Of a DNA stretch of 64,000 nt, positions 1-64,000 are shown in pieces. This DNA comes from Rhodococcus pseudokoreensis. Its GTDB lineage: Bacteria; Actinomycetota; Actinomycetes; Mycobacteriales; Mycobacteriaceae. The stretch's first letter is position 1. Each line of letters starts with the position of its first letter. The notes under the pieces were generated by a model. It was not told where the DNA came from. It did not search any database and saw only the letters and a list, made by a program, of their open reading frames with translations. The stretch spans positions 4,836,001 to 4,900,000 of the forward strand of contig NZ_CP070619.1 in NCBI RefSeq assembly GCF_017068395.1, read 5' to 3'. The translations under genes were made by a program, and so were the position numbers.

Positions 1-2
1 AC

Positions 3-455
3 GGTCGATGGATGACTGTCGGCGCACTCGAGTCGAAGTTCTACGGCCAGTTCGTCACGCTTCTCGGGCTTCCCGAACAATTCGCCCGACGTCCGAAAAG
101 CGACGGTTGGCCTGAATTGCGAAAGCACATCGCAGAACGTTTCCGCAGCAAGACCCAGGCCGAGTGGACTGCCGTCTTCGAGTGCACCGACGCCTGTGTC
201 GCCCCGGTGCTCACTCTCGGCGAGGCCGCAGAGCACCCGCACCTGCGCGAACGCCAGACCTTCGTGGACATCGCCGGTGTACGGCAACCGGCACCCGCAC
301 CACGATTCGACCGAACCCCAGGTGCCGTGCAGCGTCCGCCTGCCACGTTGGGCGAACACACGCTCGAGGTGTTGACGGACTGGGGGCTGGAGGGCGGTCA
401 GGAGTTGATTGCCCGCGGCATCGCCGGAAACACCTACGAGCCGGCGCCGAACTGA
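3..455 (+). CDS. CaiB/BaiF CoA-transferase family protein, C-terminal part
   Basis: This is the end of a gene that begins before the window. The 150 visible residues match the C-terminal part of class III CoA-transferases and alpha-methylacyl-CoA racemases: a WMTVGALE segment near the left edge, followed by a conserved block ending in LGEAAEHPHLRERQTF. In this family the enzyme moves CoA between acids or epimerises 2-methylacyl-CoA esters; the part that would separate the two activities is missing. It lies 45 bp before a MaoC hydratase on the same strand, which suits a branched acyl-CoA pathway. Racemase is my preferred reading because of the WMTVGALE block, but this is an inference. Confidence 0.8.
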   Translation, partial: GRWMTVGALESKFYGQFVTLLGLPEQFARRPKSDGWPELRKHIAERFRSKTQAEWTAVFECTDACVAPVLTLGEAAEHPHLRERQTFVDIAGVRQPAPAPRFDRTPGAVQRPPATLGEHTLEVLTDWGLEGGQELIARGIAGNTYEPAPN

Positions 456-500
456 TACCCCGCGTGCGCTCCGGCGCACGAGACAGACAGGAAGCAAACG

Positions 501-1370
501 ATGTCGATCAACCCCGCAGCCATCGGTGCGGTCACTGAACCGAAACTGTTCACCTGGACCGATCGGGACACCCTGCTCTACGCCCTCGGTGTGGGAGCAG
601 GGACGGACGATCTGTCCTTCACCACAGAGAACAGCAGCGGTGTCGCACAGCAGGTTCTTCCCACCTACGCCGTCATCGCGTGTGCCGGGTTCGGTGCACT
701 GTCGAGGGTGGGGAAGATCAACTGGGGCAAGCTCCTTCACGGATCGCAGGAAATCAGACTGTTCGCACCCTTGCCGGCGGCCGGTAGCCTCGAGGTGGTA
801 TCCGAAGTTGCCGACATCCAGGACAAGGGCGAAGGAAAGAACGCCGTCATCGTTCTGCTCGCCCGGGGGACCGATCGGGAGACGGGTACCGCGGTGGTGG
901 AAACCCGCACCACGCTGATCATCCGCGGCGCCGGCGGGTTCGGCGGGGAACCGGGAACGCGCGCCGACGCCGTCGTGATCCCCGACCGCGCACCGGACGC
1001 ACGAATCAGCCTGCCCACCCGCGAAGACCAGGCCCTGCTGTACCGGTTGTCCGGAGATCGGAACCCGCTGCACAGCGACCCCTGGTTCGCGACGGAGAAG
1101 GCGGGCTTTCCCCGGCCCATTCTGCACGGACTGTGCACCTACGGTGTCGCGGGCCGTGCCCTCGTCACCGCGTTGGGCAACGGTAAGGCGCAGAGCATTA
1201 CCGCAATTGGTGCGAGGTTCACGTCTCCGGTCTTTCCCGGCGAGACACTGACAACCTCGATGTGGACGACGGAGCCCGGTGTCGCGGTGTTCCGTACCGA
1301 GGCTGCCGGACCGGACGGGACCAACCAGCGCGTCGTCCTCGACGACGGTCGCGCCGAGTACACCGGCTGA
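501..1370 (+). CDS. MaoC-type (R)-specific enoyl-CoA hydratase, double hotdog
   Basis: A 289-residue protein with the tandem hotdog layout of hydratase-2 enzymes. The catalytic hydratase-2 signature SGDRNPLHSDP, with its Asp and His, lies at about residues 188-198 and is followed by GFPRPILHGLCTYG. The N-terminal half is the degenerate substrate-binding hotdog. The family hydrates trans-2-enoyl-CoA to (R)-3-hydroxyacyl-CoA, often on bulky or branched chains in actinomycetes. The start is preceded by a purine-rich AGGAAG. Neighbours are a CaiB/BaiF enzyme upstream and a nitronate monooxygenase downstream, all on one strand, probably one operon before the IS insertion. Confidence 0.88.
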   Translation: MSINPAAIGAVTEPKLFTWTDRDTLLYALGVGAGTDDLSFTTENSSGVAQQVLPTYAVIACAGFGALSRVGKINWGKLLHGSQEIRLFAPLPAAGSLEVVSEVADIQDKGEGKNAVIVLLARGTDRETGTAVVETRTTLIIRGAGGFGGEPGTRADAVVIPDRAPDARISLPTREDQALLYRLSGDRNPLHSDPWFATEKAGFPRPILHGLCTYGVAGRALVTALGNGKAQSITAIGARFTSPVFPGETLTTSMWTTEPGVAVFRTEAAGPDGTNQRVVLDDGRAEYTG

Positions 1371-1396
1371 CCGCCGATCCCGATCCCGATTTCTGA

Positions 1397-3410
<2,014 letters not shown>

Positions 3411-3834
3411 CTAGGGGCCTCCGCCATCAACATGGGTACCCGGTTCGTCGCCACCGACGAGGCGCCCGTGCACGAGAATGTCAAGCAGCAGATCGTCGCC
3501 AACGACGAACGATCGACTGTCGTGGTGTTCCGCGAGTTCAGGAACACGGCTCGTGTCGCGCGTAACGAGATCTCCGAGCAGATCGTGGAGATCTCGCGGA
3601 GGCCCGGTGCGTCCTTCGAGGACGTCGCACACCTTGCCTCGGGTAAGCGGGGGCGATCGCAGGTCCTCGAGAACGGCCTCGTCGACGACGGTATGTGGTG
3701 GGCAGGTCAGGCGCAGGGGCTCATCCACGAGGTTGCATCGTGTGCGGAGGTCGTCGACCGGATCATCTCGGATGCCGGCGAAGTTCTCGCGGACCGTCTC
3801 CGTTCGATGACGAACTAGCAGCGGGGAGTCGGCA

Positions 3835-4392
3835 ATGGCTGCGGACCACAACCGCGATGCTGCAGCGGAGACTCTGACTCCGGCTGTTCCCGCGCAGCCG
3901 GAGTCGGTCGACTGGTTGACCTTCGCGCGGGAGCATCCCGAGGGCGCGACCACAATCATGTTCATGGCGATGCGGTCACTCATGCGTCTTCAGCAACACA
4001 TGACGTCGGTTCTCGAACATGAGTTGAAAAAGCATTTCGAGATGAATCTGACGGACTACCTGATGCTCAAGACGCTACAAATGAGCGACGAGGGGACCAG
4101 GTTGCTGAGCCGTGTGGCATGGCACCTGCTCGTGCACGCGACCACGGTGACGATTGCTACCGATCGCCTGGAAGCGCGTGGATTGCTCTACCGGCACGCG
4201 CATCCTCGCGATCGGCGAGCCACGTGCGTCACCATTACCGAGCAAGGCAAGGCGGTCGTCGATTCGGCGACGGAGATGCTCGGTCGCTGTGGTTTCGGTA
4301 TGCCTGGTCTCGATGCCGACACGGCCCGGGTTCTCGTCGAACTATTGGCTCCTGTACGCCGGACGGCCGGCGACCTCGACAGGTCGCACTGA
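3835..4392 (+). CDS. MarR-family transcriptional regulator
   Basis: A 185-residue protein with a winged-helix MarR domain in its second half. The conserved wing RLEARGLLYRHAHPRDRRATCVTITEQGKAVV covers about residues 110-142. The N-terminal 40 residues are an acidic, Pro-rich extension. MarR proteins bind short palindromes as dimers and are often released by aromatic or acyl ligands. It starts 16 bp after the end of the broken nitronate monooxygenase gene. It is a candidate for reading the ATAGTC-type elements found at several promoters downstream, but no target is proven by sequence alone. Confidence 0.88.
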   Translation: MAADHNRDAAAETLTPAVPAQPESVDWLTFAREHPEGATTIMFMAMRSLMRLQQHMTSVLEHELKKHFEMNLTDYLMLKTLQMSDEGTRLLSRVAWHLLVHATTVTIATDRLEARGLLYRHAHPRDRRATCVTITEQGKAVVDSATEMLGRCGFGMPGLDADTARVLVELLAPVRRTAGDLDRSH

Positions 4393-4409
4393 GGCCGTCA
4401 CCGAACCGT

Positions 4410-5132
4410 CTAATAGGTCACGAGGTCGCCGGGCCGCAGGTGGCCGAGCTCGTTGACGGTGTGCATTGCCCACCGGTCGTCACCGTGGAATACGCGGGTG
4501 ACCGCGGTGTGGGCCGAGTAGAAGAACATGTCTTCACGAATCTCGAATGTCGAAGCCAGGAACGCGCTGATCACACCGCCGTGGGCGACGACGGCGAATC
4601 GCTCTCCGGCATGGCGGATTGCCAGCTTTTCGATCTCCCGGTACACCCGTGTGCGGAAATCGTCGCTGCGTTCGCTGTGAGGAAAAGCCTCCCAGCGTCG
4701 TGTCCGAAGGAATTCGTCGCTCGCAATGGCGAGCTGTTCGGGGGTCGGATCTGCGCGCGACTCGTCACCGAAACCGAACACATCGATTTCTCGCAACCCC
4801 TCGACCACAACAGGATCGGAGGGTTGCGACCGGAATTGCGCAACTCGTCGGGCAGTCTCATGCGCTCGCTCGAGATCGCTGCAATAGATGGCGGCAAACG
4901 GCTCGGGCTCGAGGTACGCCGCGACCGCATCCGCCTGGGTCCGGCCGAGATCGGAGAGTGGAGGATCCAAATGCACTGCGCGAGGCGCGGTCCTGGGAGG
5001 TGAAGTCTGTTGGGCATGCCGCACGAGGACCACCTCCGTGCGCGGTCCCTCGATGAGCAGTGCCCGATGTATCCGATCGCGCGTCGACGGCGCGGAGTCG
5101 GGTGACGGGGTCGGATGTTCGACTTCGTTCAT
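4410..5132 (-). CDS. Histidine phosphatase superfamily protein
   Basis: A phosphoglycerate-mutase-like phosphatase of 240 residues from ATG 5132 (AGGAG about ten bases upstream; an earlier in-frame start at 5171 is possible). The phospho-accepting His is in VVLVRHAQQ, where the usual RHGE has become RHAQ. A PPLSDLGRTQADAV block and the second catalytic His in VVAHGGVISAFL follow. These enzymes hydrolyse phosphate esters through a phosphohistidine. A second member sits at 50647, so two phosphatases bracket the phosphohistidine-protein cluster; a role on phosphorylated pathway intermediates is inferred. It converges on the MarR gene. Confidence 0.87.
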   Translation of the reverse strand: MNEVEHPTPSPDSAPSTRDRIHRALLIEGPRTEVVLVRHAQQTSPPRTAPRAVHLDPPLSDLGRTQADAVAAYLEPEPFAAIYCSDLERAHETARRVAQFRSQPSDPVVVEGLREIDVFGFGDESRADPTPEQLAIASDEFLRTRRWEAFPHSERSDDFRTRVYREIEKLAIRHAGERFAVVAHGGVISAFLASTFEIREDMFFYSAHTAVTRVFHGDDRWAMHTVNELGHLRPGDLVTY

Positions 5133-5163
5133 GAACGGATCCACTCCTCGGGTGACAGTAGGC

Positions 5164-5748
5164 TCAGGCAAGATCGGACGGCAGCCACCAGGCCGACAGC
5201 GTTTCCGCGACGGAATCCTCTCCCCGTGCGGGAAGTCGATCCATGTAGCTGAGGTCGGTGCGATCGCGCCGTGGCCGCGCGAAGCCGCGTGGCTGCTCGG
5301 CTTCCGAGAGCATCGGCTGACGGAGACGCCACTCGCGAACGACGATGCGGTGCGCGATCCTCCATCCTGCCTCCGGCCGGTTCTCGAACCGGTCGATGTA
5401 GCGACACCCGAAGACGTCCATGGTCAACTCGTCGCCTTCGGCGCGACGCACGTGGTTTGCCACGCAGTAACTTTCGACGCGGGCGACGTCACCGTCGACG
5501 TCGATCACACTGTTGTGCAGCGTATGCATCGAGCTGACGAAGTGTAGGAGGTGCTCCATCACCCACTCCACATACGCGTCGGGTCCACCGAGGAATGCTC
5601 CGCCGTGGTCGTCGATCGCATCGTCGTGATAGACGGAGCGGACGAGCTCGGCGTCGCGCCGGTCGATGCCACGGCAATACATCTTCAATGCCCGGTCGAT
5701 GTCACGTTCGGCCGCGAGAAGTTCCACTGTGGATGTGAGGTCGGTCAA
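5164..5748 (-). CDS. SnoaL/NTF2-like protein
   Basis: A cone-shaped alpha+beta fold protein of about 194 residues, recognised by its N-terminal helix pattern ERDIDRALKMYCRGIDRRDAELVRSVYHDDA and the terminal strand GWRIAHRIVVREWRL. TTG 5748 is favoured because GGAG lies seven bases upstream; TTG 5760 is an alternative. Such proteins include isomerases, dehydratases and ring-hydroxylating dioxygenase beta-like subunits. The reaction cannot be named from this sequence. The C-terminal 40 residues (PRGFARPRRDRTDLSYMDR) extend beyond the core fold. It is divergent from the Gfo/Idh oxidoreductase gene. Confidence 0.8.
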   Translation of the reverse strand: MTDLTSTVELLAAERDIDRALKMYCRGIDRRDAELVRSVYHDDAIDDHGGAFLGGPDAYVEWVMEHLLHFVSSMHTLHNSVIDVDGDVARVESYCVANHVRRAEGDELTMDVFGCRYIDRFENRPEAGWRIAHRIVVREWRLRQPMLSEAEQPRGFARPRRDRTDLSYMDRLPARGEDSVAETLSAWWLPSDLA

Positions 5749-5957
5749 CGATGTCTCCAAACTTGCTCGTCATCGGTACGTCGCTGACAGCCAATCACTC
5801 TTGCTATCAATAATCAACAGATAGATAGTATGGGGAGTGCGGCGGTGCTGCGTCTCCCGCATCGGCAGGTACCCGGCGGCCGAAATGCGACAGCTCCGGG
5901 GCAGGGAGGCGGCATCACGCCGACGACAGACTGTCTCGAATAGGAGTGGATATCGGT
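5749..5957. promoter_or_regulatory. Divergent promoter region
   Basis: This 209-bp spacer between the SnoaL and Gfo/Idh genes holds an AT-rich block at 5801-5832 with TTGCTATCAATAATC and AGATAGATAGTATGG. It resembles the AT-rich, CTAT/ATAG-containing blocks at other promoters in the cluster. No exact transcription start can be assigned. Confidence 0.5.
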
Positions 5958-7082
5958 ATGGGATTTCCTATCAGTGATCGCGGTTCGCTCGGAGTCGGTA
6001 TCGTGGGACTCAGCGCATCGGGAGGGTGGGCCGCCAACGCGCACGTACCTGCGCTTTCGCGGCTCCCAGGTTATGAGTTGCGTGGTCTGGCTTCCAGCAG
6101 TGCCGCCACGGCGAAGGCGGCAGGCGACAAGTTCGGGGTCGCTCTCGCGTTCGACGACGTACAGAGGCTTGCAGAATGCGAGGAAATCGACCTCATTGTT
6201 GTCACGGTGAAGGTTCCCGAGCATCGCGACCTCGTCATGACGGCCCTCGGCGCCGGCAAGGCGGTCCTCTGCGAATGGCCCCTGGGCAATGGGCTCGGCG
6301 AGACCGAGCAACTCGCGGACGCAGCACGCAGTCGTGGACTGCCGGGCTTCGTCGGGCTTCAAGCGCGCTCCGCCCCCACGATCCGGTACATGCGTGATCT
6401 GGTCGCCGACGGTTTCGTCGGAGAGGTTCTGTCGACCAGCGTCATAGGTTCGGGAGGTAGTTGGGGGGCGAGCATCGATGCCCGAAACGCGTACACCCTC
6501 GATCGTGACAACGGCGCGACGATGCTGACCATCCCGTTTGGTCACACCGTCGATGCCCTCACGATGGTGTTGGGGGAGTTCGCGGATCTCTCGGTCACGA
6601 CGGCGATACGCCGACAGCAGGTTACGAACGGCGATTCCGGAACAACGCTACCGATGACTGCCGAGGACCAGATTGCGGTCACGGGTGCCCTGGACAGCGG
6701 TGCTGTCGCATCCATGCACTTCCGCGGCGGAATGTCCGCGGGCACGAACTTGCTCTGGGAGATCAACGGCACCGCCGGCGACCTCGTGCTGACCGGAAAC
6801 TCTGGGCACCTGCAGCTGGCCGACGTGGAGTTACGCGGGGCCCGTTCGGGTGACGCGCTGGCTGCGATGACCCCGCCTCGCCGCTACGAACTGGCACCGA
6901 GCGATCAATTCGGCGACGCGCCCCGGGCGTACAACATTGCGAATGCATACGCCCAGATCCGCGACGACTTGCTGACCGGAACTGCCGTCGCACCCACGTT
7001 CGAGCACGCGGTTCGTCGCCACCGTCTGCTCGATCGTATCCAGGGGAAAACCCTGGGTGCGGATTCTGTCGGCGAGCGGTGA
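5958..7082 (+). CDS. Gfo/Idh/MocA-family NAD(P)-dependent oxidoreductase
   Basis: A 374-residue protein from ATG 5958, with TAGGAG eleven bases upstream. The Rossmann fold begins GVGIVGLSASGGWAANAHVPAL, and the strand VKVPEHRDLVMTALGAGKAVLCEWPLGNG replaces the family's usual EKP with EWP, as in the Gal80-like branch. The remainder is the alpha/beta C-terminal domain. The family oxidises or reduces sugar-like and cyclic alcohols. Its place beside the dikinase-like gene suggests a cyclic polyol or ketone intermediate, but substrate and direction are unknown. Confidence 0.85.
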   Translation: MGFPISDRGSLGVGIVGLSASGGWAANAHVPALSRLPGYELRGLASSSAATAKAAGDKFGVALAFDDVQRLAECEEIDLIVVTVKVPEHRDLVMTALGAGKAVLCEWPLGNGLGETEQLADAARSRGLPGFVGLQARSAPTIRYMRDLVADGFVGEVLSTSVIGSGGSWGASIDARNAYTLDRDNGATMLTIPFGHTVDALTMVLGEFADLSVTTAIRRQQVTNGDSGTTLPMTAEDQIAVTGALDSGAVASMHFRGGMSAGTNLLWEINGTAGDLVLTGNSGHLQLADVELRGARSGDALAAMTPPRRYELAPSDQFGDAPRAYNIANAYAQIRDDLLTGTAVAPTFEHAVRRHRLLDRIQGKTLGADSVGER

Positions 7083-7221
7083 GTGCGAAGTCCGAGGCCC
7101 CGACCTGCCGCCGATCGCCGGTAGTGATCTGTTGCACAGTGCTGTACGATCGGTTTTACTCTAAGAGCCGACAATTAATGTGTCGAGTAAGCCAAGTACA
7201 CCGAGCACGAGGGCAGAATCG

Positions 7222-7866
7222 ATGAGCACCGGAAGTTCGAACCACGAAGGCACGTCGCAGGAACTGAGCCTGCTGCAGACACTTCGCCTGAAAGGGCGTG
7301 CGACGCCCAATGCACTCGCGTCCGCTACCGGGATCGATGAATCGACGGTCGAGCGGCTCGTGGAGGATGCCGTCGCCGCCGAACGCTGCACCCGATCGGG
7401 GCAGTACGTGAAGGTGTCACCCGCCGGCAAGGAGCGGCTCGCGGAACTGGCCGCCGCAGAGCGAGCGTCGGTCGACCAGGCGCGCCTGGAAAGCCTCTAC
7501 GAGGAGTTCGACCCCTACAACAACGACTTGAAGGTCCTCATCACCGACTGGCAGATGAAGGACGCGAATACCCCCAACGATCACACCGACGCCGACTACG
7601 ACTCGGAGATCGTGAGCCGGCTGACCGCGCTTCACGAGTCCTTCCTGCCCTGGCTGGGAAGGCTTGCGGAGCTCAATCAGCGCCTGGCCCATTACACCGC
7701 CCGTTTCGACACCGCCCTCGACCAGGTTCGCAGCGGTGACCACACGTTCATTGCGCGACCGATCGCCGACAGCTACCACACCGTGTGGTTCGAGCTGCAC
7801 GAAGAATTGATCGGATTACTCGGCAGGGACCGCGCATCCGAAGCCGCCGCCGGCCGCGCAGTCTGA
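7222..7866 (+). CDS. Winged-helix protein encoded next to the dikinase-like gene
   Basis: About 214 residues. The first 70 form a MarR-like winged helix (LLQTLRLKGRATPNALASATGIDESTVERLVEDAVAAERC, then a wing QYVKVSPAGKERL). The remaining 140 form a helical domain of no family I recognise, ending YHTVWFELHEELIGLLGRDR. ATG 7222 with upstream GAGGG is chosen; GTG 7180 is an alternative. It ends 47 bp before the dikinase-like gene on the same strand, so it could be its regulator or an accessory subunit (phenylphosphate synthase also has a small third subunit). That parallel is by arrangement only. Confidence 0.65.
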   Translation: MSTGSSNHEGTSQELSLLQTLRLKGRATPNALASATGIDESTVERLVEDAVAAERCTRSGQYVKVSPAGKERLAELAAAERASVDQARLESLYEEFDPYNNDLKVLITDWQMKDANTPNDHTDADYDSEIVSRLTALHESFLPWLGRLAELNQRLAHYTARFDTALDQVRSGDHTFIARPIADSYHTVWFELHEELIGLLGRDRASEAAAGRAV

Positions 7867-7913
7867 AACCCGCCATCCCGTATGGCCCAAAAGTTAGTCA
7901 GGAAGGACGAAAG

Positions 7914-9377
7914 ATGACCGTCTTGCGCCTTGGGCAGTGCCCGGATGCGACGCGCGAGCTCATCGGGGGGAAGGCGTTCAGCATCAACTCGATGCTCACC
8001 CTCGGTCTCCCTGTTCCGCCGGCGTTCGTACTCGGAACCGACGAATGCACTCGGTACTACGCCTCGGATCGGAAACTCGCCGAGGACGTACTGGCAGAGC
8101 TGAGGAGCGGTATCGCGTGTCTCGAAAGTACGCTCGGACGTACCTTCGGGGCGACGAACAAGCCGTTGCTCGTCTCTGTTCGCTCCGGTGCGCCACGCAG
8201 CATGCCGGGGATGATGGATACGGTTCTCAACCTCGGCATCAACGACAGCGTCGAAAAGGCACTCCGCGAGGAGACCTCCGATGCGGAGTATGCCGCCGAT
8301 ACCCACCGCCGTTTCAGGGAGCAGTTCCGCAAGGTCGTCGGGAGCGACCCGTCCCCGGAACCCTGGGATCAGCTCGAGGCCGCGGTTGCCGCCGTGTTCG
8401 ATTCCTGGCATTCCCCGAGAGCGGTGGCGTATCGCCGCCACCACGGCATCTCCGATGACGGGGGCACCGCCGTCACGGTTCAGGCCATGGTCTTCGGAAA
8501 TTTGGACGACCATTCGGGAACTGGTGTGTTGTTCACGCGTGACCCCGTCACCGCTCAGTCGGCACCGCTGGGTGAATGGCTCCCCCGTGGGCAAGGTGAG
8601 GACGTCGTGTCCGGCCGTTGTACACCCCTGACCCTCGGTCACCTCGCCGGAAACATGCCGGACGTCCACAGGCAATTGATGGATTCGGCGTCGCTGTTGG
8701 AGCGCACGTTCTGCGACGTGCAGGACATCGAGTTCACCGTCGAGTCCGGGCACCTGTGGCTGCTGCAAACGCGGTCGGCAAAACGCTCGGCGACCGCGGC
8801 CGTGCACCATGCCGTCACCTTCGAGAAGGAAGGTATCGTCACGCCGGAGGGGGCACTGTCCATGATCAGTCCCGACCAACTGAGCGCCTTCCTCCGCCCG
8901 CATCTCTCGCCCACCGCTCGTATCGGTGCGACAGTCCTCGCTCGCGGCGAAGTCGCATGCCCCGGGGTGGTCACCGGCATCGTTGTCGGCACCGCCGATG
9001 AGGCGGAGGAGATGGCGGAGCAGGGAATCGACGTCATCCTCGCGCGCCCGACAACCGATCCGGACGACGTCCATGGAATCCTCGCCGCCAAGGCAATCAT
9101 CACGGAGATCGGCGGCGCCACCTCCCATGCCGCCGTGGTCAGCCGCGAATTCAACAGGGCCTGTGTCGTCGGCTGCGGTGAAGGCTCGCTCATGGACCTG
9201 GTAGGCCGGAACGTCACGGTCGACGCCACATCGGGCGAGATTCTCGACGGAATTCTCGAAGTAGAGGTCCCGTCGAAGGACACGCACCCCGATCTGCAGG
9301 TAGTCACCCAGTGGCTCGCCGCCAGCGAAACGGGAAATGACAACCCGCTCAACAAGATCCTCGCGGCAGCCCACTAG
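7914..9377 (+). CDS. PPDK-like phosphotransferase: ATP-grasp plus phosphohistidine domain, no PEP domain
   Basis: A 487-residue protein matching the first two domains of pyruvate phosphate dikinase. The ATP-grasp part holds LIGGKAFSINSMLTLGLPVPPAF, then SVRSGAPRSMPGMMDTVLNLG, GVLFTRDPVTAQ and the GQGEDVVSG loop. The swivelling domain carries GGATSHAAVVSR with phospho-accepting His405. The protein stops where the PEP/pyruvate TIM barrel (about 350 residues) should begin. It can therefore take phosphate from ATP onto His405, but no acceptor site for pyruvate is visible. A strong RBS (AAGGA) precedes ATG 7914. I infer that it feeds the six acceptor proteins encoded downstream, like the ATP subunit of phenylphosphate synthase. 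Confidence 0.9.
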   Translation: MTVLRLGQCPDATRELIGGKAFSINSMLTLGLPVPPAFVLGTDECTRYYASDRKLAEDVLAELRSGIACLESTLGRTFGATNKPLLVSVRSGAPRSMPGMMDTVLNLGINDSVEKALREETSDAEYAADTHRRFREQFRKVVGSDPSPEPWDQLEAAVAAVFDSWHSPRAVAYRRHHGISDDGGTAVTVQAMVFGNLDDHSGTGVLFTRDPVTAQSAPLGEWLPRGQGEDVVSGRCTPLTLGHLAGNMPDVHRQLMDSASLLERTFCDVQDIEFTVESGHLWLLQTRSAKRSATAAVHHAVTFEKEGIVTPEGALSMISPDQLSAFLRPHLSPTARIGATVLARGEVACPGVVTGIVVGTADEAEEMAEQGIDVILARPTTDPDDVHGILAAKAIITEIGGATSHAAVVSREFNRACVVGCGEGSLMDLVGRNVTVDATSGEILDGILEVEVPSKDTHPDLQVVTQWLAASETGNDNPLNKILAAAH

Positions 9378-9406
9378 TCGCACATGTCTGCTCGCTCAGT
9401 CGGTCC

Positions 9407-9443
9407 AGGGCGGTTCCGCGCGAATTCCGCGCGGAACCGCCCT
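9407..9443 (+). terminator. Strong hairpin after the dikinase-like gene
   Basis: A perfect 16-bp stem (AGGGCGGTTCCGCGCG and its complement) with a 5-base AATTC loop lies 30 bp after the dikinase stop. No T-run follows. It ends three bases before the proposed start of the thioesterase gene. Confidence 0.75.
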
Positions 9444-9446
9444 GCT

Positions 9447-9893
9447 GTGCCGATATCTGGCGCGAGCGCCGGCCATGGTAACGGTTGCTTCGGATGTGGT
9501 ACCGACAATCCGATCGGGCTGGATCTCCGCTACGTCGCCGGCCCCGGCCTCACCGTGCGGACCTCATTCGTGCCGGCGACATCGAGATTGCATTGCTCCG
9601 GCGCGGTCCCGTTCGGCCTGATTTCCGCGATTCTTGACGAGTCGATGGCGACGCTCGGCTGTCTTTTGTCGAAAACAATTTCTGCCGAACATCTTTCGAT
9701 TGACTGCGAGCAAGCGGTCGATGCATATGAAGAGCTCACGATCGAAGCAAAAATCGACGAGATCATCGCCGACCGCTTTCACACCAGTGCGGTAGTCAGA
9801 GTCGACGGTGCCGCCGGCGTGGTCGCCACCGCGACAGGGGTCTACCGGCGCTTCGCGCCCCGTGCGTGGGAAAGGAGTCCAGAGACTCGTTAA
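9447..9893 (+). CDS. PaaI-like hotdog thioesterase
   Basis: A single-hotdog protein of about 148 residues. The N-terminal GNGCFGCGTDNPIGLDLRY motif and the core HCSGAVPFGLISAILDESMA correspond to the helix region of PaaI/4-hydroxybenzoyl-CoA thioesterases, where the usual HGG is replaced by HCSG. The family hydrolyses acyl-CoA thioesters. GTG 9447 is the first in-frame start after a strong hairpin. Frames starting further upstream would run through the hairpin, and no clear RBS is present, so the start is uncertain. Possible roles are removing stalled CoA esters or releasing CoA late in the pathway. Confidence 0.75.
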   Translation: MPISGASAGHGNGCFGCGTDNPIGLDLRYVAGPGLTVRTSFVPATSRLHCSGAVPFGLISAILDESMATLGCLLSKTISAEHLSIDCEQAVDAYEELTIEAKIDEIIADRFHTSAVVRVDGAAGVVATATGVYRRFAPRAWERSPETR

Positions 9894-9916
9894 CCACGCA
9901 CGGGCGGCGGAGCCGC

Positions 9917-10684
9917 CTACCGCGGCGCCATGCGCAGGGCGCCGTCCATACGAATGGTCTCACCGTTGAGGTAGTCGTGTTCGACGATCATCTGGGCGAG
10001 TTGTGCGTATTCGGCGGGCTGTCCGAGGCGGGAGGGGAACGGGACGCCGGCTTCGAGGCCCTTGCGGTATTCGTCGGTGACGCCGGCGAGCATGGGGGTG
10101 TCGATGATGCCGGGGGCGATGGTGTTGACGCGGATGCCGAACTGGGCGAGGTCGCGGGCGGCGGGGACGGTCATGCCGTGCACGCCGCCCTTGGATGCGG
10201 AGTAGGCGATCTGGCCGATCTGGCCCTCGAAGGCGGCGACGGAGGCGGTGTTGATGACGACGCCGCGCTGGCCGGACTCGTCGACGGTGTCGGTCTTGGC
10301 GATGGCGTCGGCGGCGAGGCGCATGACGTTGAACGTGCCGAGCAGGTTGACGGTGATGACGGTGCGGAACAGTTCGAGGTCGTGGGGGCCCTTCTTGGAC
10401 AGGATGCGGCCGGCCCAGCCGACGCCGGCGCAGTTGACGACGATGCGCAGCGGCAGACCCGACTCGTCGATGGTGTCGATCGCGGCTTGGACCTCGTCGC
10501 CGCTGGTGACGTCGGTGGGAAGGAGGGTGACGCCGTCGGGGACGTTGTCGCCGGCGCGTTCGATGGACTGGGGCAGGTCGAGTCCGAACACGGTGGCTCC
10601 GGCGTCGGCGAGACGCTTGGCGGTGGCGGCACCGAGGCCCGAGGCTGCTCCGGTGACCAGTGCGGCAGTGTGTGCGATGTCCAT
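9917..10684 (-). CDS. SDR, 3-hydroxyacyl-CoA dehydrogenase type (HSD17B10-like)
   Basis: A 255-residue classical SDR from ATG 10684. It has a TGAASGLG cofactor motif with acidic Asp after beta-2 (GLDLP, NAD preference), NNAG-equivalent VVNCAGVGWAG, the Ser of NTASVAAFEG, and catalytic YSASK. The C-terminal PFPSRLGQPAEYAQLAQMIVE and GETIRMDGALRMAPR are hallmarks of the type-2 3-hydroxyacyl-CoA dehydrogenase group, which oxidises 3-hydroxyacyl-CoA, including 2-methyl-branched and steroid-like ones. It is divergent from the acyl-CoA ligase at 10810. Its GC-rich codon use looks more biased than that of its neighbours. Confidence 0.9.
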   Translation of the reverse strand: MDIAHTAALVTGAASGLGAATAKRLADAGATVFGLDLPQSIERAGDNVPDGVTLLPTDVTSGDEVQAAIDTIDESGLPLRIVVNCAGVGWAGRILSKKGPHDLELFRTVITVNLLGTFNVMRLAADAIAKTDTVDESGQRGVVINTASVAAFEGQIGQIAYSASKGGVHGMTVPAARDLAQFGIRVNTIAPGIIDTPMLAGVTDEYRKGLEAGVPFPSRLGQPAEYAQLAQMIVEHDYLNGETIRMDGALRMAPR

Positions 10685-10809
10685 GCGGTGTCCTGTCCTG
10701 GAGGGTGCGTGCCGATCGGCGAGAATACGCTTGTGGTAGATAATCGAAGCATAGAGTAGTGGGGTGAGGTCTACCGTCAAGTGCCGTCCCGAGAAGTGGA
10801 GCTACGTAA
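10685..10809. promoter_or_regulatory. Divergent promoter with shared 14-bp element
   Basis: This is the spacer between the SDR and ligase genes. GATAATCGAAGCAT at 10739-10752 recurs exactly at 23954-23967 in another divergent promoter. It is followed by ATAGAGTAG, containing a possible -10 element TAGAGT. GGAG at about 10798 serves as RBS for the ligase. Confidence 0.6.
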
Positions 10810-12339
10810 GTGGGCTATCCAGGAACTTTCGCGAGATCACATCCCGAGCGCGCTGCAATGATCATGGCTGGTTCCGGGGCTCGGATCAGTTATCGAGAGC
10901 TTGATCGGCGGTCGACGTCCCTTGCAGTACTGCTGAGGCGCCGGGGTCTGTGTGCCGGCGACACCGTCGCAGTCGTTGCCGAGAACAGGATCGAGTGGGC
11001 GGAGGTCATCTGGGCGACTGTCCGCGCAGGATTCGACATCGCGCCCGTCAATTGGCACCTGGGTGGCGACGAACTCGGTGCCGTCCTCGGTGCGTGCGAC
11101 GCGCGGGTCGTCATCACCTCTCGGGACTGTCTCGAGGCAGTGCAGGCAGCGGTAAATCGACGCCTGCCCGGGGTCGAGACGATCCTGGTGTTGGGCGGCG
11201 ACGTCGAGAGCGCTCCCGGTGCGCTCGGAAACGTCGAAGACTACGAAACAGCCTTGCTGTCAGCAGTTTCCGCTACAGAATTGCCGGACGAACAACTCGG
11301 TGGTCGCGTGATGTTCAGTGCGGGGACGACGGGCACTCCCAAGGCGATACGACATTCCGCACCGGTCGTCCATCCCGCCGAGGCGCCACCTCATCTCGGT
11401 AGATACACGGAGTTGTTCGACTTCGATATCGACACCGTCTACCTGTCCCCGGCGCCGATCTACCACACCGCCCCCTTCAGATTCGTACTCGCGATCACGC
11501 AGCTCGGCGGGACCGTCGTCTGCATGGAACGATTCGATCCGATGCAGGCGCTGCAGGCAATCACCGAGCATCGGGTCACCCACGCACAGTTCGTCCCGAC
11601 GATGCTGATCCGTCTGGATCGACTTCCGGAAACGGTCAAGAGTTCCGCCGATATGTCCAGCCTGAAGGTCGCGATAACCGGAGCCGCGCCGTGCCCGCCG
11701 GAACTCAAGCTCCGGATCATGAATTGGTGGGGGCCGGTGCTCCACGAACTCTACGGAGCATCGGAGAGTTACGGCAATTGTCACATCGGGCCGGACGAAG
11801 CGCTGGCGCGCCCCGGTTCGGTCGGCAGAGCGCTCGTCGGCACGATTCACATCACCGACGACGACGAAAGGGAATGCCCCATCGGCCGGGACGGCACCGT
11901 CTGGTTCGAAGGCACTCCCCGGTTCGCGTACAACGACGACGAGCAACAACCCCGAGACGGGGGATGGCAGACCGTGGGGGACGTCGGCCATCTCGACAGT
12001 GACGGCTACCTCTACCTGACCGGCCGGAGAAGTCAGCTCATAATCTCGGGCGGTGTCAACGTCTATCCGCAAGAGGTCGAAGATCTTCTGCTGCTGCACC
12101 CCATGGTCTCCGACGTCGCGGTCGTCGGCCTTCCGGACACCGAATACGGCGAGATCGTTGCCGCGTATGTCCTACTGCGGGAGGAATTTCGGAACGGGAC
12201 GCAGACCGAATCGACACTCAGCGCATACTGCCGATCGAAACTTGCCGGCTACAAGTGCCCGCGGCGCATCATCGTCGTAGAAGATCTCCCGCGGGGTGAC
12301 AACGGAAAGTTGTACAAGAGATTCATCGAGACCTCATAG
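10810..12339 (+). CDS. AMP-dependent acyl-CoA synthetase/ligase
   Basis: A 509-residue ANL-family enzyme, GTG start with GGAG upstream. The P-loop is FSAGTTGTPKAIRH, the A5 region LYGASESYGNC, the A7 region WQTVGDVGHLDSDGYLYLTGR, and the A10 lysine lies in PRGDNGKLYKR. It adenylates a carboxylic acid and forms the CoA thioester. The P-loop ending AIRH differs from the common PKGV. The substrate is probably an acid of the same pathway as the neighbouring hydroxyacyl-CoA dehydrogenase. A second ligase is at 46559. Confidence 0.9.
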   Translation: MGYPGTFARSHPERAAMIMAGSGARISYRELDRRSTSLAVLLRRRGLCAGDTVAVVAENRIEWAEVIWATVRAGFDIAPVNWHLGGDELGAVLGACDARVVITSRDCLEAVQAAVNRRLPGVETILVLGGDVESAPGALGNVEDYETALLSAVSATELPDEQLGGRVMFSAGTTGTPKAIRHSAPVVHPAEAPPHLGRYTELFDFDIDTVYLSPAPIYHTAPFRFVLAITQLGGTVVCMERFDPMQALQAITEHRVTHAQFVPTMLIRLDRLPETVKSSADMSSLKVAITGAAPCPPELKLRIMNWWGPVLHELYGASESYGNCHIGPDEALARPGSVGRALVGTIHITDDDERECPIGRDGTVWFEGTPRFAYNDDEQQPRDGGWQTVGDVGHLDSDGYLYLTGRRSQLIISGGVNVYPQEVEDLLLLHPMVSDVAVVGLPDTEYGEIVAAYVLLREEFRNGTQTESTLSAYCRSKLAGYKCPRRIIVVEDLPRGDNGKLYKRFIETS

Positions 12340-12361
12340 GGAACCGGTCGAACACGCACGA

Positions 12362-12391
12362 CACGCGCCGGTCCGTTGGGACCGGCGCGTG
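12362..12391. terminator. Hairpin between convergent ligase and AveC-like genes
   Basis: A perfect 13-bp stem CACGCGCCGGTCC with loop GTTG lies between the stops at 12339 and 12452. It can serve both strands. Confidence 0.8.
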
Positions 12392-12451
12392 ATCAGGGGC
12401 TTTCGACACCGAGGTACGGTGGCACGGGATGGGCCCGCCGGCGATGCGGCG

Positions 12452-13468
12452 CTACCGTTGTGCCTCCACTCCGCCTTCCGCGGGAACTCGAGGAGGAATG
12501 TAGTTGGGCCGGAATGGCGGCCGACCGAGCAAGGTGTCGAGGATGAATGCGAACACCGCCACACCGAATGCGATGGTCAACATGCCGAGCAATTGTGTGG
12601 GCAGCCAAGGATAGTCGGCGTTGACAGCGATCCAGGACGGCATCGCGATGAAACCGTAGACGGCGGTGACAGACAGGGGGGTGATCAGGAGCATCGATAT
12701 CGACTTCCAACCGCGTAGCTGCTCGCGGTAACGGTAGGCGATCGCTGCGGCCAGGAACACGCCGACCGAGTTGCACGGAATCCACCACCACGGCAGCTGC
12801 GAGATGATGACGAGCGGTTGGTTCCCGTAGTAGTGGTAGACCCCCATGCTCAATAGAATCTCCTCGAACATGACGGAACTGGCCGCTGCACCTGCCCACA
12901 TCAACCAGATCATCTTGGTGCGAGGGTTACTCTCGAGCACTTTGTAGATGAAGATCATGAAGGCGCCGTATCCGAACCAACCCGCGACGATCCACCAGGG
13001 CATCTCCCGGCCGAGGATGGTGTAGGCGTGGTTCGACTCGCTCCAGGGGAAGTACACCGCGCCGATGACGTCGTAGAACACCTCGGGTATGCAGATCACC
13101 GCTCCACTGAGTGCGAGCATCAGCGGGAGCAGGGACCCGGTTCGCCTGATCTCGCGGATTCCGAGACCGACACCGATGAGTCCTACTGCAGTCATGCAGA
13201 CGGTGGCGATGATGTTGTTCGTCGACATGTACGGCGTGTTGTGTGGCGGCGTGGGGATCCCGAACTCGGGATCTATTGTGAAGTCCGCACTTCCGAGGAC
13301 GGGTCCCTGCCGGAGCGCGGTGATGATCAGGGCGGCGACGACTGCGATGACGACCGCAGTCGCAATGATGGCCTTGCCTTTCGGCGTGATCCCGTCGGAC
13401 GAGGACTCGTCGTGCCTTTCGGGGGGTGTGGTTCGTTGCGTGACGCCTTTCGGCGGCGTTGAAACCAT
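12452..13468 (-). CDS. Multi-pass membrane protein, AveC-like family
   Basis: A 338-residue integral membrane protein with about seven hydrophobic segments after a charged N-terminus (ATAVVIAVVAALIITAL, IIATVCMTAVGLIGVGLG, LLPLMLALSGAVICIPEVFY and others). Blocks EVFYDVIGAVYFPWSES and WWIVAGWFGYGAFMIFIYK match what I recall of the AveC spirocyclase-like family of mycobacteria and rhodococci. AveC acts on avermectin spiroketal chemistry; the activity of catabolic-cluster homologues is unknown. ATG 13468 is chosen for its GAGAGG; an upstream ATG at 13513 lacks an RBS. Possible roles are substrate transport or a membrane cyclase/dehydratase. Confidence 0.72.
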   Translation of the reverse strand: MVSTPPKGVTQRTTPPERHDESSSDGITPKGKAIIATAVVIAVVAALIITALRQGPVLGSADFTIDPEFGIPTPPHNTPYMSTNNIIATVCMTAVGLIGVGLGIREIRRTGSLLPLMLALSGAVICIPEVFYDVIGAVYFPWSESNHAYTILGREMPWWIVAGWFGYGAFMIFIYKVLESNPRTKMIWLMWAGAAASSVMFEEILLSMGVYHYYGNQPLVIISQLPWWWIPCNSVGVFLAAAIAYRYREQLRGWKSISMLLITPLSVTAVYGFIAMPSWIAVNADYPWLPTQLLGMLTIAFGVAVFAFILDTLLGRPPFRPNYIPPRVPAEGGVEAQR

Positions 13469-13624
13469 TACTGCGCCTCTCTGTGACGACGGCGGATTGT
13501 GCGCTTCGGCCATGAAGGGTCCGAGGAATGGAAGCCTGGGATGGTGACCGTCGCTAGGTCGACTCTATGACATGCGCCACAATAAAGTCTAGACCCCGAC
13601 TGTTGTTGATGCGATATCTAGACA

Positions 13625-13656
13625 ATCTATTGCTCTATAGTCAAAGGGTAGAGTTT
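13625..13656 (+). promoter_or_regulatory. Promoter/operator of the first phosphohistidine protein gene
   Basis: TCTATTGC, ATAGTCA and GGTAGAGTTT occur with 3-base spacers, in exactly the same order and spacing as at 35120-35150. TAGAGT is the likely -10 element. The gap 13469-13783 otherwise holds an AT-rich block (AGTCTAGAC at 13587, ATATCTAGAC at 13614) and a leader of about 125 bases. I see no gene in it. Confidence 0.65.
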
Positions 13657-13783
13657 AATTGTGGTGCCCGTCACTCGCCGCCGCAGAAGCGTGCGGCATC
13701 ACTGTGCCGGAGGGTGCTGCCCCCAGGGCTGTCCCGGCCTTCGTCGGCACGGCAGCATCGGCGCTCACGATGAGGAGAAGCTC

Positions 13784-15412
13784 TTGTACACCAACGTCAC
13801 CGACCCGATTCGCGGAACGTCTGAACCTGATCGGTATTGGACCAGCACCAACCTGGGCGAGGCCTGCCCCGAGGTCATGTCACCCATGTGCTGGAGTGTG
13901 TGGGAACGGTCAGCTGAGCTGGGTTGGCTCTATTCGATGTACGCGTTCGGTGTGCTCCCGAAGAAGAAGGTCACCGTCTCCCCCGATGTAAACGATCGCG
14001 GCCTGTCCTGCTTCTTCGGAAGGCAAGCGCTGAACGTCGACGCCATCAAAAAGATCATGTCGGCACTGCCTGGCGTCGATGCCGACGACTTCGAGCGTGA
14101 CCTCATGGGAAGCGTGCGACCGGATGCGCCGCAGTTCAAGTCGAGCTACGCCCGTGTTCCCGTGCTCATGTTCAAGGCGCCGTACGCTCTGCTGCGAACC
14201 GGCCCGAGGTTGAAATCTCTGCACGACGAGATGCACGAGCGTTGGACGGCGTCGGTCTACCCGCGGAAAGAATCGAACAGCGAGCCCATCGATGTTCTGG
14301 TGCAAGCGCGCGATCAGTTCCAGCGCATCTTTTCCGTTCACTGTGTATGGAGGTTCGTGTTCCAGGGCGCGCAGAGCGCGGTGGCACAAGCCGCCGAAAA
14401 GGCCGGAGATGCAACACTTGCCGATCAACTGCTGTCGGGGGTGGGAGATGTCAACGAGACGAGGATGGCTGACGACCTCTGGCGATTGGGTCAGGACGAG
14501 CTGACCGAGGGCGAGTTCCTGGAGAGCTGGGGCTACCACGGACCGAATGAAGGAAATCCCTACACCACGGTGTGGCGTGAGAACCCTGCACCCATCCGTG
14601 CATTGGCGGCGGCATACGCACAGCGATCCGAACGACCCGCGGTGCGCGCAGCGCGCGCCCGGGAAGTCGGCATCGAGGCGGAACGCCGTCTTCTCGCCGC
14701 GACTCCATGGTCTCGCCGTCCGGCGACGCGTTGGTTGGTGCATCGGATGCGAAATATCATCCGAACGCTGCAGGTCGGGAAGGCGGCGTATCTCATGGCA
14801 ATTGACGCGGCTCGAGCGGCGGCGCGAAACCTCGGCGCGCAACTGGTGGAACGCGGCGTGCTCCAGCAGGTCGACGACATCTTCTTCGTCACGATCGAGG
14901 AATGCCAGGAATTGGTTTGCGGGCGCGTACCGAACGTGCAGGAGGTCGTCGAGGTCCGCCGCGCGACCCGTGCCGAGTACAAGGCAATGGCGCTTCCCGT
15001 CGCCTTTCGAGGCATGCCGGAACCGCTCGTGGGCGCCGTCGAGGTCGACGTTGTGGATGTCACCGAATTGTCCGGCGCTGCGAGCGGCGGCGGAAGCGTG
15101 GAGGGTCGGGCGCGGGTTGTGGTCGATCCGGACCAGGAAATCGAACTCGACGCGGGCGATGTTCTGGTGTGTCGATTCACCGACCCGAGCTGGGCTCCCC
15201 TGATGGCGTTGGCTGACGCCCTGGTGATCGACATTGGCGGGTCGGCGAGCCACGGGGCGGTGGTCGCCCGCGAACTGGGCATTCCGTTCGTGATCGGCAC
15301 GCAGAGCGGGACGAGGGTCATCCACGATGGGGATCACATCCGGGTGGATGGTCCCGCGAACCTGGTCAGCGTGCTCACACGCGCGAAGGCGGCGGAAACC
15401 GCGACCGCGTGA
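13784..15412 (+). CDS. Phosphohistidine-domain phosphotransferase subunit, copy 1
   Basis: A 542-residue protein from TTG 13784 (GAGGAGAAG upstream), chosen because its paralog at 35240 begins at the matching residue. Residues 1-410 form a helical domain with DPIRGTSEPDRYW, VMSPMCWSVWE, FFGRQALNVD and WGYHGPNEGNPYTTVWREN; this layout matches the substrate-binding region of rifampin phosphotransferase. Residues 430-540 form the swivelling PEP-utiliser domain with phospho-accepting His490 in SASHGAVVARELGIPF. There is no ATP-grasp domain, so phosphate must come from another protein, presumably the one at 7914. The substrate hydroxyl is unknown. Closest in-window relative: the copy at 35240. Confidence 0.87.
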   Translation: MYTNVTDPIRGTSEPDRYWTSTNLGEACPEVMSPMCWSVWERSAELGWLYSMYAFGVLPKKKVTVSPDVNDRGLSCFFGRQALNVDAIKKIMSALPGVDADDFERDLMGSVRPDAPQFKSSYARVPVLMFKAPYALLRTGPRLKSLHDEMHERWTASVYPRKESNSEPIDVLVQARDQFQRIFSVHCVWRFVFQGAQSAVAQAAEKAGDATLADQLLSGVGDVNETRMADDLWRLGQDELTEGEFLESWGYHGPNEGNPYTTVWRENPAPIRALAAAYAQRSERPAVRAARAREVGIEAERRLLAATPWSRRPATRWLVHRMRNIIRTLQVGKAAYLMAIDAARAAARNLGAQLVERGVLQQVDDIFFVTIEECQELVCGRVPNVQEVVEVRRATRAEYKAMALPVAFRGMPEPLVGAVEVDVVDVTELSGAASGGGSVEGRARVVVDPDQEIELDAGDVLVCRFTDPSWAPLMALADALVIDIGGSASHGAVVARELGIPFVIGTQSGTRVIHDGDHIRVDGPANLVSVLTRAKAAETATA

Positions 15413-15451
15413 GGCGGGAAGTGCCGAATGAAAGCGGCCTGCGATAAATGA

Positions 15452-15489
15452 ACGACAGTGCGAGTCCCGGGCGGGACTCGCACTGTCGT
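15452..15489. terminator. Long hairpin between copy 1 and the P450 gene
   Basis: A perfect 18-bp stem (ACGACAGTGCGAGTCCCG and its complement) with a two-base centre sits between convergent stops at 15412 and 15537. Confidence 0.82.
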
Positions 15490-15536
15490 GTGGGCTGAAG
15501 AGTCGGGCTCGTCGCCGAGGGCTCAGTGTGAGAGGC

Positions 15537-16847
15537 TCAGCGCGAGGGCGACGAGAAGGTAATCGGAAGCGATTCGATGCCGTGCAGCACGAAGCTCCGG
15601 TGGAACGTCACTTCCTCGTCTGGGTCGGCCAGAGCGATGGAATGGCAACGCTCCAGCAGAACCGTCAGTGCCGCCTTGGACTCCATCTTGGCCAAATTCA
15701 TACCCAGGCAGGAGTGCTCGCCGCGACCGAACGTCAGGTGGCGGGCCCGTGCGGTGTCGAGATCGACTTCGTCGGGCTCGCTGTACACCGATGGATCTCG
15801 GTTTGCGGAACCGGTAACCAGGTAGATGAGGCCGTCGGCAGGAATGCGGGTGCCTCCGACCTCCACCTCGTCGACGGCGACCCGCCAGATTCCTTGTACG
15901 GGCGGTTCCAGGCGAAGCACCTCGTCGAGGAAGTTGGTGATCTTGTCGTGATCCTCACGCAGGGATTCCTGCAACGCGGGATCCTTGGCGAGCATCCAGA
16001 GTGCACTGGTCAGCAGGTTGGTCGTCGTTTCGTTGCCGGCGACCAGGAATTGCACCAGCATCTGGAGTAACTCGGCGAGAGTCAGGGGAGCTTCGCCATC
16101 GAGTCGCGCAGCCAGCAGGTCGCTCAAGAGATCGTCGACAGGATGCTCGCGCCGCCGATCGAGTTCCTCGGTGAAGTAATCGTAGAAGGCGTCCACCTGG
16201 TCGAAGATCTCGATGATGGCATTCGTGTCGTGTGAGAGTGCGCCGACGCCACGGGTGAAGGCGTTGGACCACTCTTTGAAGGTCGCCATGTGGGAAGGCG
16301 GCACCCCGAGAAGGGTCGCAATTACTGTCATCGGAATGGGCATGCTGAAGCCGGCGACGACGTCGGTGGGGCCGTCGGCGGCGAAGTTGTCGATGAGCTG
16401 ATTGGTCAGCTCTTTCACGGCGCCGTCGAGTTCTGCTACCCGGCGAGGCGTGAAAGCGGCATTGACAAGTGAGCGCTGACGCTTGTGCAAGGGCGGATCG
16501 GAGAACAGCAGGACGCGCGATTTGCTCAGTTCGATGCGCCGGGCCGCCTGCTGCCGGGTGCGCTCCGGGAGATCGGCATTCTGCAGTATCTGCTGGGCGA
16601 TACCTGATACCGAACTGGGCCCGCTGGCCATGCGGTTCGAGAACCGGGTGGCATCACGCAACACATCCAGAACGTCTTCGTGCCGCGTGACAATCCAAGC
16701 GCCCAACTGCTCATTGTATGAGACCGGGTCGCTGTCGCGCTGGGCGGCGTATGCACCATAGGGGCACCGAACGACGTCAGGACGCAGCGCTAGCAGGTCA
16801 TCGAATGTGGCGGCGGGGCAGGTTGTTGTGTCCGCTCGATCTGTCAC
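15537..16847 (-). CDS. Cytochrome P450 (first)
   Basis: A 436-residue soluble bacterial P450 from GTG 16847, with GAGGAG six bases upstream. The I-helix oxygen-binding motif is VAGNETTTN, the ExxR pair is in EVLRLEP, and the heme-thiolate Cys380 is in FGRGEHSCLG. It hydroxylates or epoxidises an organic substrate with electrons from a ferredoxin and reductase. A reductase with its own 2Fe-2S centre lies directly upstream at 16939 and a ferredoxin gene is at 43972. The second P450 at 38023 shares long blocks (PMTVIA, LGVPPS, AFTRGVGAL), so the two are paralogs. Confidence 0.95.
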   Translation of the reverse strand: MTDRADTTTCPAATFDDLLALRPDVVRCPYGAYAAQRDSDPVSYNEQLGAWIVTRHEDVLDVLRDATRFSNRMASGPSSVSGIAQQILQNADLPERTRQQAARRIELSKSRVLLFSDPPLHKRQRSLVNAAFTPRRVAELDGAVKELTNQLIDNFAADGPTDVVAGFSMPIPMTVIATLLGVPPSHMATFKEWSNAFTRGVGALSHDTNAIIEIFDQVDAFYDYFTEELDRRREHPVDDLLSDLLAARLDGEAPLTLAELLQMLVQFLVAGNETTTNLLTSALWMLAKDPALQESLREDHDKITNFLDEVLRLEPPVQGIWRVAVDEVEVGGTRIPADGLIYLVTGSANRDPSVYSEPDEVDLDTARARHLTFGRGEHSCLGMNLAKMESKAALTVLLERCHSIALADPDEEVTFHRSFVLHGIESLPITFSSPSR

Positions 16848-16865
16848 CGCAAACTCCTCATGCAC

Positions 16866-16890
16866 GATTGCTAGAATATTGATTGCTAGA
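16866..16890 (-). promoter_or_regulatory. Direct repeat in the P450 promoter region
   Basis: GATTGCTAGA occurs at 16866-16875 and again at 16881-16890, 15 bp apart, just upstream of the P450 start. A 15-bp phase puts the copies on nearly opposite DNA faces. It may be an operator or -10/-35 region. Confidence 0.5.
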
Positions 16891-16938
16891 GTATCTGACT
16901 GCGCGGCGACGTGTCTATACGCGAGCGACGCAGAACTG

Positions 16939-17892
16939 TCATAGGTCGAGTACGAGTTTTCTTCCCTTGCAGCGGCTCACGCAGATCATCATCATGTCGC
17001 CGTTGTCCTGCTCGTCGGGAGTCAGGTAGTCGTCGCGGTGGTCAGGCTCGCCGTCGAGTACCTTGGTCTCGCATTCGCCGCAGTATCCCTCCTCGCAGGA
17101 AAAAGGCTGATCGGGGAGCACTTTTCGCACCTCGTCCAGGATGTTGACTCCTTCGGGGACGGTGAACGTGGCACCGGTTCGTCGTAGTTCCACCTCGAAC
17201 GAATCGCCACTGGTGTCCACGGGCCCGCTGGCCGAGAAGCGTTCGAAATGCAGACCGCCGAGATGGTCGTGCGCGGAGAACTCCGCCGCAACCGCGTCGA
17301 TCATCGCGCTCGGACCGCAGGTATAGATCACGGCGCCGCCCGGCGCACTCGCGAGGATGGACGGCAGATCGGGATAGCCGCGCTCCTCCTCGATCCACAA
17401 ATCCACCTGATCTCCGAGTGAACCGAGCTGCTCGCGATACGCCATCGAACTGGCGCTACGGCCACCGTAAACGAGAGTCCATCGTGCCCCCGCTTTGCGC
17501 ACCTGCTCGATCATGGGGATGAGTGGTGTGATGCCGATCCCCCCGCCGATGAAGATGTACGAGTCCGCCTCGACCAGGTGGAAGTTGTTCCGCGGAAGGC
17601 GGATGTTCAGCTCGACGCCGGCCTCGGCGGCATCGTGCAGTTCCTTCGAACCGCCGCGGCCGTTCTCTTCCCTCAGAACGGCGATCGTGTACTTCGATCG
17701 ATCGTCTCGGTTCCCGCAGAGCGAGTATTGACGAGACAGGCCCGAAGGCAGGTGCACTTCGATGTGAGCCCCCGGCTCCCAGGTCGGCAGGGGATGCCCT
17801 TCCGGATCTGCGAACGATACTTCGATGACGTCGTCGGCGACCTCGGCCACATTGGTGACGCGCAAGGTCAGGCTTTCGATGGTGGTGATCAT
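16939..17892 (-). CDS. Oxidoreductase of the phthalate dioxygenase reductase type (FMN, NAD, 2Fe-2S)
   Basis: 317 residues from ATG 17892. Domain order is FMN-binding barrel with RQYSLCGN (about 58-65), nucleotide domain with GGGIGITPL and YTCGPSAMI, then a C-terminal plant-type 2Fe-2S domain with SCEEGYCGEC and a final Cys in MMICVSRC. This order is that of PDR/VanB-type reductases, which pass electrons from NADH to Rieske oxygenases and sometimes P450s. It starts just after the stop of the LLM gene at 17897, so the two are co-transcribed. Likely partners are the Rieske oxygenase at 39697 or the P450 at 15537. Confidence 0.93.
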   Translation of the reverse strand: MITTIESLTLRVTNVAEVADDVIEVSFADPEGHPLPTWEPGAHIEVHLPSGLSRQYSLCGNRDDRSKYTIAVLREENGRGGSKELHDAAEAGVELNIRLPRNNFHLVEADSYIFIGGGIGITPLIPMIEQVRKAGARWTLVYGGRSASSMAYREQLGSLGDQVDLWIEEERGYPDLPSILASAPGGAVIYTCGPSAMIDAVAAEFSAHDHLGGLHFERFSASGPVDTSGDSFEVELRRTGATFTVPEGVNILDEVRKVLPDQPFSCEEGYCGECETKVLDGEPDHRDDYLTPDEQDNGDMMMICVSRCKGRKLVLDL

Positions 17893-17896
17893 GTGA

Positions 17897-18793
17897 TCAG
17901 CCCTTCGCGGCTTCGACAAGCGGCTTCAGGTTTGTGAGAACCTCGAGCCATCCTGTTGATGTTGTGATTTCGGAGCAGAAGTTGGTCTCGATGATGACTC
18001 CTTCGAGGTCTGCGGCAACGCACTCCGCAACTCGGGTGGTCATTTCGTCCACGGTCATTCGTTTGCCGGCGGTGGATTGCTGAGCGAGTCGGTAGATCGC
18101 TCCGACCGGGTTCTTGTCCTGCGGCCGTTGACTGTTGATGTCCTCGAGGATACCCACCACATTACTGATGGGGATGGAACCGGGATTCCACAGGTCGAAG
18201 TCGCGAGCAGTTCGTGCGAGGCCTGCTTTGGAGTACATGCCGGACATCAAGCGGGGGATCCGTGTGGGCTTCGGCTGCATGATGGCCGGTCCGATGTCGA
18301 AGAACGCGCCATGGTGTTCCACCGGATCGTCGCTCCAGCACGCACGGAGAGCGGGAATGAAGTCATCCATACGCTTGCCTCGCGTACGGGGGTCGACTCC
18401 GACGGCCCGATGTTCTTCCTCGGACCATCCCACGCTCAGGCCTACGACGGACAGGCGGCCTTCGCTGATTCGGTCGACGGTGGCAAGTCGGTTGGCCAAT
18501 TGCGCAGGCCAGTGATTTCCGCCGACGAGAATACTGGTTCCCAGTTGCAGGCGATCCGTCCAGGTGGCAACGGCGGCGAGCAACTCGGTGGGCGCCCACA
18601 CTGAACGGTAGACATCGGGCTGGTCGGTTGCGCTGCCGCCGTAATCGCCCGACTGCTGGAGTGCGTAGAGGAAGTGGTCCTGCACCCATACGTTGTCGAA
18701 GCCCATGTCGTCGGCTTGCTGAACGAAGTCACGGATCAACGACGCCGTCACGACCGGCCCCAGCTGTGGCAGTGTGAGTCCAATTGTTGTCAC
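17897..18793 (-). CDS. LLM-class (luciferase-like) F420/flavin-dependent oxidoreductase
   Basis: A 298-residue TIM-barrel protein of the bacterial luciferase family. It has GLTLPQLGP at the start, DDMGFDNVWVQDHF, QLGTSILVGGNHWPAQLANRLATVDRISEGRLSVVGLSVGWSEEEHRAVGVDPRTRGKRMDDF, and a C-terminal effector region. The GWSEEEHRAVGVD-type segment is common in F420-dependent actinobacterial members. GTG 18793 overlaps the upstream stop by four bases (GTGA), and GGAG-rich sequence precedes it. The family reduces or oxidises secondary alcohols, enones or sulfur compounds; F420 or FMN use cannot be settled here. Confidence 0.87.
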   Translation of the reverse strand: MTTIGLTLPQLGPVVTASLIRDFVQQADDMGFDNVWVQDHFLYALQQSGDYGGSATDQPDVYRSVWAPTELLAAVATWTDRLQLGTSILVGGNHWPAQLANRLATVDRISEGRLSVVGLSVGWSEEEHRAVGVDPRTRGKRMDDFIPALRACWSDDPVEHHGAFFDIGPAIMQPKPTRIPRLMSGMYSKAGLARTARDFDLWNPGSIPISNVVGILEDINSQRPQDKNPVGAIYRLAQQSTAGKRMTVDEMTTRVAECVAADLEGVIIETNFCSEITTSTGWLEVLTNLKPLVEAAKG

Positions 18794-19260
18794 GAGGTAA
18801 CTCCCGTCTCCTGTTTCGGAAGTTCGTGTCGTTCGATTCGGGAGAGTCGACTGCGACAGATGCGCCATCGCCCGTCGTCGCATCGCCGGTACGTCTCGGT
18901 GTAGTGGCCCCACCCCTCATGGGATACATAGCCGCTGCCGGCCGGGGACTCTACGCGGTCGTACATCGGCCAGATGGCCGTTGCTGTCGTCTCGTCGACA
19001 ATGTCGATCTCGGGTACGTGTCCGTGGTGGACCGAGTAGCCGGTTTCGAAGTGCCTGGCCACGCTTGCAAGAAACTCCTGCTTGCCGCGAGGGGAGGAGG
19101 TCGATTCGGCGAAGTCGACGATGAGGTCGTCGGTGAACAGGTCTGCGAATTCGTCCCAGAGTCGGAAATCAACGCAACGGAAGTATCGAGCCTTGAGTTG
19201 GCGAATGTCCTCTATGGCAACGAGTCGACGAACAGCCTGCTCCATGGATTCAACGGTCAT
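18790..19260 (-). CDS. SnoaL-like / NTF2-fold protein
   Basis: 156 residues of the SnoaL_4 type: IEDIRQLKARYFRCVDFRLWDEFADLFTDDLIVDF at about 17-51, a central HHGHVPEIDIVDETTATAIWPM strand pair, and the closing RWRICRSRLSRIERH. The HGH pair is typical of members with dehydratase or isomerase activity. It overlaps the LLM gene by four bases and lies 26 bp after an epoxide-hydrolase-like gene, forming one minus-strand operon down to the reductase at 16939. Confidence 0.83.
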   Translation of the reverse strand: MTVESMEQAVRRLVAIEDIRQLKARYFRCVDFRLWDEFADLFTDDLIVDFAESTSSPRGKQEFLASVARHFETGYSVHHGHVPEIDIVDETTATAIWPMYDRVESPAGSGYVSHEGWGHYTETYRRCDDGRWRICRSRLSRIERHELPKQETGVTS

Positions 19261-19286
19261 TGTTCAGTCCCCTGTACGACGAAGAA

Positions 19287-19718
19287 TTAGTGGGTGTGCC
19301 GCGGGAATCGTTCCCGGATAGGCGAGTCCGCGTTGTAGTCGGAGTAGCGTGCGATCTTTCCGTCTGCGACGACGAACGAACCCATGATCGGTATTTCGAT
19401 CGCGACGCTGCCGTCGGCGGTGTGCACCCGGTCGATCCGCTCGGTGAGCACGAGGTTGTCGCGCGAGGCGATGTTGAGCAGCTCGGCGGTGCAGTACTCC
19501 ATCTCGAGGGTGTCGTGCAGCGTGGTCAGAAAGTCCATCGCTGCCTGCTTCCCCTTGGTGGCCGGCGACCCGGTGTTCTCCCAGGAAACGTCTTCGGTCA
19601 TCCAGTGGTCGTAGCAGTCGCGCATGTGCGGCCAGGCGCCAGGTCCCCAGTCGTCGAGAAACCCGACGACTGCCTTCTCTGCGTCGGTCCGTGCTTCCGC
19701 TCCGGGGTGGATGATCAC
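19287..19718 (-). CDS. Limonene-1,2-epoxide hydrolase family protein (first)
   Basis: A 143-residue NTF2-fold protein from GTG 19718 with a perfect AGGAGG. It keeps the limonene epoxide hydrolase triad pattern: Arg94 and Asp96 in LTERIDRV and Asp127 in ARYSDY, matching Arg99, Asp101 and Asp132 of the Rhodococcus erythropolis enzyme as I recall it. Such enzymes open epoxides to diols in one step. It is divergently transcribed from an FAD monooxygenase whose other side carries a second family member (21357), so epoxidation followed by hydrolysis is likely. Confidence 0.85.
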   Translation of the reverse strand: MIIHPGAEARTDAEKAVVGFLDDWGPGAWPHMRDCYDHWMTEDVSWENTGSPATKGKQAAMDFLTTLHDTLEMEYCTAELLNIASRDNLVLTERIDRVHTADGSVAIEIPIMGSFVVADGKIARYSDYNADSPIRERFPRHTH

Positions 19719-19745
19719 TTTCGTCCTCCTATGTTCCTTGTCACA

Positions 19746-19771
19746 TCGATAGTCGCATGCAAGACTATTGA
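19746..19771. promoter_or_regulatory. Palindromic operator in the FAD/epoxide hydrolase divergent promoter
   Basis: ATAGTC at 19749-19754 and GACTAT at 19763-19768 form a perfect inverted repeat around eight bases. The next four bases outward match except for one pair. This size suits a MarR or TetR dimer, and ATAGTC half-sites recur at other promoters in the cluster. Confidence 0.7.
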
Positions 19772-19809
19772 TCGTCAACGTAAGTGCAGAGAGATGCCTG
19801 GGAGGCGCA

Positions 19810-21168
19810 ATGGGTCCGGACTCGGTTGTCATCGCCGGAGGAGGTATGGCGGGCCTGCTCGCTGCCGCTGCGGCGAGCCCGTTCGCGCGGCACGTCACCA
19901 TCATCGAAAAGGACGAGATACCGGTCGAACCGGCACCTCGACGCGGAGTCCCCCAGGGACGGCAGGTCCACGCGCTGCTCGGCGCAGGTCAGAACGCCAT
20001 GTCCGAGCTGCTGCCAGGCATCGTCGACGACTTCGAGGCGGCCGGGGCTCGCATGGTCGACTCACCCGCCGACCTGGCCGTCTACGGACGCTTCGGCTGG
20101 GCCGGTCGCGTGCGCAGCGGAACTCGAACTGTGATGATGCGCCGACCCGTACTCGAGCACGTGGTGCGTGACAGGGTGCTGGACCTGCCGAATGTCACCC
20201 TCCGGTCATCGGCCGTCACCGGAATATCGGTCACCGACGACCGGTCACGCGTAACGGGATTCGAACTGCTCGACGGCACCACGCTGGAGGGGGATCTCGT
20301 CGTCGACGCCACCGGAAGAGTTTCGCGATCGGTGGAGTGGCTCGGCGACATCGGGTACGACGCTCCCCAGGAAAAGGAGATGCGGTCACACATCGGTTAC
20401 GCCACGGTCGAGGTGCGGCTGCCCGACGACGCCTTCGACGACGGTGTGGCAGGGGTGTTGGCGCACCCCCATCCCGGCAACTGCCGGGGCGCCGCGGTGG
20501 TACCCGCCGACAACGGGATCTATCTGATTGCCGGCCTCGGGATGATGAATCAGGATCCGCCCCGAGACCTCGACGGGTTCATGGCGCATCTCGACGCCGC
20601 GCCGAGTCCCATTGTGGGGGAGATTGCCCGGAAGGCGGAGTTCCTTACCGACATTGCCACCTATCGGGTGCGCGGCAGCCGGCGGCGGGTCTGGGAGGAT
20701 CTCACCCACCGACCTGACGGCCACCTCCTGATCGGCGACGCCGTCATGGCATTCAACCCGTTGTACGGCCAAGGCATGTCGGTGGCCGCCTGCGAAGCAG
20801 TGGCCCTGTCGCGCAGCCTGTCCGAGGATTCCTCGACCGCCGGGCTCGCGCAGCGCGCGCAGACGGCGATGAAGGAAGTCATCGACATCGTCTTCGCGAT
20901 GGCGGTGTCGACGGACGGGGCGTACGAGGGCGCCGAGCTCATCGGGGTGCAGAGACCGTCCGCCGACGATATGGAGGCGGGTGCACTGCTATCTCGGGTG
21001 GCGACCGATGATTCGGAGGTTGCCCTCGCGGTCAAGCGGTACGCCCACTATTTCGATCGTGTTGCGCTGCAGTCGCCTTCGATCGCCGACAAGCTGGCGG
21101 CCTGGAAGGCCGGCAACCGTGATGTTCTCCGTGACAATCCGTTGGTGATTCCCGGCATCATCGGCTGA
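19810..21168 (+). CDS. FAD-dependent monooxygenase/oxidoreductase
   Basis: 452 residues from ATG 19810 with GGGAGG upstream. The FAD Rossmann motif VVIAGGGMAGLLAAAA is at 6-21, followed by an acidic strand end (IIEKDEIP), and the second FAD motif LLIGDAVMAFNPLYGQGMS lies near 310-330. This is the group containing squalene-epoxidase-like and p-hydroxybenzoate-hydroxylase-like enzymes. Flanking epoxide hydrolase genes on both sides suggest it epoxidises a double bond, but ring hydroxylation is possible. No membrane anchor is seen. Confidence 0.87.
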   Translation: MGPDSVVIAGGGMAGLLAAAAASPFARHVTIIEKDEIPVEPAPRRGVPQGRQVHALLGAGQNAMSELLPGIVDDFEAAGARMVDSPADLAVYGRFGWAGRVRSGTRTVMMRRPVLEHVVRDRVLDLPNVTLRSSAVTGISVTDDRSRVTGFELLDGTTLEGDLVVDATGRVSRSVEWLGDIGYDAPQEKEMRSHIGYATVEVRLPDDAFDDGVAGVLAHPHPGNCRGAAVVPADNGIYLIAGLGMMNQDPPRDLDGFMAHLDAAPSPIVGEIARKAEFLTDIATYRVRGSRRRVWEDLTHRPDGHLLIGDAVMAFNPLYGQGMSVAACEAVALSRSLSEDSSTAGLAQRAQTAMKEVIDIVFAMAVSTDGAYEGAELIGVQRPSADDMEAGALLSRVATDDSEVALAVKRYAHYFDRVALQSPSIADKLAAWKAGNRDVLRDNPLVIPGIIG

Positions 21169-21356
21169 CCGACTCATCTGGAGTCGGGATCCGAGATCGG
21201 CAGCGCCGCTTGGCGATCGCCGATCGCGAAGGGCGTTCGCTGTAACGCGGGCTTCCTGTGATCGGGTCACTGTCGAAAATTCTCTCTGTAATCCACGTCA
21301 CTAAGCTGATACTCTCGTAGTGGAATATCTACCTCTCGATCTTTCAAGGAGATGAC

Positions 21357-21797
21357 ATGGTCTCGGCCAGCAACGACAAGGAACAATTCGTCCTCGACTT
21401 CTTCAAGGGGATGGGGCCTGACCTGGAGTCATTCAAGAAGACCTATCGTGAGTACCTCGCCGAGGACGTGGAGTGGGAAAGCGTGGGGTTCGATCACCAC
21501 CCCAATTTGGAGGACTCCCTGAAGTACCTCGACACGCTCGCCGAACAAACCGGAATGGCCTACTGCGATATCAACGTGATCAACATCGGTTCGGCCGGCG
21601 ACCTGGTCTTCACCGAACGGGTGGACACGATGTACCGGGGCGACGGGTCGAAGATCATGGACTTCCGTGTCGCCGGTGTTCTCGAGGTGCGGGACGGCAA
21701 GATTCGCCGATACACCGACTACTTGGACAGTCTCGGTACCGCAACTCAGTTGCAGTCGCTGGCTCAGGAGATGGGCCACGGGGCCGTCAGCGCCTGA
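21357..21797 (+). CDS. Limonene-1,2-epoxide hydrolase family protein (second)
   Basis: 146 residues, ATG with AAGGAG upstream. The triad pattern is preserved: Arg88 and Asp90 in VFTERVDTM and Asp121 in RRYTDYLDS. It is a diverged paralog of the gene at 19287 and follows the FAD monooxygenase by 188 bp with its own AT-rich leader (ACTCTCGTAGTGGAATATC). Two hydrolases for one monooxygenase could reflect opposite epoxide enantiomers or successive steps. Confidence 0.85.
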   Translation: MVSASNDKEQFVLDFFKGMGPDLESFKKTYREYLAEDVEWESVGFDHHPNLEDSLKYLDTLAEQTGMAYCDINVINIGSAGDLVFTERVDTMYRGDGSKIMDFRVAGVLEVRDGKIRRYTDYLDSLGTATQLQSLAQEMGHGAVSA

Positions 21798-21807
21798 CCT
21801 GATCGCT

Positions 21808-21839
21808 GCGTGGGGATCCGCATTTTCGGATCCCCACGC
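21808..21839 (+). terminator. Hairpin after the second epoxide-hydrolase-like gene
   Basis: A perfect 13-bp stem GCGTGGGGATCCG with loop CATTTT begins eleven bases after the stop. Confidence 0.78.
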
Positions 21840-21878
21840 TGTGCCATTGAGTTGAATCGACTGCCAGGAGGCAACGTC

Positions 21879-22736
21879 ATGATCACCGCTCCCTTTCGCA
21901 TGGATGGTGAAGTCGCGGTTGTCACCGGTGGCACCGCGGGGATCGGGTACGAGACCGCGAAGGTGCTGCTCGCTGCCGGAGCCAGGGTCGTCGTGTGCGG
22001 ACGCAATTCCGATCGCGGGCAGCATGCGGTCGAGCAACTGGGAACGGTGGGCGACGTCCACTTCGTCAGGGCGGACGTGAGCGACGAGGCTTCGGTCACC
22101 GATCTGTTCGGCGAGGTCCGCTCTCGCTACGGCGCGGTCAGTGTTCTCGTCAACAATGCCGGCCCGACCGATCTTCTGCACTCGCGCGATGTCGATGGTC
22201 CGTTGGGTGCGGTGCAGCCGACTGCGTTTGCAACGCTGATGGAAAGAACCGTCACGTCGAGCTACCTCCCGACTCGTGAAGCGCTGGGCGACATGGTCGG
22301 TGCGCGTGCCGGATGCATCATCATGATCTCGTCCATGGCCGCAGCACAGGCGATGCCAGGCTTCGACACCTACGCCACCGGGAAGGGAGCGATCGAGTCG
22401 ATGACCCGTGCGATCGCGGGAAGCTATGGGCATCTCGGCATACGCTGCAACGCAATCCGTGTCGGTCGAATTGCGGTAGATCACGGTGGAGGGCTCGGAG
22501 CGGCCGCAGACCCGGCCGAGGAGGATCCCGATGCCTGGCGGGAGCCCACTCTTCCGAGGGCAGGGGCGCCAGAGGATATCGCGCACGCAGTGCTGTATCT
22601 CAGCTCGAGCGCCGGGCGCTACGTCAACGGTGCGGTCCTACCGGTGGACGGCGGTGTCGGGGTGCGTTCGCTCATGCCCTGGCAGACGCCTCGGCCGGAG
22701 ATGCTCGCGGATCGCACGACTGCAGGCCGCAGCTGA
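21879..22736 (+). CDS. Short-chain dehydrogenase/reductase
   Basis: A 285-residue classical SDR, ATG 21879 with CCAGGAGG upstream. It has TGGTAGIG, the NNAG motif VLVNNAGPTD, the active-site Ser in MISSMAAA, and YATGK. After beta-2 comes VVCGRNSDRG, with an Arg that usually marks NADP(H) preference. A longer insertion (DHGGGLGAAADPAEEDPDAWREPT) replaces the usual substrate loop. The substrate is unknown; it may oxidise a diol produced by the epoxide hydrolases, given its position directly behind one of them. Confidence 0.88.
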   Translation: MITAPFRMDGEVAVVTGGTAGIGYETAKVLLAAGARVVVCGRNSDRGQHAVEQLGTVGDVHFVRADVSDEASVTDLFGEVRSRYGAVSVLVNNAGPTDLLHSRDVDGPLGAVQPTAFATLMERTVTSSYLPTREALGDMVGARAGCIIMISSMAAAQAMPGFDTYATGKGAIESMTRAIAGSYGHLGIRCNAIRVGRIAVDHGGGLGAAADPAEEDPDAWREPTLPRAGAPEDIAHAVLYLSSSAGRYVNGAVLPVDGGVGVRSLMPWQTPRPEMLADRTTAGRS

Positions 22737-22755
22737 TATCGGGCGAAACGCCATT

Positions 22756-22787
22756 CGACCCCGCTACGCCCGGGCGTAGCGGGGTCG
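22756..22787. terminator. Hairpin between convergent SDR and RDHSWG genes
   Basis: A perfect 15-bp stem CGACCCCGCTACGCC with a two-base centre lies between stops at 22736 and 22792. Confidence 0.82.
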
Positions 22788-22791
22788 CCGT

Positions 22792-23928
22792 TCACTCGGC
22801 GAGGCCGCGATGCGGCAGCGCCCCTCGCGTCATCACGGCGCAGTAGCCGGTGGAATCGATTCCGTTCACCGTCATCTTTGCGAGTTGCTCCCGATGTCCA
22901 GTCGGAGTCGGCCGGCCATCGAGGAGGACCTGCTCGCGATCGGCATGCAAGTAGACGTCGTATTCGGCGACGTTTCCGCGCCAGGCGCCGAGTCCACGAC
23001 CATCCCTGTAGCCGCCGTCGTATCCCGTACCGGCATACGCCCAGGCATGGATCAACGGTGTAGCGCGGACGGTGAGTTCCTGCCCGTCACCGATCACGAG
23101 TTCCAGCCGTACCTCGTCGTACTGCCGGGTTCCGGGGTGGAAGGTGATGTCGAATGCCGAAACGCTGACCGGCAGGCGCAGACCCTCCCGTGTCATGGCG
23201 ATGATGTCGCTGAAAGTGATCCTCCCTTCGCCGTCCTCACGCTGCTGGAGCGACACCCAAAGATCTCCGTGCTCCACGACCAGAGCGATGTGCAGCAGCG
23301 ATGCGGCAGGCACGGTTGGGGATGCGGCTTTGGCGGCCTGTGGATCCGCGACCGAGCGATCGAATCCACCGACTCCGGGCCGGACACCCCAGGAATGGTC
23401 ACGGGTACCCCACCAGTTGTTCACCGTGACCTTGTTGTCGGGGTACTGAATCCAGCCCTCCCAATTGCCGGGCTGGTGATATCTCGTGATCTCCTGGCCG
23501 ACCCGTCCACCGCGCGAGTCGACGTAATGAGCCTCGCACGCCGGCGCATGGTCGCTGGTGAAGGTCAGGTCCGCGGCAATCGGCGTATCAGGGTTGTCAA
23601 GGCGGACGGTGATCTGCCGATACGGCTCGACCACGTCCACTCTGAGCCCACCCACCCCCGTGGTAAGGACGTCATCGCTCAGGGCGCGGGAGAACCGGGA
23701 GTTGTGCTGTCGGTCGCCTTCGAGGATACAGAGGAAGCCGTCGCAAACGCCCAGGTTCTTGTAGACGGCGAGCCCTGCGACGAATCCGAAACCGCCAGAG
23801 GGGTCGACGCCTGCGAACCAGTAGCGATCGAAGAATCGGTGATCGCTGGTTGCGGCGTACAGGAAGGGCCACGGCGCCTGGTGGAGCAGGGTCTCGTCCG
23901 CAGGATGGAGAGAGCGTTCGTCAATCAC
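22792..23928 (-). CDS. RDHSWG-motif protein (CrtC/AttH-like fold), copy 1
   Basis: 378 residues, GTG start. A repeated beta-rich protein with the signature NNWWGTRDHSWGVRPGVGGFD at about 172-192 and the opening APWPFLYAATSDHRFFDRYWF. These features place it in the actinobacterial DUF7064/DUF7065-type group, distantly related as I recall to the hydroxyneurosporene synthase/AttH lipocalin-like fold. CrtC adds water to an isolated double bond; whether this group is catalytic is unknown. A clear paralog sits at 25276, and the two flank an APH-like kinase. Confidence 0.72.
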   Translation of the reverse strand: MIDERSLHPADETLLHQAPWPFLYAATSDHRFFDRYWFAGVDPSGGFGFVAGLAVYKNLGVCDGFLCILEGDRQHNSRFSRALSDDVLTTGVGGLRVDVVEPYRQITVRLDNPDTPIAADLTFTSDHAPACEAHYVDSRGGRVGQEITRYHQPGNWEGWIQYPDNKVTVNNWWGTRDHSWGVRPGVGGFDRSVADPQAAKAASPTVPAASLLHIALVVEHGDLWVSLQQREDGEGRITFSDIIAMTREGLRLPVSVSAFDITFHPGTRQYDEVRLELVIGDGQELTVRATPLIHAWAYAGTGYDGGYRDGRGLGAWRGNVAEYDVYLHADREQVLLDGRPTPTGHREQLAKMTVNGIDSTGYCAVMTRGALPHRGLAE

Positions 23929-24016
23929 TGGTCACCTCGTGAGGGCAGGAGCGGATAATCGAAGCATCGATAGTCTAACTCTAGATGTTATTGCCGTTCG
24001 GTGCTACGGTGCGGGA
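23929..24016. promoter_or_regulatory. Divergent promoter with shared 14-mer and ATAGTC element
   Basis: GATAATCGAAGCAT (23954-23967) is identical to 10739-10752. ATAGTC follows at 23970-23975, then TAACTCTAGATG, whose reverse strand contains the TAGAGT seen at other -10 positions. Confidence 0.62.
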
Positions 24017-25282
24017 GTGCGACATTCGGTAACGTCACAGGTGGCTCGAGTCCTTCAAACAGAGCTGGCGCTCGTCGGCACCGACCCGGGTCGGGTCGCG
24101 GAGTTGGTGACGGTCGGGTGTGCTCTGCTGAGGCGTGCGGAGCTCGACGACGACCTCGGACGCAGGCGTGCCGCAACTCCATCGCCCCAGAACGTCGATC
24201 AGGTTCTCGCACTCGAGCTGCCGTCGGTCGGCGACGAACTGGACGGTGCACCGGTGCCGATCGACTACGGCACCTCCGCGGAACTGACCGTGACCGTTGC
24301 GAACCTCGGCGCCGCACTCGATCACCATCCGCGAGGCGGGCGCACGGTGACTTCCGTCGAGGACGTGAAACGACTGTCCGGTGGCTTCTCCAAAGAGATG
24401 GTCATGGCGACGGCGGCCTACACCGACGGATCCCGCGAACGATTCGTCGTGCGCAAAGTGGCCCCGGGACGTCGGGCAGACGGCCTTCGCGCCGAATATG
24501 ACGTCCTGCGGTCGGCGTTTCACCGCGGGTGTCCGGTGGCCGAACCGTGGTGGTACGACGCCGAGATACTGGGTGCCCCGGCGATCGCGACGTCTGCCGT
24601 CGCCGGCGTTCCCGCCGGCGACCCGAACGGGTGGCTCGAACCACCGTCGGCGACGGTGTTGGCATCGGTGGCACGAGCCGTCGCCGGCCAGCACCGGGTC
24701 GGCGTTGAAGCGATCGATTCGGCCCCGCTGCCGCCGTTGGTGTCCGTCGACGACCGTCGGGAGGCGCTCGCCGAACGACGGGGCGTCCTCGAAGGTCTAT
24801 GGGCTGACGGTGACGACGCGTGGGCACCGGTATTCCACCTGGTGCTCGAATGGCTCGAAGCCGCGGTCCACGAACAGACTGACGCGCCGGTGCTGGTGCA
24901 CGGCGACTTCGGGCCGCACAACTTCCTCCTAGAGGGTGAGGAACTGTCGGGCGTGCTCGACTGGGAACGTAGTCACATCGGACTTGCGGTCGAAGATCTC
25001 GCGTACTTGCGACCCACGCTCGACGACGAATCGTGGTCGGAGTTTCTGCGCGAGTATGTTGCAGCAGGCGGAGCGGAACCTTCTGGCGACGCGCTCGCGT
25101 GGTACATCGTGTGGCAGGACTTCTGGCGGGCCGTCTCTGCCTACCGGATGCGCAGCATCTTCCTGCAGCGGCCCGAGCAAGTGCTCTACGGCATCTCAGG
25201 GCTGCTGCTTGCTCCTCGTTTCCTGACGCGAGCAGCGCTTTCCGTGTCTTCGATGCTCTCGTCGGGAGCCACCAAGTGCTGA
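24017..25282 (+). CDS. APH-like phosphotransferase (aminoglycoside/choline kinase fold)
   Basis: 421 residues from GTG 24017. The C-terminal 300 residues have the kinase fold with catalytic HGDFGPHNFLLEG and metal-binding LDWERSHIG. A nucleotide-lobe lysine lies in RFVVRKVAPG. The first 100 residues form an extra N-terminal region (VARVLQTELALVGTDPGRVAELVTVGCALLRRAELDDD) seen in some actinobacterial acyl-pathway members. The family phosphorylates small hydroxyl compounds; in catabolic clusters it sits near acyl-CoA dehydrogenases (ACAD10/11-type), where it phosphorylates 4-hydroxyacyl-CoA. That parallel is suggestive. It overlaps the next gene by seven bases. Confidence 0.85.
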   Translation: MRHSVTSQVARVLQTELALVGTDPGRVAELVTVGCALLRRAELDDDLGRRRAATPSPQNVDQVLALELPSVGDELDGAPVPIDYGTSAELTVTVANLGAALDHHPRGGRTVTSVEDVKRLSGGFSKEMVMATAAYTDGSRERFVVRKVAPGRRADGLRAEYDVLRSAFHRGCPVAEPWWYDAEILGAPAIATSAVAGVPAGDPNGWLEPPSATVLASVARAVAGQHRVGVEAIDSAPLPPLVSVDDRREALAERRGVLEGLWADGDDAWAPVFHLVLEWLEAAVHEQTDAPVLVHGDFGPHNFLLEGEELSGVLDWERSHIGLAVEDLAYLRPTLDDESWSEFLREYVAAGGAEPSGDALAWYIVWQDFWRAVSAYRMRSIFLQRPEQVLYGISGLLLAPRFLTRAALSVSSMLSSGATKC

Positions 25283-26373
25283 CTCCACTCGACGAGAGCC
25301 TGTTCCATCAGACTTCGGACCCCTTCGCCGTGGTGGCGACACCGGACCACCGATTCTTCGACCGGTACTGGTTCTCGGGGTTGGACCCCGACGGCGCGTG
25401 CGCGTTCTTCGCCGGCACGGGCCGGTACCCGAATATGGAGACGCGAGACGCCTTCGTCAACGTGCTGATCGGATCCCGACAGCACAATCTGCGCCTGGCC
25501 GCAGAGATCGACGTGATCGCGGATGCGGCCCACGTCCATCACGCCGAGGTCGGACCCTTCAGAATCAATGTGGAGGAACCGTTCCGCATAATCCGATTGA
25601 CGATCGATGGACCGTCTCAGCCCGTACGGGCCGAACTCGAGTTCACCACCGCCCGCCATCCCCATCTCGAGGCCAAGCATCGAGAAATGGCGAGCCACCG
25701 ACTCATTCAAGAGCAGACCCGTTACGACCAGGTCGGGTCCTGGAATGGTTGGGTGGAGGTCGAGGGCCAGCGCATCGAGGTCAAGGACTGGTGGGGCGAC
25801 CGAGACCATTCCTGGGGTGTTCGCGTCGACGTCGGAGGACTCGAGCCGCCGCCACTGTCACGCCGCGTCGGTAGCTTGACGATCTGGTGCAACTTCTCGA
25901 CTCCGACCCGGTACGGGCTGATCCAACTGCGCGAGTATGCCGACGGCCGGCCCCCATATGTCGACGGGCGTATCTATGCGAATGACGGTTCCTCGCTCGC
26001 GGTTACGGCGATCGGCCACAACGTGACAAAGGTGCCCGGCGGTTGGAGTGAAGCTCTGCTACGCCTCACGTTGGAGGGTGGCAGTGAACTCACGATGCGT
26101 GCGACGCCACGCCCGCGTAAAGCCTGGGCCAGTCGGGGCGGCGGCTACAACCGCGGTTTCAACGACGGCTCGGGCTTCGGCGCTCGTCGCGGCGCCGTAG
26201 CCGAATACGACGTCTACGACCTGGTCGACTCCGGTGCTGTCCTGTGCGACGGGCATCCGATCGAGCCTGGTCATCGGGAGAATCTGGCAGCGATCGAGGT
26301 CGACGGTGAGGCCGGATTCGCCCACCTGCCGATCATGTGGCGCAGTGGTGACATGAGCCGACAGAACGGGTAA
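25276..26373 (+). CDS. RDHSWG-motif protein, copy 2
   Basis: 365 residues from GTG 25276, seven bases inside the kinase gene, with GGGAG upstream. It shares with copy 1 the opening PDHRFFDRYWFSGLDPDG, the central VKDWWGDRDHSWGVRVDVGG and a Gly/Arg-rich late block (SRGGGYNRGFNDGSGFGARRGAVAEYDVYD). It is translationally linked to the kinase and lies 78 bp before acceptor protein copy 2. Enzymatic role unknown; a hydratase/isomerase or binding role is possible. Confidence 0.72.
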   Translation: MLTPLDESLFHQTSDPFAVVATPDHRFFDRYWFSGLDPDGACAFFAGTGRYPNMETRDAFVNVLIGSRQHNLRLAAEIDVIADAAHVHHAEVGPFRINVEEPFRIIRLTIDGPSQPVRAELEFTTARHPHLEAKHREMASHRLIQEQTRYDQVGSWNGWVEVEGQRIEVKDWWGDRDHSWGVRVDVGGLEPPPLSRRVGSLTIWCNFSTPTRYGLIQLREYADGRPPYVDGRIYANDGSSLAVTAIGHNVTKVPGGWSEALLRLTLEGGSELTMRATPRPRKAWASRGGGYNRGFNDGSGFGARRGAVAEYDVYDLVDSGAVLCDGHPIEPGHRENLAAIEVDGEAGFAHLPIMWRSGDMSRQNG

Positions 26374-26451
26374 ATAGATCTAGTATCCGATTGTTGATTA
26401 CACTAGTATTCTCTGTGAGCGGCGCCACTCGGAGTCGCCGGAAGGAGAATC
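26374..26451 (+). promoter_or_regulatory. Promoter region of acceptor copy 2
   Basis: An AT-rich block directly after the preceding stop holds AAATAGATCTAGTATCC and GTTGATTACACTAGTATTC, with CTAGTAT occurring twice about 24 bp apart. GGAAGGAGAA then serves as RBS for ATG 26452. Confidence 0.55.
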
Positions 26452-28191
26452 ATGGGCGACATCACGCGGCCCTGGGTAGTCGACAACGAATTGAGTACGC
26501 GGTGGCCTGTGTACACCCGCGGAAATGTCGGCGAAGTGTCGTCTACCGTTGCGACACCGTTGTTCTGGAGCATGATCGGCGGCCCGCCCTCGGAACGTGA
26601 GTGGCAGCAGGCGCTCGCCGAATTCGGCGCATTCGACCTCGACGAGTTTCGTGGCGATGTCATCGACATCCAAGGGCTGGTGCACGGATACGTGTACTTG
26701 AACCTCTCCAACATGCGCACCTTCGGGGCCCGGATGCCTGGTGCAACAGCAGATCTGATGGACCGCACCTATCTCGGAGACCGGGAAGCGCCGCCCTACA
26801 TCCCACACCCCGACGACGACAAGCCCGAGTACACCGATCGGATCCTGGCTACTGTCCAGCGGGTGATGAGCGAAACCGAACGGCCGGACATCGAGGAATT
26901 CCGAAAGGCCGCGGAAAAACTGCGCGCGGCACGCCCCGACTATGCGTCGATGAATGAGGCTGACCTGGTCGCCTACCAGCGCACAGTGATGCGAGAGCAT
27001 TACCCGGTCTTCACCCGCACCCATCTGCGGATGGTGTACGAGGGCTCTATCGTCACCGGCGCCCTGGAAGACGCAGTGGCACCGTTCGGCGATCCGGGGC
27101 TCGCGGTACGGCTCACCGCCGGCCTCGGAAACATCGCCTCGGCCGCCCCCAATCACGCCATGTGGAAACTGGGCCGCCTGGTGCGGGGGAGTGCGAACCT
27201 GACTGCCCTGTTCGATCAGGGGATCGCGACCCTCGACGAGAGGCTCCGATCCGCAGCCGACTCGGACGCGAAAGAATTCGTCGCCGCATTCGACGAGTTC
27301 CTGTACGAGTTCGGTTCGCGCTCCACTCAGGAATGGGAAGCCAACGCGCGAACCTGGGAAGCGTTCCCGACCATCCCGTTGGGAATGATCGACCGCATGC
27401 GCCTCCAAGGAGAGGACAAGAACCCGGTCGAACAGAGCAAGCGACTCAGAGAAGAGCGCGAACTCAGCGTTTCCCAGATGCGCGACAAGCTGGCGGACCA
27501 GCCGGAGCAGCTCGCAAACCTCGAGGCCGCGCTACGGTCGGTGGCCGTCTACTCGCCGGCCCGCGAGCAGAGCAAGACCAACACGATCAGGATTCTCCAC
27601 GAAGCCCGGCTGCCGATGGCCGAACTCGGGCGCAGGTATGCAGCACAGGGAGTCTTCGCACGACCCGACGACATCGTCATGATCCGTGAGGACGAACTCG
27701 ACGCACTCGTCGCTGATCCCCAGTCCTTCCGCGAGACGATCGTCGAACGCTGGGAATGGTTCGATCAGTTGTCGGAACTCGAACCGCCCTTCATGTTGGA
27801 GGCAGGCAAAGTACCCCCGGTCAGCGAATGGCCTAAGAAGACAGACCCCAGCGCCGAGCTCGCGACGTCCGGCGAGGTTCTGACGGGACTGCCCGCCTGT
27901 GCAGGCGTCGCTACAGGAATTGCGCGCCTCATCACCGACCCCGAGGACGCACCGGATCTGGAGCCAGGTGAAATTCTCGTGGCTCCTCTGACCGATCCAG
28001 GTTGGACGCCGATCTTCACCTCGGCGGCCGCCGTCGTCGTCAACGTCGGATCCTCCATGAGCCACGCGGCGATTGTCAGCCGGGAGCTCGGCATCCCGTG
28101 CGTTCTCGGTGTCCGACAGGCGACAAAGCGAATCAAGGACGGCATGCTGCTGACCGTCGACGGTGGTGCCGGGACCGTCACGGTGCACTGA
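26452..28191 (+). CDS. Phosphohistidine-domain phosphotransferase subunit, copy 2
   Basis: 579 residues, belonging to the longer subclass with copy 6. It opens WPVYTRGNVGEVSSTVATPLFWSM, corresponding to the start of the drug-binding region in rifampin phosphotransferases. The helical core contains FLYEFGSRSTQEWEANARTW, equivalent to the YGHR...E...PRW block of that family. The swivelling domain at 465-579 has GLPACAGVATGIARLI and phospho-accepting His538 in SMSHAAIVSRELGIPCV. No ATP-grasp domain is present. It converges on copy 3 with a terminator between them. Confidence 0.87.
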   Translation: MGDITRPWVVDNELSTRWPVYTRGNVGEVSSTVATPLFWSMIGGPPSEREWQQALAEFGAFDLDEFRGDVIDIQGLVHGYVYLNLSNMRTFGARMPGATADLMDRTYLGDREAPPYIPHPDDDKPEYTDRILATVQRVMSETERPDIEEFRKAAEKLRAARPDYASMNEADLVAYQRTVMREHYPVFTRTHLRMVYEGSIVTGALEDAVAPFGDPGLAVRLTAGLGNIASAAPNHAMWKLGRLVRGSANLTALFDQGIATLDERLRSAADSDAKEFVAAFDEFLYEFGSRSTQEWEANARTWEAFPTIPLGMIDRMRLQGEDKNPVEQSKRLREERELSVSQMRDKLADQPEQLANLEAALRSVAVYSPAREQSKTNTIRILHEARLPMAELGRRYAAQGVFARPDDIVMIREDELDALVADPQSFRETIVERWEWFDQLSELEPPFMLEAGKVPPVSEWPKKTDPSAELATSGEVLTGLPACAGVATGIARLITDPEDAPDLEPGEILVAPLTDPGWTPIFTSAAAVVVNVGSSMSHAAIVSRELGIPCVLGVRQATKRIKDGMLLTVDGGAGTVTVH

Positions 28192-28240
28192 CTCGGGCGA
28201 TTCTTGGGCGATCCGACTCTTGCGCCCACCGCTCGCGGAC

Positions 28241-28274
28241 CGAGGCGCCGCATCCCGCCGGATGCGGCGCCTCG
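28241..28274. terminator. Hairpin between acceptor copies 2 and 3
   Basis: A perfect 15-bp stem CGAGGCGCCGCATCC with loop CGCC lies between convergent stops at 28191 and 28303. Confidence 0.82.
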
Positions 28275-28302
28275 AAACCGTTGCAAGAGGACTCAGTGCA
28301 AC

Positions 28303-29958
28303 TCAATCTCCCGCTCGAGGGCTGTCAGTCGCCCGACGTGCGCGATCCACCGTGACCGTCCCGGTTACGCCGTCGACGACCAGGTGGTCCCCATCGTGTA
28401 TCACTTTCGTCCCGATGTCGGTACCGATCACGTAGGTGATTCCGAGCTCGCGTGCCACGACTGCCCCGTGGCTCGACTGGCTGCCGATGTCCACCACCAG
28501 CGCAGATGCCAGCGCCATCATCGGCGTCCAACTGGGATCGGTGAATCGGCAGACCAGAATGTCGGAACTTCCGAGGTCGACATCGTCATTCAGATCGGTC
28601 ACAACGCGAGCGGTTCCTGCGACGACGCCGCCTCCTGAGGCCTTTCCGATAAGTGATGTGGGGGTTGCAGGACCGGCCGCGGCGAATCCGGTGTCCTCCG
28701 GCGGCATACCCGTGAACGCAACAGGGAGGGTGATCTGCTCGTACTTGCGACGTTCTGCCTTGCGGAACGAGATCACGCCTCGAACGTCCCTCGAAGTATC
28801 ATTCAGAACTTCGTCGAGCTCGTCGATCGTCAGGAAGAAGACGTCGTCGCAGTCGGAGAGTCGACCACGCGCCACGAGATCGGATCCAAGAGCTCGAGCC
28901 GCAGCGCGGCATCCGTCCAAGGCCATGAGATACGCGGCTTTGGTGAGTTCGAGCTTTCGCGTGAGTCCCGCCGCTCGCCGAAGCATGAACAGTACAGATT
29001 GCCGCCGTATCGGCGGTAATGCCGCCAGCAGTTCCTTTTCGGCAGAAATGCGCTCAGTGATCGAGTGTGATTCGCGATCGGTTGGCCGGACCAGTTCCGG
29101 TCGGTTCCGATACGACTTGATGAGATTGCGAAGTGGTGCGTCATCCTCGCGCCACGATCGTGTGTAGACGTTGCCTTCATACGGGCCATGGAATCCATAT
29201 GTCTCGATGAATGATTCGAGACTTCCCGTACCATTGGCGACCTCCCATAGCGCGTCAGCCATCTGAGTCTCGGCAACGTTGCCGTACCCGCGCAGAGCCC
29301 GTGCAGCGAGGTCCGGCACGCCGGATCTCGCTGCAGCATTGTTCACCGAGCCCTCGGCTGCAGGAATCAGGAATCGAACCTGGGAATGGATGTACATCGC
29401 CTCACCGAAACGATGGGATGCCTTGCGCAGCATTTCGATAGGCTGACCGGCCGCACCGGAATCGGTGCTTCCCATGTACACCTCGCGCCGCCACCATCCA
29501 GCCTGGTCGCGGTACATCTTCGAAAATCGTGATTCGAGGCGCAAAAGGGCGACCGGCAGCTTCGTCATGATCACTGGTATACGTCTCGGCGCAGACGCCT
29601 CAGGTTCGAGGCCGTCCCGGACACTCCCCAGCAGATCGCGCTCGACATCGTCGGGCTTGACCCCGGGCAACCGAGCCAGGACCGCCCGCAAAACATCGAC
29701 GTTGACTGCTTGGCGTCCGTAGATGGCGGCGGTCGATCTCTGATTCATGTCAGCCGACATCATCTGTTCGTGTCGTGACAAGACCCCGAAATCGCCCATC
29801 GACCTGAGCCACGCGGATTCCAGTCCGGCTCCCCACACGCTCCAACACAGTGGCGTCAGGATTCGGGGTGTCGCCTCGGCGGTGTTGGTGGTCGACCAGA
29901 ACCGGTCCGGGTCGCTCGCCCCACGGACAGGATCGAACGTCGGTAACGTCGATGTCAT
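28303..29958 (-). CDS. Phosphohistidine-domain phosphotransferase subunit, copy 3
   Basis: 551 residues; ATG 29958 overlaps the TetR stop as ATGA, indicating translational coupling. It belongs to the shorter subclass: DPVRGASDPDRFWSTTNTAEATPRILTPLCWSVW near the start, IYGRQAVNVDVLRAVLARLPGV, and YGFHGPYEGNVYTRSWRED in the core. The mobile domain carries His497 in SSHGAVVARELGITYVIGT. There is no ATP-binding domain. It forms an operon with the TetR gene and the 344-residue unknown protein, mirrored by the copy 4 module across the divergent promoter. Confidence 0.87.
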   Translation of the reverse strand: MTSTLPTFDPVRGASDPDRFWSTTNTAEATPRILTPLCWSVWGAGLESAWLRSMGDFGVLSRHEQMMSADMNQRSTAAIYGRQAVNVDVLRAVLARLPGVKPDDVERDLLGSVRDGLEPEASAPRRIPVIMTKLPVALLRLESRFSKMYRDQAGWWRREVYMGSTDSGAAGQPIEMLRKASHRFGEAMYIHSQVRFLIPAAEGSVNNAAARSGVPDLAARALRGYGNVAETQMADALWEVANGTGSLESFIETYGFHGPYEGNVYTRSWREDDAPLRNLIKSYRNRPELVRPTDRESHSITERISAEKELLAALPPIRRQSVLFMLRRAAGLTRKLELTKAAYLMALDGCRAAARALGSDLVARGRLSDCDDVFFLTIDELDEVLNDTSRDVRGVISFRKAERRKYEQITLPVAFTGMPPEDTGFAAAGPATPTSLIGKASGGGVVAGTARVVTDLNDDVDLGSSDILVCRFTDPSWTPMMALASALVVDIGSQSSHGAVVARELGITYVIGTDIGTKVIHDGDHLVVDGVTGTVTVDRARRATDSPRAGD

Positions 29959-30575
29959 GAGTCCACTCTCATTTCCGGGCTGTCGGGGGCGGGACGCCTT
30001 GGCGTAGCCAGTACAGGTTTGACGACGAAGTCCTCGATCCAAGCCCGGATGTCACCGTCGATCAACTCCGGCCGTGTCACGAAGACATAATGGTTGGTCA
30101 TGAACCAGTGCAGAATCCGGGCGTCGGGCATGTCGGAATCCAGTTCCTCCCGACGACGACCGTGGTCGAGTATGGGTTGCCAATAATCGACTTCCATCGA
30201 CATGAGATTGCTGTCGTCGGCGACGAGGCGGGCAGCTACTTCTCCCAGTTCTTCCGAAAAGATCACGGAGAGCAGTTCGTTTCTCATTGTGAGTTCGGCG
30301 CCGACCAGTAGGGACTCGACAATCAGATCACGGACAGGACCGGACACGGGTATCCGATGCCGGCGCTGATTGTTGACCGCCAGAATTTCGGCCTCGAGGA
30401 GCGCGCGAACGAGCTCCTCTTTGTTGGCGAAATACCGGTACAGGTTGGGCCTTGCAATCCCGACCTGCCCCGCGATGTCGTCCATCCGCGTTCCCTCGAA
30501 GCCCCGCTCCCTCAGCGTCACGCGTGCGGCCTCGATGATTGCCTGGCGACGTGTATTCACTTCCCGTCCGCCCAT
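29955..30575 (-). CDS. TetR-family transcriptional regulator
   Basis: 206 residues. The N-terminal TetR helix-turn-helix is unmistakable: NTRRQAIIEAARVTLRERGF, then MDDIAGQVGIARPNLYRYFANKEELVRALL. The C-terminal ligand domain is of the actinobacterial catabolic type (ELIDGDIRAWIEDFVVKPVL). It lies between the 344-residue gene (one-base gap) and copy 3 (four-base overlap). The palindromes GATAC-N15-GTATC in both arms of the divergent promoter 31612-32108 are its most likely operators, giving autoregulation and joint control of both modules. Confidence 0.92.
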   Translation of the reverse strand: MGGREVNTRRQAIIEAARVTLRERGFEGTRMDDIAGQVGIARPNLYRYFANKEELVRALLEAEILAVNNQRRHRIPVSGPVRDLIVESLLVGAELTMRNELLSVIFSEELGEVAARLVADDSNLMSMEVDYWQPILDHGRRREELDSDMPDARILHWFMTNHYVFVTRPELIDGDIRAWIEDFVVKPVLATPRRPAPDSPEMRVDS

Positions 30576-30576
30576 C

Positions 30577-31611
30577 TCAATCCGTGATCCTCTTGTCTGC
30601 GGGAATGCGGTCGCGGAAGTACTCGAACCAGCCATATCCGAACTCGACCGTGCGTGGGTCACCCCGGAGCGTGGTGATTCCGGCCATCGACCCATAGCCG
30701 TCCCAGCGTGAGGCCTCGAAGTCGTCCATGTGACCCGTCTTATCGGAGCGGTACTCCCATACCTGTCCCGCCGACTCCTGTTGTGCGTAATGGATCTGGC
30801 CGGATTCTTCGATGCGGTAGCGGCAGTCGAGCTCATTGTTCGACAACACGACGGTACCTACGCCGTCGAGGTCCTCGACCACGGCCGCCACACACATTCC
30901 CCGACTGCCACGGACCAGCGTGCCCCATTGCATCGTCCCGTCATCCAGTAGGTTCCCGAACGCGTTGAAGCTGTGCTCGAGTTCTGTGAAGAACTTCGCT
31001 TCCTTCGGCTCGACCCCATGCCTCCAGTAGCCCGTTTCGACGACCATGATTCCGCGGCACGGCCGGCCGAGCACCGTTCCGGAAACGCGGCAGGGGTACT
31101 CGGAGTAGAACCATGGATCCGTCGGCATGGGCGCATATCCCTGCACGCCCAGAGCGCCTGGCACACCCTCGAGATGCAGGAGGTCCCCCTCGTCCCACAG
31201 TACCGAGGTGTCTGTCAGTTCCACTGTCAGTGGCCGTTCATCGCGCGGCGCAACCCCTTCACGCGTGCGTTGCAACACGGGTTCCGACCATCGCCGAAGC
31301 TCGGGTGAGCTGAAGCGGCGGAGCTCACCTCTGGCGCTCTGGCTCGTCTCCGGTCGAAGGCTGAGGGCTCCGAACTCGTCGCACATTATGTAGAGTCCGC
31401 CGGTCATGGAACCGATGTACTTCCGCTCCACGACATAGGAATTGCCATCGTCGTCGCCGAGGTATGCATAGGTGTATTGGACCTGCATTCCTAATCCGTG
31501 ATAGGTCGACGTCGGCAACATTGTCGCCACCCGTGGCCGGAATGGTCCTACGACGGTATGGAAGTCGAACTCCCCGAATTCGGGGGTTACTGCCTCTGCT
31601 CTTGCCGTCAC
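30577..31611 (-). CDS. Unknown protein, 344 residues, paralog of the 32109 gene
   Basis: No known family recognised. GTG 31611 has AGGA eight bases upstream. The sequence is rich in aromatic residues and predicted strands, with blocks VERKYIGSMTGGLYIM, SARGELRRF, RRWSEPVLQRT and VVETGYWRHGVEPKEAKFF. All four recur in the 336-residue protein across the promoter. No signal peptide or membrane segment is seen. It is the first gene of the operon with TetR and acceptor copy 3. The constant pairing with a phosphohistidine protein suggests it acts on, or presents, the same substrate. Confidence 0.75.
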   Translation of the reverse strand: MTARAEAVTPEFGEFDFHTVVGPFRPRVATMLPTSTYHGLGMQVQYTYAYLGDDDGNSYVVERKYIGSMTGGLYIMCDEFGALSLRPETSQSARGELRRFSSPELRRWSEPVLQRTREGVAPRDERPLTVELTDTSVLWDEGDLLHLEGVPGALGVQGYAPMPTDPWFYSEYPCRVSGTVLGRPCRGIMVVETGYWRHGVEPKEAKFFTELEHSFNAFGNLLDDGTMQWGTLVRGSRGMCVAAVVEDLDGVGTVVLSNNELDCRYRIEESGQIHYAQQESAGQVWEYRSDKTGHMDDFEASRWDGYGSMAGITTLRGDPRTVEFGYGWFEYFRDRIPADKRITD

Positions 31612-31722
31612 TGTGTGTGTCCTGTCTGTTCGTGGCGAACATGCGGTTCGCGCGTGTGTGCCCTGTCGCAGTTCGGGTGTTGATCGGCTCCTGCCGGCGA
31701 AGGGTGTTCCCGGACCGGGAGG

Positions 31723-31749
31723 TGATACGTGAACCCTATATCCGTATCA
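31723..31749 (-). promoter_or_regulatory. Probable TetR operator, left module
   Basis: TGATACG at 31723-31729 and CGTATCA at 31743-31749 form a perfect inverted repeat with a 13-base spacer (GATAC-N15-GTATC). It lies about 110 bp upstream of the 344-residue gene. Confidence 0.66.
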
Positions 31750-32073
31750 TGGCGATTTCCACCAAATGCGCGATTCCGATCTTCGATTTCTGGTGGGCCG
31801 CCTGGTGTGCACACCCGACCACCGGTCTCCTCGACGGTGTCCAGAGTCGCATGGCACGAGGGAATCGTTCGATAGTCGAGGATCATGAAAAGTGTTCGGC
31901 GCGAGCATTTACCGCCGATACTCGACGGGAAGTGCGCTGGGATGGCCGCGGCATCGCATCCGGGCCGAGCCGTGTTCAGCGGCGCGGTGGTGGACAGGCG
32001 CAACATAAGTCGGACCGTCGATGATCTGAGGCTAGACTTTTGGTCTCGTCGTGACTAGCATCACATCTAGCTC

Positions 32074-32098
32074 GATACTCAACATCACACTTCGTATC
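32074..32098 (+). promoter_or_regulatory. Probable TetR operator, right module
   Basis: GATAC at 32074-32078 and GTATC at 32094-32098 have the same 15-base spacing as the left operator, and the right half CGTATCA is identical. The site ends ten bases before the ATG, overlapping the leader of the 336-residue gene. Confidence 0.66.
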
Positions 32099-32108
32099 AG
32101 GGAGAGCA

Positions 32109-33119
32109 ATGACTTCGTACAAACTCGGAGACTTCGGTGCGCATCCGGTCGTAGGTGCCTTCGATCCGGACCCGGAGGATATGGAACTGCTCGCGTCGAA
32201 GCACGGGATAGGCCTGCAGGCGACGTGGCTTTACGGGTTCTTCCGAGATGCCGACGGACTGACCTATTGCGCCGAACGCAAGTTCGTCGGGTCCTTGACT
32301 TCGGGCTGCTTCGTGATGACCCAGCATGGGGACGCGTCAAACGAACTCAACGTGCACAAGGACTCGGGCCGCAGTGCACGTGGCGAGTTGCGACGTGTTC
32401 TCGAGGGAAAGACACGCCGCTGGTCCGACCCGGTTTTCCAGCGTCTGCCGAAAGACGTTCTGCCGAACGGTGAGCAACCGATGGAATTGGAGTTCACTCG
32501 CGAGAGACTCGTCTACAACGAAGGTGACATTCTTTCACTCGAGGGTCCTTCCGTCGGTCGAGGAGTGCAATTCTTCATCCCCTCGCTCGACCGCCCGTTG
32601 CTGTACACCTCTACGTGCTTCTGGATGGAGGGCGAGTTCCAGGGCAAGCACGTTTCCGGACCGATCTGGTTCGACAACGCCTACTGGAACCACGGCCTGG
32701 AATGGAAGGAGTATGGATACTTCAACGACTTCCAGATCATGTGGCACGTGTTTTGCAACAAGTTCGACGATGGGTCATTCGAATGGGGCCACCTGGTCTC
32801 GGGTCGCGAGGGATTCAGCCCGGGAGTCGTCGTGCAGAGCACGGGTGAGGTCACCGCTACCAGTAAGACCGATCCCACCTTCGAGCTGGCGGACGGTGCG
32901 TGGCCGACGAAGACGACGTGGCTGGTGGACGACAAGACATACACGTTCGAGGGTCCGAATACGGGACGTATGACCGAATTCTCGGAGTCTCGGTGGGCAA
33001 ATTATCGAGCGCAACTCGGTCAGACCCGCCTCGACGGTGACACGCGGACCCTTGCAGACGGGCTCACGTGGAACGAAGGGTTCACCAATCGCATCGGACC
33101 TGACGGCAAACCGGCATGA
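32109..33119 (+). CDS. Unknown protein, 336 residues, paralog of the 30577 gene
   Basis: Family unknown to me. It shares with the 344-residue protein AERKFVGSLTSGCFVM, SARGELRRV, RRWSDPVFQRL and FDNAYWNHGLEWKEYGYF in the same order, so the two are ancient paralogs. It is rich in Trp, Tyr and Gly with alternating hydrophobic strands, consistent with a lipocalin-like or jelly-roll fold. GGGAGAG precedes ATG 32109. It overlaps acceptor copy 4 by four bases (ATGA), so both proteins are probably made in fixed ratio. Confidence 0.75.
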   Translation: MTSYKLGDFGAHPVVGAFDPDPEDMELLASKHGIGLQATWLYGFFRDADGLTYCAERKFVGSLTSGCFVMTQHGDASNELNVHKDSGRSARGELRRVLEGKTRRWSDPVFQRLPKDVLPNGEQPMELEFTRERLVYNEGDILSLEGPSVGRGVQFFIPSLDRPLLYTSTCFWMEGEFQGKHVSGPIWFDNAYWNHGLEWKEYGYFNDFQIMWHVFCNKFDDGSFEWGHLVSGREGFSPGVVVQSTGEVTATSKTDPTFELADGAWPTKTTWLVDDKTYTFEGPNTGRMTEFSESRWANYRAQLGQTRLDGDTRTLADGLTWNEGFTNRIGPDGKPA

Positions 33120-34753
33120 GTGCCCTCACTTCTGCTACGGAAGAGCTGTTCGACACGGTGCACGGCACCTCCGAGCCGAACCGATTCTGGACACTCGCAA
33201 ATACCGGCGAGGTGACTCCGGGCATCCTTGCCGCCCTGGACTGGAGTGTCTGGGACAACTTTGAACTCGCCGTCCGGCAGGCATGGTGCGACCTCGGAAT
33301 CATGAACAAGCGTGACGTGTACCTGCCAACCGATCCCAACCTGCGGCAGACGTACGTCTTCTACGGCCGGCACGCGCTCAATGTCGACTACGTCCGCAAC
33401 TTCATGGGCTCGGTGCCGGGTGCATCTCCCAACGACTTCGAGCGTGACGTGTGCGGCACAGTGAGAGAGGGGATGCCAGACGAGAAGGGCTCGTACCATC
33501 GTGCGCCGGCGATGCTCAGGAAGCTCCCCGGGGCTTACAGGCGGACCAACTCGCAGCTTCAGCAGCTTCATCACGAGATTCTGACGTGGTGGCGCGACAA
33601 TGTACTGCATGGTGTCGGAAGCAACGATCCGCTCTCTGACTTGCACGCGGCCGCACAGTGTTTCCGGCGGACCATGAGCATGCACATCAGGGTGCGCACC
33701 TTCCTGCAAGGTGTTCAGGGCGGTCTGGTGTCGCTGGCCGAGAAGGCGGGAAGGCCCGACCTCGCGTTGTCCGTATTCGCTGGATTCGGCGAAGTCAGTG
33801 AATCTGCTTTGGCAGAGGACATCTGGGCGCTCGGGTCCGGCAGTCTCGACCTCTCGACCTTCATCGAGCGACATGGCTACTACGGTCCCAATGAGGGGAT
33901 GGTATGGACATCGTCATGGAGGGAAGACCCGACACCGTTACATGCCATCGCCCGTTCCGTGGCCGCTCGCCAGTCGAGTGATGTGGCCGCTCGTGCGCAG
34001 GCGGCGGCAGCGGCGCGCGAGGACGCGGAACGTGAACTTCTCGCAGGGCTGTCGCCACTGCGGCGGCGCCTGGCGCGTATCCTGTTTCGCCAGGCCGCCA
34101 CTCAGGTGCGCAACCTGGAACTCGGAAAGGCCACCTACCATATCGCGCTCGATGGCTGCCGCGCCGCAGCGCGCCGAGTAGGAGACGACCTTAGGGGCCG
34201 AGGCGTCATCGACGATCCCGAAGATGTGTTCTTCCTCAGTATCGAAGAACTGGCGGAGCCCCCGCTACGCGCGAGGGAACTCATCGCCTTCCGTCGACAG
34301 CGTCGAAAGGAGTACGCCGCAATCGAGTTGCCGATGACCTTCCACGGCGTACCCGAGCCGGCGTCGACATCGCCGATCGATGTAGACGTCACGGAAATCG
34401 AGGGAATCGGTGCCAGCAACGGCGTCGTGGAGGGACGCGCACGGGTCGTCAACGACGCTGACACCGAGGGCCTCTTCGAGGAGGCGGGCGACATCCTCGT
34501 ATGCCGCACGACCAACCCTAGTTGGACCCCTCTGTTCACTCTCGTCGATGCAGTCGTGATCGACATCGGCAGCACTGCGAGCCACGGCGCCATCGTTGCG
34601 AGAGAACTCGGTATTCCGTGTGTTATCAACACCGGCAGCGGCTCGAAGGTTATTCGCTCTGGTGACCGAATTCGAGTTGACGGCACCCGTGGGCTGGTGA
34701 CGATCGTCGACCGCGCGACGAATCTCGGCGACAGTCCCCCCAGGAAGACCTGA
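33116..34753 (+). CDS. Phosphohistidine-domain phosphotransferase subunit, copy 4
   Basis: 545 residues, translationally coupled to the 336-residue gene. Shorter-subclass features: TVHGTSEPNRFWTLANTGEVTPGILAALDWSVW, FYGRHALNVDYVRNFMGSVPG, and HGYYGPNEGMVWTSSWREDPTP in the helical core. The swivelling domain has phospho-accepting His490 in STASHGAIVARELGIPCV. No ATP-grasp domain is present. Compared with copies 1 and 5 it is clearly diverged in the N-terminal third, where substrate specificity is expected to lie. Confidence 0.87.
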   Translation: MSALTSATEELFDTVHGTSEPNRFWTLANTGEVTPGILAALDWSVWDNFELAVRQAWCDLGIMNKRDVYLPTDPNLRQTYVFYGRHALNVDYVRNFMGSVPGASPNDFERDVCGTVREGMPDEKGSYHRAPAMLRKLPGAYRRTNSQLQQLHHEILTWWRDNVLHGVGSNDPLSDLHAAAQCFRRTMSMHIRVRTFLQGVQGGLVSLAEKAGRPDLALSVFAGFGEVSESALAEDIWALGSGSLDLSTFIERHGYYGPNEGMVWTSSWREDPTPLHAIARSVAARQSSDVAARAQAAAAAREDAERELLAGLSPLRRRLARILFRQAATQVRNLELGKATYHIALDGCRAAARRVGDDLRGRGVIDDPEDVFFLSIEELAEPPLRARELIAFRRQRRKEYAAIELPMTFHGVPEPASTSPIDVDVTEIEGIGASNGVVEGRARVVNDADTEGLFEEAGDILVCRTTNPSWTPLFTLVDAVVIDIGSTASHGAIVARELGIPCVINTGSGSKVIRSGDRIRVDGTRGLVTIVDRATNLGDSPPRKT

Positions 34754-35119
34754 GCGGTCGCAGGTGCCTCGGAGATTATCGATGCCGTCGAGGTCGCTCG
34801 CGAACCCGGGTCGCCGCGGAATGCGAGTGACTCGATGTCGTTGGCGGTGGCGAATCCATGAATGCCCGACAAGGCGACCAGATCGTTGTTGCGATCGCGC
34901 ATTCGAGCAGGGAGGCGGCGTTGGCGATAAGGACGGAGTCGTCTGCGGTAGCCGGCTGGATGACCAAACGTGAAAGAGTTGGCTGTCCCGGTCCCGGTCC
35001 CGGTCCCGGTCGGCGATCGCGAAGATCGCGGCTACGCCAGGAGGGATACTCGATTGACAGGAATCTCGATCTGTCTCGAGGACGTTGACAAGCTTCGATT
35101 TTCGGCTTGGTTCAATTTA
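34754..35119. other. Gene-free spacer with a short tandem repeat
   Basis: Between copies 4 and 5 no convincing gene is visible; short frames on the minus strand (34776-34967) have no recognisable product. Four perfect CCCGGT hexamers lie at 34987-35010, followed by GCGATCGCGAAGATCGCGGC, a small imperfect palindrome. Confidence 0.5.
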
Positions 35120-35150
35120 TCTATTGCCAAATAGTCACTTGGTAGAGTTT
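35120..35150 (+). promoter_or_regulatory. Promoter/operator of acceptor copy 5
   Basis: TCTATTGC, ATAGTCA and GGTAGAGTTT are spaced by three bases each, the same arrangement as at 13626-13656. TAGAGT is the likely -10. The leader to GTG 35240 is about 85 bases. Confidence 0.65.
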
Positions 35151-35239
35151 GCTGAATGTGTTGCCGATCACATCCTATTCTGCGATCGGCAATCCGCTGC
35201 GTCGAGCGCAGCGGATCGAGCAAGCGAGGAGCGATATAC

Positions 35240-36868
35240 GTGTCAGCTACAGTTTCCGACCCGATTCGCGGAACTTCGGAGCCAGATCGGTACTGGACAT
35301 GCACGAACCTCGGTGAAGCATGCCCGGATGTCATGTCGCCGATGTGCTGGAGTATCTGGGGAGACTCGGCGGAGTGGTCATGGCTCTACTCGATGTATGC
35401 GTTCGGGGTCATCCCGAAGAAGGCGCTCGTGGTTTCTCCCGACATGAACGACCGTGGCCTCTCGTGCTTCTACGGGCGGCAGGCATTCAATGTCGACGCG
35501 ATCAAAGAGACCATGTCGTCGCTGCCCGGTGTCAGTCCGGATGACTTCGAGCGTGACCTCATGGGCAGCGTGCGGCCCGACGCCAAGAAGATCGAAAGTT
35601 CGAACCGTCGGCTGCCGGTGGTGCTGGCCAAGGCGCCGGGCACGGCCATCCTTACCGGTAAGCGGATCCGAAAGCTGCACAACCGAATGTATGCCAAGTG
35701 GGTCAAGGTCGTGTACGAAAGCGATCCAGTGTCGCAGGAACGTCCCGCGATCGAGCGGCTGCTCGAAGCGCGGCAAGACTTTGTCGACGTCTTCTCGGTT
35801 CACTGTGTTGTGCGCTTCCTGTTCCAGGGCGGACAGAGTGGAATCGCTGCTGCGGCGGCGAAAGCAGGCGACGCGGCTCTCACTGCCGATCTACTCGCGG
35901 GGGTGGGTGGCGTTCTCGAGACGACCATGACGGACGACCTGTGGCGGCTGGGCAATCACGAGATCTCGGAGGACGACTTCCTACGGAAGTGGGGCTACCA
36001 CGGCCCGAATGAGGGGAATCCGTACACGACGTCGTGGCGCGAGGACCCCACTCCGATTCGTTACTTGGCTGCGGCGTCGGCGGTCAGGGAGCGGCCCAAC
36101 GACCGAGCTGCGCGATCGAATGCCGCAGCCAAAAAGGCAGAACAGCGACTCCTCGCCGGGACCCCTGTACTACAGCGACCTGCGATCCGGTGGCTTCTGA
36201 GGCGGATGCAGAACACCATCCGGACACTCCAGATCGGCAAGGCCGGGTACCTCATGGCGCTCGACGAGGCTCGCGCGGCCGTGAAGGCCTTTGGCGCCGA
36301 GCGGGTCCAGCTCGGCCAGTTCGACGAGCCGGACGACGCGTTCTTCTTGACGGTCGAGGAGTGCCAGCAACTGGCCGCGGGTGAACTCCTGAACGTCCGT
36401 GAGATCGTGAGCGTACGGCGTGCGACTCGGATGGAGTACAAGAACATGGACTTGCCACTGTCGTTCGTCGGAATGCCGACATTGACACAAAAGTCCGACT
36501 GGTCCGCCCCCGACATTCTCGAGGTCACCGGCGCAGCGAGTGGCGGCGGCATTATCGAGGGCCGAGCTCGAATTATCGAGGAGGCCGACGACGATATCGA
36601 TCTCGATCCCGGTGACGTTCTCGTGTGCCGGTTCACCGATCCCGGTTGGGCGCCGCTGATGGCACTGGCCGACGCGCTCGTCATCGATATCGGAACCTCC
36701 GCGAGCCACGGTGCGGTCGTCGCCCGTGAACTCGGCATTCCGTTCGTCATCGGAACCGGAAACGGCACCCGCGTCCTGCGTGAAGGTGACCGCATTCTCG
36801 TCGACGGCACAACAGCTGTGGTCAAGGTGCTCGAACGGGATATCGGTCGAGAATTGAATCTGGCCTGA
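35240..36868 (+). CDS. Phosphohistidine-domain phosphotransferase subunit, copy 5
   Basis: 542 residues from GTG 35240 with AGGAG upstream, the same length as copy 1. Shared blocks include DPIRGTSEPDRYWT, TNLGEACP, VMSPMCWS, LYSMYAFGV, MNDRGLSCFYGRQAFNVDAI and WGYHGPNEGNPYTTSWRED. The mobile domain has His490 in SASHGAVVARELGIPFVIGT, followed by a GDRILVDG loop. No ATP-grasp domain. The coding region and promoter match copy 1 so well that a duplication of the whole unit is the simplest explanation. Confidence 0.88.
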   Translation: MSATVSDPIRGTSEPDRYWTCTNLGEACPDVMSPMCWSIWGDSAEWSWLYSMYAFGVIPKKALVVSPDMNDRGLSCFYGRQAFNVDAIKETMSSLPGVSPDDFERDLMGSVRPDAKKIESSNRRLPVVLAKAPGTAILTGKRIRKLHNRMYAKWVKVVYESDPVSQERPAIERLLEARQDFVDVFSVHCVVRFLFQGGQSGIAAAAAKAGDAALTADLLAGVGGVLETTMTDDLWRLGNHEISEDDFLRKWGYHGPNEGNPYTTSWREDPTPIRYLAAASAVRERPNDRAARSNAAAKKAEQRLLAGTPVLQRPAIRWLLRRMQNTIRTLQIGKAGYLMALDEARAAVKAFGAERVQLGQFDEPDDAFFLTVEECQQLAAGELLNVREIVSVRRATRMEYKNMDLPLSFVGMPTLTQKSDWSAPDILEVTGAASGGGIIEGRARIIEEADDDIDLDPGDVLVCRFTDPGWAPLMALADALVIDIGTSASHGAVVARELGIPFVIGTGNGTRVLREGDRILVDGTTAVVKVLERDIGRELNLA

Positions 36869-36879
36869 ATTTGTTACTG

Positions 36880-36930
36880 CGAACGGAATCAGGTGTCTGC
36901 CGCTGGACGGGCGACGCCTGATTCCGTTCG
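36880..36930 (+). terminator. Hairpin after acceptor copy 5
   Basis: Arms CGAACGGAATCAGG (36880-36893) and CCTGATTCCGTTCG (36917-36930) pair perfectly. Further weaker pairing inside the loop includes one G-T pair. It begins eleven bases after the stop. Confidence 0.75.
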
Positions 36931-37190
36931 TGAACTTGCGGATACGTTGTCGGGTTCGACTGCAAGCAGCGTCGTCGCGGAGATGGTCGCGGCATTCGCG
37001 GCGAAGTTGATGCTGGTTGCCTGTTTGCAACTGCGGACAGCGGAAAGATGCCGGCGTTGTTCACAAGCGCATCAACACAGGGAAGAAGGGTCGCGCGAGG
37101 GACCGGGCAGCCGCAGTGTTGCGGATGTCCAGAGCCGTCGGCAGGCCGACATTCCGTCAAAGTCGACCGTCACGACGTCGTATCCGGGGA
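36931..37190 (-). pseudogene. Possible degenerate SDR fragment
   Basis: On the minus strand one frame reads VDALVNNAGIFPLSAVA (about 37024-37074), the classic SDR NNAG strand, with no continuing SDR sequence in frame. Upstream, a different frame gives LPTALDIRNTAAARSLARPFFPV. The pieces are in different frames with stops between, as expected of a decayed gene. The fragment lies just upstream of the intact SDR at 37214. Evidence is limited to one motif. Confidence 0.35.
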
Positions 37191-37213
37191 CACTGCGGGC
37201 GTCGTGCTCGGTT

Positions 37214-38026
37214 TCAGAACATGAAGCGCGAGAGCGAATCCCACTCTTTCCAGGTGTTCAACCTACGTTCGTGCATTCTGTACGCGAGATCGGTTGCAGT
37301 CGGTCCGAGCAACGCGCGCAACGGCGGGCTCTCGGCATCGACGATGCGCAACATGGCCTGCCCGGCGAGGTGTGGATCGTCCGGATTTTGCCCTCCGTAC
37401 GGGGCTGACCTCGCCGCACGGAGGGAATCGTAGGCCGGGTTGGGCTCGGAACGTGTCGACGAGGGGCCTTCGGAATCGGTGGCGAACGCTCCTGGTTCCA
37501 CCAGGGTGACCGAGATTCCGAATTTTCGAACCTCGACCGCCAGCGATTCGCTCATCCCTTCGAGCGCCCATTTCGACGCGTGATACGCCGACAAGTTCGG
37601 GAAGGCAACAACTCCACCGATACTCGAGATCTGGATGATGTGTCCTGATCCTTGATCACGCATGGTGGGGAGGACTGCCTGGGTGACACGGAGCGCTCCG
37701 AACAAGTTCACGTCGAGCTGGCGCCGCAATTCGGCATCGGTGACCTCCTCGAATGCCCCCACATGCCCATATCCGGCGTTGTTGACCACGATGTCGATGC
37801 CGCCGAGCTGCTCGAGTGCGATTTGCACGCCGACACCGACCGCACGCCGATCGGTCACGTCGAAGGTGACCGGTATGAACTGGTCACCATGGCGATCCTT
37901 CAGGGTCTTCAGATCGTCCATTCGGCGGGCGGAAGCGGCCACTCGGTCGCCACGACCCAGGGCAGCCTCCGCGAACGCGCGACCGAGCCCACGCGCACCA
38001 CCGGTAATCAACCAACGCTTACTCAC
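37214..38026 (-). CDS. Short-chain dehydrogenase/reductase
   Basis: A 270-residue classical SDR: WLITGGARGLGRAFAEAAL at the start, NNAGYGHVGAFEEV, ISSIGGVVAFPNLSAYHASKWALEGM with catalytic Tyr and Lys, then VEPGAFATD. SARRMDDL after beta-2 suggests NADP(H). This is the group often annotated as oxidoreductases of retinol/steroid type. GTG 38026 overlaps the P450 stop by four bases (GTGA), so it is co-translated with the second P450 and probably oxidises the alcohol that P450 makes. Confidence 0.9.
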   Translation of the reverse strand: MSKRWLITGGARGLGRAFAEAALGRGDRVAASARRMDDLKTLKDRHGDQFIPVTFDVTDRRAVGVGVQIALEQLGGIDIVVNNAGYGHVGAFEEVTDAELRRQLDVNLFGALRVTQAVLPTMRDQGSGHIIQISSIGGVVAFPNLSAYHASKWALEGMSESLAVEVRKFGISVTLVEPGAFATDSEGPSSTRSEPNPAYDSLRAARSAPYGGQNPDDPHLAGQAMLRIVDAESPPLRALLGPTATDLAYRMHERRLNTWKEWDSLSRFMF

Positions 38027-39351
38027 CGAGGTGTATTGACGACGTCCAGCCGCTGGAGACCGTGCAGAATGAAACTGTTGTGGACCGGAGGCACCTCGTC
38101 GGACGCCAGACGTAGGTTCGGGAACCGTTCTAGCATCATCTCGATTCCGATGCGCGCTTCGAGTCGTGCAACGGAAGCGCCCATGCACACATGTTCGCCT
38201 TTGCCGAATGCAAGGTGGTTCAGACCGTTCGGGCCGTCCAGTTCGATGTCCTCGGGGGTGGTGATCGCTTCCGGGTCGCGGTTGCCGGACGCAAATACTA
38301 TCCAGATCATCGATCCCTCGGGGATGGGCGTCCCGCCCACGTCGGTGTCCTCGGTGGCGGTGCGGAACAAGCCTTGCACCGGTGATTCGAGGCGCACCAC
38401 TTCCTCCACGAGCTTAGGAATCAGCGACGTGTCGTTGCGGATTCGGGTCACCAGTTCGTTGTCCGTGAGTAGACGCAACGTTATCGCCGTCAGGAGGTTG
38501 GTCGTGGTCTCGTTGCCACCGACGAGAAACACCGACAACATGTGCAGCATCTCGTTCAACAACAGCGGCTGTTCGCCGTCGAGTCGCGCGGCCACGATGT
38601 CGGTGAGGAGATCATCGCGAGGCTGGGTCCGTCGCTCCTCGATCTGTGCGGTGAAGTAGTCGTAGAACTCGTCCACCGCACCGAAGATTTGCTGAATCTG
38701 GGCGATGGACAAATCCAGCGCTCCAACGCCCCGTGTGAACGCATCCGACCAACGCTTGAAGTCCGCCATTCGAGAGGGTGGGACGCCCAGCACATTCGCA
38801 ATGACCGTCATCGGCAGCGGAAGTGCGAAGTCGGCGACGAAGTCCATCGAACCGCGAGTCTCGAACTTGTCGAAAAGATCGCTTGCGATCTGGCGTACCT
38901 CGGGCTCCATCGATGCAACTCGCCGAGGACTGAATCCTTGGCTGACCAACTTGCGTTGACGAACATGTATCGGCGGGTCGGCGTTGATCAACGTCGGCTT
39001 TCCGCTAATGTCCAAACGCCGTGCGGCCTGCTTCTTCAATAGTTCCGGCGTGTCCGTGTCCTCGATGAGGCGCTGCGCGAGCGCGGTTACCGAAGACGGG
39101 CCACTCTGACGAATCGAGGAGAACAGTTTCGGTTTGGTCAGGATTGCTGCGATGTCGGCGTAGCGGCTGACGACATACGACTGCAGGCGTTCCGACCAGT
39201 AGACCGGAGCTTCCTGCCGTAATTGCTCGTACACCGGATACGGGCATCGCAAGCGATCCGGATCCAGCGACATCAGCTCGGCTACAGCCGAATCGACCGA
39301 TGTTGCATGTGCGGGGCACCCGGCGGGAATTGATGTCGAACCCGAATTCAT
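38023..39351 (-). CDS. Cytochrome P450 (second)
   Basis: 442 residues, ATG 39351. The I-helix is FLVGGNETTTNLL, ExxR lies in EEVVRLESP, and the heme-ligating Cys389 is in FGKGEHVCMG. The N-terminus is soluble, with a short Cys/Pro-rich lead. It is a paralog of the P450 at 15537. It sits in a minus-strand run with the Rieske oxygenase and the 88-residue protein upstream and the SDR downstream. Electrons may come from the ferredoxin at 43972. Confidence 0.95.
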   Translation of the reverse strand: MNSGSTSIPAGCPAHATSVDSAVAELMSLDPDRLRCPYPVYEQLRQEAPVYWSERLQSYVVSRYADIAAILTKPKLFSSIRQSGPSSVTALAQRLIEDTDTPELLKKQAARRLDISGKPTLINADPPIHVRQRKLVSQGFSPRRVASMEPEVRQIASDLFDKFETRGSMDFVADFALPLPMTVIANVLGVPPSRMADFKRWSDAFTRGVGALDLSIAQIQQIFGAVDEFYDYFTAQIEERRTQPRDDLLTDIVAARLDGEQPLLLNEMLHMLSVFLVGGNETTTNLLTAITLRLLTDNELVTRIRNDTSLIPKLVEEVVRLESPVQGLFRTATEDTDVGGTPIPEGSMIWIVFASGNRDPEAITTPEDIELDGPNGLNHLAFGKGEHVCMGASVARLEARIGIEMMLERFPNLRLASDEVPPVHNSFILHGLQRLDVVNTPR

Positions 39352-39433
39352 GGCATTTCACTTTCCCCGGCGACGGCGCCGGAGTTCGACCCGGCGTCAC
39401 TGGACACAGGATCAGCTGGCATAGAGAGATCAG

Positions 39434-39700
39434 TCAGGCCTTACGTGCCTGGCGGGAAGACATTCGCCCCATCCAGCCCAGCAATTGGCGATTGGCGTAG
39501 CGCAGCTCGCCGGAGCGCCACTCACCTGTTTCGGAAAAGATCCCCTCGCGGCCTGTGTCCGGGTCGTGAACCTTCACCAGGCCGTCGTCGGTCGCCGTGT
39601 ACACCTCGTGTGTCAACGGGTCGACGAGCCTCTTCTCGTTCTTCGCTTCTGGCGGCGACGCTTCTATCGGTTGGTTCATTTCGACCACGCTCTCGCTCAT
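39434..39700 (-). CDS. Small unknown protein coupled to the Rieske oxygenase
   Basis: 88 residues, ATG 39700 overlapping the Rieske stop as ATGA. It is acidic at the start, with central repeats of D/T/G-rich turns (LTHEVYTATDDGLVKVHDPDTGREGIFSETGEWRSGELRYANRQLLGWMGR). This resembles a small beta-domain. No beta-subunit of the oxygenase (NTF2-fold) is recognisable here, and this is too short to be one. It could be a stabilising or regulatory partner. I do not recognise the family. Confidence 0.7.
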   Translation of the reverse strand: MSESVVEMNQPIEASPPEAKNEKRLVDPLTHEVYTATDDGLVKVHDPDTGREGIFSETGEWRSGELRYANRQLLGWMGRMSSRQARKA

Positions 39701-41088
39701 TCCTCGATGTAGGTGGACAGCGTCTGATGCATCTGACGGATGCGACTCTCCTGGTATTGGGCCAGGGTGAGGCCCTTCTTCAACGTGGCCTTCATGCCGC
39801 GCTGCACCCACAGCATGTTGTCGATGTCCTGGTCGAATACAGGGCCGAGCAGTCCTAGTTCTGCCACATCGGTGAACTGCTCGTCATCGGCCACCCACCG
39901 GACCGGTGCTGATGGGGGAGCCGGCTGTCCTTGGGGGGGATCCGCCATGATGAGCGTCTCGAAGATGCACGAGTCCGGATCGAAACCGTTCGGGCGCCAC
40001 CGGTAGACGATGTTGCTCTTGAAGCCGCCCCACGGATGAAAGTTGGGAAAGACGGTGTGTTGAACGGTATCGAGCAGCTCGCTATCCGAGTACTGAGAAT
40101 AGTCACGCCCGGATACTTTGGTGAGCTGCTTGCGCATCTCCTCCGCGAGGATGGCACGAGCGGTCGACCCCTCCGGGATTTCGGGGAGGTCACCGTCCGA
40201 TTGAAGATCGCGGCCGGTGTCCGCGGAGTAGAACGTCCGCGCGGCGTAGAAGGATTCGAGCACATCCTGCTCATCGACGAAGTCGGCCACGTGGGGGCTG
40301 GGTACGCCCTGGACGTTGATCATGCGGTTCCAGTGCGGCTGGTCGCTGGTCGCGTCATATTGTGAGTTCGAGTCGCCGGTCCATGTGAGAATCTGCGGGT
40401 GCGTAGCGATGACGTGGTAAGTCTCCATGAAGGCTTCCTGCGCAGCCTTCCAGTTGAGAGGAAGTTTTTTCGCCACGTGAACAGCCTTGTATCGCGTTTC
40501 GATGGGCCAGATCCACTGGTCGACGAAGTTGCCGAGGAAATCGCTCAACGACCCGGCATCCGGGTCGGGGTTGATGAAGACGAACCCACGCCAGGTGTCG
40601 ACCTCCGCTTCCGGGAGCGTCAGTTCTGTCGGATCGACGTGCGGGAAATCCCATGCACACGGCAAAGTTTTCATGGTGCCGTCCAGATTCCAGGTGAATC
40701 CGTGGAATGTGCACCGAAGTTCCGGGACGTTGCCTCCGCGCTCGCGGATCAACCGCGCCCGGTGCAAGCATGCGTTGACGAACGCGCGAATTCCGGTTTC
40801 CGTTCGAATGACGATGTAGGAGCGGTCGCCGATCTCGTAGACGACATGGTCGCCGACTTCCGGAATGTCCCCTTCCACGCACGCCATCTGCCATACGCGA
40901 TACCACATCTTCTCCATCTCGACGCGTGCGAAGTCGGCCGAGATGTAGCGCTCGATATGGATGTCGGTGGGATCGAGCTGATCGTTGCGGTTGTATCGCA
41001 ACGATTCCGGAACGGGCCTGCTGTCTCGGTCCAGATAGTCCTGAGCGCTGGGGCCCTCCGAGCGGGGCGAGCCGGCTACTGCGGTCAC
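39697..41088 (-). CDS. Rieske non-heme iron oxygenase, alpha subunit
   Basis: 463 residues, GTG 41088 with AGAGGAG upstream. The Rieske cluster ligands are CLHRARL (about 108-114) and CTFHGFTW (about 126-133). The mononuclear iron site begins EAFMETYHVIATHP (about 215-228), with the third ligand probably in LGPVFDQDIDNM. The family inserts oxygen into aromatic rings or demethylates/hydroxylates larger substrates. The His spacing and C-terminal length resemble the single-component KshA/VanA-like or large-substrate branch rather than naphthalene-type enzymes. The reductase at 16939 is a plausible partner. Confidence 0.93.
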   Translation of the reverse strand: MTAVAGSPRSEGPSAQDYLDRDSRPVPESLRYNRNDQLDPTDIHIERYISADFARVEMEKMWYRVWQMACVEGDIPEVGDHVVYEIGDRSYIVIRTETGIRAFVNACLHRARLIRERGGNVPELRCTFHGFTWNLDGTMKTLPCAWDFPHVDPTELTLPEAEVDTWRGFVFINPDPDAGSLSDFLGNFVDQWIWPIETRYKAVHVAKKLPLNWKAAQEAFMETYHVIATHPQILTWTGDSNSQYDATSDQPHWNRMINVQGVPSPHVADFVDEQDVLESFYAARTFYSADTGRDLQSDGDLPEIPEGSTARAILAEEMRKQLTKVSGRDYSQYSDSELLDTVQHTVFPNFHPWGGFKSNIVYRWRPNGFDPDSCIFETLIMADPPQGQPAPPSAPVRWVADDEQFTDVAELGLLGPVFDQDIDNMLWVQRGMKATLKKGLTLAQYQESRIRQMHQTLSTYIEE

Positions 41089-41129
41089 GTTTTCTCCTCT
41101 GGACAGGTTGGTTCAAAACTCTGTGATTC

Positions 41130-41159
41130 AAATTACTCGCGGGCTCGACTATCAGTCAA
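41130..41159 (-). promoter_or_regulatory. Promoter of the Rieske operon
   Basis: On the minus strand TTGACT (41159-41154) and TAATTT (41135-41130) are separated by 18 bases. The spacer contains GATAGTC, so an ATAGTC element lies between -35 and -10, a typical repressor position. Confidence 0.68.
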
Positions 41160-41203
41160 GAGACTTTTGCCGGTCGCTACGCGAAGTGCGCAGATACGAG
41201 CCT

Positions 41204-42940
41204 CTACGTGAGAATTTCGACCGTTCCGGCCGCTCCATCTACTCGAAGTCGTTGCCCGGTGACGATCTTCTGTAACACGTTTCGCACGGACATGACGCAG
41301 GCAATGCCGAGTTCGCGACTGATCACCGCCGCGTGGCTGCCCTCCGCGCCGACCTGGCAAACCACCGCTCCGGCGACCATCAACAACGGTGTCCACGACG
41401 GATCGGTGACCGCACACACCAGAATCTCTCCGGGGTCGAGGTCTTCGACCTCGGCCAGATCGGCGACGACGCGCGCGGGGCCCTCGGCGACACCGGGAGC
41501 CGCTCCGATCCCCGCCAGCGATGTTCCGGGTACCGAACCGGTGGCCGCCGACGCGGCGGCCCGGAGCGGCCAGGTGTCGATCGGGGCGATCGGTGTGCCG
41601 TTCATGACGATGGGCGGTGGTACACGACGACGAAGGTCGTCGAATTCGTCGGCGCGAACACGCAACTCCGCGTTGAGGTCTGCTTCACCGGTGACGATCT
41701 CGTCCAGCTCGGCGTCGAGTGCGTAGAAAATGTCGAGGGGCGAAGACAGTGCGTGCCGGGTTGCGAGTCGCTGGCCCAGCTCCACGAGCGGGAGCCGCAC
41801 TTCGTGAACAGCGCGGACGAGTGCGTCCTTGATGGATTCACGCATCCGGAAGAAGCGCTGCCCCGACGAGATGGCCGCAGTGAGAGTGGCAGCCGTATCC
41901 TCGTCCGAGGCCATTCGGATCAACTCTGCAACCGCGTGCTCCCGTAGAAGGCTGCCACTGGACGACCTCGACTCCGGTGAATGCTCGTCATCCTGGTGAC
42001 GAATGCGGTCGATCATCTCGAGTACGACTTCGGGGCGCATTTCCCAGGACTGCGAAGCGAGGTCGTACTCATTGGGACTGCGATGACCGTAGTCGACTAG
42101 GAAATCGTCGAACGAGTGTCGGAACGCATCGAGATCGGGACCGGACTCATTCGCCATGCGCTTCGGCAGATCTGCAGGGCCGGCGTCGAATGCCGCGGTG
42201 AGCGAGGGGGACCGAGACACCATCCGTGACAGTTCCCAGACGCGGCGACTCGTGTCGGCCGACTCTACGTCACCCAGAGACGTGAAGGCGGCAACTGCGG
42301 CATCCGGGCGGCCCAGAGCCGAAGCGATCGCGTGCGTGACACCGGGCCCGACCGACGCGCTGATCGTGACCTGTATGTAGACATCCCACGCGCGGCGCAA
42401 ATAGGTGGCACACGCCATTCGCGCATGCGCGAGAAGTTCGAGGTCCGTCAGCGCATGCAGGTCTGGCCGCGACGACCGCCACCCCCGTACTTCATTCAAA
42501 AAACTCTCTGCGTACGAAATTCGGTCCTGCGTGAGCGCTGCGTTCATCGTGGCTCCGAGCGCCTCGGTCCGATCCTCGTCGGTGTCCCTCGGGTCAGCCA
42601 CATACGGGGGAACATCGGGGTCCGAACCGAAGTATGTTCGGTCGATGTCACCGGGCTGCGCTCCTGGAGCTCGAACACCGAACACCCGTCCGACGCTGAC
42701 CTGGTTGTAGAAGTAGCCACCCCAGCAGCCGTAGACCTCGGCGATCGGCTCGCGAAACTCCTCACGGCGGAACCCTCCGAGATGGACCCAGGCATCGACC
42801 GTGCCAGGAATCGCACCTTGTTCCCACGCCAGCGTCCATGTGAGTGGGGGGAAGGGGGCTGGGCCAACCTCGTCCGCGTTCGCCCGCGTATACAGTGGAA
42901 AGCGTGTGCTCGACGGTGTATCAGTGATCCACTGCTTCAT
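41204..42940 (-). CDS. Phosphohistidine-domain phosphotransferase subunit, copy 6
   Basis: 578 residues from ATG 42940 with AAGGAA upstream. Longer subclass: FPLYTRANADEVGPAPFPPLTWTL at the start and FLVDYGHRSPNEYDLASQSWEM in the helical core, the latter nearly identical in pattern to the rifampin phosphotransferase YGHR block. The mobile domain has GIGAAPGVAEGPARVV and His536 in GSHAAVISRELGIACV, where the residue before Ser is Gly rather than Ala, Ser or Thr. No ATP-grasp domain. It follows MeaB by 13 bases, tying it to the B12 mutase operon. Confidence 0.87.
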   Translation of the reverse strand: MKQWITDTPSSTRFPLYTRANADEVGPAPFPPLTWTLAWEQGAIPGTVDAWVHLGGFRREEFREPIAEVYGCWGGYFYNQVSVGRVFGVRAPGAQPGDIDRTYFGSDPDVPPYVADPRDTDEDRTEALGATMNAALTQDRISYAESFLNEVRGWRSSRPDLHALTDLELLAHARMACATYLRRAWDVYIQVTISASVGPGVTHAIASALGRPDAAVAAFTSLGDVESADTSRRVWELSRMVSRSPSLTAAFDAGPADLPKRMANESGPDLDAFRHSFDDFLVDYGHRSPNEYDLASQSWEMRPEVVLEMIDRIRHQDDEHSPESRSSSGSLLREHAVAELIRMASDEDTAATLTAAISSGQRFFRMRESIKDALVRAVHEVRLPLVELGQRLATRHALSSPLDIFYALDAELDEIVTGEADLNAELRVRADEFDDLRRRVPPPIVMNGTPIAPIDTWPLRAAASAATGSVPGTSLAGIGAAPGVAEGPARVVADLAEVEDLDPGEILVCAVTDPSWTPLLMVAGAVVCQVGAEGSHAAVISRELGIACVMSVRNVLQKIVTGQRLRVDGAAGTVEILT

Positions 42941-42953
42941 GGTCGGTTCCTTG

Positions 42954-43949
42954 TCATGGTGTGAGTGCGGCGAGCGCGTGGGAAGAGTTGCCTGGGCCGA
43001 TGAGTTCTTCGGCAGCTGTGTAGGGATCGAGTCGCCTTTCGGCGACCGCACGAGCCAGCTCGTCCAGGACCTGACTCTCGGTCGTGGCGCTCGAGTACCG
43101 GCGGCGCAGTTCGGCTAGTGCGATCTCACGAACCGTCGCAGCAATCCGCGAATTGCGTCGGGCAGAACCGGCGCCGGTGTTCTCGAGGTGTGTGCGATGA
43201 CGTTCGATCTCGGCGGCGAGGCGCTCGGACCCCTCACCGTTCGACGAATTGGTGGCGATGATTCCGGTCACCCAGGCACCCGGGTCGTCGGCCATGGTCG
43301 AGATCGAGCGAAGTTCTGAGAGCAGCCTCCCGGCGCCGGGGTGGTCGGATTTGTTGACGACGAATATGTCGGCAATCTCGAGTATCCCCGCCTTGGTGGC
43401 TTGAACACTGTCTCCCATGCCGGGCGCCATTACGACCAAGGTGGTGTCCGCAGTCGTAGCGATTTCGACCTCGCTCTGGCCGACACCGGCGGTTTCGATG
43501 ACGACGATATCGAATCCCGCAGCGTCCAGGACGCGAATTGCCTGTCCCGCAACAGCGGACAACCCGCCCAGTTGTTTGCGTGCCGCCATCGACCTGATGA
43601 AGACGCCGGGGTCGAGGAACTGTTGTTGCATTCGCAAACTGTCGCCCAGCACGGCACCGCCGGAGAACGGGGACGACGGATCGATCGCGAGGACGGCCAC
43701 CGTCTTGCCGGACTCGCGAAAACGCATACAGAGAGTGCCAATTAGGGACGATTTGCCGGCCCCCGGCGGCCCGGTGACGCCGAGGATGTGTGCGGCACCC
43801 TGGGGGCGCAACGCACCGGCGGCGACGCGTCGACGCACGTCGGGGGTGCCAGAGTCGATCAGAGACAGGATGTGAGCCAAATTGCGTCGGTCACGGTAGT
43901 GGAGTCGACTGACCATCGCGTCGACTTCCGCGGATGTGAACGTCCTCAT
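42954..43949 (-). CDS. MeaB-like GTPase, chaperone of the B12-dependent acyl-CoA mutase
   Basis: 331 residues of the ArgK/MeaB G3E family. P-loop GVTGPPGAGKSSLIG (about 57-71), switch region AIDPSSPFSGGAVLGDSLRM, VVIETAGVGQSEVEIA and base-recognition NKSD are all present, followed by the C-terminal dimerisation helices. MeaB proteins load and protect adenosylcobalamin mutases. The cognate mutase genes are divergent at 44491-46562. It lies between a ferredoxin and acceptor copy 6 in one operon. Confidence 0.93.
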   Translation of the reverse strand: MRTFTSAEVDAMVSRLHYRDRRNLAHILSLIDSGTPDVRRRVAAGALRPQGAAHILGVTGPPGAGKSSLIGTLCMRFRESGKTVAVLAIDPSSPFSGGAVLGDSLRMQQQFLDPGVFIRSMAARKQLGGLSAVAGQAIRVLDAAGFDIVVIETAGVGQSEVEIATTADTTLVVMAPGMGDSVQATKAGILEIADIFVVNKSDHPGAGRLLSELRSISTMADDPGAWVTGIIATNSSNGEGSERLAAEIERHRTHLENTGAGSARRNSRIAATVREIALAELRRRYSSATTESQVLDELARAVAERRLDPYTAAEELIGPGNSSHALAALTP

Positions 43950-43971
43950 CGGACGCTCGTTGCGGTCGACA

Positions 43972-44334
43972 TCAGTTCTTCTTCAAGCGCACACCGCGCT
44001 TCATGACGACGACGCCGTCACCCGATATTCGCAGCTGGCACGCAAGGCGGGTCCACCCGTCGACGGGCTTCTTCAGTGCCCGTATTCCCTCCTGTTCGAG
44101 GGCTCCGATGGTCGCGCACTGGTCAACGCCGTCGCGCAGCTCCACGTAACACGTGCGGCACGTTCCCTGGCCGCCGCAGATCGTCGGCCACTTGTAACCG
44201 CTGCGCTGTGCGGCAGCCATCAGCGACTCGCCGACCTCGACCTCTATGTCTTCGTTGATCGGAAGTACCTGTACAACATGATGTTTGGTCGAATTCACAT
44301 CGCTGCGGTCTCGCGAAATCTGCGCATCTGCCAC
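43972..44334 (-). CDS. 2Fe-2S ferredoxin
   Basis: 120 residues, GTG 44334. Plant/adrenodoxin-like 2Fe-2S ligands are CGGQGTCRTC plus a distal Cys in RLACQLR. A basic C-terminus (VVMKRGVRLKKN) follows. It probably delivers electrons to one of the P450s or the Rieske oxygenase, although it is placed beside mutase chaperone genes. The GTG lies only about 20 bases after a TATAG-type -10 element, so the transcript leader is very short and no clear RBS is seen. Confidence 0.88.
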   Translation of the reverse strand: MADAQISRDRSDVNSTKHHVVQVLPINEDIEVEVGESLMAAAQRSGYKWPTICGGQGTCRTCYVELRDGVDQCATIGALEQEGIRALKKPVDGWTRLACQLRISGDGVVVMKRGVRLKKN

Positions 44335-44490
44335 CGAAACAGTCTAACGCTATATAGTCCGAAGATAAAGCATTTGACGTGATCGACACCGCAAACACCC
44401 GCGAAGTGTGACCTGGACAACCAATCCTCCAGCTATGTAATGTCTAGTATGCGACTATTCAGGCCGCGAGAACCATAGGAAGGCACGCGA
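44335..44490. promoter_or_regulatory. Divergent promoter of the ferredoxin and mutase operons
   Basis: ATAGTC occurs at 44354-44359, near the ferredoxin start, and its complement GACTAT at 44453-44458, near the mutase start. GTCTAAC (44342-44348) also occurs in the promoter at 23973. AGGAAGG (44478-44484) is the RBS for GTG 44491. Confidence 0.62.
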
Positions 44491-44910
44491 GTGACTCGAG
44501 TTGGTGCGAAAGCTACGAATGACTCCGGAACTCGATGCATGCTGGCCATGCTCGGGGTGGACGTGCATTCCAAGGGGCTCCGCACCCTGGCTCGACTGCT
44601 ACGGGATCGTGGTGTCGAGGTCATCTACCTCGGTGAGCACAACACCGCCGCGGGTCTTGTGCAAGCCATGATCACGGAGGACCCCGACGTGGTCGGGCTG
44701 AGCTTCAGTACAAGCACTTATCTTCATCAGGTCACCGCGCTGATGGCCGAGATGAAGCGCGTCGACGTGGCCGACATACCGGTGATGGTCGGAGGGTTGA
44801 TCCATCCGGACGACGAACCCGCATTGAAGGAGCTCGGTGTGAGTGCGATATTTGGACCCGGATCGACGATCGACGCGATCGTCGACTTCCTCGAAAGCTC
44901 CCGACGATGA
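44491..44910 (+). CDS. B12-binding small subunit of an acyl-CoA mutase
   Basis: 139 residues of the cobalamin-binding Rossmann fold. The base-off/His-on signature DxHxxG is present (Asp24, His26, Gly29 in GVDVHSKG), followed by GLSFSTSTY and a GGLIHPDDEPALKELGV block. It corresponds to IcmB/HcmB-type separate small subunits. Its stop overlaps the large subunit start by four bases (ATGA), implying equal production. Confidence 0.93.
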   Translation: MTRVGAKATNDSGTRCMLAMLGVDVHSKGLRTLARLLRDRGVEVIYLGEHNTAAGLVQAMITEDPDVVGLSFSTSTYLHQVTALMAEMKRVDVADIPVMVGGLIHPDDEPALKELGVSAIFGPGSTIDAIVDFLESSRR

Positions 44911-46562
44911 ACGAGTCAGGTGCCGGCGATTTCACCGCCGACCAGGCGTCGGTCAAGCTGTCTCGAACGGCGACGTGGGGAGGACTCGAAACCGAGGCCA
45001 GCTACGGCCCCGCGCAGCCAACGGAGGAGTACGAGTCGAATCTCGGCGACCCGGGAACCTTCCCGTATGCGCGTGGCGCCTACCCCAAGATGTATCGCAG
45101 CCGAATGTGGACTCTGCGCAACATCGTCGGCTATGGTACCCCGGCCGATACCCGCGACGGCATCGAGAAAGCTCGGGCTTCAGGATCTCCCGGCATCGAC
45201 GTCGTCGTCGACACACTCAGCCAGGAAGCCATCGATCCCAATCATCCATCCTTTCCGTTCGAGGTGGGGATGGAAGGGTGCACCATCGCCTGCGTGTCGG
45301 ACCTCGAGGAGCTCCTGAAGGGCATCGACGTCACCGAGAGCGACATCGCGTGGCACATGACGGTTCTGTTGTACCCCATGCTCGCAGCATATGCCCGACG
45401 ACAGGGAATTCCGCTGGAAGAACTGCAAGGTTCGCACATGCCGGATCACCTGCAGCTCAACCTCACCGGGTACGGCGAGCGCATCATGCCCGCCCGGCTT
45501 GCTCAACGAGCGACAGTCGACTGTCTCGAGTTCGTGTCACGGCACAGCCCCCGGTGGGCCTGTGGATTCCCGCAGGCGTACAACATGCGCGAGCGCGGAC
45601 TGACGCCCGCGGGTGAAATCGCGGTCGGAATGGCGATCGTCAATCAGACGTTGTCCGATCTGGCCGAGCGAGGTGTAAATGTCGACGATGTCGCTCCATG
45701 TCTGGCCTGGGTTTCCACATCCGACATAGACCTCTTCGAAGAAGTCGCAAAATATCGCGCTTTGCGGCGCATCTGGGCTCGAACACTCGCAGATCGGTTC
45801 GGTGCCGAAGACACTCGCAGCCTTCGGTTGCGCATTGCGTGTCACACATCCGGGCGGTCGCTGACGTTTCAACAGCCCTACAACAACGTGCCGCGAGCTA
45901 CCATTCAGACATTGGCTGCAATTCTCGGCGGCGTCCAGTCGGTCGAAACGTGTACCTACGACGAACCCATATCGATCCCGACGCACGAAGCGCGCGAACT
46001 CGCAATCCGCACACAGCAAATCCTTGCGCACGAGGTCGGTGCGGCGCGAACCGCCGACCCGCTCGGTGGTAGCTGGTACGTCGAGGAACTCACTGACAGG
46101 GTTGAATCGGAGGCTCTGCAATTGCTCGAGGAGCTCGAACAGAGGGGCCTGCTCGAAGCGGCCGAATCGGGCTGGCTCGAGTCCCTGATGGACGAGAACA
46201 ACGAGCGTGTCGAGCGCGAACTGTCCGACCATGGACGAATCGTAGTAGGAGTCAATGCTTTCGCCGGTGAAAGTGGAGCGAGACCACCCCGATTTACGTT
46301 TGACACCAAGGGAATCGCCGCTCACATTGCATCGTTCACCGCACGAAAAGACACACGAAACGTTCAAGACCTGCACGAGGCACTCCGCACCATCCACGAG
46401 ACCGCGTCGCGGGGCGACAACTGCATGGACGCCATGATCGACGCATTCGTTCTCGATGCGACCAGCGCCGAGGTGTGGGGGACGTTCCGCACCGCCCTGG
46501 GATACGCCTACGACCCTTTCGGGGTTCTCGAATCCCCCCTCGCGACAAGGAAACCAGTATGA
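44907..46562 (+). CDS. Large subunit of a divergent B12-dependent acyl-CoA mutase
   Basis: 551 residues of the methylmalonyl/isobutyryl-CoA mutase TIM barrel. The segment LRNIVGYGTP places Ile73 where methylmalonyl-CoA mutase has Tyr89 and isobutyryl-CoA mutase has Phe80. Ile is also found in 2-hydroxyisobutyryl-CoA mutase. The GFPQAYNMRERG segment puts Asn226 at the position of His244, nearly invariant in known members. The Gln198/Arg207 position appears to be Gly188. Later blocks RIACHTSGRSLTFQQPYNN and TADPLGGSWYVEELT are standard. It probably rearranges a branched acyl-CoA not used by known mutases. Residue equivalences are by eye from memory. Confidence 0.88.
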   Translation: MNESGAGDFTADQASVKLSRTATWGGLETEASYGPAQPTEEYESNLGDPGTFPYARGAYPKMYRSRMWTLRNIVGYGTPADTRDGIEKARASGSPGIDVVVDTLSQEAIDPNHPSFPFEVGMEGCTIACVSDLEELLKGIDVTESDIAWHMTVLLYPMLAAYARRQGIPLEELQGSHMPDHLQLNLTGYGERIMPARLAQRATVDCLEFVSRHSPRWACGFPQAYNMRERGLTPAGEIAVGMAIVNQTLSDLAERGVNVDDVAPCLAWVSTSDIDLFEEVAKYRALRRIWARTLADRFGAEDTRSLRLRIACHTSGRSLTFQQPYNNVPRATIQTLAAILGGVQSVETCTYDEPISIPTHEARELAIRTQQILAHEVGAARTADPLGGSWYVEELTDRVESEALQLLEELEQRGLLEAAESGWLESLMDENNERVERELSDHGRIVVGVNAFAGESGARPPRFTFDTKGIAAHIASFTARKDTRNVQDLHEALRTIHETASRGDNCMDAMIDAFVLDATSAEVWGTFRTALGYAYDPFGVLESPLATRKPV

Positions 46563-48226
46563 ATGCGCCCGCACGTGCCCGTCTCACTCGTTCTTCGTGG
46601 GAAAAGGACCGATCGGTCGAGATCCTCGACGTGACCGCCGGCCAGGTGTTGCGCGACGCCGTCGCGGCGGTACCCGACAGCGTCGCGCTCGTGGACGGAA
46701 CCGTCGGTGCCGAGGGCAGGCGCACATGGACCTACAGCCAGTTCCTCGAGGTGGCCGAAGGAGTCGCCGCGGTTCTCGGTTCTCGATATCAGCAGGGCGA
46801 GCGGTTGGCGGTATGGGCGCCGAACATGCCCGAATGGGAAATGGTGCAATTCGGTGCCGCGATGGCAGGCCTGGTGATCGTGGCGGTCAACCCTGCCTAC
46901 ACCGCCGTCGAACTTCAATACGTGCTTGCACAGTCCGAAGCTGCCGGAATCGTGGTGGCCCGGGAGCACCGGGGGGTCGATCTCATCGGCGTCGTCGACA
47001 GTATTCGCCATACGCTTCCGCATCTACGAGAAGTGCTGTCGATGGACGCGTCGTCGCCGCTGTGGGAGTTTCCAACGTCTCGCGGTGAGCTTCCGAACGT
47101 AGATCCCGACGATCCGCTCATGATGCAGTACACATCGGGCACCACCGGGAAACCGAAGGGCGTCGTTCTGACGCACCGCGCACTGTGCAACAACTCACGG
47201 TTGTTCGGACGCAGGCTCGCGCTGCCCGACCAGTCGGTATGGCTCAACTGCATGCCGATGTTCCACATCGGCGGTTCGTCGTTCGGTGCGATCGGTTCGA
47301 TGTGGAGTCGATCCGCACACATCGTCACGACGTTCGATCCGGCGGGCATGCTGGATCTCATCGAAGACTTGAAGCCGGCCTTCGTACCGCTCGTGCCGAC
47401 GATGGTTCTCGCAATGATGGAGCACCCCAGTTTCACCGGCCGCGATCTCTCGTCGGTCGACGTCATCATGGCGGGCTCCACGACGGTTTCCCCCGAGATC
47501 GTCCGCCGCGTCGAAGCCGAGTTCGGATGTGCCTTCGTACCGTGCTTCGGCCAGACCGAAGCCAGCGGAGTCATAGCTCAGGCACACCGCTCGGACTCCG
47601 CGGAGGACAAGTCGGGACGTGCGGGGCAGGCTCTCGAGCAGATAGACCTCAAGGTGATCGATCCCGTCACTGCCGAGATCGTGCCGTGCGGTGAGGTCGG
47701 GCAGTTCTGCCTCCGGGGGTACACCACGATGCGCGAGTACTTCGGCATGCCCGAGGAAACAACAGCGACAATCGACGTAGACGGATGGCTGCACACCGGT
47801 GACCTCGGATTCATGGACGATCGAGGTTATGTGCAGGTGGTCGGTCGATTGAAGGACATGATCATTCGGGGAGGGGAGAACATCTACCCGCGCGAGATCG
47901 AGGACTCGCTCGACAAGCATCCGGACATCAGCGAAGTGGCGGTGATCGGTGTTCCCGATGACTACTGGGGTGAACAGGTCGCCGCAGTCGTCCGAGTCGC
48001 GCCGGGTGTCGCGACCGCGAACGCAGAAGAATGGGCCGACTACGCACGCGCGCATCTCGCCGGTGCCAAGGTCCCGAGACTGTGGTACTTGCTCGATCGA
48101 ATGCCGACCAACCCGGGCGGCAAGATTCAAAAGTTTCGATTACTCGATCTCATCAAATCGGGTGTTGCGGTCGACGCGACACCCGAGCGGTCGAGTTCGC
48201 GATCGAAGAAAGGAAGTGAGTCATGA
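46559..48226 (+). CDS. AMP-dependent acyl-CoA synthetase/ligase in the mutase operon
   Basis: 555 residues from ATG 46559, overlapping the mutase stop (ATGA). P-loop MQYTSGTTGKPKGVVLTH, A5 CFGQTEASG, A7 WLHTGDLGFMDDRGYVQVVGRLKDMIIRGGENIYPREIE and the terminal catalytic Lys in NPGGKIQKF are complete. It forms the CoA thioester that the mutase would use. The order small subunit, large subunit, ligase with nearby meaB recalls the 2-hydroxyisobutyrate operon of tert-butyl degraders (ligase plus mutase plus chaperone). Confidence 0.92.
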   Translation: MNAPARARLTRSSWEKDRSVEILDVTAGQVLRDAVAAVPDSVALVDGTVGAEGRRTWTYSQFLEVAEGVAAVLGSRYQQGERLAVWAPNMPEWEMVQFGAAMAGLVIVAVNPAYTAVELQYVLAQSEAAGIVVAREHRGVDLIGVVDSIRHTLPHLREVLSMDASSPLWEFPTSRGELPNVDPDDPLMMQYTSGTTGKPKGVVLTHRALCNNSRLFGRRLALPDQSVWLNCMPMFHIGGSSFGAIGSMWSRSAHIVTTFDPAGMLDLIEDLKPAFVPLVPTMVLAMMEHPSFTGRDLSSVDVIMAGSTTVSPEIVRRVEAEFGCAFVPCFGQTEASGVIAQAHRSDSAEDKSGRAGQALEQIDLKVIDPVTAEIVPCGEVGQFCLRGYTTMREYFGMPEETTATIDVDGWLHTGDLGFMDDRGYVQVVGRLKDMIIRGGENIYPREIEDSLDKHPDISEVAVIGVPDDYWGEQVAAVVRVAPGVATANAEEWADYARAHLAGAKVPRLWYLLDRMPTNPGGKIQKFRLLDLIKSGVAVDATPERSSSRSKKGSES

Positions 48227-49242
48227 CGCAGTCTCCCACCACGGAGCAGGTTGACGTCGGCGATCTGTCGACCGACGACTTACGCGAGATGTACAAGACG
48301 ATGCGGCTCATCACCGTCACCGGAGAGCGTGCGGTAGTCGAGGTCAAGGCGGGTCGGCTGAAGTCGGCCTTCTATCCCGTGCGAGGACTCGAAGGCTCCT
48401 GCGCCGCACTCGGTTCGGCGATGCGACCCGAAGATCAGATCGTATCGACATATCGCAGTCTCGGCGACGCCCTGGCGAAGAGATCGTCCCTGCGCCGCAT
48501 CATCGCAGAGATCTACGGCAAGGCCGACGGCACGTCCAAGGGTAAGGGCGGAGCGATGCACCTCCACGACCAGGAGGCGGGGTTCATCACCAGCACCGGC
48601 GTCGTCGGAGCAGGTCTGCCGATAGCTGTCGGGCTGGCGCTCGCCGCTTCCATTCGCGGTGAGAAGCGCGCTGTCGTCGCAACGTTCGGGGACGGTTCGA
48701 CGTCCATCGGCGCATGGCACGAGGCCATGAATCTCGCGGGATTGTGGAAACTTCCCGTCGTGTTCGTCTGCCAGAACAATCAATGGGCGGAGCACACCCC
48801 CATCGATGAGTACGCCGCGGTCACCGACCTCGAATCGCGCGCGCGGGCGTATGGAATGACGACAGCCAAGGTCGACGGATTCGATCCGATTCGAACGGCC
48901 CGCGTGCTCTCGGAGGCGACTGCCCGAGCGCGCGCTGGAGAGGGACCGTCGTTCGTCGAGGTCGTGACCTATCGTTTGACCGGACATTCCGGATCTTCCG
49001 ACTATTCCTACATGCCCAAGGATCAACTCGCGGCGGCGACGGAACGCGACCCCGCACCCGCCTTCCGCAGATGGTTGCTAGACGCGGAAATCGTGGACGA
49101 GACGGCACTCGAAGAAATCGACAAGCAGGTCGCGGCGGAAGTGGACGACGCCTTCGAGTTCGCGCAGAACGCTCCGCAACCCAACGCGAGCGAGCGATAC
49201 ACGGACGTGTTCGCAGACGAAAGGCAGGTACCGAAATCATGA
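48223..49242 (+). CDS. 2-oxoacid/acetoin dehydrogenase-type E1 alpha subunit
   Basis: 339 residues, ATG overlapping the ligase stop. The thiamine diphosphate motif runs from GDGST (about 156) to QNNQWA (about 188), and the phosphorylation-loop-like GHSGSSDYSYMPKDQL follows. Length and motifs match E1 alpha of acetoin and branched-chain dehydrogenases. The partner beta subunit is next. No E2 lipoyl acyltransferase or E3 gene is in the window, so it either borrows these or releases its product differently. Confidence 0.9.
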   Translation: MTQSPTTEQVDVGDLSTDDLREMYKTMRLITVTGERAVVEVKAGRLKSAFYPVRGLEGSCAALGSAMRPEDQIVSTYRSLGDALAKRSSLRRIIAEIYGKADGTSKGKGGAMHLHDQEAGFITSTGVVGAGLPIAVGLALAASIRGEKRAVVATFGDGSTSIGAWHEAMNLAGLWKLPVVFVCQNNQWAEHTPIDEYAAVTDLESRARAYGMTTAKVDGFDPIRTARVLSEATARARAGEGPSFVEVVTYRLTGHSGSSDYSYMPKDQLAAATERDPAPAFRRWLLDAEIVDETALEEIDKQVAAEVDDAFEFAQNAPQPNASERYTDVFADERQVPKS

Positions 49243-50255
49243 CCGCGACAGTGGAACCCGAACTCGGCACATCGTCGACCAAGCGCATGACAATGGCGGT
49301 GGCGATGAACTCCGCGCTCGACCTCGCGATGGACCGTGATGATTCGGTCCTCCTCCTGGGGGAGGACATCGCCGACCCTGCCGGTGGTGTCTTCAAGGTG
49401 ACGAAAGGCCTGTCGACGAAGTACGGCACGGGTCGTGTCCGTGCAACACCGATATCCGAGACCGCGATCATCGGCGCCGCAGTCGGCGCCGCGCTTGCGG
49501 GAATGCGCCCCGTCGCGGAAATCATGTTCATGGACTTCGTGACGGTATGTCTCGACCAGATCACCAACCATGCAGCAAAACTCCGGTATATGTCGGGCGG
49601 TCACTCGTCGGTTCCTCTCACGATACGAACGACTGTGGGAGAGCAGCGGTTCGGAGCGCAACACACGCAGTCGCTCGAAACGTGGTTCATGCACACTCCG
49701 GGCATCAAGGTCGTGATGCCGTCGAACCCGATCGATGCGAAGGGCTTGTTGGCGTCGTGCATCGCGGACAACGACCCGTGCCTGTACATCGAGAACATCT
49801 CGCTGGCCTACAGCCAGAAGGACGAGGTACCGGTCAAGGAGTATTTCACGCCGTTGGGAGAAGCTGCAGTCACCCGCGCCGGACGTGATGTCACAGTGAT
49901 CACCTACGGCCCCGCCGTCCACACTGCGGTCGCTGCCGCAGAGGTGTTGGCCGCAGAGGGAGTCGAGGTCGAGGTGATCGACCTCCGCACTCTCATGCCA
50001 CTTGATATGGACACCGTTCTGGCTTCGGCGTCGCGAACGGGCCGAGCGCTCATCGTGCATGACGCACATACCTTCCTCGGCCCCGGTGCGGAGATCGCTG
50101 CGCAGATCGCAAACGACTTGTTCGGCGAGCTGAAAGGCCCGGTCCGACGAGTCGGCACCGGTTTCAGTCCCGCGCCATACGCGCCGTCGGGACTGGACTT
50201 CCACCCGACATCCGACACGGTCGCCGCGGCCATCTGTGAACTCGTCGACTACTGA
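49239..50255 (+). CDS. 2-oxoacid/acetoin dehydrogenase-type E1 beta subunit
   Basis: 338 residues, ATG 49239 overlapping the alpha stop. It has the TPP-partner fold with VLLLGEDIADPAGGVFKVTKGL, PISETAIIGAAVGAALAGMRPVAEIMFMDF and the C-terminal transketolase domain (VEVIDLRTLMPLDMDTVLASASRTGRALIVHDA). Together with the alpha subunit it decarboxylates a 2-oxoacid or cleaves an acyloin. Its place after the mutase and ligase suggests use of a late keto-acid or acyloin intermediate. Confidence 0.9.
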   Translation: MTATVEPELGTSSTKRMTMAVAMNSALDLAMDRDDSVLLLGEDIADPAGGVFKVTKGLSTKYGTGRVRATPISETAIIGAAVGAALAGMRPVAEIMFMDFVTVCLDQITNHAAKLRYMSGGHSSVPLTIRTTVGEQRFGAQHTQSLETWFMHTPGIKVVMPSNPIDAKGLLASCIADNDPCLYIENISLAYSQKDEVPVKEYFTPLGEAAVTRAGRDVTVITYGPAVHTAVAAAEVLAAEGVEVEVIDLRTLMPLDMDTVLASASRTGRALIVHDAHTFLGPGAEIAAQIANDLFGELKGPVRRVGTGFSPAPYAPSGLDFHPTSDTVAAAICELVDY

Positions 50256-50288
50256 CGCCACAAATCCGACATACGAAGGACAACAAAC

Positions 50289-50630
50289 ATGGCCAAGGGC
50301 ATTCTCCTAGTTCTCAGCAACGCCACCGAAACCGGTAACGAAGAGGAGTTCAACCGCTGGTACAACGAGGTTCATGCGCCGGAGATCGTTCAACGAGGCG
50401 CGGCGGTGTCCTTCCGAAGGTTCAAGTCCTCGGGCGTACCGCTCGGCAAGGGCATTCCGGAACCCGGGCAAGAATACGCATGCGTATACGAGATCGAGGC
50501 GGAGACCGTCGAAGACGTCGAAGCAATCGCCCAGCGGTTGGAACAAACCAAGGATCAATCGCAGGGAGTGAGTCCCGACATGGACCTCACGTCCGTGCGT
50601 GCTTCGTTCATGGTCCCGGTCACCAGCTAG
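50289..50630 (+). CDS. EthD/dimeric alpha-beta barrel protein
   Basis: 113 residues. FNRWYNEVHAPEIVQRGAAVSFRRF is the typical EthD-like/DUF ferredoxin-fold start, in which a Trp-Tyr and a His sit near the pocket. Such small barrels accompany P450s and polyketide or aromatic pathways as isomerases, cyclases or scavengers. It follows E1 beta by 33 bp and precedes the phosphatase by 16 bp. Role uncertain. Confidence 0.8.
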   Translation: MAKGILLVLSNATETGNEEEFNRWYNEVHAPEIVQRGAAVSFRRFKSSGVPLGKGIPEPGQEYACVYEIEAETVEDVEAIAQRLEQTKDQSQGVSPDMDLTSVRASFMVPVTS

Positions 50631-50646
50631 AAGGGGTCGTTCATCG

Positions 50647-51270
50647 GTGGAGTTACTGCTCATTCGCCATGGTGAACCAGATCTCGCGTCTGCGACGCTC
50701 CACGACCCCGAGTTGACGTCGCTAGGTGTCGAGCAGGCTGGTCTACTCGGTACATATCTCGTCGACGAAGACATCGCAGCGGTGTACACGTCACCGCTGC
50801 GGAGGGCCGCGCAGACCGCGGAGATCATCGGATCGATTCTGGGCCACACGCCCGTCGTACGTGACGACCTCGCGGAGTTCGACCGTGACGCGCCCGAGTA
50901 CCTGGACTTCGCGAAATTGGCCGCGGACGGGGATCCACGATACGCGGCGTTCACTCGTGGCGACCTGAGCCCCTGGGGTACGGATCTCGAGACGTTTCGA
51001 CGGCGCGTCACAATCGAGTTCGATCGCATCGTGGAAGACCACCACGGACAACGTGTCGCGGTGGTATCCCATGGCGGAGTGGCAAACTGCCATCTGGGAC
51101 CTATTCTTGGCGCCGATCGGTTGTCGATTCATAAGCCGGCTCACACCGGCTTCGCGCGAGTGTTGGCCGATTCGAGCGGACGCCGCGAACTGATCAGCAT
51201 GAACGAGACGTCGCACCTGCGTCCGCTCCGGTTGTCACCGCGCCACGCGGTACTGCCCACGAACAGCTGA
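50647..51270 (+). CDS. Histidine phosphatase superfamily protein (second)
   Basis: 207 residues from GTG 50647. The classical phosphatase motif LLIRHGEPD carries the catalytic His (about residue 8), with YTSPLRRAAQTAEIIG and the second His in VVSHGGVANCHLGPIL. Unlike the enzyme at 4410 the RHGE motif is intact. As the last gene of the mutase operon, it may remove phosphate from a phosphorylated intermediate made by the phosphohistidine proteins. Cofactor-dependent mutase activity is less likely. Confidence 0.88.
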   Translation: MELLLIRHGEPDLASATLHDPELTSLGVEQAGLLGTYLVDEDIAAVYTSPLRRAAQTAEIIGSILGHTPVVRDDLAEFDRDAPEYLDFAKLAADGDPRYAAFTRGDLSPWGTDLETFRRRVTIEFDRIVEDHHGQRVAVVSHGGVANCHLGPILGADRLSIHKPAHTGFARVLADSSGRRELISMNETSHLRPLRLSPRHAVLPTNS

Positions 51271-51300
51271 GCGACCGGTCGCGTAGTGCGACCGGTCGCT
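51270..51300 (+). terminator. Terminator of the mutase operon
   Basis: A perfect 13-bp stem AGCGACCGGTCGC with loop GTAGT begins on the last base of the phosphatase stop codon. Confidence 0.82.
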
Positions 51301-51752
51301 CATCGGGCACTCAGTGCTTCACCATTGACTTCTTCGTGCAATGCGGCGTCAACCTGGGGCCACCTGTAACCCACCTAGAAGCCGCCGAATGGCCCTGGCA
51401 GTCTGAAGTGGCCTCGGTCGGGCGCTTCGATTTGGACCGCGTCGTCCCTTATCCGGTGAGTGGTGTGACGGCTGGAAGCGGGCCCACGCCCTGGCGGAAC
51501 TCAGGACGGCACCACCCGGATCGCAGAAGGCGACCGCCTCCTCGTCGACGGAGGGGCGGAGCCGGGGCGGGCGGGGCTGGGACGCCTCCACTGACCGAGG
51601 CCGGCGGCGGCCGGTGTCGGTCGTGAGGAACGCGGTCTGCTCCAACTTTGCTATAGAAGTGTGATCCAGGACATAGGTACCTACGTAGGTAGTTTGCCGA
51701 ATAGATTCCAGGGGCGTCTCCGGCCAGGCTTGGACCTGGACAAGGAGGTCAC
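51301..51752. other. Gene-poor spacer containing a protein-coding relic
   Basis: No intact gene is visible. The left half has no recognisable content apart from the relic reported separately. The right half has AT-rich TAGGTACCTACGTAGGTAG (51672-51693, partly palindromic), possibly part of the promoter of the 51753 gene. Confidence 0.45.
51496..51558 (+). pseudogene. Relic of a phosphohistidine-domain C-terminus
   Basis: One frame reads GTQDGTTRIAEGDRLLVDGG, closely matching the loop after the phosphohistidine helix in acceptor copies 1 and 5 (GTQSGTRVIHDGDHIRVDG, GTGNGTRVLREGDRILVDG). The conserved His region should lie about 20 residues earlier but is not in frame; a stop precedes the fragment. 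I read it as the remains of a seventh acceptor gene. A chance match over 20 residues cannot be fully excluded. Confidence 0.42.
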
Positions 51753-52007
51753 ATGAACACAGAGGAGTTGGGTGTGCTCGAGCAGGTTGCGGTGAGGGAG
51801 TTGGTGGCGCATTCACACAGGTGGTGTGGGTCTGACAGTGCGCAGATCGACGTCCGCCGCGGAAGTTCCGTTGCCGAGGATCAGGCGCTTGGACGACTCG
51901 AAGATCTGGGTCTCATCGCATTCGGCGCGGCTGGGCGAAGCACCGGCGACGTCATTCTGACGCACGCGGGCGTGGAAGCGCTCGCCTACCTCGCGGCTAC
52001 CGCGTGA
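51753..52007 (+). CDS. Small unknown protein with winged-helix-like features
   Basis: 84 residues preceded by an excellent AAGGAGG and a seven-base spacer. LGRLEDLGLIAFGAAGRSTGDVILTHAGVEALAYLA resembles the wing and last helix of a winged-helix domain, but the recognition helix is not obvious. It converges on the LuxR-type regulator with 13 bp between stops. Function unknown. Confidence 0.68.
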   Translation: MNTEELGVLEQVAVRELVAHSHRWCGSDSAQIDVRRGSSVAEDQALGRLEDLGLIAFGAAGRSTGDVILTHAGVEALAYLAATA

Positions 52008-52020
52008 GTCGTTTCGGTGG

Positions 52021-54315
52021 TCAGTCCGAGTGTTCGGACGTGCTGAACCATCGCGCGATCTGCGTTCGCGAGCGGAAGCCGAGTTTGACGAGGGCGTGCT
52101 CGACATGAGCGTCGACGGTCCTGGGCGAGATCACCAGCTTGGCAGCGATCTCCCTGTTGGTGAGTCCTTGGGCCACCAGAGCCGCGATCTGCTGCTCACG
52201 CCGTGTAAGGCCGGCGTGAGCAGCAGGCTTTCGGGCTCGGGGTTTCGGTTCTGCCCCGGATCCCAAGGCGAGCGCCACCGATTCTTCGAATGAGAGTTCC
52301 TGACCGGTAGCGAAGATCTGCGCGAACTCCGGGTCGCCTAGGTGCTGACGCAACTGTGCTTCGATTCCGCTGGTGACGCCCTGTACGGCGGCCTGAGGCA
52401 ACCGCATCTGGCTGTAGCGCCAGATCGATTTGGCCGCGCCCAGAAGCATGGCGGCGCGGTGTGGATCGCGTTCTGCGTCCGACCACGCGAGCCCCTCGAT
52501 ACAGACGGCCACCATGCCTGGCTGCTCGAACATCTGGTAGAGGTGGATCGCTTTCCTCATGAGCGCTGTGGCGGAGACGACGTCTCCTTGGCGCCACCGG
52601 ACTGCACCGAGTGGGTACAGAGCTATTGCATGGAGTAGATGCACGCCAAGTTTCTCCGCGAAGTGTACGAAACGGAGTGTTATCTCTTCTGCCCGTTCGT
52701 GATTCGTGATAAAAACGCATAGAGCGGAAAGCGCCATCGCTTCCGCCACGAGGACTGTGCGCTCTCTGTCGATCCCCAGTTCGACTGTCTTTTCGGCCTG
52801 CTCGAAAGCGAGATGCGCGTGCCCGTCCGCAAACGCCTCCAAGGCTGAGGCGAAGGGGGTGATCACGCTGAAGTCGTCGAATCCCGGTCGCGTGATCAGC
52901 TCGCGATATTCGCGAAGTAGTGTCCGGGCTTCACCGGTCTGTCCGGCCAGGAACCCGAGAATGCTCGCGGCAACGAGCCCCGCGGCGCGGTCCACCGTGG
53001 GCTCGGTAGTTCGGTCGAGAGCGCGACGGAGCCATTGACATCCCTCAATCATGGAACCGGATTGCTGCCAGAATGGACGCAGTGCCGTTGCCATCTCGAT
53101 CGTGGTGTCGACGGCGTCAGGGTCGGACAAGCTGAACTCGAGTGCTTCGCGAATATTTGCCTGCTCGCTTCGCGTCGTGGCGTACCACTCGACGTCGCTG
53201 CTGCTGCAGTAGTCGGTGAGGCCGAGCTGGGCGAGGCGGAAGAAGTAGTCGCGGTGACGACGCCGCACGAGCAGTTCGTCCGGGGACGACGCCAACTTCT
53301 CGCGGGCGTACTGGCGCACAGGTTCCAGCATCCGGTAGCGGCCACGCAACCCGTGAGTGCCGTTGATGCGGACGATGACCGATTTGTCGACCAGACCTAT
53401 CAGCGCACCCACGACAGTGGGTTCCGGCTCGGCGGCCAGGCAAACCCCTCCCGCGGTTTCGATCGTAAACCCTCCGGAGAAGACGGAGAGCTGCTCCCAC
53501 AGTCGACGTTCCTCCGGTGTGCACAACCGGTAGCTCCAGTCGACCGCGGCATCCAACGTGCGATGGCGTGGGTGTCGCGTCCGCTCGGTGGCTGTCAGAA
53601 CCTCCGTATGCGCGAGCCGCTCTGCGATCTCGGCCGCGCTGAAGGTCCGGACGTGGGCTGCGGCGAGTTCGACGGCCAAGGGTAGGCCCTCGAGCGCTCG
53701 GCACAGCTTCGCGACCGCCTCGCGGTTTTCCTCGGTGATCCGGAACCGCGGGTCTGCTGCAGATGCGCGTTCCTCGAACAACACCATCGCCTCGCTGAGC
53801 CCGGTTGCGGTGGACTCGTGTGTGAGTGGGGGTACGGGGAAGACCTGCTCACCCACGACCCCCAGCACATGTCTACTCGTCCCCAGCACTTTGAGGTCCG
53901 GTGCCACCTGAAGAAGTCCGCTGATCAACACCGCGCAGGCCTCGGCCAGGTGTTCACAGTTGTCGAGGATGACGAGAAGCCGTCGTTCCCGAAGATGGTC
54001 GACCAGGATGCTCAGAGGGTCGGACGACTCGTTGCGAATTCGCAGCGCGGTGCTGATGGTTCGTGTGAGCAGGTCGCCTTGACGGAGATCCGCCAGTTCC
54101 ACCAGCCACACCCCGTCGGGGAACTGGCGCCGGACCTCGCTTGCGAGCCTGAGTGCGAACCGTGTCTTGCCGACTCCACCCATGCCGGTCAAGGTCAGCA
54201 TCCGAGCGGAGGCAAACAGGTTCTTGGCCTGTGTGAGGTCGTCCCGGCGGCCGACGAAGCTGGTCAACTCCACAGGCAGGTTGCCGGCCGGGCGCACACT
54301 CATGCTGGTAAACAT
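52021..54315 (-). CDS. LuxR-family regulator with STAND/NB-ARC-like ATPase domain
   Basis: 764 residues. The N-terminal region has LTSFVGRRDDL and P-loop LTGMGGVGKTRFALRLA, Walker B LLVILDNCEHL, GTSRHVLGVVGE and GLPLAVELAAAHVRTFS, typical of the signal-transducing ATPase domain. A helical repeat region spans the middle. The C-terminal LuxR helix-turn-helix is GLTRREQQIAALVAQGLTNREIAAKLVISPRTVDAHVEHALVKLG. ATG 54315 has AAGG close upstream. Such proteins are large ATP-dependent activators with varied inducers. Its target genes are not evident. Confidence 0.92.
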   Translation of the reverse strand: MFTSMSVRPAGNLPVELTSFVGRRDDLTQAKNLFASARMLTLTGMGGVGKTRFALRLASEVRRQFPDGVWLVELADLRQGDLLTRTISTALRIRNESSDPLSILVDHLRERRLLVILDNCEHLAEACAVLISGLLQVAPDLKVLGTSRHVLGVVGEQVFPVPPLTHESTATGLSEAMVLFEERASAADPRFRITEENREAVAKLCRALEGLPLAVELAAAHVRTFSAAEIAERLAHTEVLTATERTRHPRHRTLDAAVDWSYRLCTPEERRLWEQLSVFSGGFTIETAGGVCLAAEPEPTVVGALIGLVDKSVIVRINGTHGLRGRYRMLEPVRQYAREKLASSPDELLVRRRHRDYFFRLAQLGLTDYCSSSDVEWYATTRSEQANIREALEFSLSDPDAVDTTIEMATALRPFWQQSGSMIEGCQWLRRALDRTTEPTVDRAAGLVAASILGFLAGQTGEARTLLREYRELITRPGFDDFSVITPFASALEAFADGHAHLAFEQAEKTVELGIDRERTVLVAEAMALSALCVFITNHERAEEITLRFVHFAEKLGVHLLHAIALYPLGAVRWRQGDVVSATALMRKAIHLYQMFEQPGMVAVCIEGLAWSDAERDPHRAAMLLGAAKSIWRYSQMRLPQAAVQGVTSGIEAQLRQHLGDPEFAQIFATGQELSFEESVALALGSGAEPKPRARKPAAHAGLTRREQQIAALVAQGLTNREIAAKLVISPRTVDAHVEHALVKLGFRSRTQIARWFSTSEHSD

Positions 54316-54732
54316 CTCACCTTGTCCGGCGTAATGCCACGTCGCCCCCGACAGGAGTGCGTCTGGTTGAGCGCTGCTCTCCTGGCACCGTCGGGCGACG
54401 CTTTGAGATGCGCTCGCGGGCCGGCGGCCATCGAGGCCAAATGGCTGTGCTGGTGAAGTGCACCGTGGTGACACCTTCGCGCGGGCCCGTGCTCGCGGAA
54501 CGAGGTGGTCTCATCACAGTGCGCGCGACGGACCGATATCGCGTAACCGTGTCGTTGTTGGTCGGTGGTCGCGGCCTCGCTCGAGCTGAACTTCTTGCCC
54601 TTTTATGCGCTTGAACTGCGAGTTTGAGGCTACCTTTAGAGGAGGAGATCGCGAGCATCGTCCAGGTGGCGTTCACGATGAACGCCACCGACCAGGTCGT
54701 CGACACCGCCATGAGCCACGGTGTCGACACCG
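54316..54732. other. Spacer without a convincing gene
   Basis: Frames here (plus strand 54447-54614, minus strand about 54640-54748) lack an RBS and recognisable domains. The right end repeats the theme GTGTCGACACCG twice within 45 bases (54720 region). It should contain the LuxR gene promoter. Confidence 0.4.
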
Positions 54733-55109
54733 TCACCGAGTCCGGCAACGTGCTGGCGCGAGATCGCCGCCCTCGGTCAGCAGCACGGCGGACAGTTGTT
54801 GCAACGCCGACGGGATCACCCAGTAGTACACCCAGGTGCCGCGGCGTTCGCAGCCAGCAGCCCGGCGACGCGGAGCACCTTCAGGTGGTGCGAGCTCGTC
54901 GGCTGCGACAGGTCGAACGACGCGGAGATGTCGCAGCCGCAGGCTTCGCCGCCGGGATGGCTGGCGATCAGGCTGAGCAAGCGCAGGCGCACCGGATCGC
55001 CGAGGGCCGAAAACATCCGGGCCAGGTCGCCGGCCCAGTCCTCGGTCAGTGGTTCACGCGCGAGCGGCGAGCAGCACTCGCCGCCGTCCAGCTCGTTTTG
55101 ATTCGACAT
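54733..55109 (-). pseudogene. Frameshifted ArsR-family repressor
   Basis: The first 97 residues from ATG 55109 are a good ArsR/SmtB winged helix: LARMFSALGDPVRLRLLSLIASHPGGEACGCDISASFDLSQPTSSHHLKVLRVAGLL, with a Cys-x-Cys metalloid site in EACGCDIS. After GLL the frame runs into a premature stop at 54816. The next frame continues the protein as RRGTWVYYWVIPSALQQLSAVLLTEGGDLA to a stop at 54733. One base is missing near 54845. If the base is truly absent the repressor loses its last strands. No arsenic resistance genes are adjacent. Confidence 0.8.
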
Positions 55110-55470
55110 GCGTCTATATTGACGAATCGAATCAAGTCGCATGCGGAACACGCTCGCAGGGCTGCCTGCCGAGGATCGGCTGGCCTGATCGACGAAATAT
55201 GTTGTGCTACTTCCCTACTTCGCGCGCACCGGCACCCGGAGGGCCGCGGCGTGGCATCGTATCGAATTGGCCGTTGAGGTCTGTTCGGGGACGACTTAAT
55301 CTGGAGGGTGCGGGCCGTATCCCGTCGGGTCGAGATTTGGCAGTCCGGGATACGACTCGCCGGAGGGGCTTGTCGAGGACAGCGCGCGGTCGGATTGCGG
55401 TTCCGGTCGCGTCCATAGATTGGCGGGCCCCGGCCCCAGCCTGCCGCTCGTCCGCTACGGTCCGATCGTC
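55110..55470. other. Spacer without a visible gene
   Basis: 361 bp between the ArsR relic and the 63-residue gene. Near its left end TCTATATTGACGAATCGAATCAAG may hold the ArsR promoter. The remainder shows no recognisable feature. Confidence 0.4.
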
Positions 55471-55662
55471 CTAGCGAGCGCCTTCGGTGTCGTCGAAGAA
55501 CGACCAGCCGTCGGTGTGCCGGACTTCCATCCGCCAGCCGAGTTCGCTGTTGTCGGCACGGACGTCGACGAACCAGGCGTGTGCATCTTCCGCGCTTTCG
55601 ATGTCCTTGGTCTCGGTCTCGACGACGTTGCCGGTGGGATCGAGTACTCGATAGGTAGCCAT
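55471..55662 (-). CDS. Small conserved-looking unknown protein
   Basis: 63 residues from ATG 55662: MATYRVLDPTGNVVETETKD then a helix SAEDAHAWFVDVRA and strands GWRMEVRHTDGWSFFDD. The alternating strand-helix-strand layout and balanced composition argue for a real small protein, but I know no function. The weak GGACAAC precedes the start. Neighbouring spacers contain nothing related. Confidence 0.6.
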   Translation of the reverse strand: MATYRVLDPTGNVVETETKDIESAEDAHAWFVDVRADNSELGWRMEVRHTDGWSFFDDTEGAR

Positions 55663-55899
55663 GTTGTCCGAACGCCCAGGGGCGGACTGGGTTAACCGAT
55701 GCGACGGCACAGCGCAGGTCGTGGCACCACCGGCGGGTTCGGGGCCGCGATCGTGGAACTCGCGTAGGCATCTGCGTGCTGAAGTCTCGCTATTGCCGGC
55801 TTCATTGCGGGTGACGCGGCCGAGCAGCGAACCGGAACGCTGTGAGACCGGCCGGCCGGGGCGCTGGTCATCGCCGAACGGCGAGCGGGCACAACAGCG

Positions 55900-56769
55900 C
55901 TATTCAGGGTGTGCGTCCGACGCCGGTGGTGATTTCGTTGCATCGGCGGCGGGCGGTGTCTGCAGCCAGGGGTGCGGTGGGCAGGCCGCTTCCCGCTCGG
56001 AGACCCCAAAGTAGTCGGCCAGGAACCGCCGATCGACGGGAGGGTCGGTGGCGAGGTTGTATGCGCCGTGTACCGGCGGGAGGACTGCTTGTACGTATGC
56101 GGCTGCGGCATCGTCGGTGTGCAGGATCTGTACCCGGAGCTGGTCCGGTAGCGGCACGGCGGGCACAGCTGCGCGGCGGGCCAACGAACCCGGAACGAAT
56201 GGGCCGCCGAACAGTCGGCGCTGTGAGGTCGCGGACTCGCGTTTGAAGATGAACCCTGGCCGCCTCCGCACCACCCGGACTGCGGAATTGCGGATCTCAT
56301 ACGCGTCGAACCAACGTTCGAGATAGGCCTTCTCTCGGGGATACGCGGCTCCGGGCCACCCGTGGGTGGGCCAGTTCTCGCTGACTTCCCGGTCGGAGGG
56401 TCCCGGGGAGTCGGCGGCCACGGACGACGCATATACCAGGGCGTGTACTCGTTCGGCGGCGACGGCGTCGAACACGCCGATGGCGCCCAGCACGTTGTTG
56501 CGCCACGTCGCAGCGGGCTTTCTGGTCGGCTGGAACAACCAGGCGAGATGGATCACGGCGTCCGCGCCACGGACAACAGCGCGCAGGTCACCGGTCGCGA
56601 TATCGGTGGTGACAAAGGTGGTCTTCGAGGTGGTCCAGGCGGTGGGCCTGCGGGCGACTGCCATCACAGTCTCTACGTGCGGGGTGGCCCCGAGAGCGGA
56701 CACCACGCTGGTCCCGACGTTGCCGAGCCCACGACACGCCAACTGGATGCGGAGCCGGTTCTTGGACAA
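55900..56769 (-). CDS. NAD-dependent epimerase/dehydratase-like SDR
   Basis: About 289 residues, start uncertain (TTG 56769 proposed). The extended-SDR pattern is present: GLGNVGTSVVSALG cofactor loop, DAVIHLAWLFQPTR, VYASSVAADSPG and catalytic YPREK (Tyr and Lys). The N-terminal strand (RIQLACRG instead of RIAVTGASG) is degenerate. The C-terminus turns into a Pro/Ala-rich tail (CPPHPWLQTPPAADATKSPP) where a structured domain is expected. Either this is a diverged member or both ends carry small indels. Confidence 0.68.
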   Translation of the reverse strand: MSKNRLRIQLACRGLGNVGTSVVSALGATPHVETVMAVARRPTAWTTSKTTFVTTDIATGDLRAVVRGADAVIHLAWLFQPTRKPAATWRNNVLGAIGVFDAVAAERVHALVYASSVAADSPGPSDREVSENWPTHGWPGAAYPREKAYLERWFDAYEIRNSAVRVVRRRPGFIFKRESATSQRRLFGGPFVPGSLARRAAVPAVPLPDQLRVQILHTDDAAAAYVQAVLPPVHGAYNLATDPPVDRRFLADYFGVSEREAACPPHPWLQTPPAADATKSPPASDAHPE

Positions 56770-56840
56770 TGGACAGCTCAAAGGCCTTCGCCCACCGCGA
56801 GTAGAGCGACGACGCTCCCACACGGCAGCGATCGACCCTG

Positions 56841-57149
56841 TTAGTGGGTTCGTCGCTCCCACGCGCGTGGGGGTCGGGCGGCGTGGCGGGTGCGTCGGGT
56901 GTGACGGGTGCGTTCGGTTTCGGACATGCCGCCCCAAATGCCGTAGGCCTCGGTGGTAGTGAGGGCGTGGTCGCGGCATTCGGCGAGGACGGGGCAGTTG
57001 TGGCAGATCTGTTTGGCGGCGTGCTCGCGTCGGGCGCGGACGCTGCCGCGTTCTCCGTCGGGCGAGAAGAACATGTCGGTGTCGGTGCCGCGGCAGGAGG
57101 CGACATGCTGCCAGTCCTGATCGGTGGGGTGGTGCGAATGGTCGAGCAT
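56841..57149 (-). CDS. WhiB-family iron-sulfur transcription factor (first)
   Basis: 102 residues. Four cluster Cys are in place: Cys19 in ASCRGTD, then CHNCPVLAEC spaced as C-x2-C-x5-C. The hallmark GIWGGMSE turn follows and the basic tail (RHTRRTRHAARPPRAWERR) is the DNA-binding part. WhiB proteins bind a 4Fe-4S cluster and sigma factor region 4, and are specific to actinobacteria. A second member is at 61476. Confidence 0.95.
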   Translation of the reverse strand: MLDHSHHPTDQDWQHVASCRGTDTDMFFSPDGERGSVRARREHAAKQICHNCPVLAECRDHALTTTEAYGIWGGMSETERTRHTRRTRHAARPPRAWERRTH

Positions 57150-57710
57150 GGTGGAGTGGGTCGCTTTCGAAAGTCGAACGGGGAGCGATCTTCCCGGGAG
57201 GTGCGGGTGTTCATCCGGGGCCGCGGTCGGGCGGACGGTCGTCGGTGGCGTGACGGCACATCAATGACATGGGCGGCCTGGGTTGGTGGGATCTCCTCGA
57301 CAATCGCGTGCAATGGAGGGTTTACGCCCCCGCCTGCTGTGGTCCGGGGATCCGGGACGGCAATTCGGTTCGCCGCCACATCCACAGCAGTAGGTGCCTG
57401 GGTGCGTCGATGCCTGGGCTCGACATCGGTGATACCGGGAGTCACCCCGGATGCTTCACGCCCTGTGTCGCCCGGAAGGGGCGGGTGCAGGGTGTGCAGT
57501 CAAGGGTAATGACCCGGCGCTCGGCGCTGAAGAGAATCGCTGGAAAGTAACTGCCGTCACATCCGGTGAGCCCGTCAGAGCTTCTTCCAGCCCGAGCAGG
57601 CGCCGCACGATGGTGACGCTGCTGGCCCAGGGGCAGGCGCGGGCGGCGATGAGCCGGTCCGGGTGAGCGGTGGGAGCGTGGGCCACGCCGGTGCGGGGTA
57701 TACGGCCGCT
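57150..57710. other. Spacer of 561 bp without a convincing gene
   Basis: Frames within it have low-complexity or Cys/Pro-rich composition and no RBS. It includes the upstream region of the WhiB gene. I see no repeats or RNA structure of note. Confidence 0.4.
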
Positions 57711-58088
57711 ATGTCGACTTCCGCCGCGCGTGTTCTTCCCCGGGTTCTGGGTGTCCTGACCGCCGCATACAGTGTTGCGATCATCGTCTCACCGAAACTT
57801 CTCGCGAAGCCCTGCAAACTCACCCGCGTCGACGGCGTCGTCCCTCCCGAGGTCGCGACGGTGATCCGGGCGGTGGGGGTGCGTGATGCGGCGAGCGGCT
57901 TGGCCCTGGTCACGGCACCTGCCGGGGCGGCGCTACGCGCCGCAGTCGCGGTCCGGGTGGTCTCCGATTTCGGTGATGCCGCGGTCTTCGGGCTCACGCT
58001 TCCCGATGCGGCGACCAAGGCCAAGGCCGCCGGCGTCGCCGCGGCATGGGGCACGTTGTGCGCGTACAGCGGGCGTCACACCGGGTAG
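57711..58088 (+). CDS. Small hydrophobic membrane protein
   Basis: 125 residues from ATG 57711. Hydrophobic segments VLPRVLGVLTAAYSVAIIV, VATVIRAVGVRDAASGLALV, AALRAAVAVRVVSDFGDAAVFGL and AAGVAAAWGTLCAY give about four membrane spans. The pattern GVRDAASGLAL and VRVVSDFGDA recalls DUF4267-type proteins. Function unknown. Convergent with the PAS-ANTAR gene. Confidence 0.72.
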   Translation: MSTSAARVLPRVLGVLTAAYSVAIIVSPKLLAKPCKLTRVDGVVPPEVATVIRAVGVRDAASGLALVTAPAGAALRAAVAVRVVSDFGDAAVFGLTLPDAATKAKAAGVAAAWGTLCAYSGRHTG

Positions 58089-58127
58089 GGGGGGGTCGGC
58101 GCGCTGAACAGCCCGCGGGCCTTTCCG

Positions 58128-58775
58128 CTACTGCGGTCGGTGGGATGGTTGGTGGGCGGTGAGCAGTAGGTGGTCGAATCGGGTGCGCAGGCCGGTGTCG
58201 GGTTCGAGTTCGTCGAATGCGGCGACGATGTGTTCGGCGATCGTGCGGAGCCGGGTGTTGGTTTCCTGTGAGCGCCAGGTGAGGATGTCGAACGCGCGGT
58301 CGGCGGGGATACCGTAGACCAGCATCAACGCCCCCTTGGCCTGTTCGATCACCGCCCTCGATTGCTCGAGTTCGGCGACGGTTTCGTCGACCGAGTCTTT
58401 GACGTCGCTGCGGTGGGAGTCGGTGATGTCGATGTAGAACCCGCTCGTGCCGATCACGGCGCCGGCGTCGTCGTGCATGCGGTCGCCGACGACCACGACC
58501 TGGCGGACCTTGCCGGTGGCGGTGATGATGCGGTGTTTGCTGGAGAACGGTTCGGCGTCATTGATCATCCGGTCCAAGACCCGTGCGACGTGCGGGTGGT
58601 CCTCGGGGTGTTTGTGGGAGAGCAGCAGTTCGGTGGTCGGAGTGACCTCGCCGGGCCGGTAGCCGTGCATCTGTGCGACGGCCTCGGACCATTCCCACCG
58701 TTGCCCGTCCAGGAAGAAGCGGAAGCTGCCCACCCGTTGCGGCTCACCGCCACCGAAGACCTGTTCAGAATCCAC
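58128..58775 (-). CDS. PAS-ANTAR RNA-binding regulator
   Basis: 215 residues from a GTG. The N-terminal PAS/PAC domain (about 14-120) contains WSEAVAQMHGYRPGEV, HPEDHPHV and GTSGFYIDITD. The C-terminal ANTAR domain (about 135-195) has the characteristic IEQAKGALMLVYGIPADRAFDILTWRSQETNTRLRTIAEHIV. ANTAR proteins bind paired hexanucleotide hairpins and act by antitermination. Such PAS-ANTAR proteins are abundant in Rhodococcus and mycobacteria. The sensed signal and RNA target are not evident. Confidence 0.92.
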   Translation of the reverse strand: MDSEQVFGGGEPQRVGSFRFFLDGQRWEWSEAVAQMHGYRPGEVTPTTELLLSHKHPEDHPHVARVLDRMINDAEPFSSKHRIITATGKVRQVVVVGDRMHDDAGAVIGTSGFYIDITDSHRSDVKDSVDETVAELEQSRAVIEQAKGALMLVYGIPADRAFDILTWRSQETNTRLRTIAEHIVAAFDELEPDTGLRTRFDHLLLTAHQPSHRPQ

Positions 58776-58785
58776 GCCTCATTTT

Positions 58786-59160
58786 CTAGCAAATTCCGCT
58801 GCCCGACATTTGCCGGGCAGTCGGTTCTGCCCCAGAATCGTGGGTCAGCGGCGGGCGGTCGAGACTGCGGTCTCGTCTACGAGCGCCCGGACCAGGACAG
58901 TCGCCGAGCCGGGCCGCGCAGGCATTCTCGTGGGCGACGATTGCCTCCTGCCAGTCCCGATCGGTCATGCCGAGCCCGTCGCGGATGGCTGGAGGTGGAA
59001 CCCCGAGATGCGTGGCGATGTGCTCCCACGACCTGCCCGCCTGGAGGGCCTCGATCACCGCGCGGGCGAGGCGCTCGTCGTTCTGGTCACCGTCAAGTAC
59101 GGCATCAGCGCTGTCAACGGCCACGGGAAGTCTGTCCGGTCTGGTGCGCTCGACGAGCAC
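58786..59160 (-). CDS. Putative helix-turn-helix-like small protein
   Basis: 124 residues at most. The central ARAVIEALQAGRSWEHIATHLGVPPPAIRDGL reads as a helix-turn-helix followed by MTDRDWQEAIVAHENACAARLGD. The C-terminal 30 residues are disordered-looking. GTG 59160 lacks a clear RBS, so the start is uncertain. It may regulate the nearby PAS-ANTAR gene, ten bases downstream. Confidence 0.5.
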   Translation of the reverse strand: MLVERTRPDRLPVAVDSADAVLDGDQNDERLARAVIEALQAGRSWEHIATHLGVPPPAIRDGLGMTDRDWQEAIVAHENACAARLGDCPGPGARRRDRSLDRPPLTHDSGAEPTARQMSGSGIC

Positions 59161-59340
59161 GGAGTCGTATTTGCATCCATGCGACTCTAGCGGTTGCAGT
59201 CAAATGATGATATAGCCGTGAGTTCGATGGTGACGCGCAGCGACGCTCACCGTGCGGCCGCGGCACGGTCATCGTCGGACGGGATCTCCACCCGACTCGA
59301 TATCAGTGATCGCGTCAGGCGCCTTCAGTTCGGGCTCTTA

Positions 59341-59664
59341 CTACTCGGCGCGTCCGGACGGGAAATGCACCGATCCGTCGTTGCCGATGCAACCGCCCTG
59401 AACCGGGCCGCTGCCGAAGAAGACGCCGTTGAGTTGCCCGCTGCCTCCGGGGGAGTTCGATCCGACTCCGGCACCCCCGACGCCGATCGCCCCGCACTGA
59501 TAGCTGTTCATGTCGTTCGGTTCGCTGTGGACGTGGAGTTGCGCGCCGGGTGTGTTCGGGTCTCCATGAAATCCCGGTGCCGCCGCTGCGACGCCGGAAC
59601 CGAGTGCAAAAGCGGTGGCGATCGCGGCCGATGTAACCGCCGTGCGCAATGCGAACGTGTTCAT
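59341..59664 (-). CDS. Small secreted protein
   Basis: 107 residues. A Sec signal peptide is clear: RTAVTSAAIATAFALGSGVAAAAPG with cleavage after AAAA. The mature part is Gly/Ser/Asn-rich with two Cys (YQCGAIGVGG and VQGGCIGNDG), suited to a disulfide. AGGTGAG precedes the ATG. It resembles small exported proteins of mycolic-acid bacteria without known function. Confidence 0.8.
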   Translation of the reverse strand: MNTFALRTAVTSAAIATAFALGSGVAAAAPGFHGDPNTPGAQLHVHSEPNDMNSYQCGAIGVGGAGVGSNSPGGSGQLNGVFFGSGPVQGGCIGNDGSVHFPSGRAE

Positions 59665-59976
59665 CTGATCTCACCTTTGATTCGATTGTCGCCCGGCTGC
59701 CACCGGCCGATGAGTCTCGGGTTGCAGACAATGTCCGGAGTGTCTGTTTCCCGATGGACCAATTATGGTCCGGGCGGTTGGCAGAAATCACCCCTTCGCG
59801 TGGTTACCGACAATTCGAATGCGAAGTCCACACCCGGCCGTCGGGGTCCTGCTCGTGGCCGCGAGTATGCCGCAGTAGCGAAACCGATTGACCCCGTGGA
59901 GTTCACGTCTGCGTACCGGAGGGCGCTAGCGTTGGGCGGCCAGACATCCGCACGTTCGAAGGGGAAACTGCCACGC
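59665..59976. promoter_or_regulatory. Divergent spacer upstream of secreted protein and permease
   Basis: 312 bp without a recognisable gene. It should contain both promoters. TTGATTCGATTGTCGCC at 59680 and CCAATTATGG at 59759 are the only AT-rich stretches; no operator is evident. Confidence 0.4.
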
Positions 59977-61254
59977 ATGACCGGTGACGAGATTTCGGAC
60001 GGCAACGACGCGCACCCGGCTGCGACTCCGCAGTTGCGGCGGCGGTTGGGTGTGTTCGACTCGGTGATGATCGGTCTCGGGTCGATGATCGGGGCGGGGA
60101 TCTTCGCCGCGCTGGGGCCTGCTGCGTCCGCTGCCGGCGGCGCACTGCTCGTCGGGTTGGCGGTGGCCGCGGTGATCGCCTACTGCAATGCCAATTCGTC
60201 GGCCCGGCTCGCCGCGTTGTATCCGCAGTCCGGTGGCACCTACGTCTACGGGCGTGAACGCCTCGGACCTTTCTTCGGGTATCTGGCGGGCTGGGGCTTC
60301 GTGGTCGGCAAGACCGCGTCGTGTGCCGCGATGGCCCTGACCGTCGGCGCCTACGCCTGGCCCGGGCGCGAGCATCTCGTCGCGGTGGTCGCCGTCGTCG
60401 CCATCACCGCCGTGAATTACTTCGGTGTGCAGAAGTCGGCCCTGGCCACCCGGCTCATCGTGTTTACGGTGCTCGCCGTCCTCGCCGCGGTCGTCGTCGT
60501 GTGCCTGACCGGCCCCGACACCGGGTTCGACGGCCTGGAGATCACGTCCGGCCACGGCGTGACCGGGATTCTGCAGGCTGCCGGTCTGCTGTTCTTCGCG
60601 TTCGCCGGGTACGCCAGGATCGCCACGCTCGGCGAAGAGGTGAAGGACCCGGCCCGGACCATCTCCCGGGCGATTCCCCTCGCCCTGGCGATCACCCTCG
60701 TCGTGTACCTGTGCGTGGCGGTCGCCGTCCTGAACGCGCTCGGTGCCGACGCCCTCGCGGCCGCGACGGATCCGCTCGCCCAGGCGGTTGCCGCTGCGGG
60801 ATTCGGGAGCCTCGAGCCGGTCGTCCGGGTGGCCGCGGTGATCGCCTCGCTCGGCTCGCTGCTCGCCCTGATCCTCGGGGTGTCGCGGACGACATTCGCG
60901 ATGGCGCGCGACGGCCACCTGCCGCGCCTGCTCGCCGCCGTCCACCCCCGGTTCGCGGTGCCCTACCGGGCGGAGTTGGCGGTGGGTGTGGTGGTGGCGC
61001 TCCTCGCCGCGACAGCCGACCTGCGCGGTGTCATCGGGTTCTCCTCGTTCGCCGTGCTGGTCTACTACCTGATCGCCAACGCGTCCGCCTGGACCCTGTC
61101 CGAGAAACCGTGGCCGCGCCTGGTGGCGGTCGTCGGCGCCACCGGATGCATCGTCCTCGCCGCGTTCCTTCCCCTGACCTCGGTGATTCCGGGTGTGATC
61201 GCCCTCGCGCTCGGGGCCGTGATCTACGCGATCCGCTCATCGCGTCGTTCCTGA
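59977..61254 (+). CDS. APC-family amino acid/amine permease
   Basis: 425 residues with about 12 hydrophobic spans. The first membrane segment has the APC hallmark MIGLGSMIGAGIFAALGPAA, whose unwound GAGIF binds the substrate backbone, and a later LGEEVKDPARTISRAIPLA loop is conserved in the family. ATG 59977 has GAAGGGGAAA upstream. It imports amino acids or amines by proton coupling. Substrate unknown. Its stop codon lies in a short tandem repeat. Confidence 0.9.
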   Translation: MTGDEISDGNDAHPAATPQLRRRLGVFDSVMIGLGSMIGAGIFAALGPAASAAGGALLVGLAVAAVIAYCNANSSARLAALYPQSGGTYVYGRERLGPFFGYLAGWGFVVGKTASCAAMALTVGAYAWPGREHLVAVVAVVAITAVNYFGVQKSALATRLIVFTVLAVLAAVVVVCLTGPDTGFDGLEITSGHGVTGILQAAGLLFFAFAGYARIATLGEEVKDPARTISRAIPLALAITLVVYLCVAVAVLNALGADALAAATDPLAQAVAAAGFGSLEPVVRVAAVIASLGSLLALILGVSRTTFAMARDGHLPRLLAAVHPRFAVPYRAELAVGVVVALLAATADLRGVIGFSSFAVLVYYLIANASAWTLSEKPWPRLVAVVGATGCIVLAAFLPLTSVIPGVIALALGAVIYAIRSSRRS

Positions 61255-61287
61255 TCCAAGCACCTGATCCAAGCGCCTGATCCAGGC
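61251..61287 (+). repeat. 13-bp tandem repeat at the permease stop codon
   Basis: CTGATCCAAGCAC, CTGATCCAAGCGC and a shorter CTGATCCAGGC follow each other directly. The first copy supplies the permease TGA. Confidence 0.7.
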
Positions 61288-61475
61288 TTCGACGCGCGAT
61301 CGGCACGGGGTGCAGTTAATCTGTCATCGGTGCGATTGTCGATCGCGCCTCGTCGCCGGAGCCGATGTGTTGCGAAAACCTGTCCGCAGCTGAATCTTTC
61401 ACTTGTTTCATCGGGCTGTGCCCGCATTCCCAGTGCCCTGACCGTGTTCGGTGTTCGAGAGGGGAATGACTTCAC

Positions 61476-61742
61476 ATGTCGGAACTCCACTGGATAACGC
61501 GAGGCCGGTGCCGAGACGGAGACCCGGATCGGCTGTTCGTGCGAGGCGCCGCGCAGCGCAAGGCCGCCGCGCTGTGCCGGCACTGCCCGGTGCTGATGGA
61601 ATGCGGCGCGTATGCGCTCGACAATCGTGTCGAATTCGGCATCTGGGGTGGGATGACCGAGCGTCAGCGCCGGGCACTGCTCGAGGCGCATCCCCATGTC
61701 CGTTGGTCGGATCTCTTCGAGGGGCCGTCACGTGCCCGGTAG
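61476..61742 (+). CDS. WhiB-family iron-sulfur transcription factor (second)
   Basis: 88 residues. Cluster ligands are Cys12 in GRCRDGDPD and CRHCPVLMEC, followed by GIWGGMTERQRRALLEAHP. It is shorter and less basic at the C-terminus than the WhiB at 56841. Three bases separate its stop from that of the convergent unknown gene at 61746. Confidence 0.93.
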   Translation: MSELHWITRGRCRDGDPDRLFVRGAAQRKAAALCRHCPVLMECGAYALDNRVEFGIWGGMTERQRRALLEAHPHVRWSDLFEGPSRAR

Positions 61743-61745
61743 CGC

Positions 61746-62246
61746 TCACCCGGTCAGGTAGAGAACCACCCTGAAGTACCGGGAATCCCGACGGAACGTC
61801 GGTGTGGCGAGACCGTACCGCTCGAAGTATTCGTGCTGTTCGATGAACCGGAAGTCGCGGGCGGTGCTGGGTATCGAGCACTGCAGATTCGGCATCCGCC
61901 ACGTGCCGGTGTCGGGCACGCACCACATCTGCACGGTGCCGGGCAGGATGTTCCAGCCGTCGTCGGTACTCAGTGCGAGGTTCGCGACGACCTCGATCGA
62001 CGCGACCACGCCGCGCACGGACATTGCGGGCACGGTCGTGAACCCCGGGTACCTGTCGACGTAGAAGGCGCCTCTGCCGGAATCGTTCGGCCCCTCCTCG
62101 GCCAGTGATCGGATCTCGGCGGGAAGCTCCTGTTCGTCGAGCCACGAGAGTGTGGCGGTCACGGTGTCACCGGGGTGCCAGAGACGGTGCGTGGGGACGG
62201 GCTCGTCGTCGACGAAGACCGTGAGTGTCTGGACGAGCATTGTCAT
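61746..62246 (-). CDS. Unknown protein, 166 residues
   Basis: Starts at ATG 62246 or 62240 (MTMLVQTLTVFVDDEPVPTHRLWHPGDTV). The composition is globular and strand-rich, with Trp-rich blocks (GWNILPGTVQMWCVPDTGTWRMPNLQCS) and an aromatic C-terminus (RRDSRYFRVVLYLTG). No signal peptide or membrane segment. I do not recognise the family. Confidence 0.62.
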   Translation of the reverse strand: MTMLVQTLTVFVDDEPVPTHRLWHPGDTVTATLSWLDEQELPAEIRSLAEEGPNDSGRGAFYVDRYPGFTTVPAMSVRGVVASIEVVANLALSTDDGWNILPGTVQMWCVPDTGTWRMPNLQCSIPSTARDFRFIEQHEYFERYGLATPTFRRDSRYFRVVLYLTG

Positions 62247-62312
62247 GCCCCGCGCAGTCGGCGGGTCGATGGGCGAAGCCATCGGGCGCGGGGTTACCTT
62301 GCGGCAGACGAT

Positions 62313-62345
62313 ACGCCGCTGCCGCACTGAACGCGGCAGCGGCGT
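62313..62345 (-). terminator. Hairpin downstream of the small secreted protein gene
   Basis: A perfect 13-bp stem ACGCCGCTGCCGC with loop ACTGAAC lies between the secreted-protein stop (62368) and the start of the 62246 gene. Confidence 0.75.
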
Positions 62346-62367
62346 TGAGCCACCCTGGTCGAGGGGA

Positions 62368-62619
62368 TCAGTACGGCAGCGAGGAGCAGCTGGGGTGGTC
62401 GACGATGGCTTGACCCTGGCACATCGCGCCCTGCGCGTCGTCGTCGAAACGGTCGCGCCGATCCCGGTCGCGATTGTCACGGTCCGACTGGGAGGTGACG
62501 GCGACGTCACCGCCGCCCGTCGAAGCGGGCATGGCGTGCGCGATTCCGGCCGCGCCGGTGACGGAGAATGCGACTGCGGCGAACATCAGGCCGGCGCGAA
62601 TGGCGGTGTGGCGAAACAT
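62368..62619 (-). CDS. Small secreted protein with Asp/Arg-rich segment
   Basis: 83 residues. Signal peptide RAGLMFAAVAFSVTGAAGIAHAMP with cleavage after AHA. The mature chain contains the charge-alternating segment DRDNRDRDRRDRFDDD and two Cys (AMCQGQ, PSCSSLPY). AAGGACTCC precedes ATG 62619. Upstream, GTGTGGTC and GACCACAC (62637-62663) can form a hairpin in the 5' leader. Function unknown. Confidence 0.78.
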   Translation of the reverse strand: MFRHTAIRAGLMFAAVAFSVTGAAGIAHAMPASTGGGDVAVTSQSDRDNRDRDRRDRFDDDAQGAMCQGQAIVDHPSCSSLPY

Positions 62620-62745
62620 GCGGAGTCCTTGCTGGTGTGTGGTCGAGTGTTCCTTGACCACACCAACACTGCCCCTGGAAGGAGTCGGTCGACAGCCACC
62701 CAAGGGTGCGCCTTTCCCACCCCCTTGTGGGAGCAGGCGGGGGCG

Positions 62746-63984
62746 TCAGGTCCGTCGGCGCCCTTTCGCGTGTCGTCGGCGGTTCGCTGTCGCCTCGCGC
62801 AACGCGGTGCGCAGTCCCGCCCGCCGTCCGGTGCCTCCGTCGGCGGGCTCGGTGAGGGCGGTCCGGAATTTCAGTTCGGACGCGGTCTCGGGAGCGTCGT
62901 CGGCGGTCGCGGACAGAAACCGGTCCGGGAACGCCAGCTTGTGGATGGTGCGCAGGGTCAGGAAGTATTGCTTGGCAAGCGAACCGGTGGTGTACGGCAG
63001 ATCGTATTTCTCGCACAGATCACGGACCCTCGTTGCGATTTCCGCGTAGCGGTTGCTGGGAAGGTCGGGGAACAGGTGATGCTCGATCTGGTAGCAGAGG
63101 TTGCCGCTCAGGAACGCCAGCACCGCTCCGGCCCGGAAGTTGGCGGTGCCCAGCATCTGGCGTAGATACCATTCGGCCCGGGTCTCGTGTTCCAGTTCCG
63201 CGGGCGTGAACTTCTCTGCGCCGTCCGGGAAGTGCCCGCAGAAGATCACGACGTACGCCCACAGGTTTCGCAGCAGGTTGGCCGAGAGGTTCGCGGTCAG
63301 CGTCCGTCGCCACCGCCGCCCGCTGACGGCGGGGAAGAGCACGTAGTCCTTGCCGGCCTGTCGAGCGATCTTGCCGAGCAGTGCGCGGGTGTGGGCGCTT
63401 TTCTCGGCGGCGGTGTCGACGCGGTCCCGTTCGGAATACAGGCCGTGCAAGGCGATGCCCCATTCGAATGTAGATGCCAGCAAAAGGTTCCGCAGCGGCT
63501 GCAGCAGATTGTCGGGCTTCCACGGCTGGTCGCGGGTGATGCGGATGACGCCGAACCCGAGGTCGTCGTCCATCCCGACCACGTTGCTGAACACGTGATG
63601 GCGATAGTTGTGCGAGTACTGCCACTGGGACGACACGCCTGCCATGTCCCACTCCCACGTGCTGGAGTGGATTTCCGGGTCGTTCATCCAGTCCCACTGG
63701 CCGTGGGACACGTTGTGCCCGATCTCCATGTTCTCGACGCTTTTGGCCAGAGCCAGGGCCGTCGTCCCGAGGATCCACCCGATTCGCGCCCGGCTGCAGT
63801 GGATCAGCAGGCGCGCAGCGGCATCCAGCGCACGCTGGAACGCGATCGTGCGACGGATGTACGTGGCATCGCGTTCACCGAGCGAATCGGTGATGTCCCG
63901 CCGGATGGCGTCGAGTTCGGAGCGGAGCGCCTCGACATCCTCCTCGGTGAGATGTGCGTATTCCTTGATGTCGGATATCGCCAT
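62746..63984 (-). CDS. Acyl-CoA/fatty acid desaturase, DesA3-like
   Basis: 412 residues, ATG 63984. The three histidine boxes of membrane di-iron desaturases are present: HNVSHGQW (about 90-97), HNYRHH (about 124-129) and QIEHHLFPDLP (about 306-316). The order and the EKYDLPYTTG tail match the mycobacterial DesA3 delta-9 stearoyl-CoA desaturase group. It introduces a double bond into long acyl chains for membrane lipids, with electrons from an oxidoreductase encoded elsewhere. The C-terminal 40 residues are a basic tail. Confidence 0.93.
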   Translation of the reverse strand: MAISDIKEYAHLTEEDVEALRSELDAIRRDITDSLGERDATYIRRTIAFQRALDAAARLLIHCSRARIGWILGTTALALAKSVENMEIGHNVSHGQWDWMNDPEIHSSTWEWDMAGVSSQWQYSHNYRHHVFSNVVGMDDDLGFGVIRITRDQPWKPDNLLQPLRNLLLASTFEWGIALHGLYSERDRVDTAAEKSAHTRALLGKIARQAGKDYVLFPAVSGRRWRRTLTANLSANLLRNLWAYVVIFCGHFPDGAEKFTPAELEHETRAEWYLRQMLGTANFRAGAVLAFLSGNLCYQIEHHLFPDLPSNRYAEIATRVRDLCEKYDLPYTTGSLAKQYFLTLRTIHKLAFPDRFLSATADDAPETASELKFRTALTEPADGGTGRRAGLRTALREATANRRRHAKGRRRT

Positions 63985-64000
63985 ATTCGACTCCCGATTT

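What the first reader, a model, noticed from the sequence alone, without database searches (positions are those of the whole stretch)
7914..42940. A split, multi-acceptor phosphotransferase array: one ATP-histidine donor and six acceptor proteins
The protein at 7914 has the ATP-grasp and phosphohistidine domains of pyruvate phosphate dikinase. Six other proteins (13784, 26452, 28303, 33116, 35240, 41204) have a phosphohistidine domain behind a helical substrate-like domain and no ATP site. All six keep the His (490, 538, 497, 490, 490, 536). Rifampin phosphotransferase has all three parts in one chain, and phenylphosphate synthase of Thauera splits them into separate subunits. Here one donor appears to serve six substrate-specific acceptors within a single oxidative pathway. 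That would make phosphorylation of several hydroxylated intermediates, perhaps as leaving groups, a repeated step of catabolism. I know of no described pathway with this design.
Basis: partly seen in the sequence, partly recalled or inferred. Interest (0 to 1): 0.92.

Follow-up and report, generated by a model that had tools for sequence, protein, structure and literature searches.

The report
One phosphate donor, six acceptor kinases
A soil Rhodococcus appears to use one ATP-fed protein to hand phosphate to six different substrate-binding partner proteins, a shared-donor design that may also explain what the tuberculosis protein VadK does.

Summary

No ATP-grasp-only subunit was found in this genome. 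In other genomes a VadK-like donor abuts an acceptor gene. Five acceptor loci without a local ATP donor carry instead a PPDK-like protein whose ATP-grasp domain is not recognised, with the third gene beside it. In 32 genomes of one genus (inferred Mycobacterium), all 20 with VadK encode an ATP-grasp-less acceptor. None of the 12 without VadK does; three of those have a relative that has lost the His motif.

Two-component small-molecule dikinases (HpeHI, CreHI, PpsAB) are published. New here: a donor with its own phosphohistidine, its apparent sharing by several acceptors, and the third protein. Phosphotransfer, substrates and the 'leaving group' role are untested. Four of the six acceptors lack RPH's essential Arg666.

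The parts
7222..7866 (+). F3: third component, winged-helix N-terminus plus helical C-terminus, 214 aa; taken to be the Rv1126c family by its place beside VadK genes
   Evidence: 47 bp upstream of the donor; near 32 of 33 VadK-like donors; in one open frame with the donor in two genomes; invariant His186 and His193; model pLDDT 95.2
7914..9377 (+). D1: donor, truncated PPDK (ATP-grasp plus His405 swivel domain, no PEP barrel), VadK family
   Evidence: NCBIfam NF004531/PRK05878 753 bits, cut-off 456; PPDK_N and PEP-utilizers
13784..15412 (+). A1: acceptor, group I, His490, motif LQ..K
26452..28191 (+). A2: acceptor, group II, His538, RPH motif RE..K kept (R371 E372 K375)
28303..29958 (-). A3: acceptor, group I, His497, motif LE..K
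   Evidence: overlaps TetR gene by 4 bp
33116..34753 (+). A4: acceptor, group I, His490, motif LE..K
   Evidence: overlaps upstream gene 32109-33119 by 4 bp
35240..36868 (+). A5: acceptor, group I, His490, motif LQ..K
   Evidence: AlphaFold model 92.8 pLDDT matches RPH
41204..42940 (-). A6: acceptor, group II, His536, RPH motif RE..K kept
   Evidence: 13 bp from MeaB gene
32109..33119 (+). unknown 336-aa protein coupled to A4, no Pfam match
   Evidence: 38 homologues; beside an A4-like gene in Nocardia, Rhodococcus and Pseudonocardia loci
30577..31611 (-). unknown 344-aa protein beside TetR and A3
12452..13468 (-). unknown 338-aa protein upstream of A1
29955..30575 (-). TetR regulator
15537..16847 (-). 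cytochrome P450
16939..17892 (-). 2Fe-2S flavin oxidoreductase
17897..18793 (-). luciferase-like monooxygenase
19810..21168 (+). FAD monooxygenase
22792..23928 (-). Rv3169-family protein
   Evidence: NF053593 320.7 bits
24041..25282 (+). APH-type phosphotransferase
25276..26373 (+). Rv3169-family protein, upstream of A2
   Evidence: NF053593 296.8 bits
38023..39234 (-). cytochrome P450
39697..41088 (-). Rieske oxygenase large subunit
42954..43949 (-). MeaB GTPase
44539..46562 (+). B12-dependent acyl-CoA mutase, small and large subunits, nearest solved relative 2-hydroxyisobutyryl-CoA mutase
46559..50255 (+). acyl-CoA ligase and E1 dehydrogenase alpha/beta

Best explanation
A modular small-molecule phosphorylation system with a shared donor. 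Step 1 (shown in the VadK homologue, inferred here): D1 binds ATP in its ATP-grasp domain and loads a phosphate onto its own His405. Step 2 (inferred): the phosphate passes from His405 to the swivel histidine of any of the acceptors A1-A6, with F3 as obligate partner, either as a scaffold or as an intermediate carrier through its invariant His186/His193. Step 3 (inferred from RPH): the loaded acceptor swivel turns to its own helical substrate domain and phosphorylates a hydroxyl. Each acceptor brings its own substrate specificity, so one donor serves six reactions in a cluster of oxygenases, dehydrogenases and CoA ligases. The confidence below is for 'D1 feeds the six acceptors'. The His-to-His route (about 0.6) and the role of phosphate as a leaving group (about 0.3) are less certain.
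For: (1) The genome search finds five PPDK_N proteins: a PEP synthase, a PPDK relative with no PEP domain found (L040) and three VadK-like proteins, but no ATP-grasp-only subunit. The same model finds ATP-grasp-only ORFs beside an acceptor-type gene in two other genomes of the genus at E 7e-99 and 1e-105 (373 and 492 aa). (2) In an order-wide sample of 397 genomes, 20 had a hit at the acceptor threshold. I dropped one RPH-like single chain (G040) and two whose acceptor lies in one open frame with an ATP-grasp domain (G201, G278). Of the 17 left, 12 have a VadK-like donor. Adding the PEP-type loci, an intact donor lies within 20 kb in 14 of 17. In G428 the two genes overlap by about 4 bases; in G062, G235, G239 and G403 the matched parts lie 65-137 bp apart. 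(3) In named genomes the donor and F3 lie near group I acceptors in N. veterana (four acceptors, one cut by the locus end, in 21.6 kb), Mycolicibacterium vanbaalenii, N. brevicatena and P. acidicola. (4) Five acceptor loci without a local PPDK_N match (G173, G122, G065, G427 C45, G221 C50) have a PPDK-like protein instead, all five with F3 beside it; in the three sequences printed the His is kept and the PEP-domain motifs are readable. The constant part is the donor histidine plus F3, not the ATP site. (5) Acceptor fold = RPH 318-867; invariant Lys334 aligns with RPH Lys670 and His490 with His825. (6) Mycobacterial VadK autophosphorylates His422 and needs it in vivo (PMC13400623). (7) In genus g32, VadK and His-bearing ATP-grasp-less acceptors go together, 20 of 20 against 0 of 12; in three VadK-less genomes a Rv2047c-like protein has lost the His motif.
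Against: No transfer was observed; everything after step 1 is inferred. In RPH the Arg666-Glu667 pair is essential for the second transfer (PMC4844700). A2 and A6 keep it (RE..K), but A1, A3, A4 and A5 have Leu at the Arg position, so four of the six may transfer by another arrangement or not at all. Three of 17 stand-alone-acceptor genomes lack an intact donor within 20 kb: G165 has it on another contig, G252 has a donor in two pieces, and G059 cannot be judged (4.1 kb contig). One VadK-like donor of 33 (L253) has no F3 found nearby. A weaker F3 relative (open frames of 185-220 aa) occurs in all 12 Rhodococcus genomes searched, including one (G019) with no donor or acceptor found. Many of the linked loci are from close relatives, so the counts are not independent. 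The published model for VadK is regulation of methylcitrate-cycle enzymes.
Confidence: 0.72

Rival explanations
1. Direct docking as in HpeHI: each acceptor swivel docks on the donor's ATP-grasp domain and takes the phosphate from ATP itself; the donor's own His domain is a relic or an off-switch.
For: This is the published mechanism of PpsAB/HpeHI, where the ATP subunit presents ATP to the His of the other subunit (PMC12167813). ATP-grasp-only ORFs beside an acceptor-type gene exist in the same genus (L175, L176).
Against: Those ATP-grasp ORFs have no His domain in the same frame, whereas all three VadK-like donors of this genome keep the full motif. VadK loads its own His and needs it in vivo. 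PEP-type donors have no recognised ATP-grasp domain but keep the His in the three sequences printed.
Confidence: 0.25
2. D1 and F3 form a regulatory pair: D1 phosphorylates proteins (or F3, a winged-helix regulator with invariant histidines), and the acceptors are charged by something else.
For: F3 has a MarR-like winged helix. VadK is published as a regulatory kinase of the methylcitrate cycle. Some PTS-controlled regulators carry phosphorylated His (recalled).
Against: F3 shares one open frame with the donor in two genomes, and Rv1126c improves VadK solubility when co-expressed, which suggests a protein partner. No other candidate donor was found near the acceptors in this genome. Donor presence tracks acceptor presence.
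Confidence: 0.15
3. The acceptors are not kinases of pathway intermediates but inactivate or trap compounds, like RPH with rifampin or as suggested for HpeHI scavenging.
For: Fold and motif are those of RPH; the HpeHI authors suggest trapping of diffusible substrates.
Against: Six paralogues among oxygenases, a B12 mutase and CoA ligases, with recurring neighbours in several genera, look like steps of one pathway.
Confidence: 0.2
4. The six are partly decayed paralogues; only A2 and A6 transfer phosphate.
For: Arg666 is replaced by Leu in A1, A3, A4, A5.
Against: His, Lys670 equivalent and Glu/Gln667 equivalent are kept; group I recurs as long open genes in several genera, with one broken A4 copy seen (G006).
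Confidence: 0.08

Closest known systems
Two-component small-molecule dikinases HpeHI, CreHI, PpsAB (PMC12167813; abstract, parts 1-2 of 6 and discussion read)
   Same: ATP-grasp on one protein, swivel His plus substrate domain on another; used in catabolism; ATP to AMP
   Different: HpeI is described as the ATP-grasp domain only. Acceptors here carry RPH-type or L-variant motifs; the two acceptor-type proteins beside ATP-grasp-only ORFs (L175, L176), which I take as HpeH-like by arrangement, do not. No third protein like F3 in the parts read.
VadK / Rv1127c of Mycobacterium tuberculosis and its operon partner Rv1126c (PMC13400623; parts 1-3 of 12, one model section and passages read)
   Same: Donor D1 belongs to the same NCBIfam family by model name; F3 sits where Rv1126c sits; PEP domain absent; His autophosphorylation shown there
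   Different: VadK is described as a regulator of methylcitrate enzymes; a term search of the paper found no mention of Rv2047c or of PEP-utilizing proteins
Rifampin phosphotransferase RPH (PMC4844700, passages read)
   Same: Acceptor fold over 459 residues, swivel His, Lys670
   Different: RPH has its ATP-grasp domain in the same chain
PEP-sugar phosphotransferase system (recalled)
   Same: One energised histidine protein shared by several specific acceptors
   Different: Only the swivel domain is shared with EI; no HPr-like match for F3 in the listed rows, which does not exclude one

Membership tests
VadK / PRK05878 truncated PPDK | NCBIfam NF004531 above cut-off | tested here: met
   753 bits against 456; that this model covers Rv1127c is recalled, the Rv1127c sequence was not compared
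VadK / PRK05878 truncated PPDK | ATP-grasp and His domain, no PEP/pyruvate barrel | tested here: met
   487 aa; only PPDK_N and PEP-utilizers found; alignment ends after the swivel
VadK / PRK05878 truncated PPDK | Rv1126c-family gene beside it | tested here: inconclusive
   F3 lies 47 bp upstream and its homologues lie beside VadK in g32 genomes, but the Rv1126c sequence itself was not compared
VadK / PRK05878 truncated PPDK | autophosphorylation of the His | not testable with these tools
   shown for the mycobacterial protein only (PMC13400623)
Canonical pyruvate phosphate dikinase | full length with PEP/pyruvate domain (TIGR01828) | tested here: not met
   452.5 bits against 843.45; stops after swivel
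RPH family (acceptors) | RIF-binding plus swivel fold | tested here: met
RPH family (acceptors) | ATP-grasp domain in the same chain | tested here: not met
   no PPDK_N match in any of the six
RPH family (acceptors) | Arg666-Glu667...Lys670 phosphotransfer motif | tested here: inconclusive
   kept in A2 and A6; Arg to Leu in A1, A3, A4, A5, Lys kept in all six
Two-component small-molecule dikinase (HpeHI, CreHI, PpsAB) | ATP site and substrate/His site on separate proteins | tested here: met
Two-component small-molecule dikinase (HpeHI, CreHI, PpsAB) | ATP subunit without His domain | tested here: not met
   D1 has His405 in a full motif
Two-component small-molecule dikinase (HpeHI, CreHI, PpsAB) | ATP-dependent phosphorylation of a small molecule | not testable with these tools
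   no assay

The most novel reading that the evidence does not exclude
A PTS-like phosphorelay for metabolites, widespread in actinobacteria: a PPDK-derived donor charged by ATP (VadK type) or by PEP (type with an unrecognised ATP-grasp domain) passes phosphate, with or through the Rv1126c-like protein F3, to several interchangeable RPH-like acceptors. In Mycobacterium tuberculosis the same system would be VadK, Rv1126c and Rv2047c, with the pks12 product or another lipid alcohol as the substrate; VadK would then be a metabolite kinase component and not only a regulator.
Probability: 0.35. Interest if true: 0.95.

Novelty: new variant of a known kind. Interest (0 to 1): 0.85.

Why it matters
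It would add a shared-donor layer to small-molecule dikinases: one charging enzyme, many substrate modules, with either ATP or PEP as fuel. It gives VadK, reported as needed for virulence in mice and without a shown phospho-acceptor in the parts I read, a specific predicted partner. In 32 genomes of one genus (inferred Mycobacterium), 20 of 20 with VadK encode an ATP-grasp-less acceptor (18 of them Rv2047c-like) and 0 of 12 without VadK encode one that keeps the His (related genomes, so not independent events). Published transposon data list rv1127c, rv2047c and pks12 with nearly the same condition pattern (PMC7058343 Table 1, passages). It also says where to look for the chemistry of a large uncharacterised oxidative gene cluster in Rhodococcus and Nocardia.

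Tried and rejected
ATP-grasp-only partner elsewhere in the genome: looked for with PF01326 and not found. That model does not detect the ATP-grasp region of the PEP-type donors, so a very diverged partner could be missed.

First reading of G201 and G278 as separate ATP-grasp and acceptor genes was wrong: both lie in one open frame, so I dropped them from the stand-alone count. They are also VadK-less members of genus g32 and are not among the 32 genomes counted there. First reading of a donor-F3 fusion in G209 was wrong: the two lie in different frames. The shared frames are in G322 and G220.

The order survey scored only 3 candidates per genome. It missed the VadK-like donors of G190 and G221 and under-scored those of G428 and G326, so donor presence was retaken with PF01326 in selected genomes and acceptor absence in the 12 VadK-less genomes with all candidates scored. 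Genomes outside those lists were not rechecked. The 12 VadK-less genomes are the members of this genus among the 20 match-free genomes that one search printed, not a random draw; 158 more match-free genomes were not printed.

One search turned up extra weak hits in three VadK-less genomes (G061, G128, G161): a diverged Rv2047c-like protein of 773-789 aa. I fetched and read these: the swivel end is there but the His motif is gone. The first alignment had used a wrong frame for two of them, corrected. In one search two Rv2047c-like genes (G087 from L252, G384) were likewise taken in a wrong frame and carry no information; five others worked.

F3 as a known fold: Foldseek gave no match at E 0.001 or below, and the second look covered mainly residues 1-102. 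HPr likeness was neither found nor excluded.

The substrate and the pathway product could not be worked out. The 336- and 344-aa proteins have no Pfam match and the 338-aa protein only a sub-threshold one. Paper searches with P450, PEP-utilizing and Rhodococcus or mutase terms gave nothing on this cluster in their listings. Searches for Rv2047c with mycoketide, Rv1126c, Rv1127c, the Rv gene set and phosphomycoketide with kinase listed no paper that I could see linking VadK with Rv2047c other than as two entries of one table (PMC7058343). I read four papers in part (PMC13400623, PMC7058343, PMC12167813, PMC4844700) and only the listings of the rest.

Rows left out of counts: L100 and L110 (VadK-like, only 1.5 kb flanks seen, no F3 in them), and L101, L102, L103, L105, L106, L107 and L114 (F3 present or in the same frame) are not in the 33; other loci of that call repeat donors already counted. 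The G026 C70 donor and the G326 donor were not fetched.

Full report
WHAT IS THERE. The window lies in a 9.87 Mb genome at C6:4836001-4900000. The donor at 7914-9377 and the six acceptors are real, at the given coordinates, with the given histidines. The acceptors fall into two groups. Group I is A1, A3, A4 and A5 (41-64% identical to each other); group II is A2 and A6, with A7 (L033) and A8 (L038) elsewhere in the genome (34-45% identical to A2).

DONOR. D1 scores 753 bits against the NCBIfam model PRK05878 (cut-off 456) and fails the full-length PPDK model (452 against 843). It ends after the swivel domain. I take this as the family of Rv1127c (recalled; its sequence was not compared), published as VadK: truncated PPDK, autophosphorylation of His422, kinase residues needed in vivo, proposed regulator of methylcitrate enzymes (PMC13400623; abstract, parts 1-3 of 12 and the model section read; passages). 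The genome has two more VadK-like proteins (L039, L037) and an 829-aa PPDK relative (L040) in which Pfam finds no PEP domain.

THIRD GENE. A 214-aa protein (F3, 7222-7866) sits 47 bp upstream of the donor. I take its family to be that of Rv1126c, the operon partner whose co-expression improves VadK solubility (PMC13400623 methods passage); this rests on its place beside VadK-like genes, not on a comparison with the Rv1126c sequence. It lies near 32 of 33 VadK-like donors whose neighbourhood (10-21.6 kb or more) was seen, the window's own included; the exception is L253. Several of the 33 are from close relatives. It is in one open frame with the donor in G322 and G220. Conversely, in 12 Rhodococcus genomes all 16 strong F3 genes (over 110 bits) lie within about 10 kb of a PPDK-derived protein. 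A weaker relative is found in all 12, donor or not. In 38 aligned F3 sequences (one locus counted twice) His186, Trp189, His193, Trp110, Gln111, Asn100, Phe96, Ala165, Gly172, Gly201 and Arg204 are invariant. The model has a MarR-like winged helix and a helical C-terminal half without a clear solved relative in the listed rows.

DOES THE DONOR SERVE THE ACCEPTORS? No ATP-grasp-only subunit was found in this genome, though the same search finds such ORFs in two relatives. In 397 genomes of the order, 20 had acceptor hits. G040 (RPH-like single chain) and G201 and G278 (fused) were dropped, leaving 17 genomes with stand-alone acceptors. Twelve have a VadK-like donor: G000, G062, G165, G235, G239, G403, G427, G158, G190, G408, G428, G221. 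G173, G065 and G122 do not; they, and second loci in G427 and G221, carry a PPDK-like protein that PF01326 does not recognise. In the three sequences printed (G173, G122, G065) it keeps the His motif and, read by eye against recalled PPDK motifs, the PEP site. F3 lies directly beside it in all five. In G252 the donor is in two separate pieces, one next to a transposase-like gene; G059 cannot be judged. Distances from match coordinates: 14 of 17 genomes have an intact donor within 20 kb of an acceptor, five of them within 140 bp (G062, G235, G239, G403, G428).

THE ARRAY RECURS. In Nocardia alni, N. veterana, N. brevicatena, Mycolicibacterium vanbaalenii BC8_1, Pseudonocardia acidicola, Amycolatopsis acididurans and Rhodococcus, related acceptors recur, mostly with recurring neighbours; D1-like and F3 genes are linked in L046, L048, L049 and L050. 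N. veterana has four acceptors, D1 and F3 in 21.6 kb. Eleven loci were returned and the donor was seen in four. Of the other seven, L051, L053 and L054 are short (3.7-12.4 kb); L045, L047, L052 and L055 (17-21.6 kb) show no donor within their span, though L055 shares its contig with L050, and the genome behind L047 (G026) has a D1-like donor on another contig.

MYCOBACTERIA. Genus g32 is unnamed; I infer Mycobacterium because the model PRK05865 (to which I recall that Rv2047c belongs) scores up to 1701 bits there. Of the 32 genomes tested, 20 have VadK (19, G326). Eighteen of these 20 carry a Rv2047c-like protein (over 800 bits) and the other two (G165, G235) a window-type acceptor. Twelve lack VadK, and none of them carries a stand-alone acceptor with a His domain. 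Three of the 12 (G061, G128, G161) carry a diverged Rv2047c-like protein of 773-789 aa whose His motif is gone, and G149, G061 and G128 carry acceptor-like stretches in one frame with an ATP-grasp domain. One-sided Fisher p for 20/20 against 0/12 is 4.4e-9, but the genomes are related and the 12 were those that a list happened to show. In G384, G326, G209 and G342 the Rv2047c-like gene lies 3-13 kb from VadK. Five Rv2047c-like proteins keep RE..R and the His. PMC7058343 Table 1 gives, over its six columns, rv1127c NE ES GD NE NE ES, rv2047c NE ES ES NE NE GD, and pks12 NE GD GD NE NE GD (passages), and says that rv2047c is in an operon with pks12. The link VadK to Rv2047c is my inference; a term search of the VadK paper found no mention of Rv2047c.

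MECHANISM. Shown elsewhere: VadK charges its own His from ATP. Inferred: transfer from donor His to acceptor His, with F3. The donor His is kept even where the ATP-grasp domain is no longer recognised, which argues against direct docking of the acceptor on the ATP site. Not tested: transfer, substrates, order of steps, leaving-group chemistry. The neighbours (two P450s, Rieske oxygenase, flavin monooxygenases, SnoaL/epoxide-hydrolase-like proteins, dehydrogenases, CoA ligases, B12 mutase, E1 dehydrogenase) fit oxidative breakdown of an alicyclic or branched compound, which I cannot name.

NOVELTY. Two-component dikinases are known, and so are VadK and RPH. A shared, His-charged, PPDK-derived donor for several RPH-like acceptors, with a constant third protein and an alternative PEP-type donor, was not seen in the listings of the searches made (open-licence papers only). 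I rate it a new variant of a known kind.

Noticed in passing
L036:10814-18487, L037:2572-4311, L040:10814-12710: Two other PPDK-derived proteins of this genome sit with a different kind of His-domain protein (132, 540, 238 and 138 aa, motif SHLAI/SHLGI) and an unknown family (398, 525, 478 aa, also part of the 540-aa one). The D3 cluster also has biotin carboxylase, carboxyltransferase and thiolase genes.
   Followed up: partly
L043:9589-10556: An F3-like gene overlaps a 122-aa lone His-swivel protein with no ATP-grasp or substrate domain.
   Followed up: no
L288, L289, L290: Rv2047c-like proteins of 773-789 aa in three VadK-less genomes have a swivel-like C-terminus without the His motif.
   Followed up: partly
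window 22792-26373: Two Rv3169-family proteins flank an APH-type phosphotransferase; the same pairing recurs near acceptors in related genomes and a similar pair lies at L034:5282-7466.
   Followed up: no
window 42954-46562: MeaB, a B12-binding small subunit and a mutase large subunit whose best solved relative is 2-hydroxyisobutyryl-CoA mutase; A6 lies 13 bp from MeaB.
   Followed up: partly
window 50647-51270: Histidine phosphatase superfamily protein near the array; relatives recur in PEP-type acceptor loci.
   Followed up: no
window 2091-3347: DDE transposase near the array; window GC (0.60-0.68 in 2 kb blocks) is mostly below the other fetched parts of the genome (0.645-0.701), which suggests an acquired island.
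   Followed up: no
L161:6262-9226 and L197: In G252 a VadK-like gene is present as two pieces about 244 kb apart, one next to a transposase-like gene.
   Followed up: no
L164:17018-18216: The A4 copy in a Rhodococcus opacus-like genome (G006) is broken into two frames.
   Followed up: no
acceptor N-terminal domain: The precomputed domain list of the protein database gives PF27448 besides PEP-utilizers for the acceptors; it did not come up in the Pfam copy searched here and its name was not seen.
   Followed up: no
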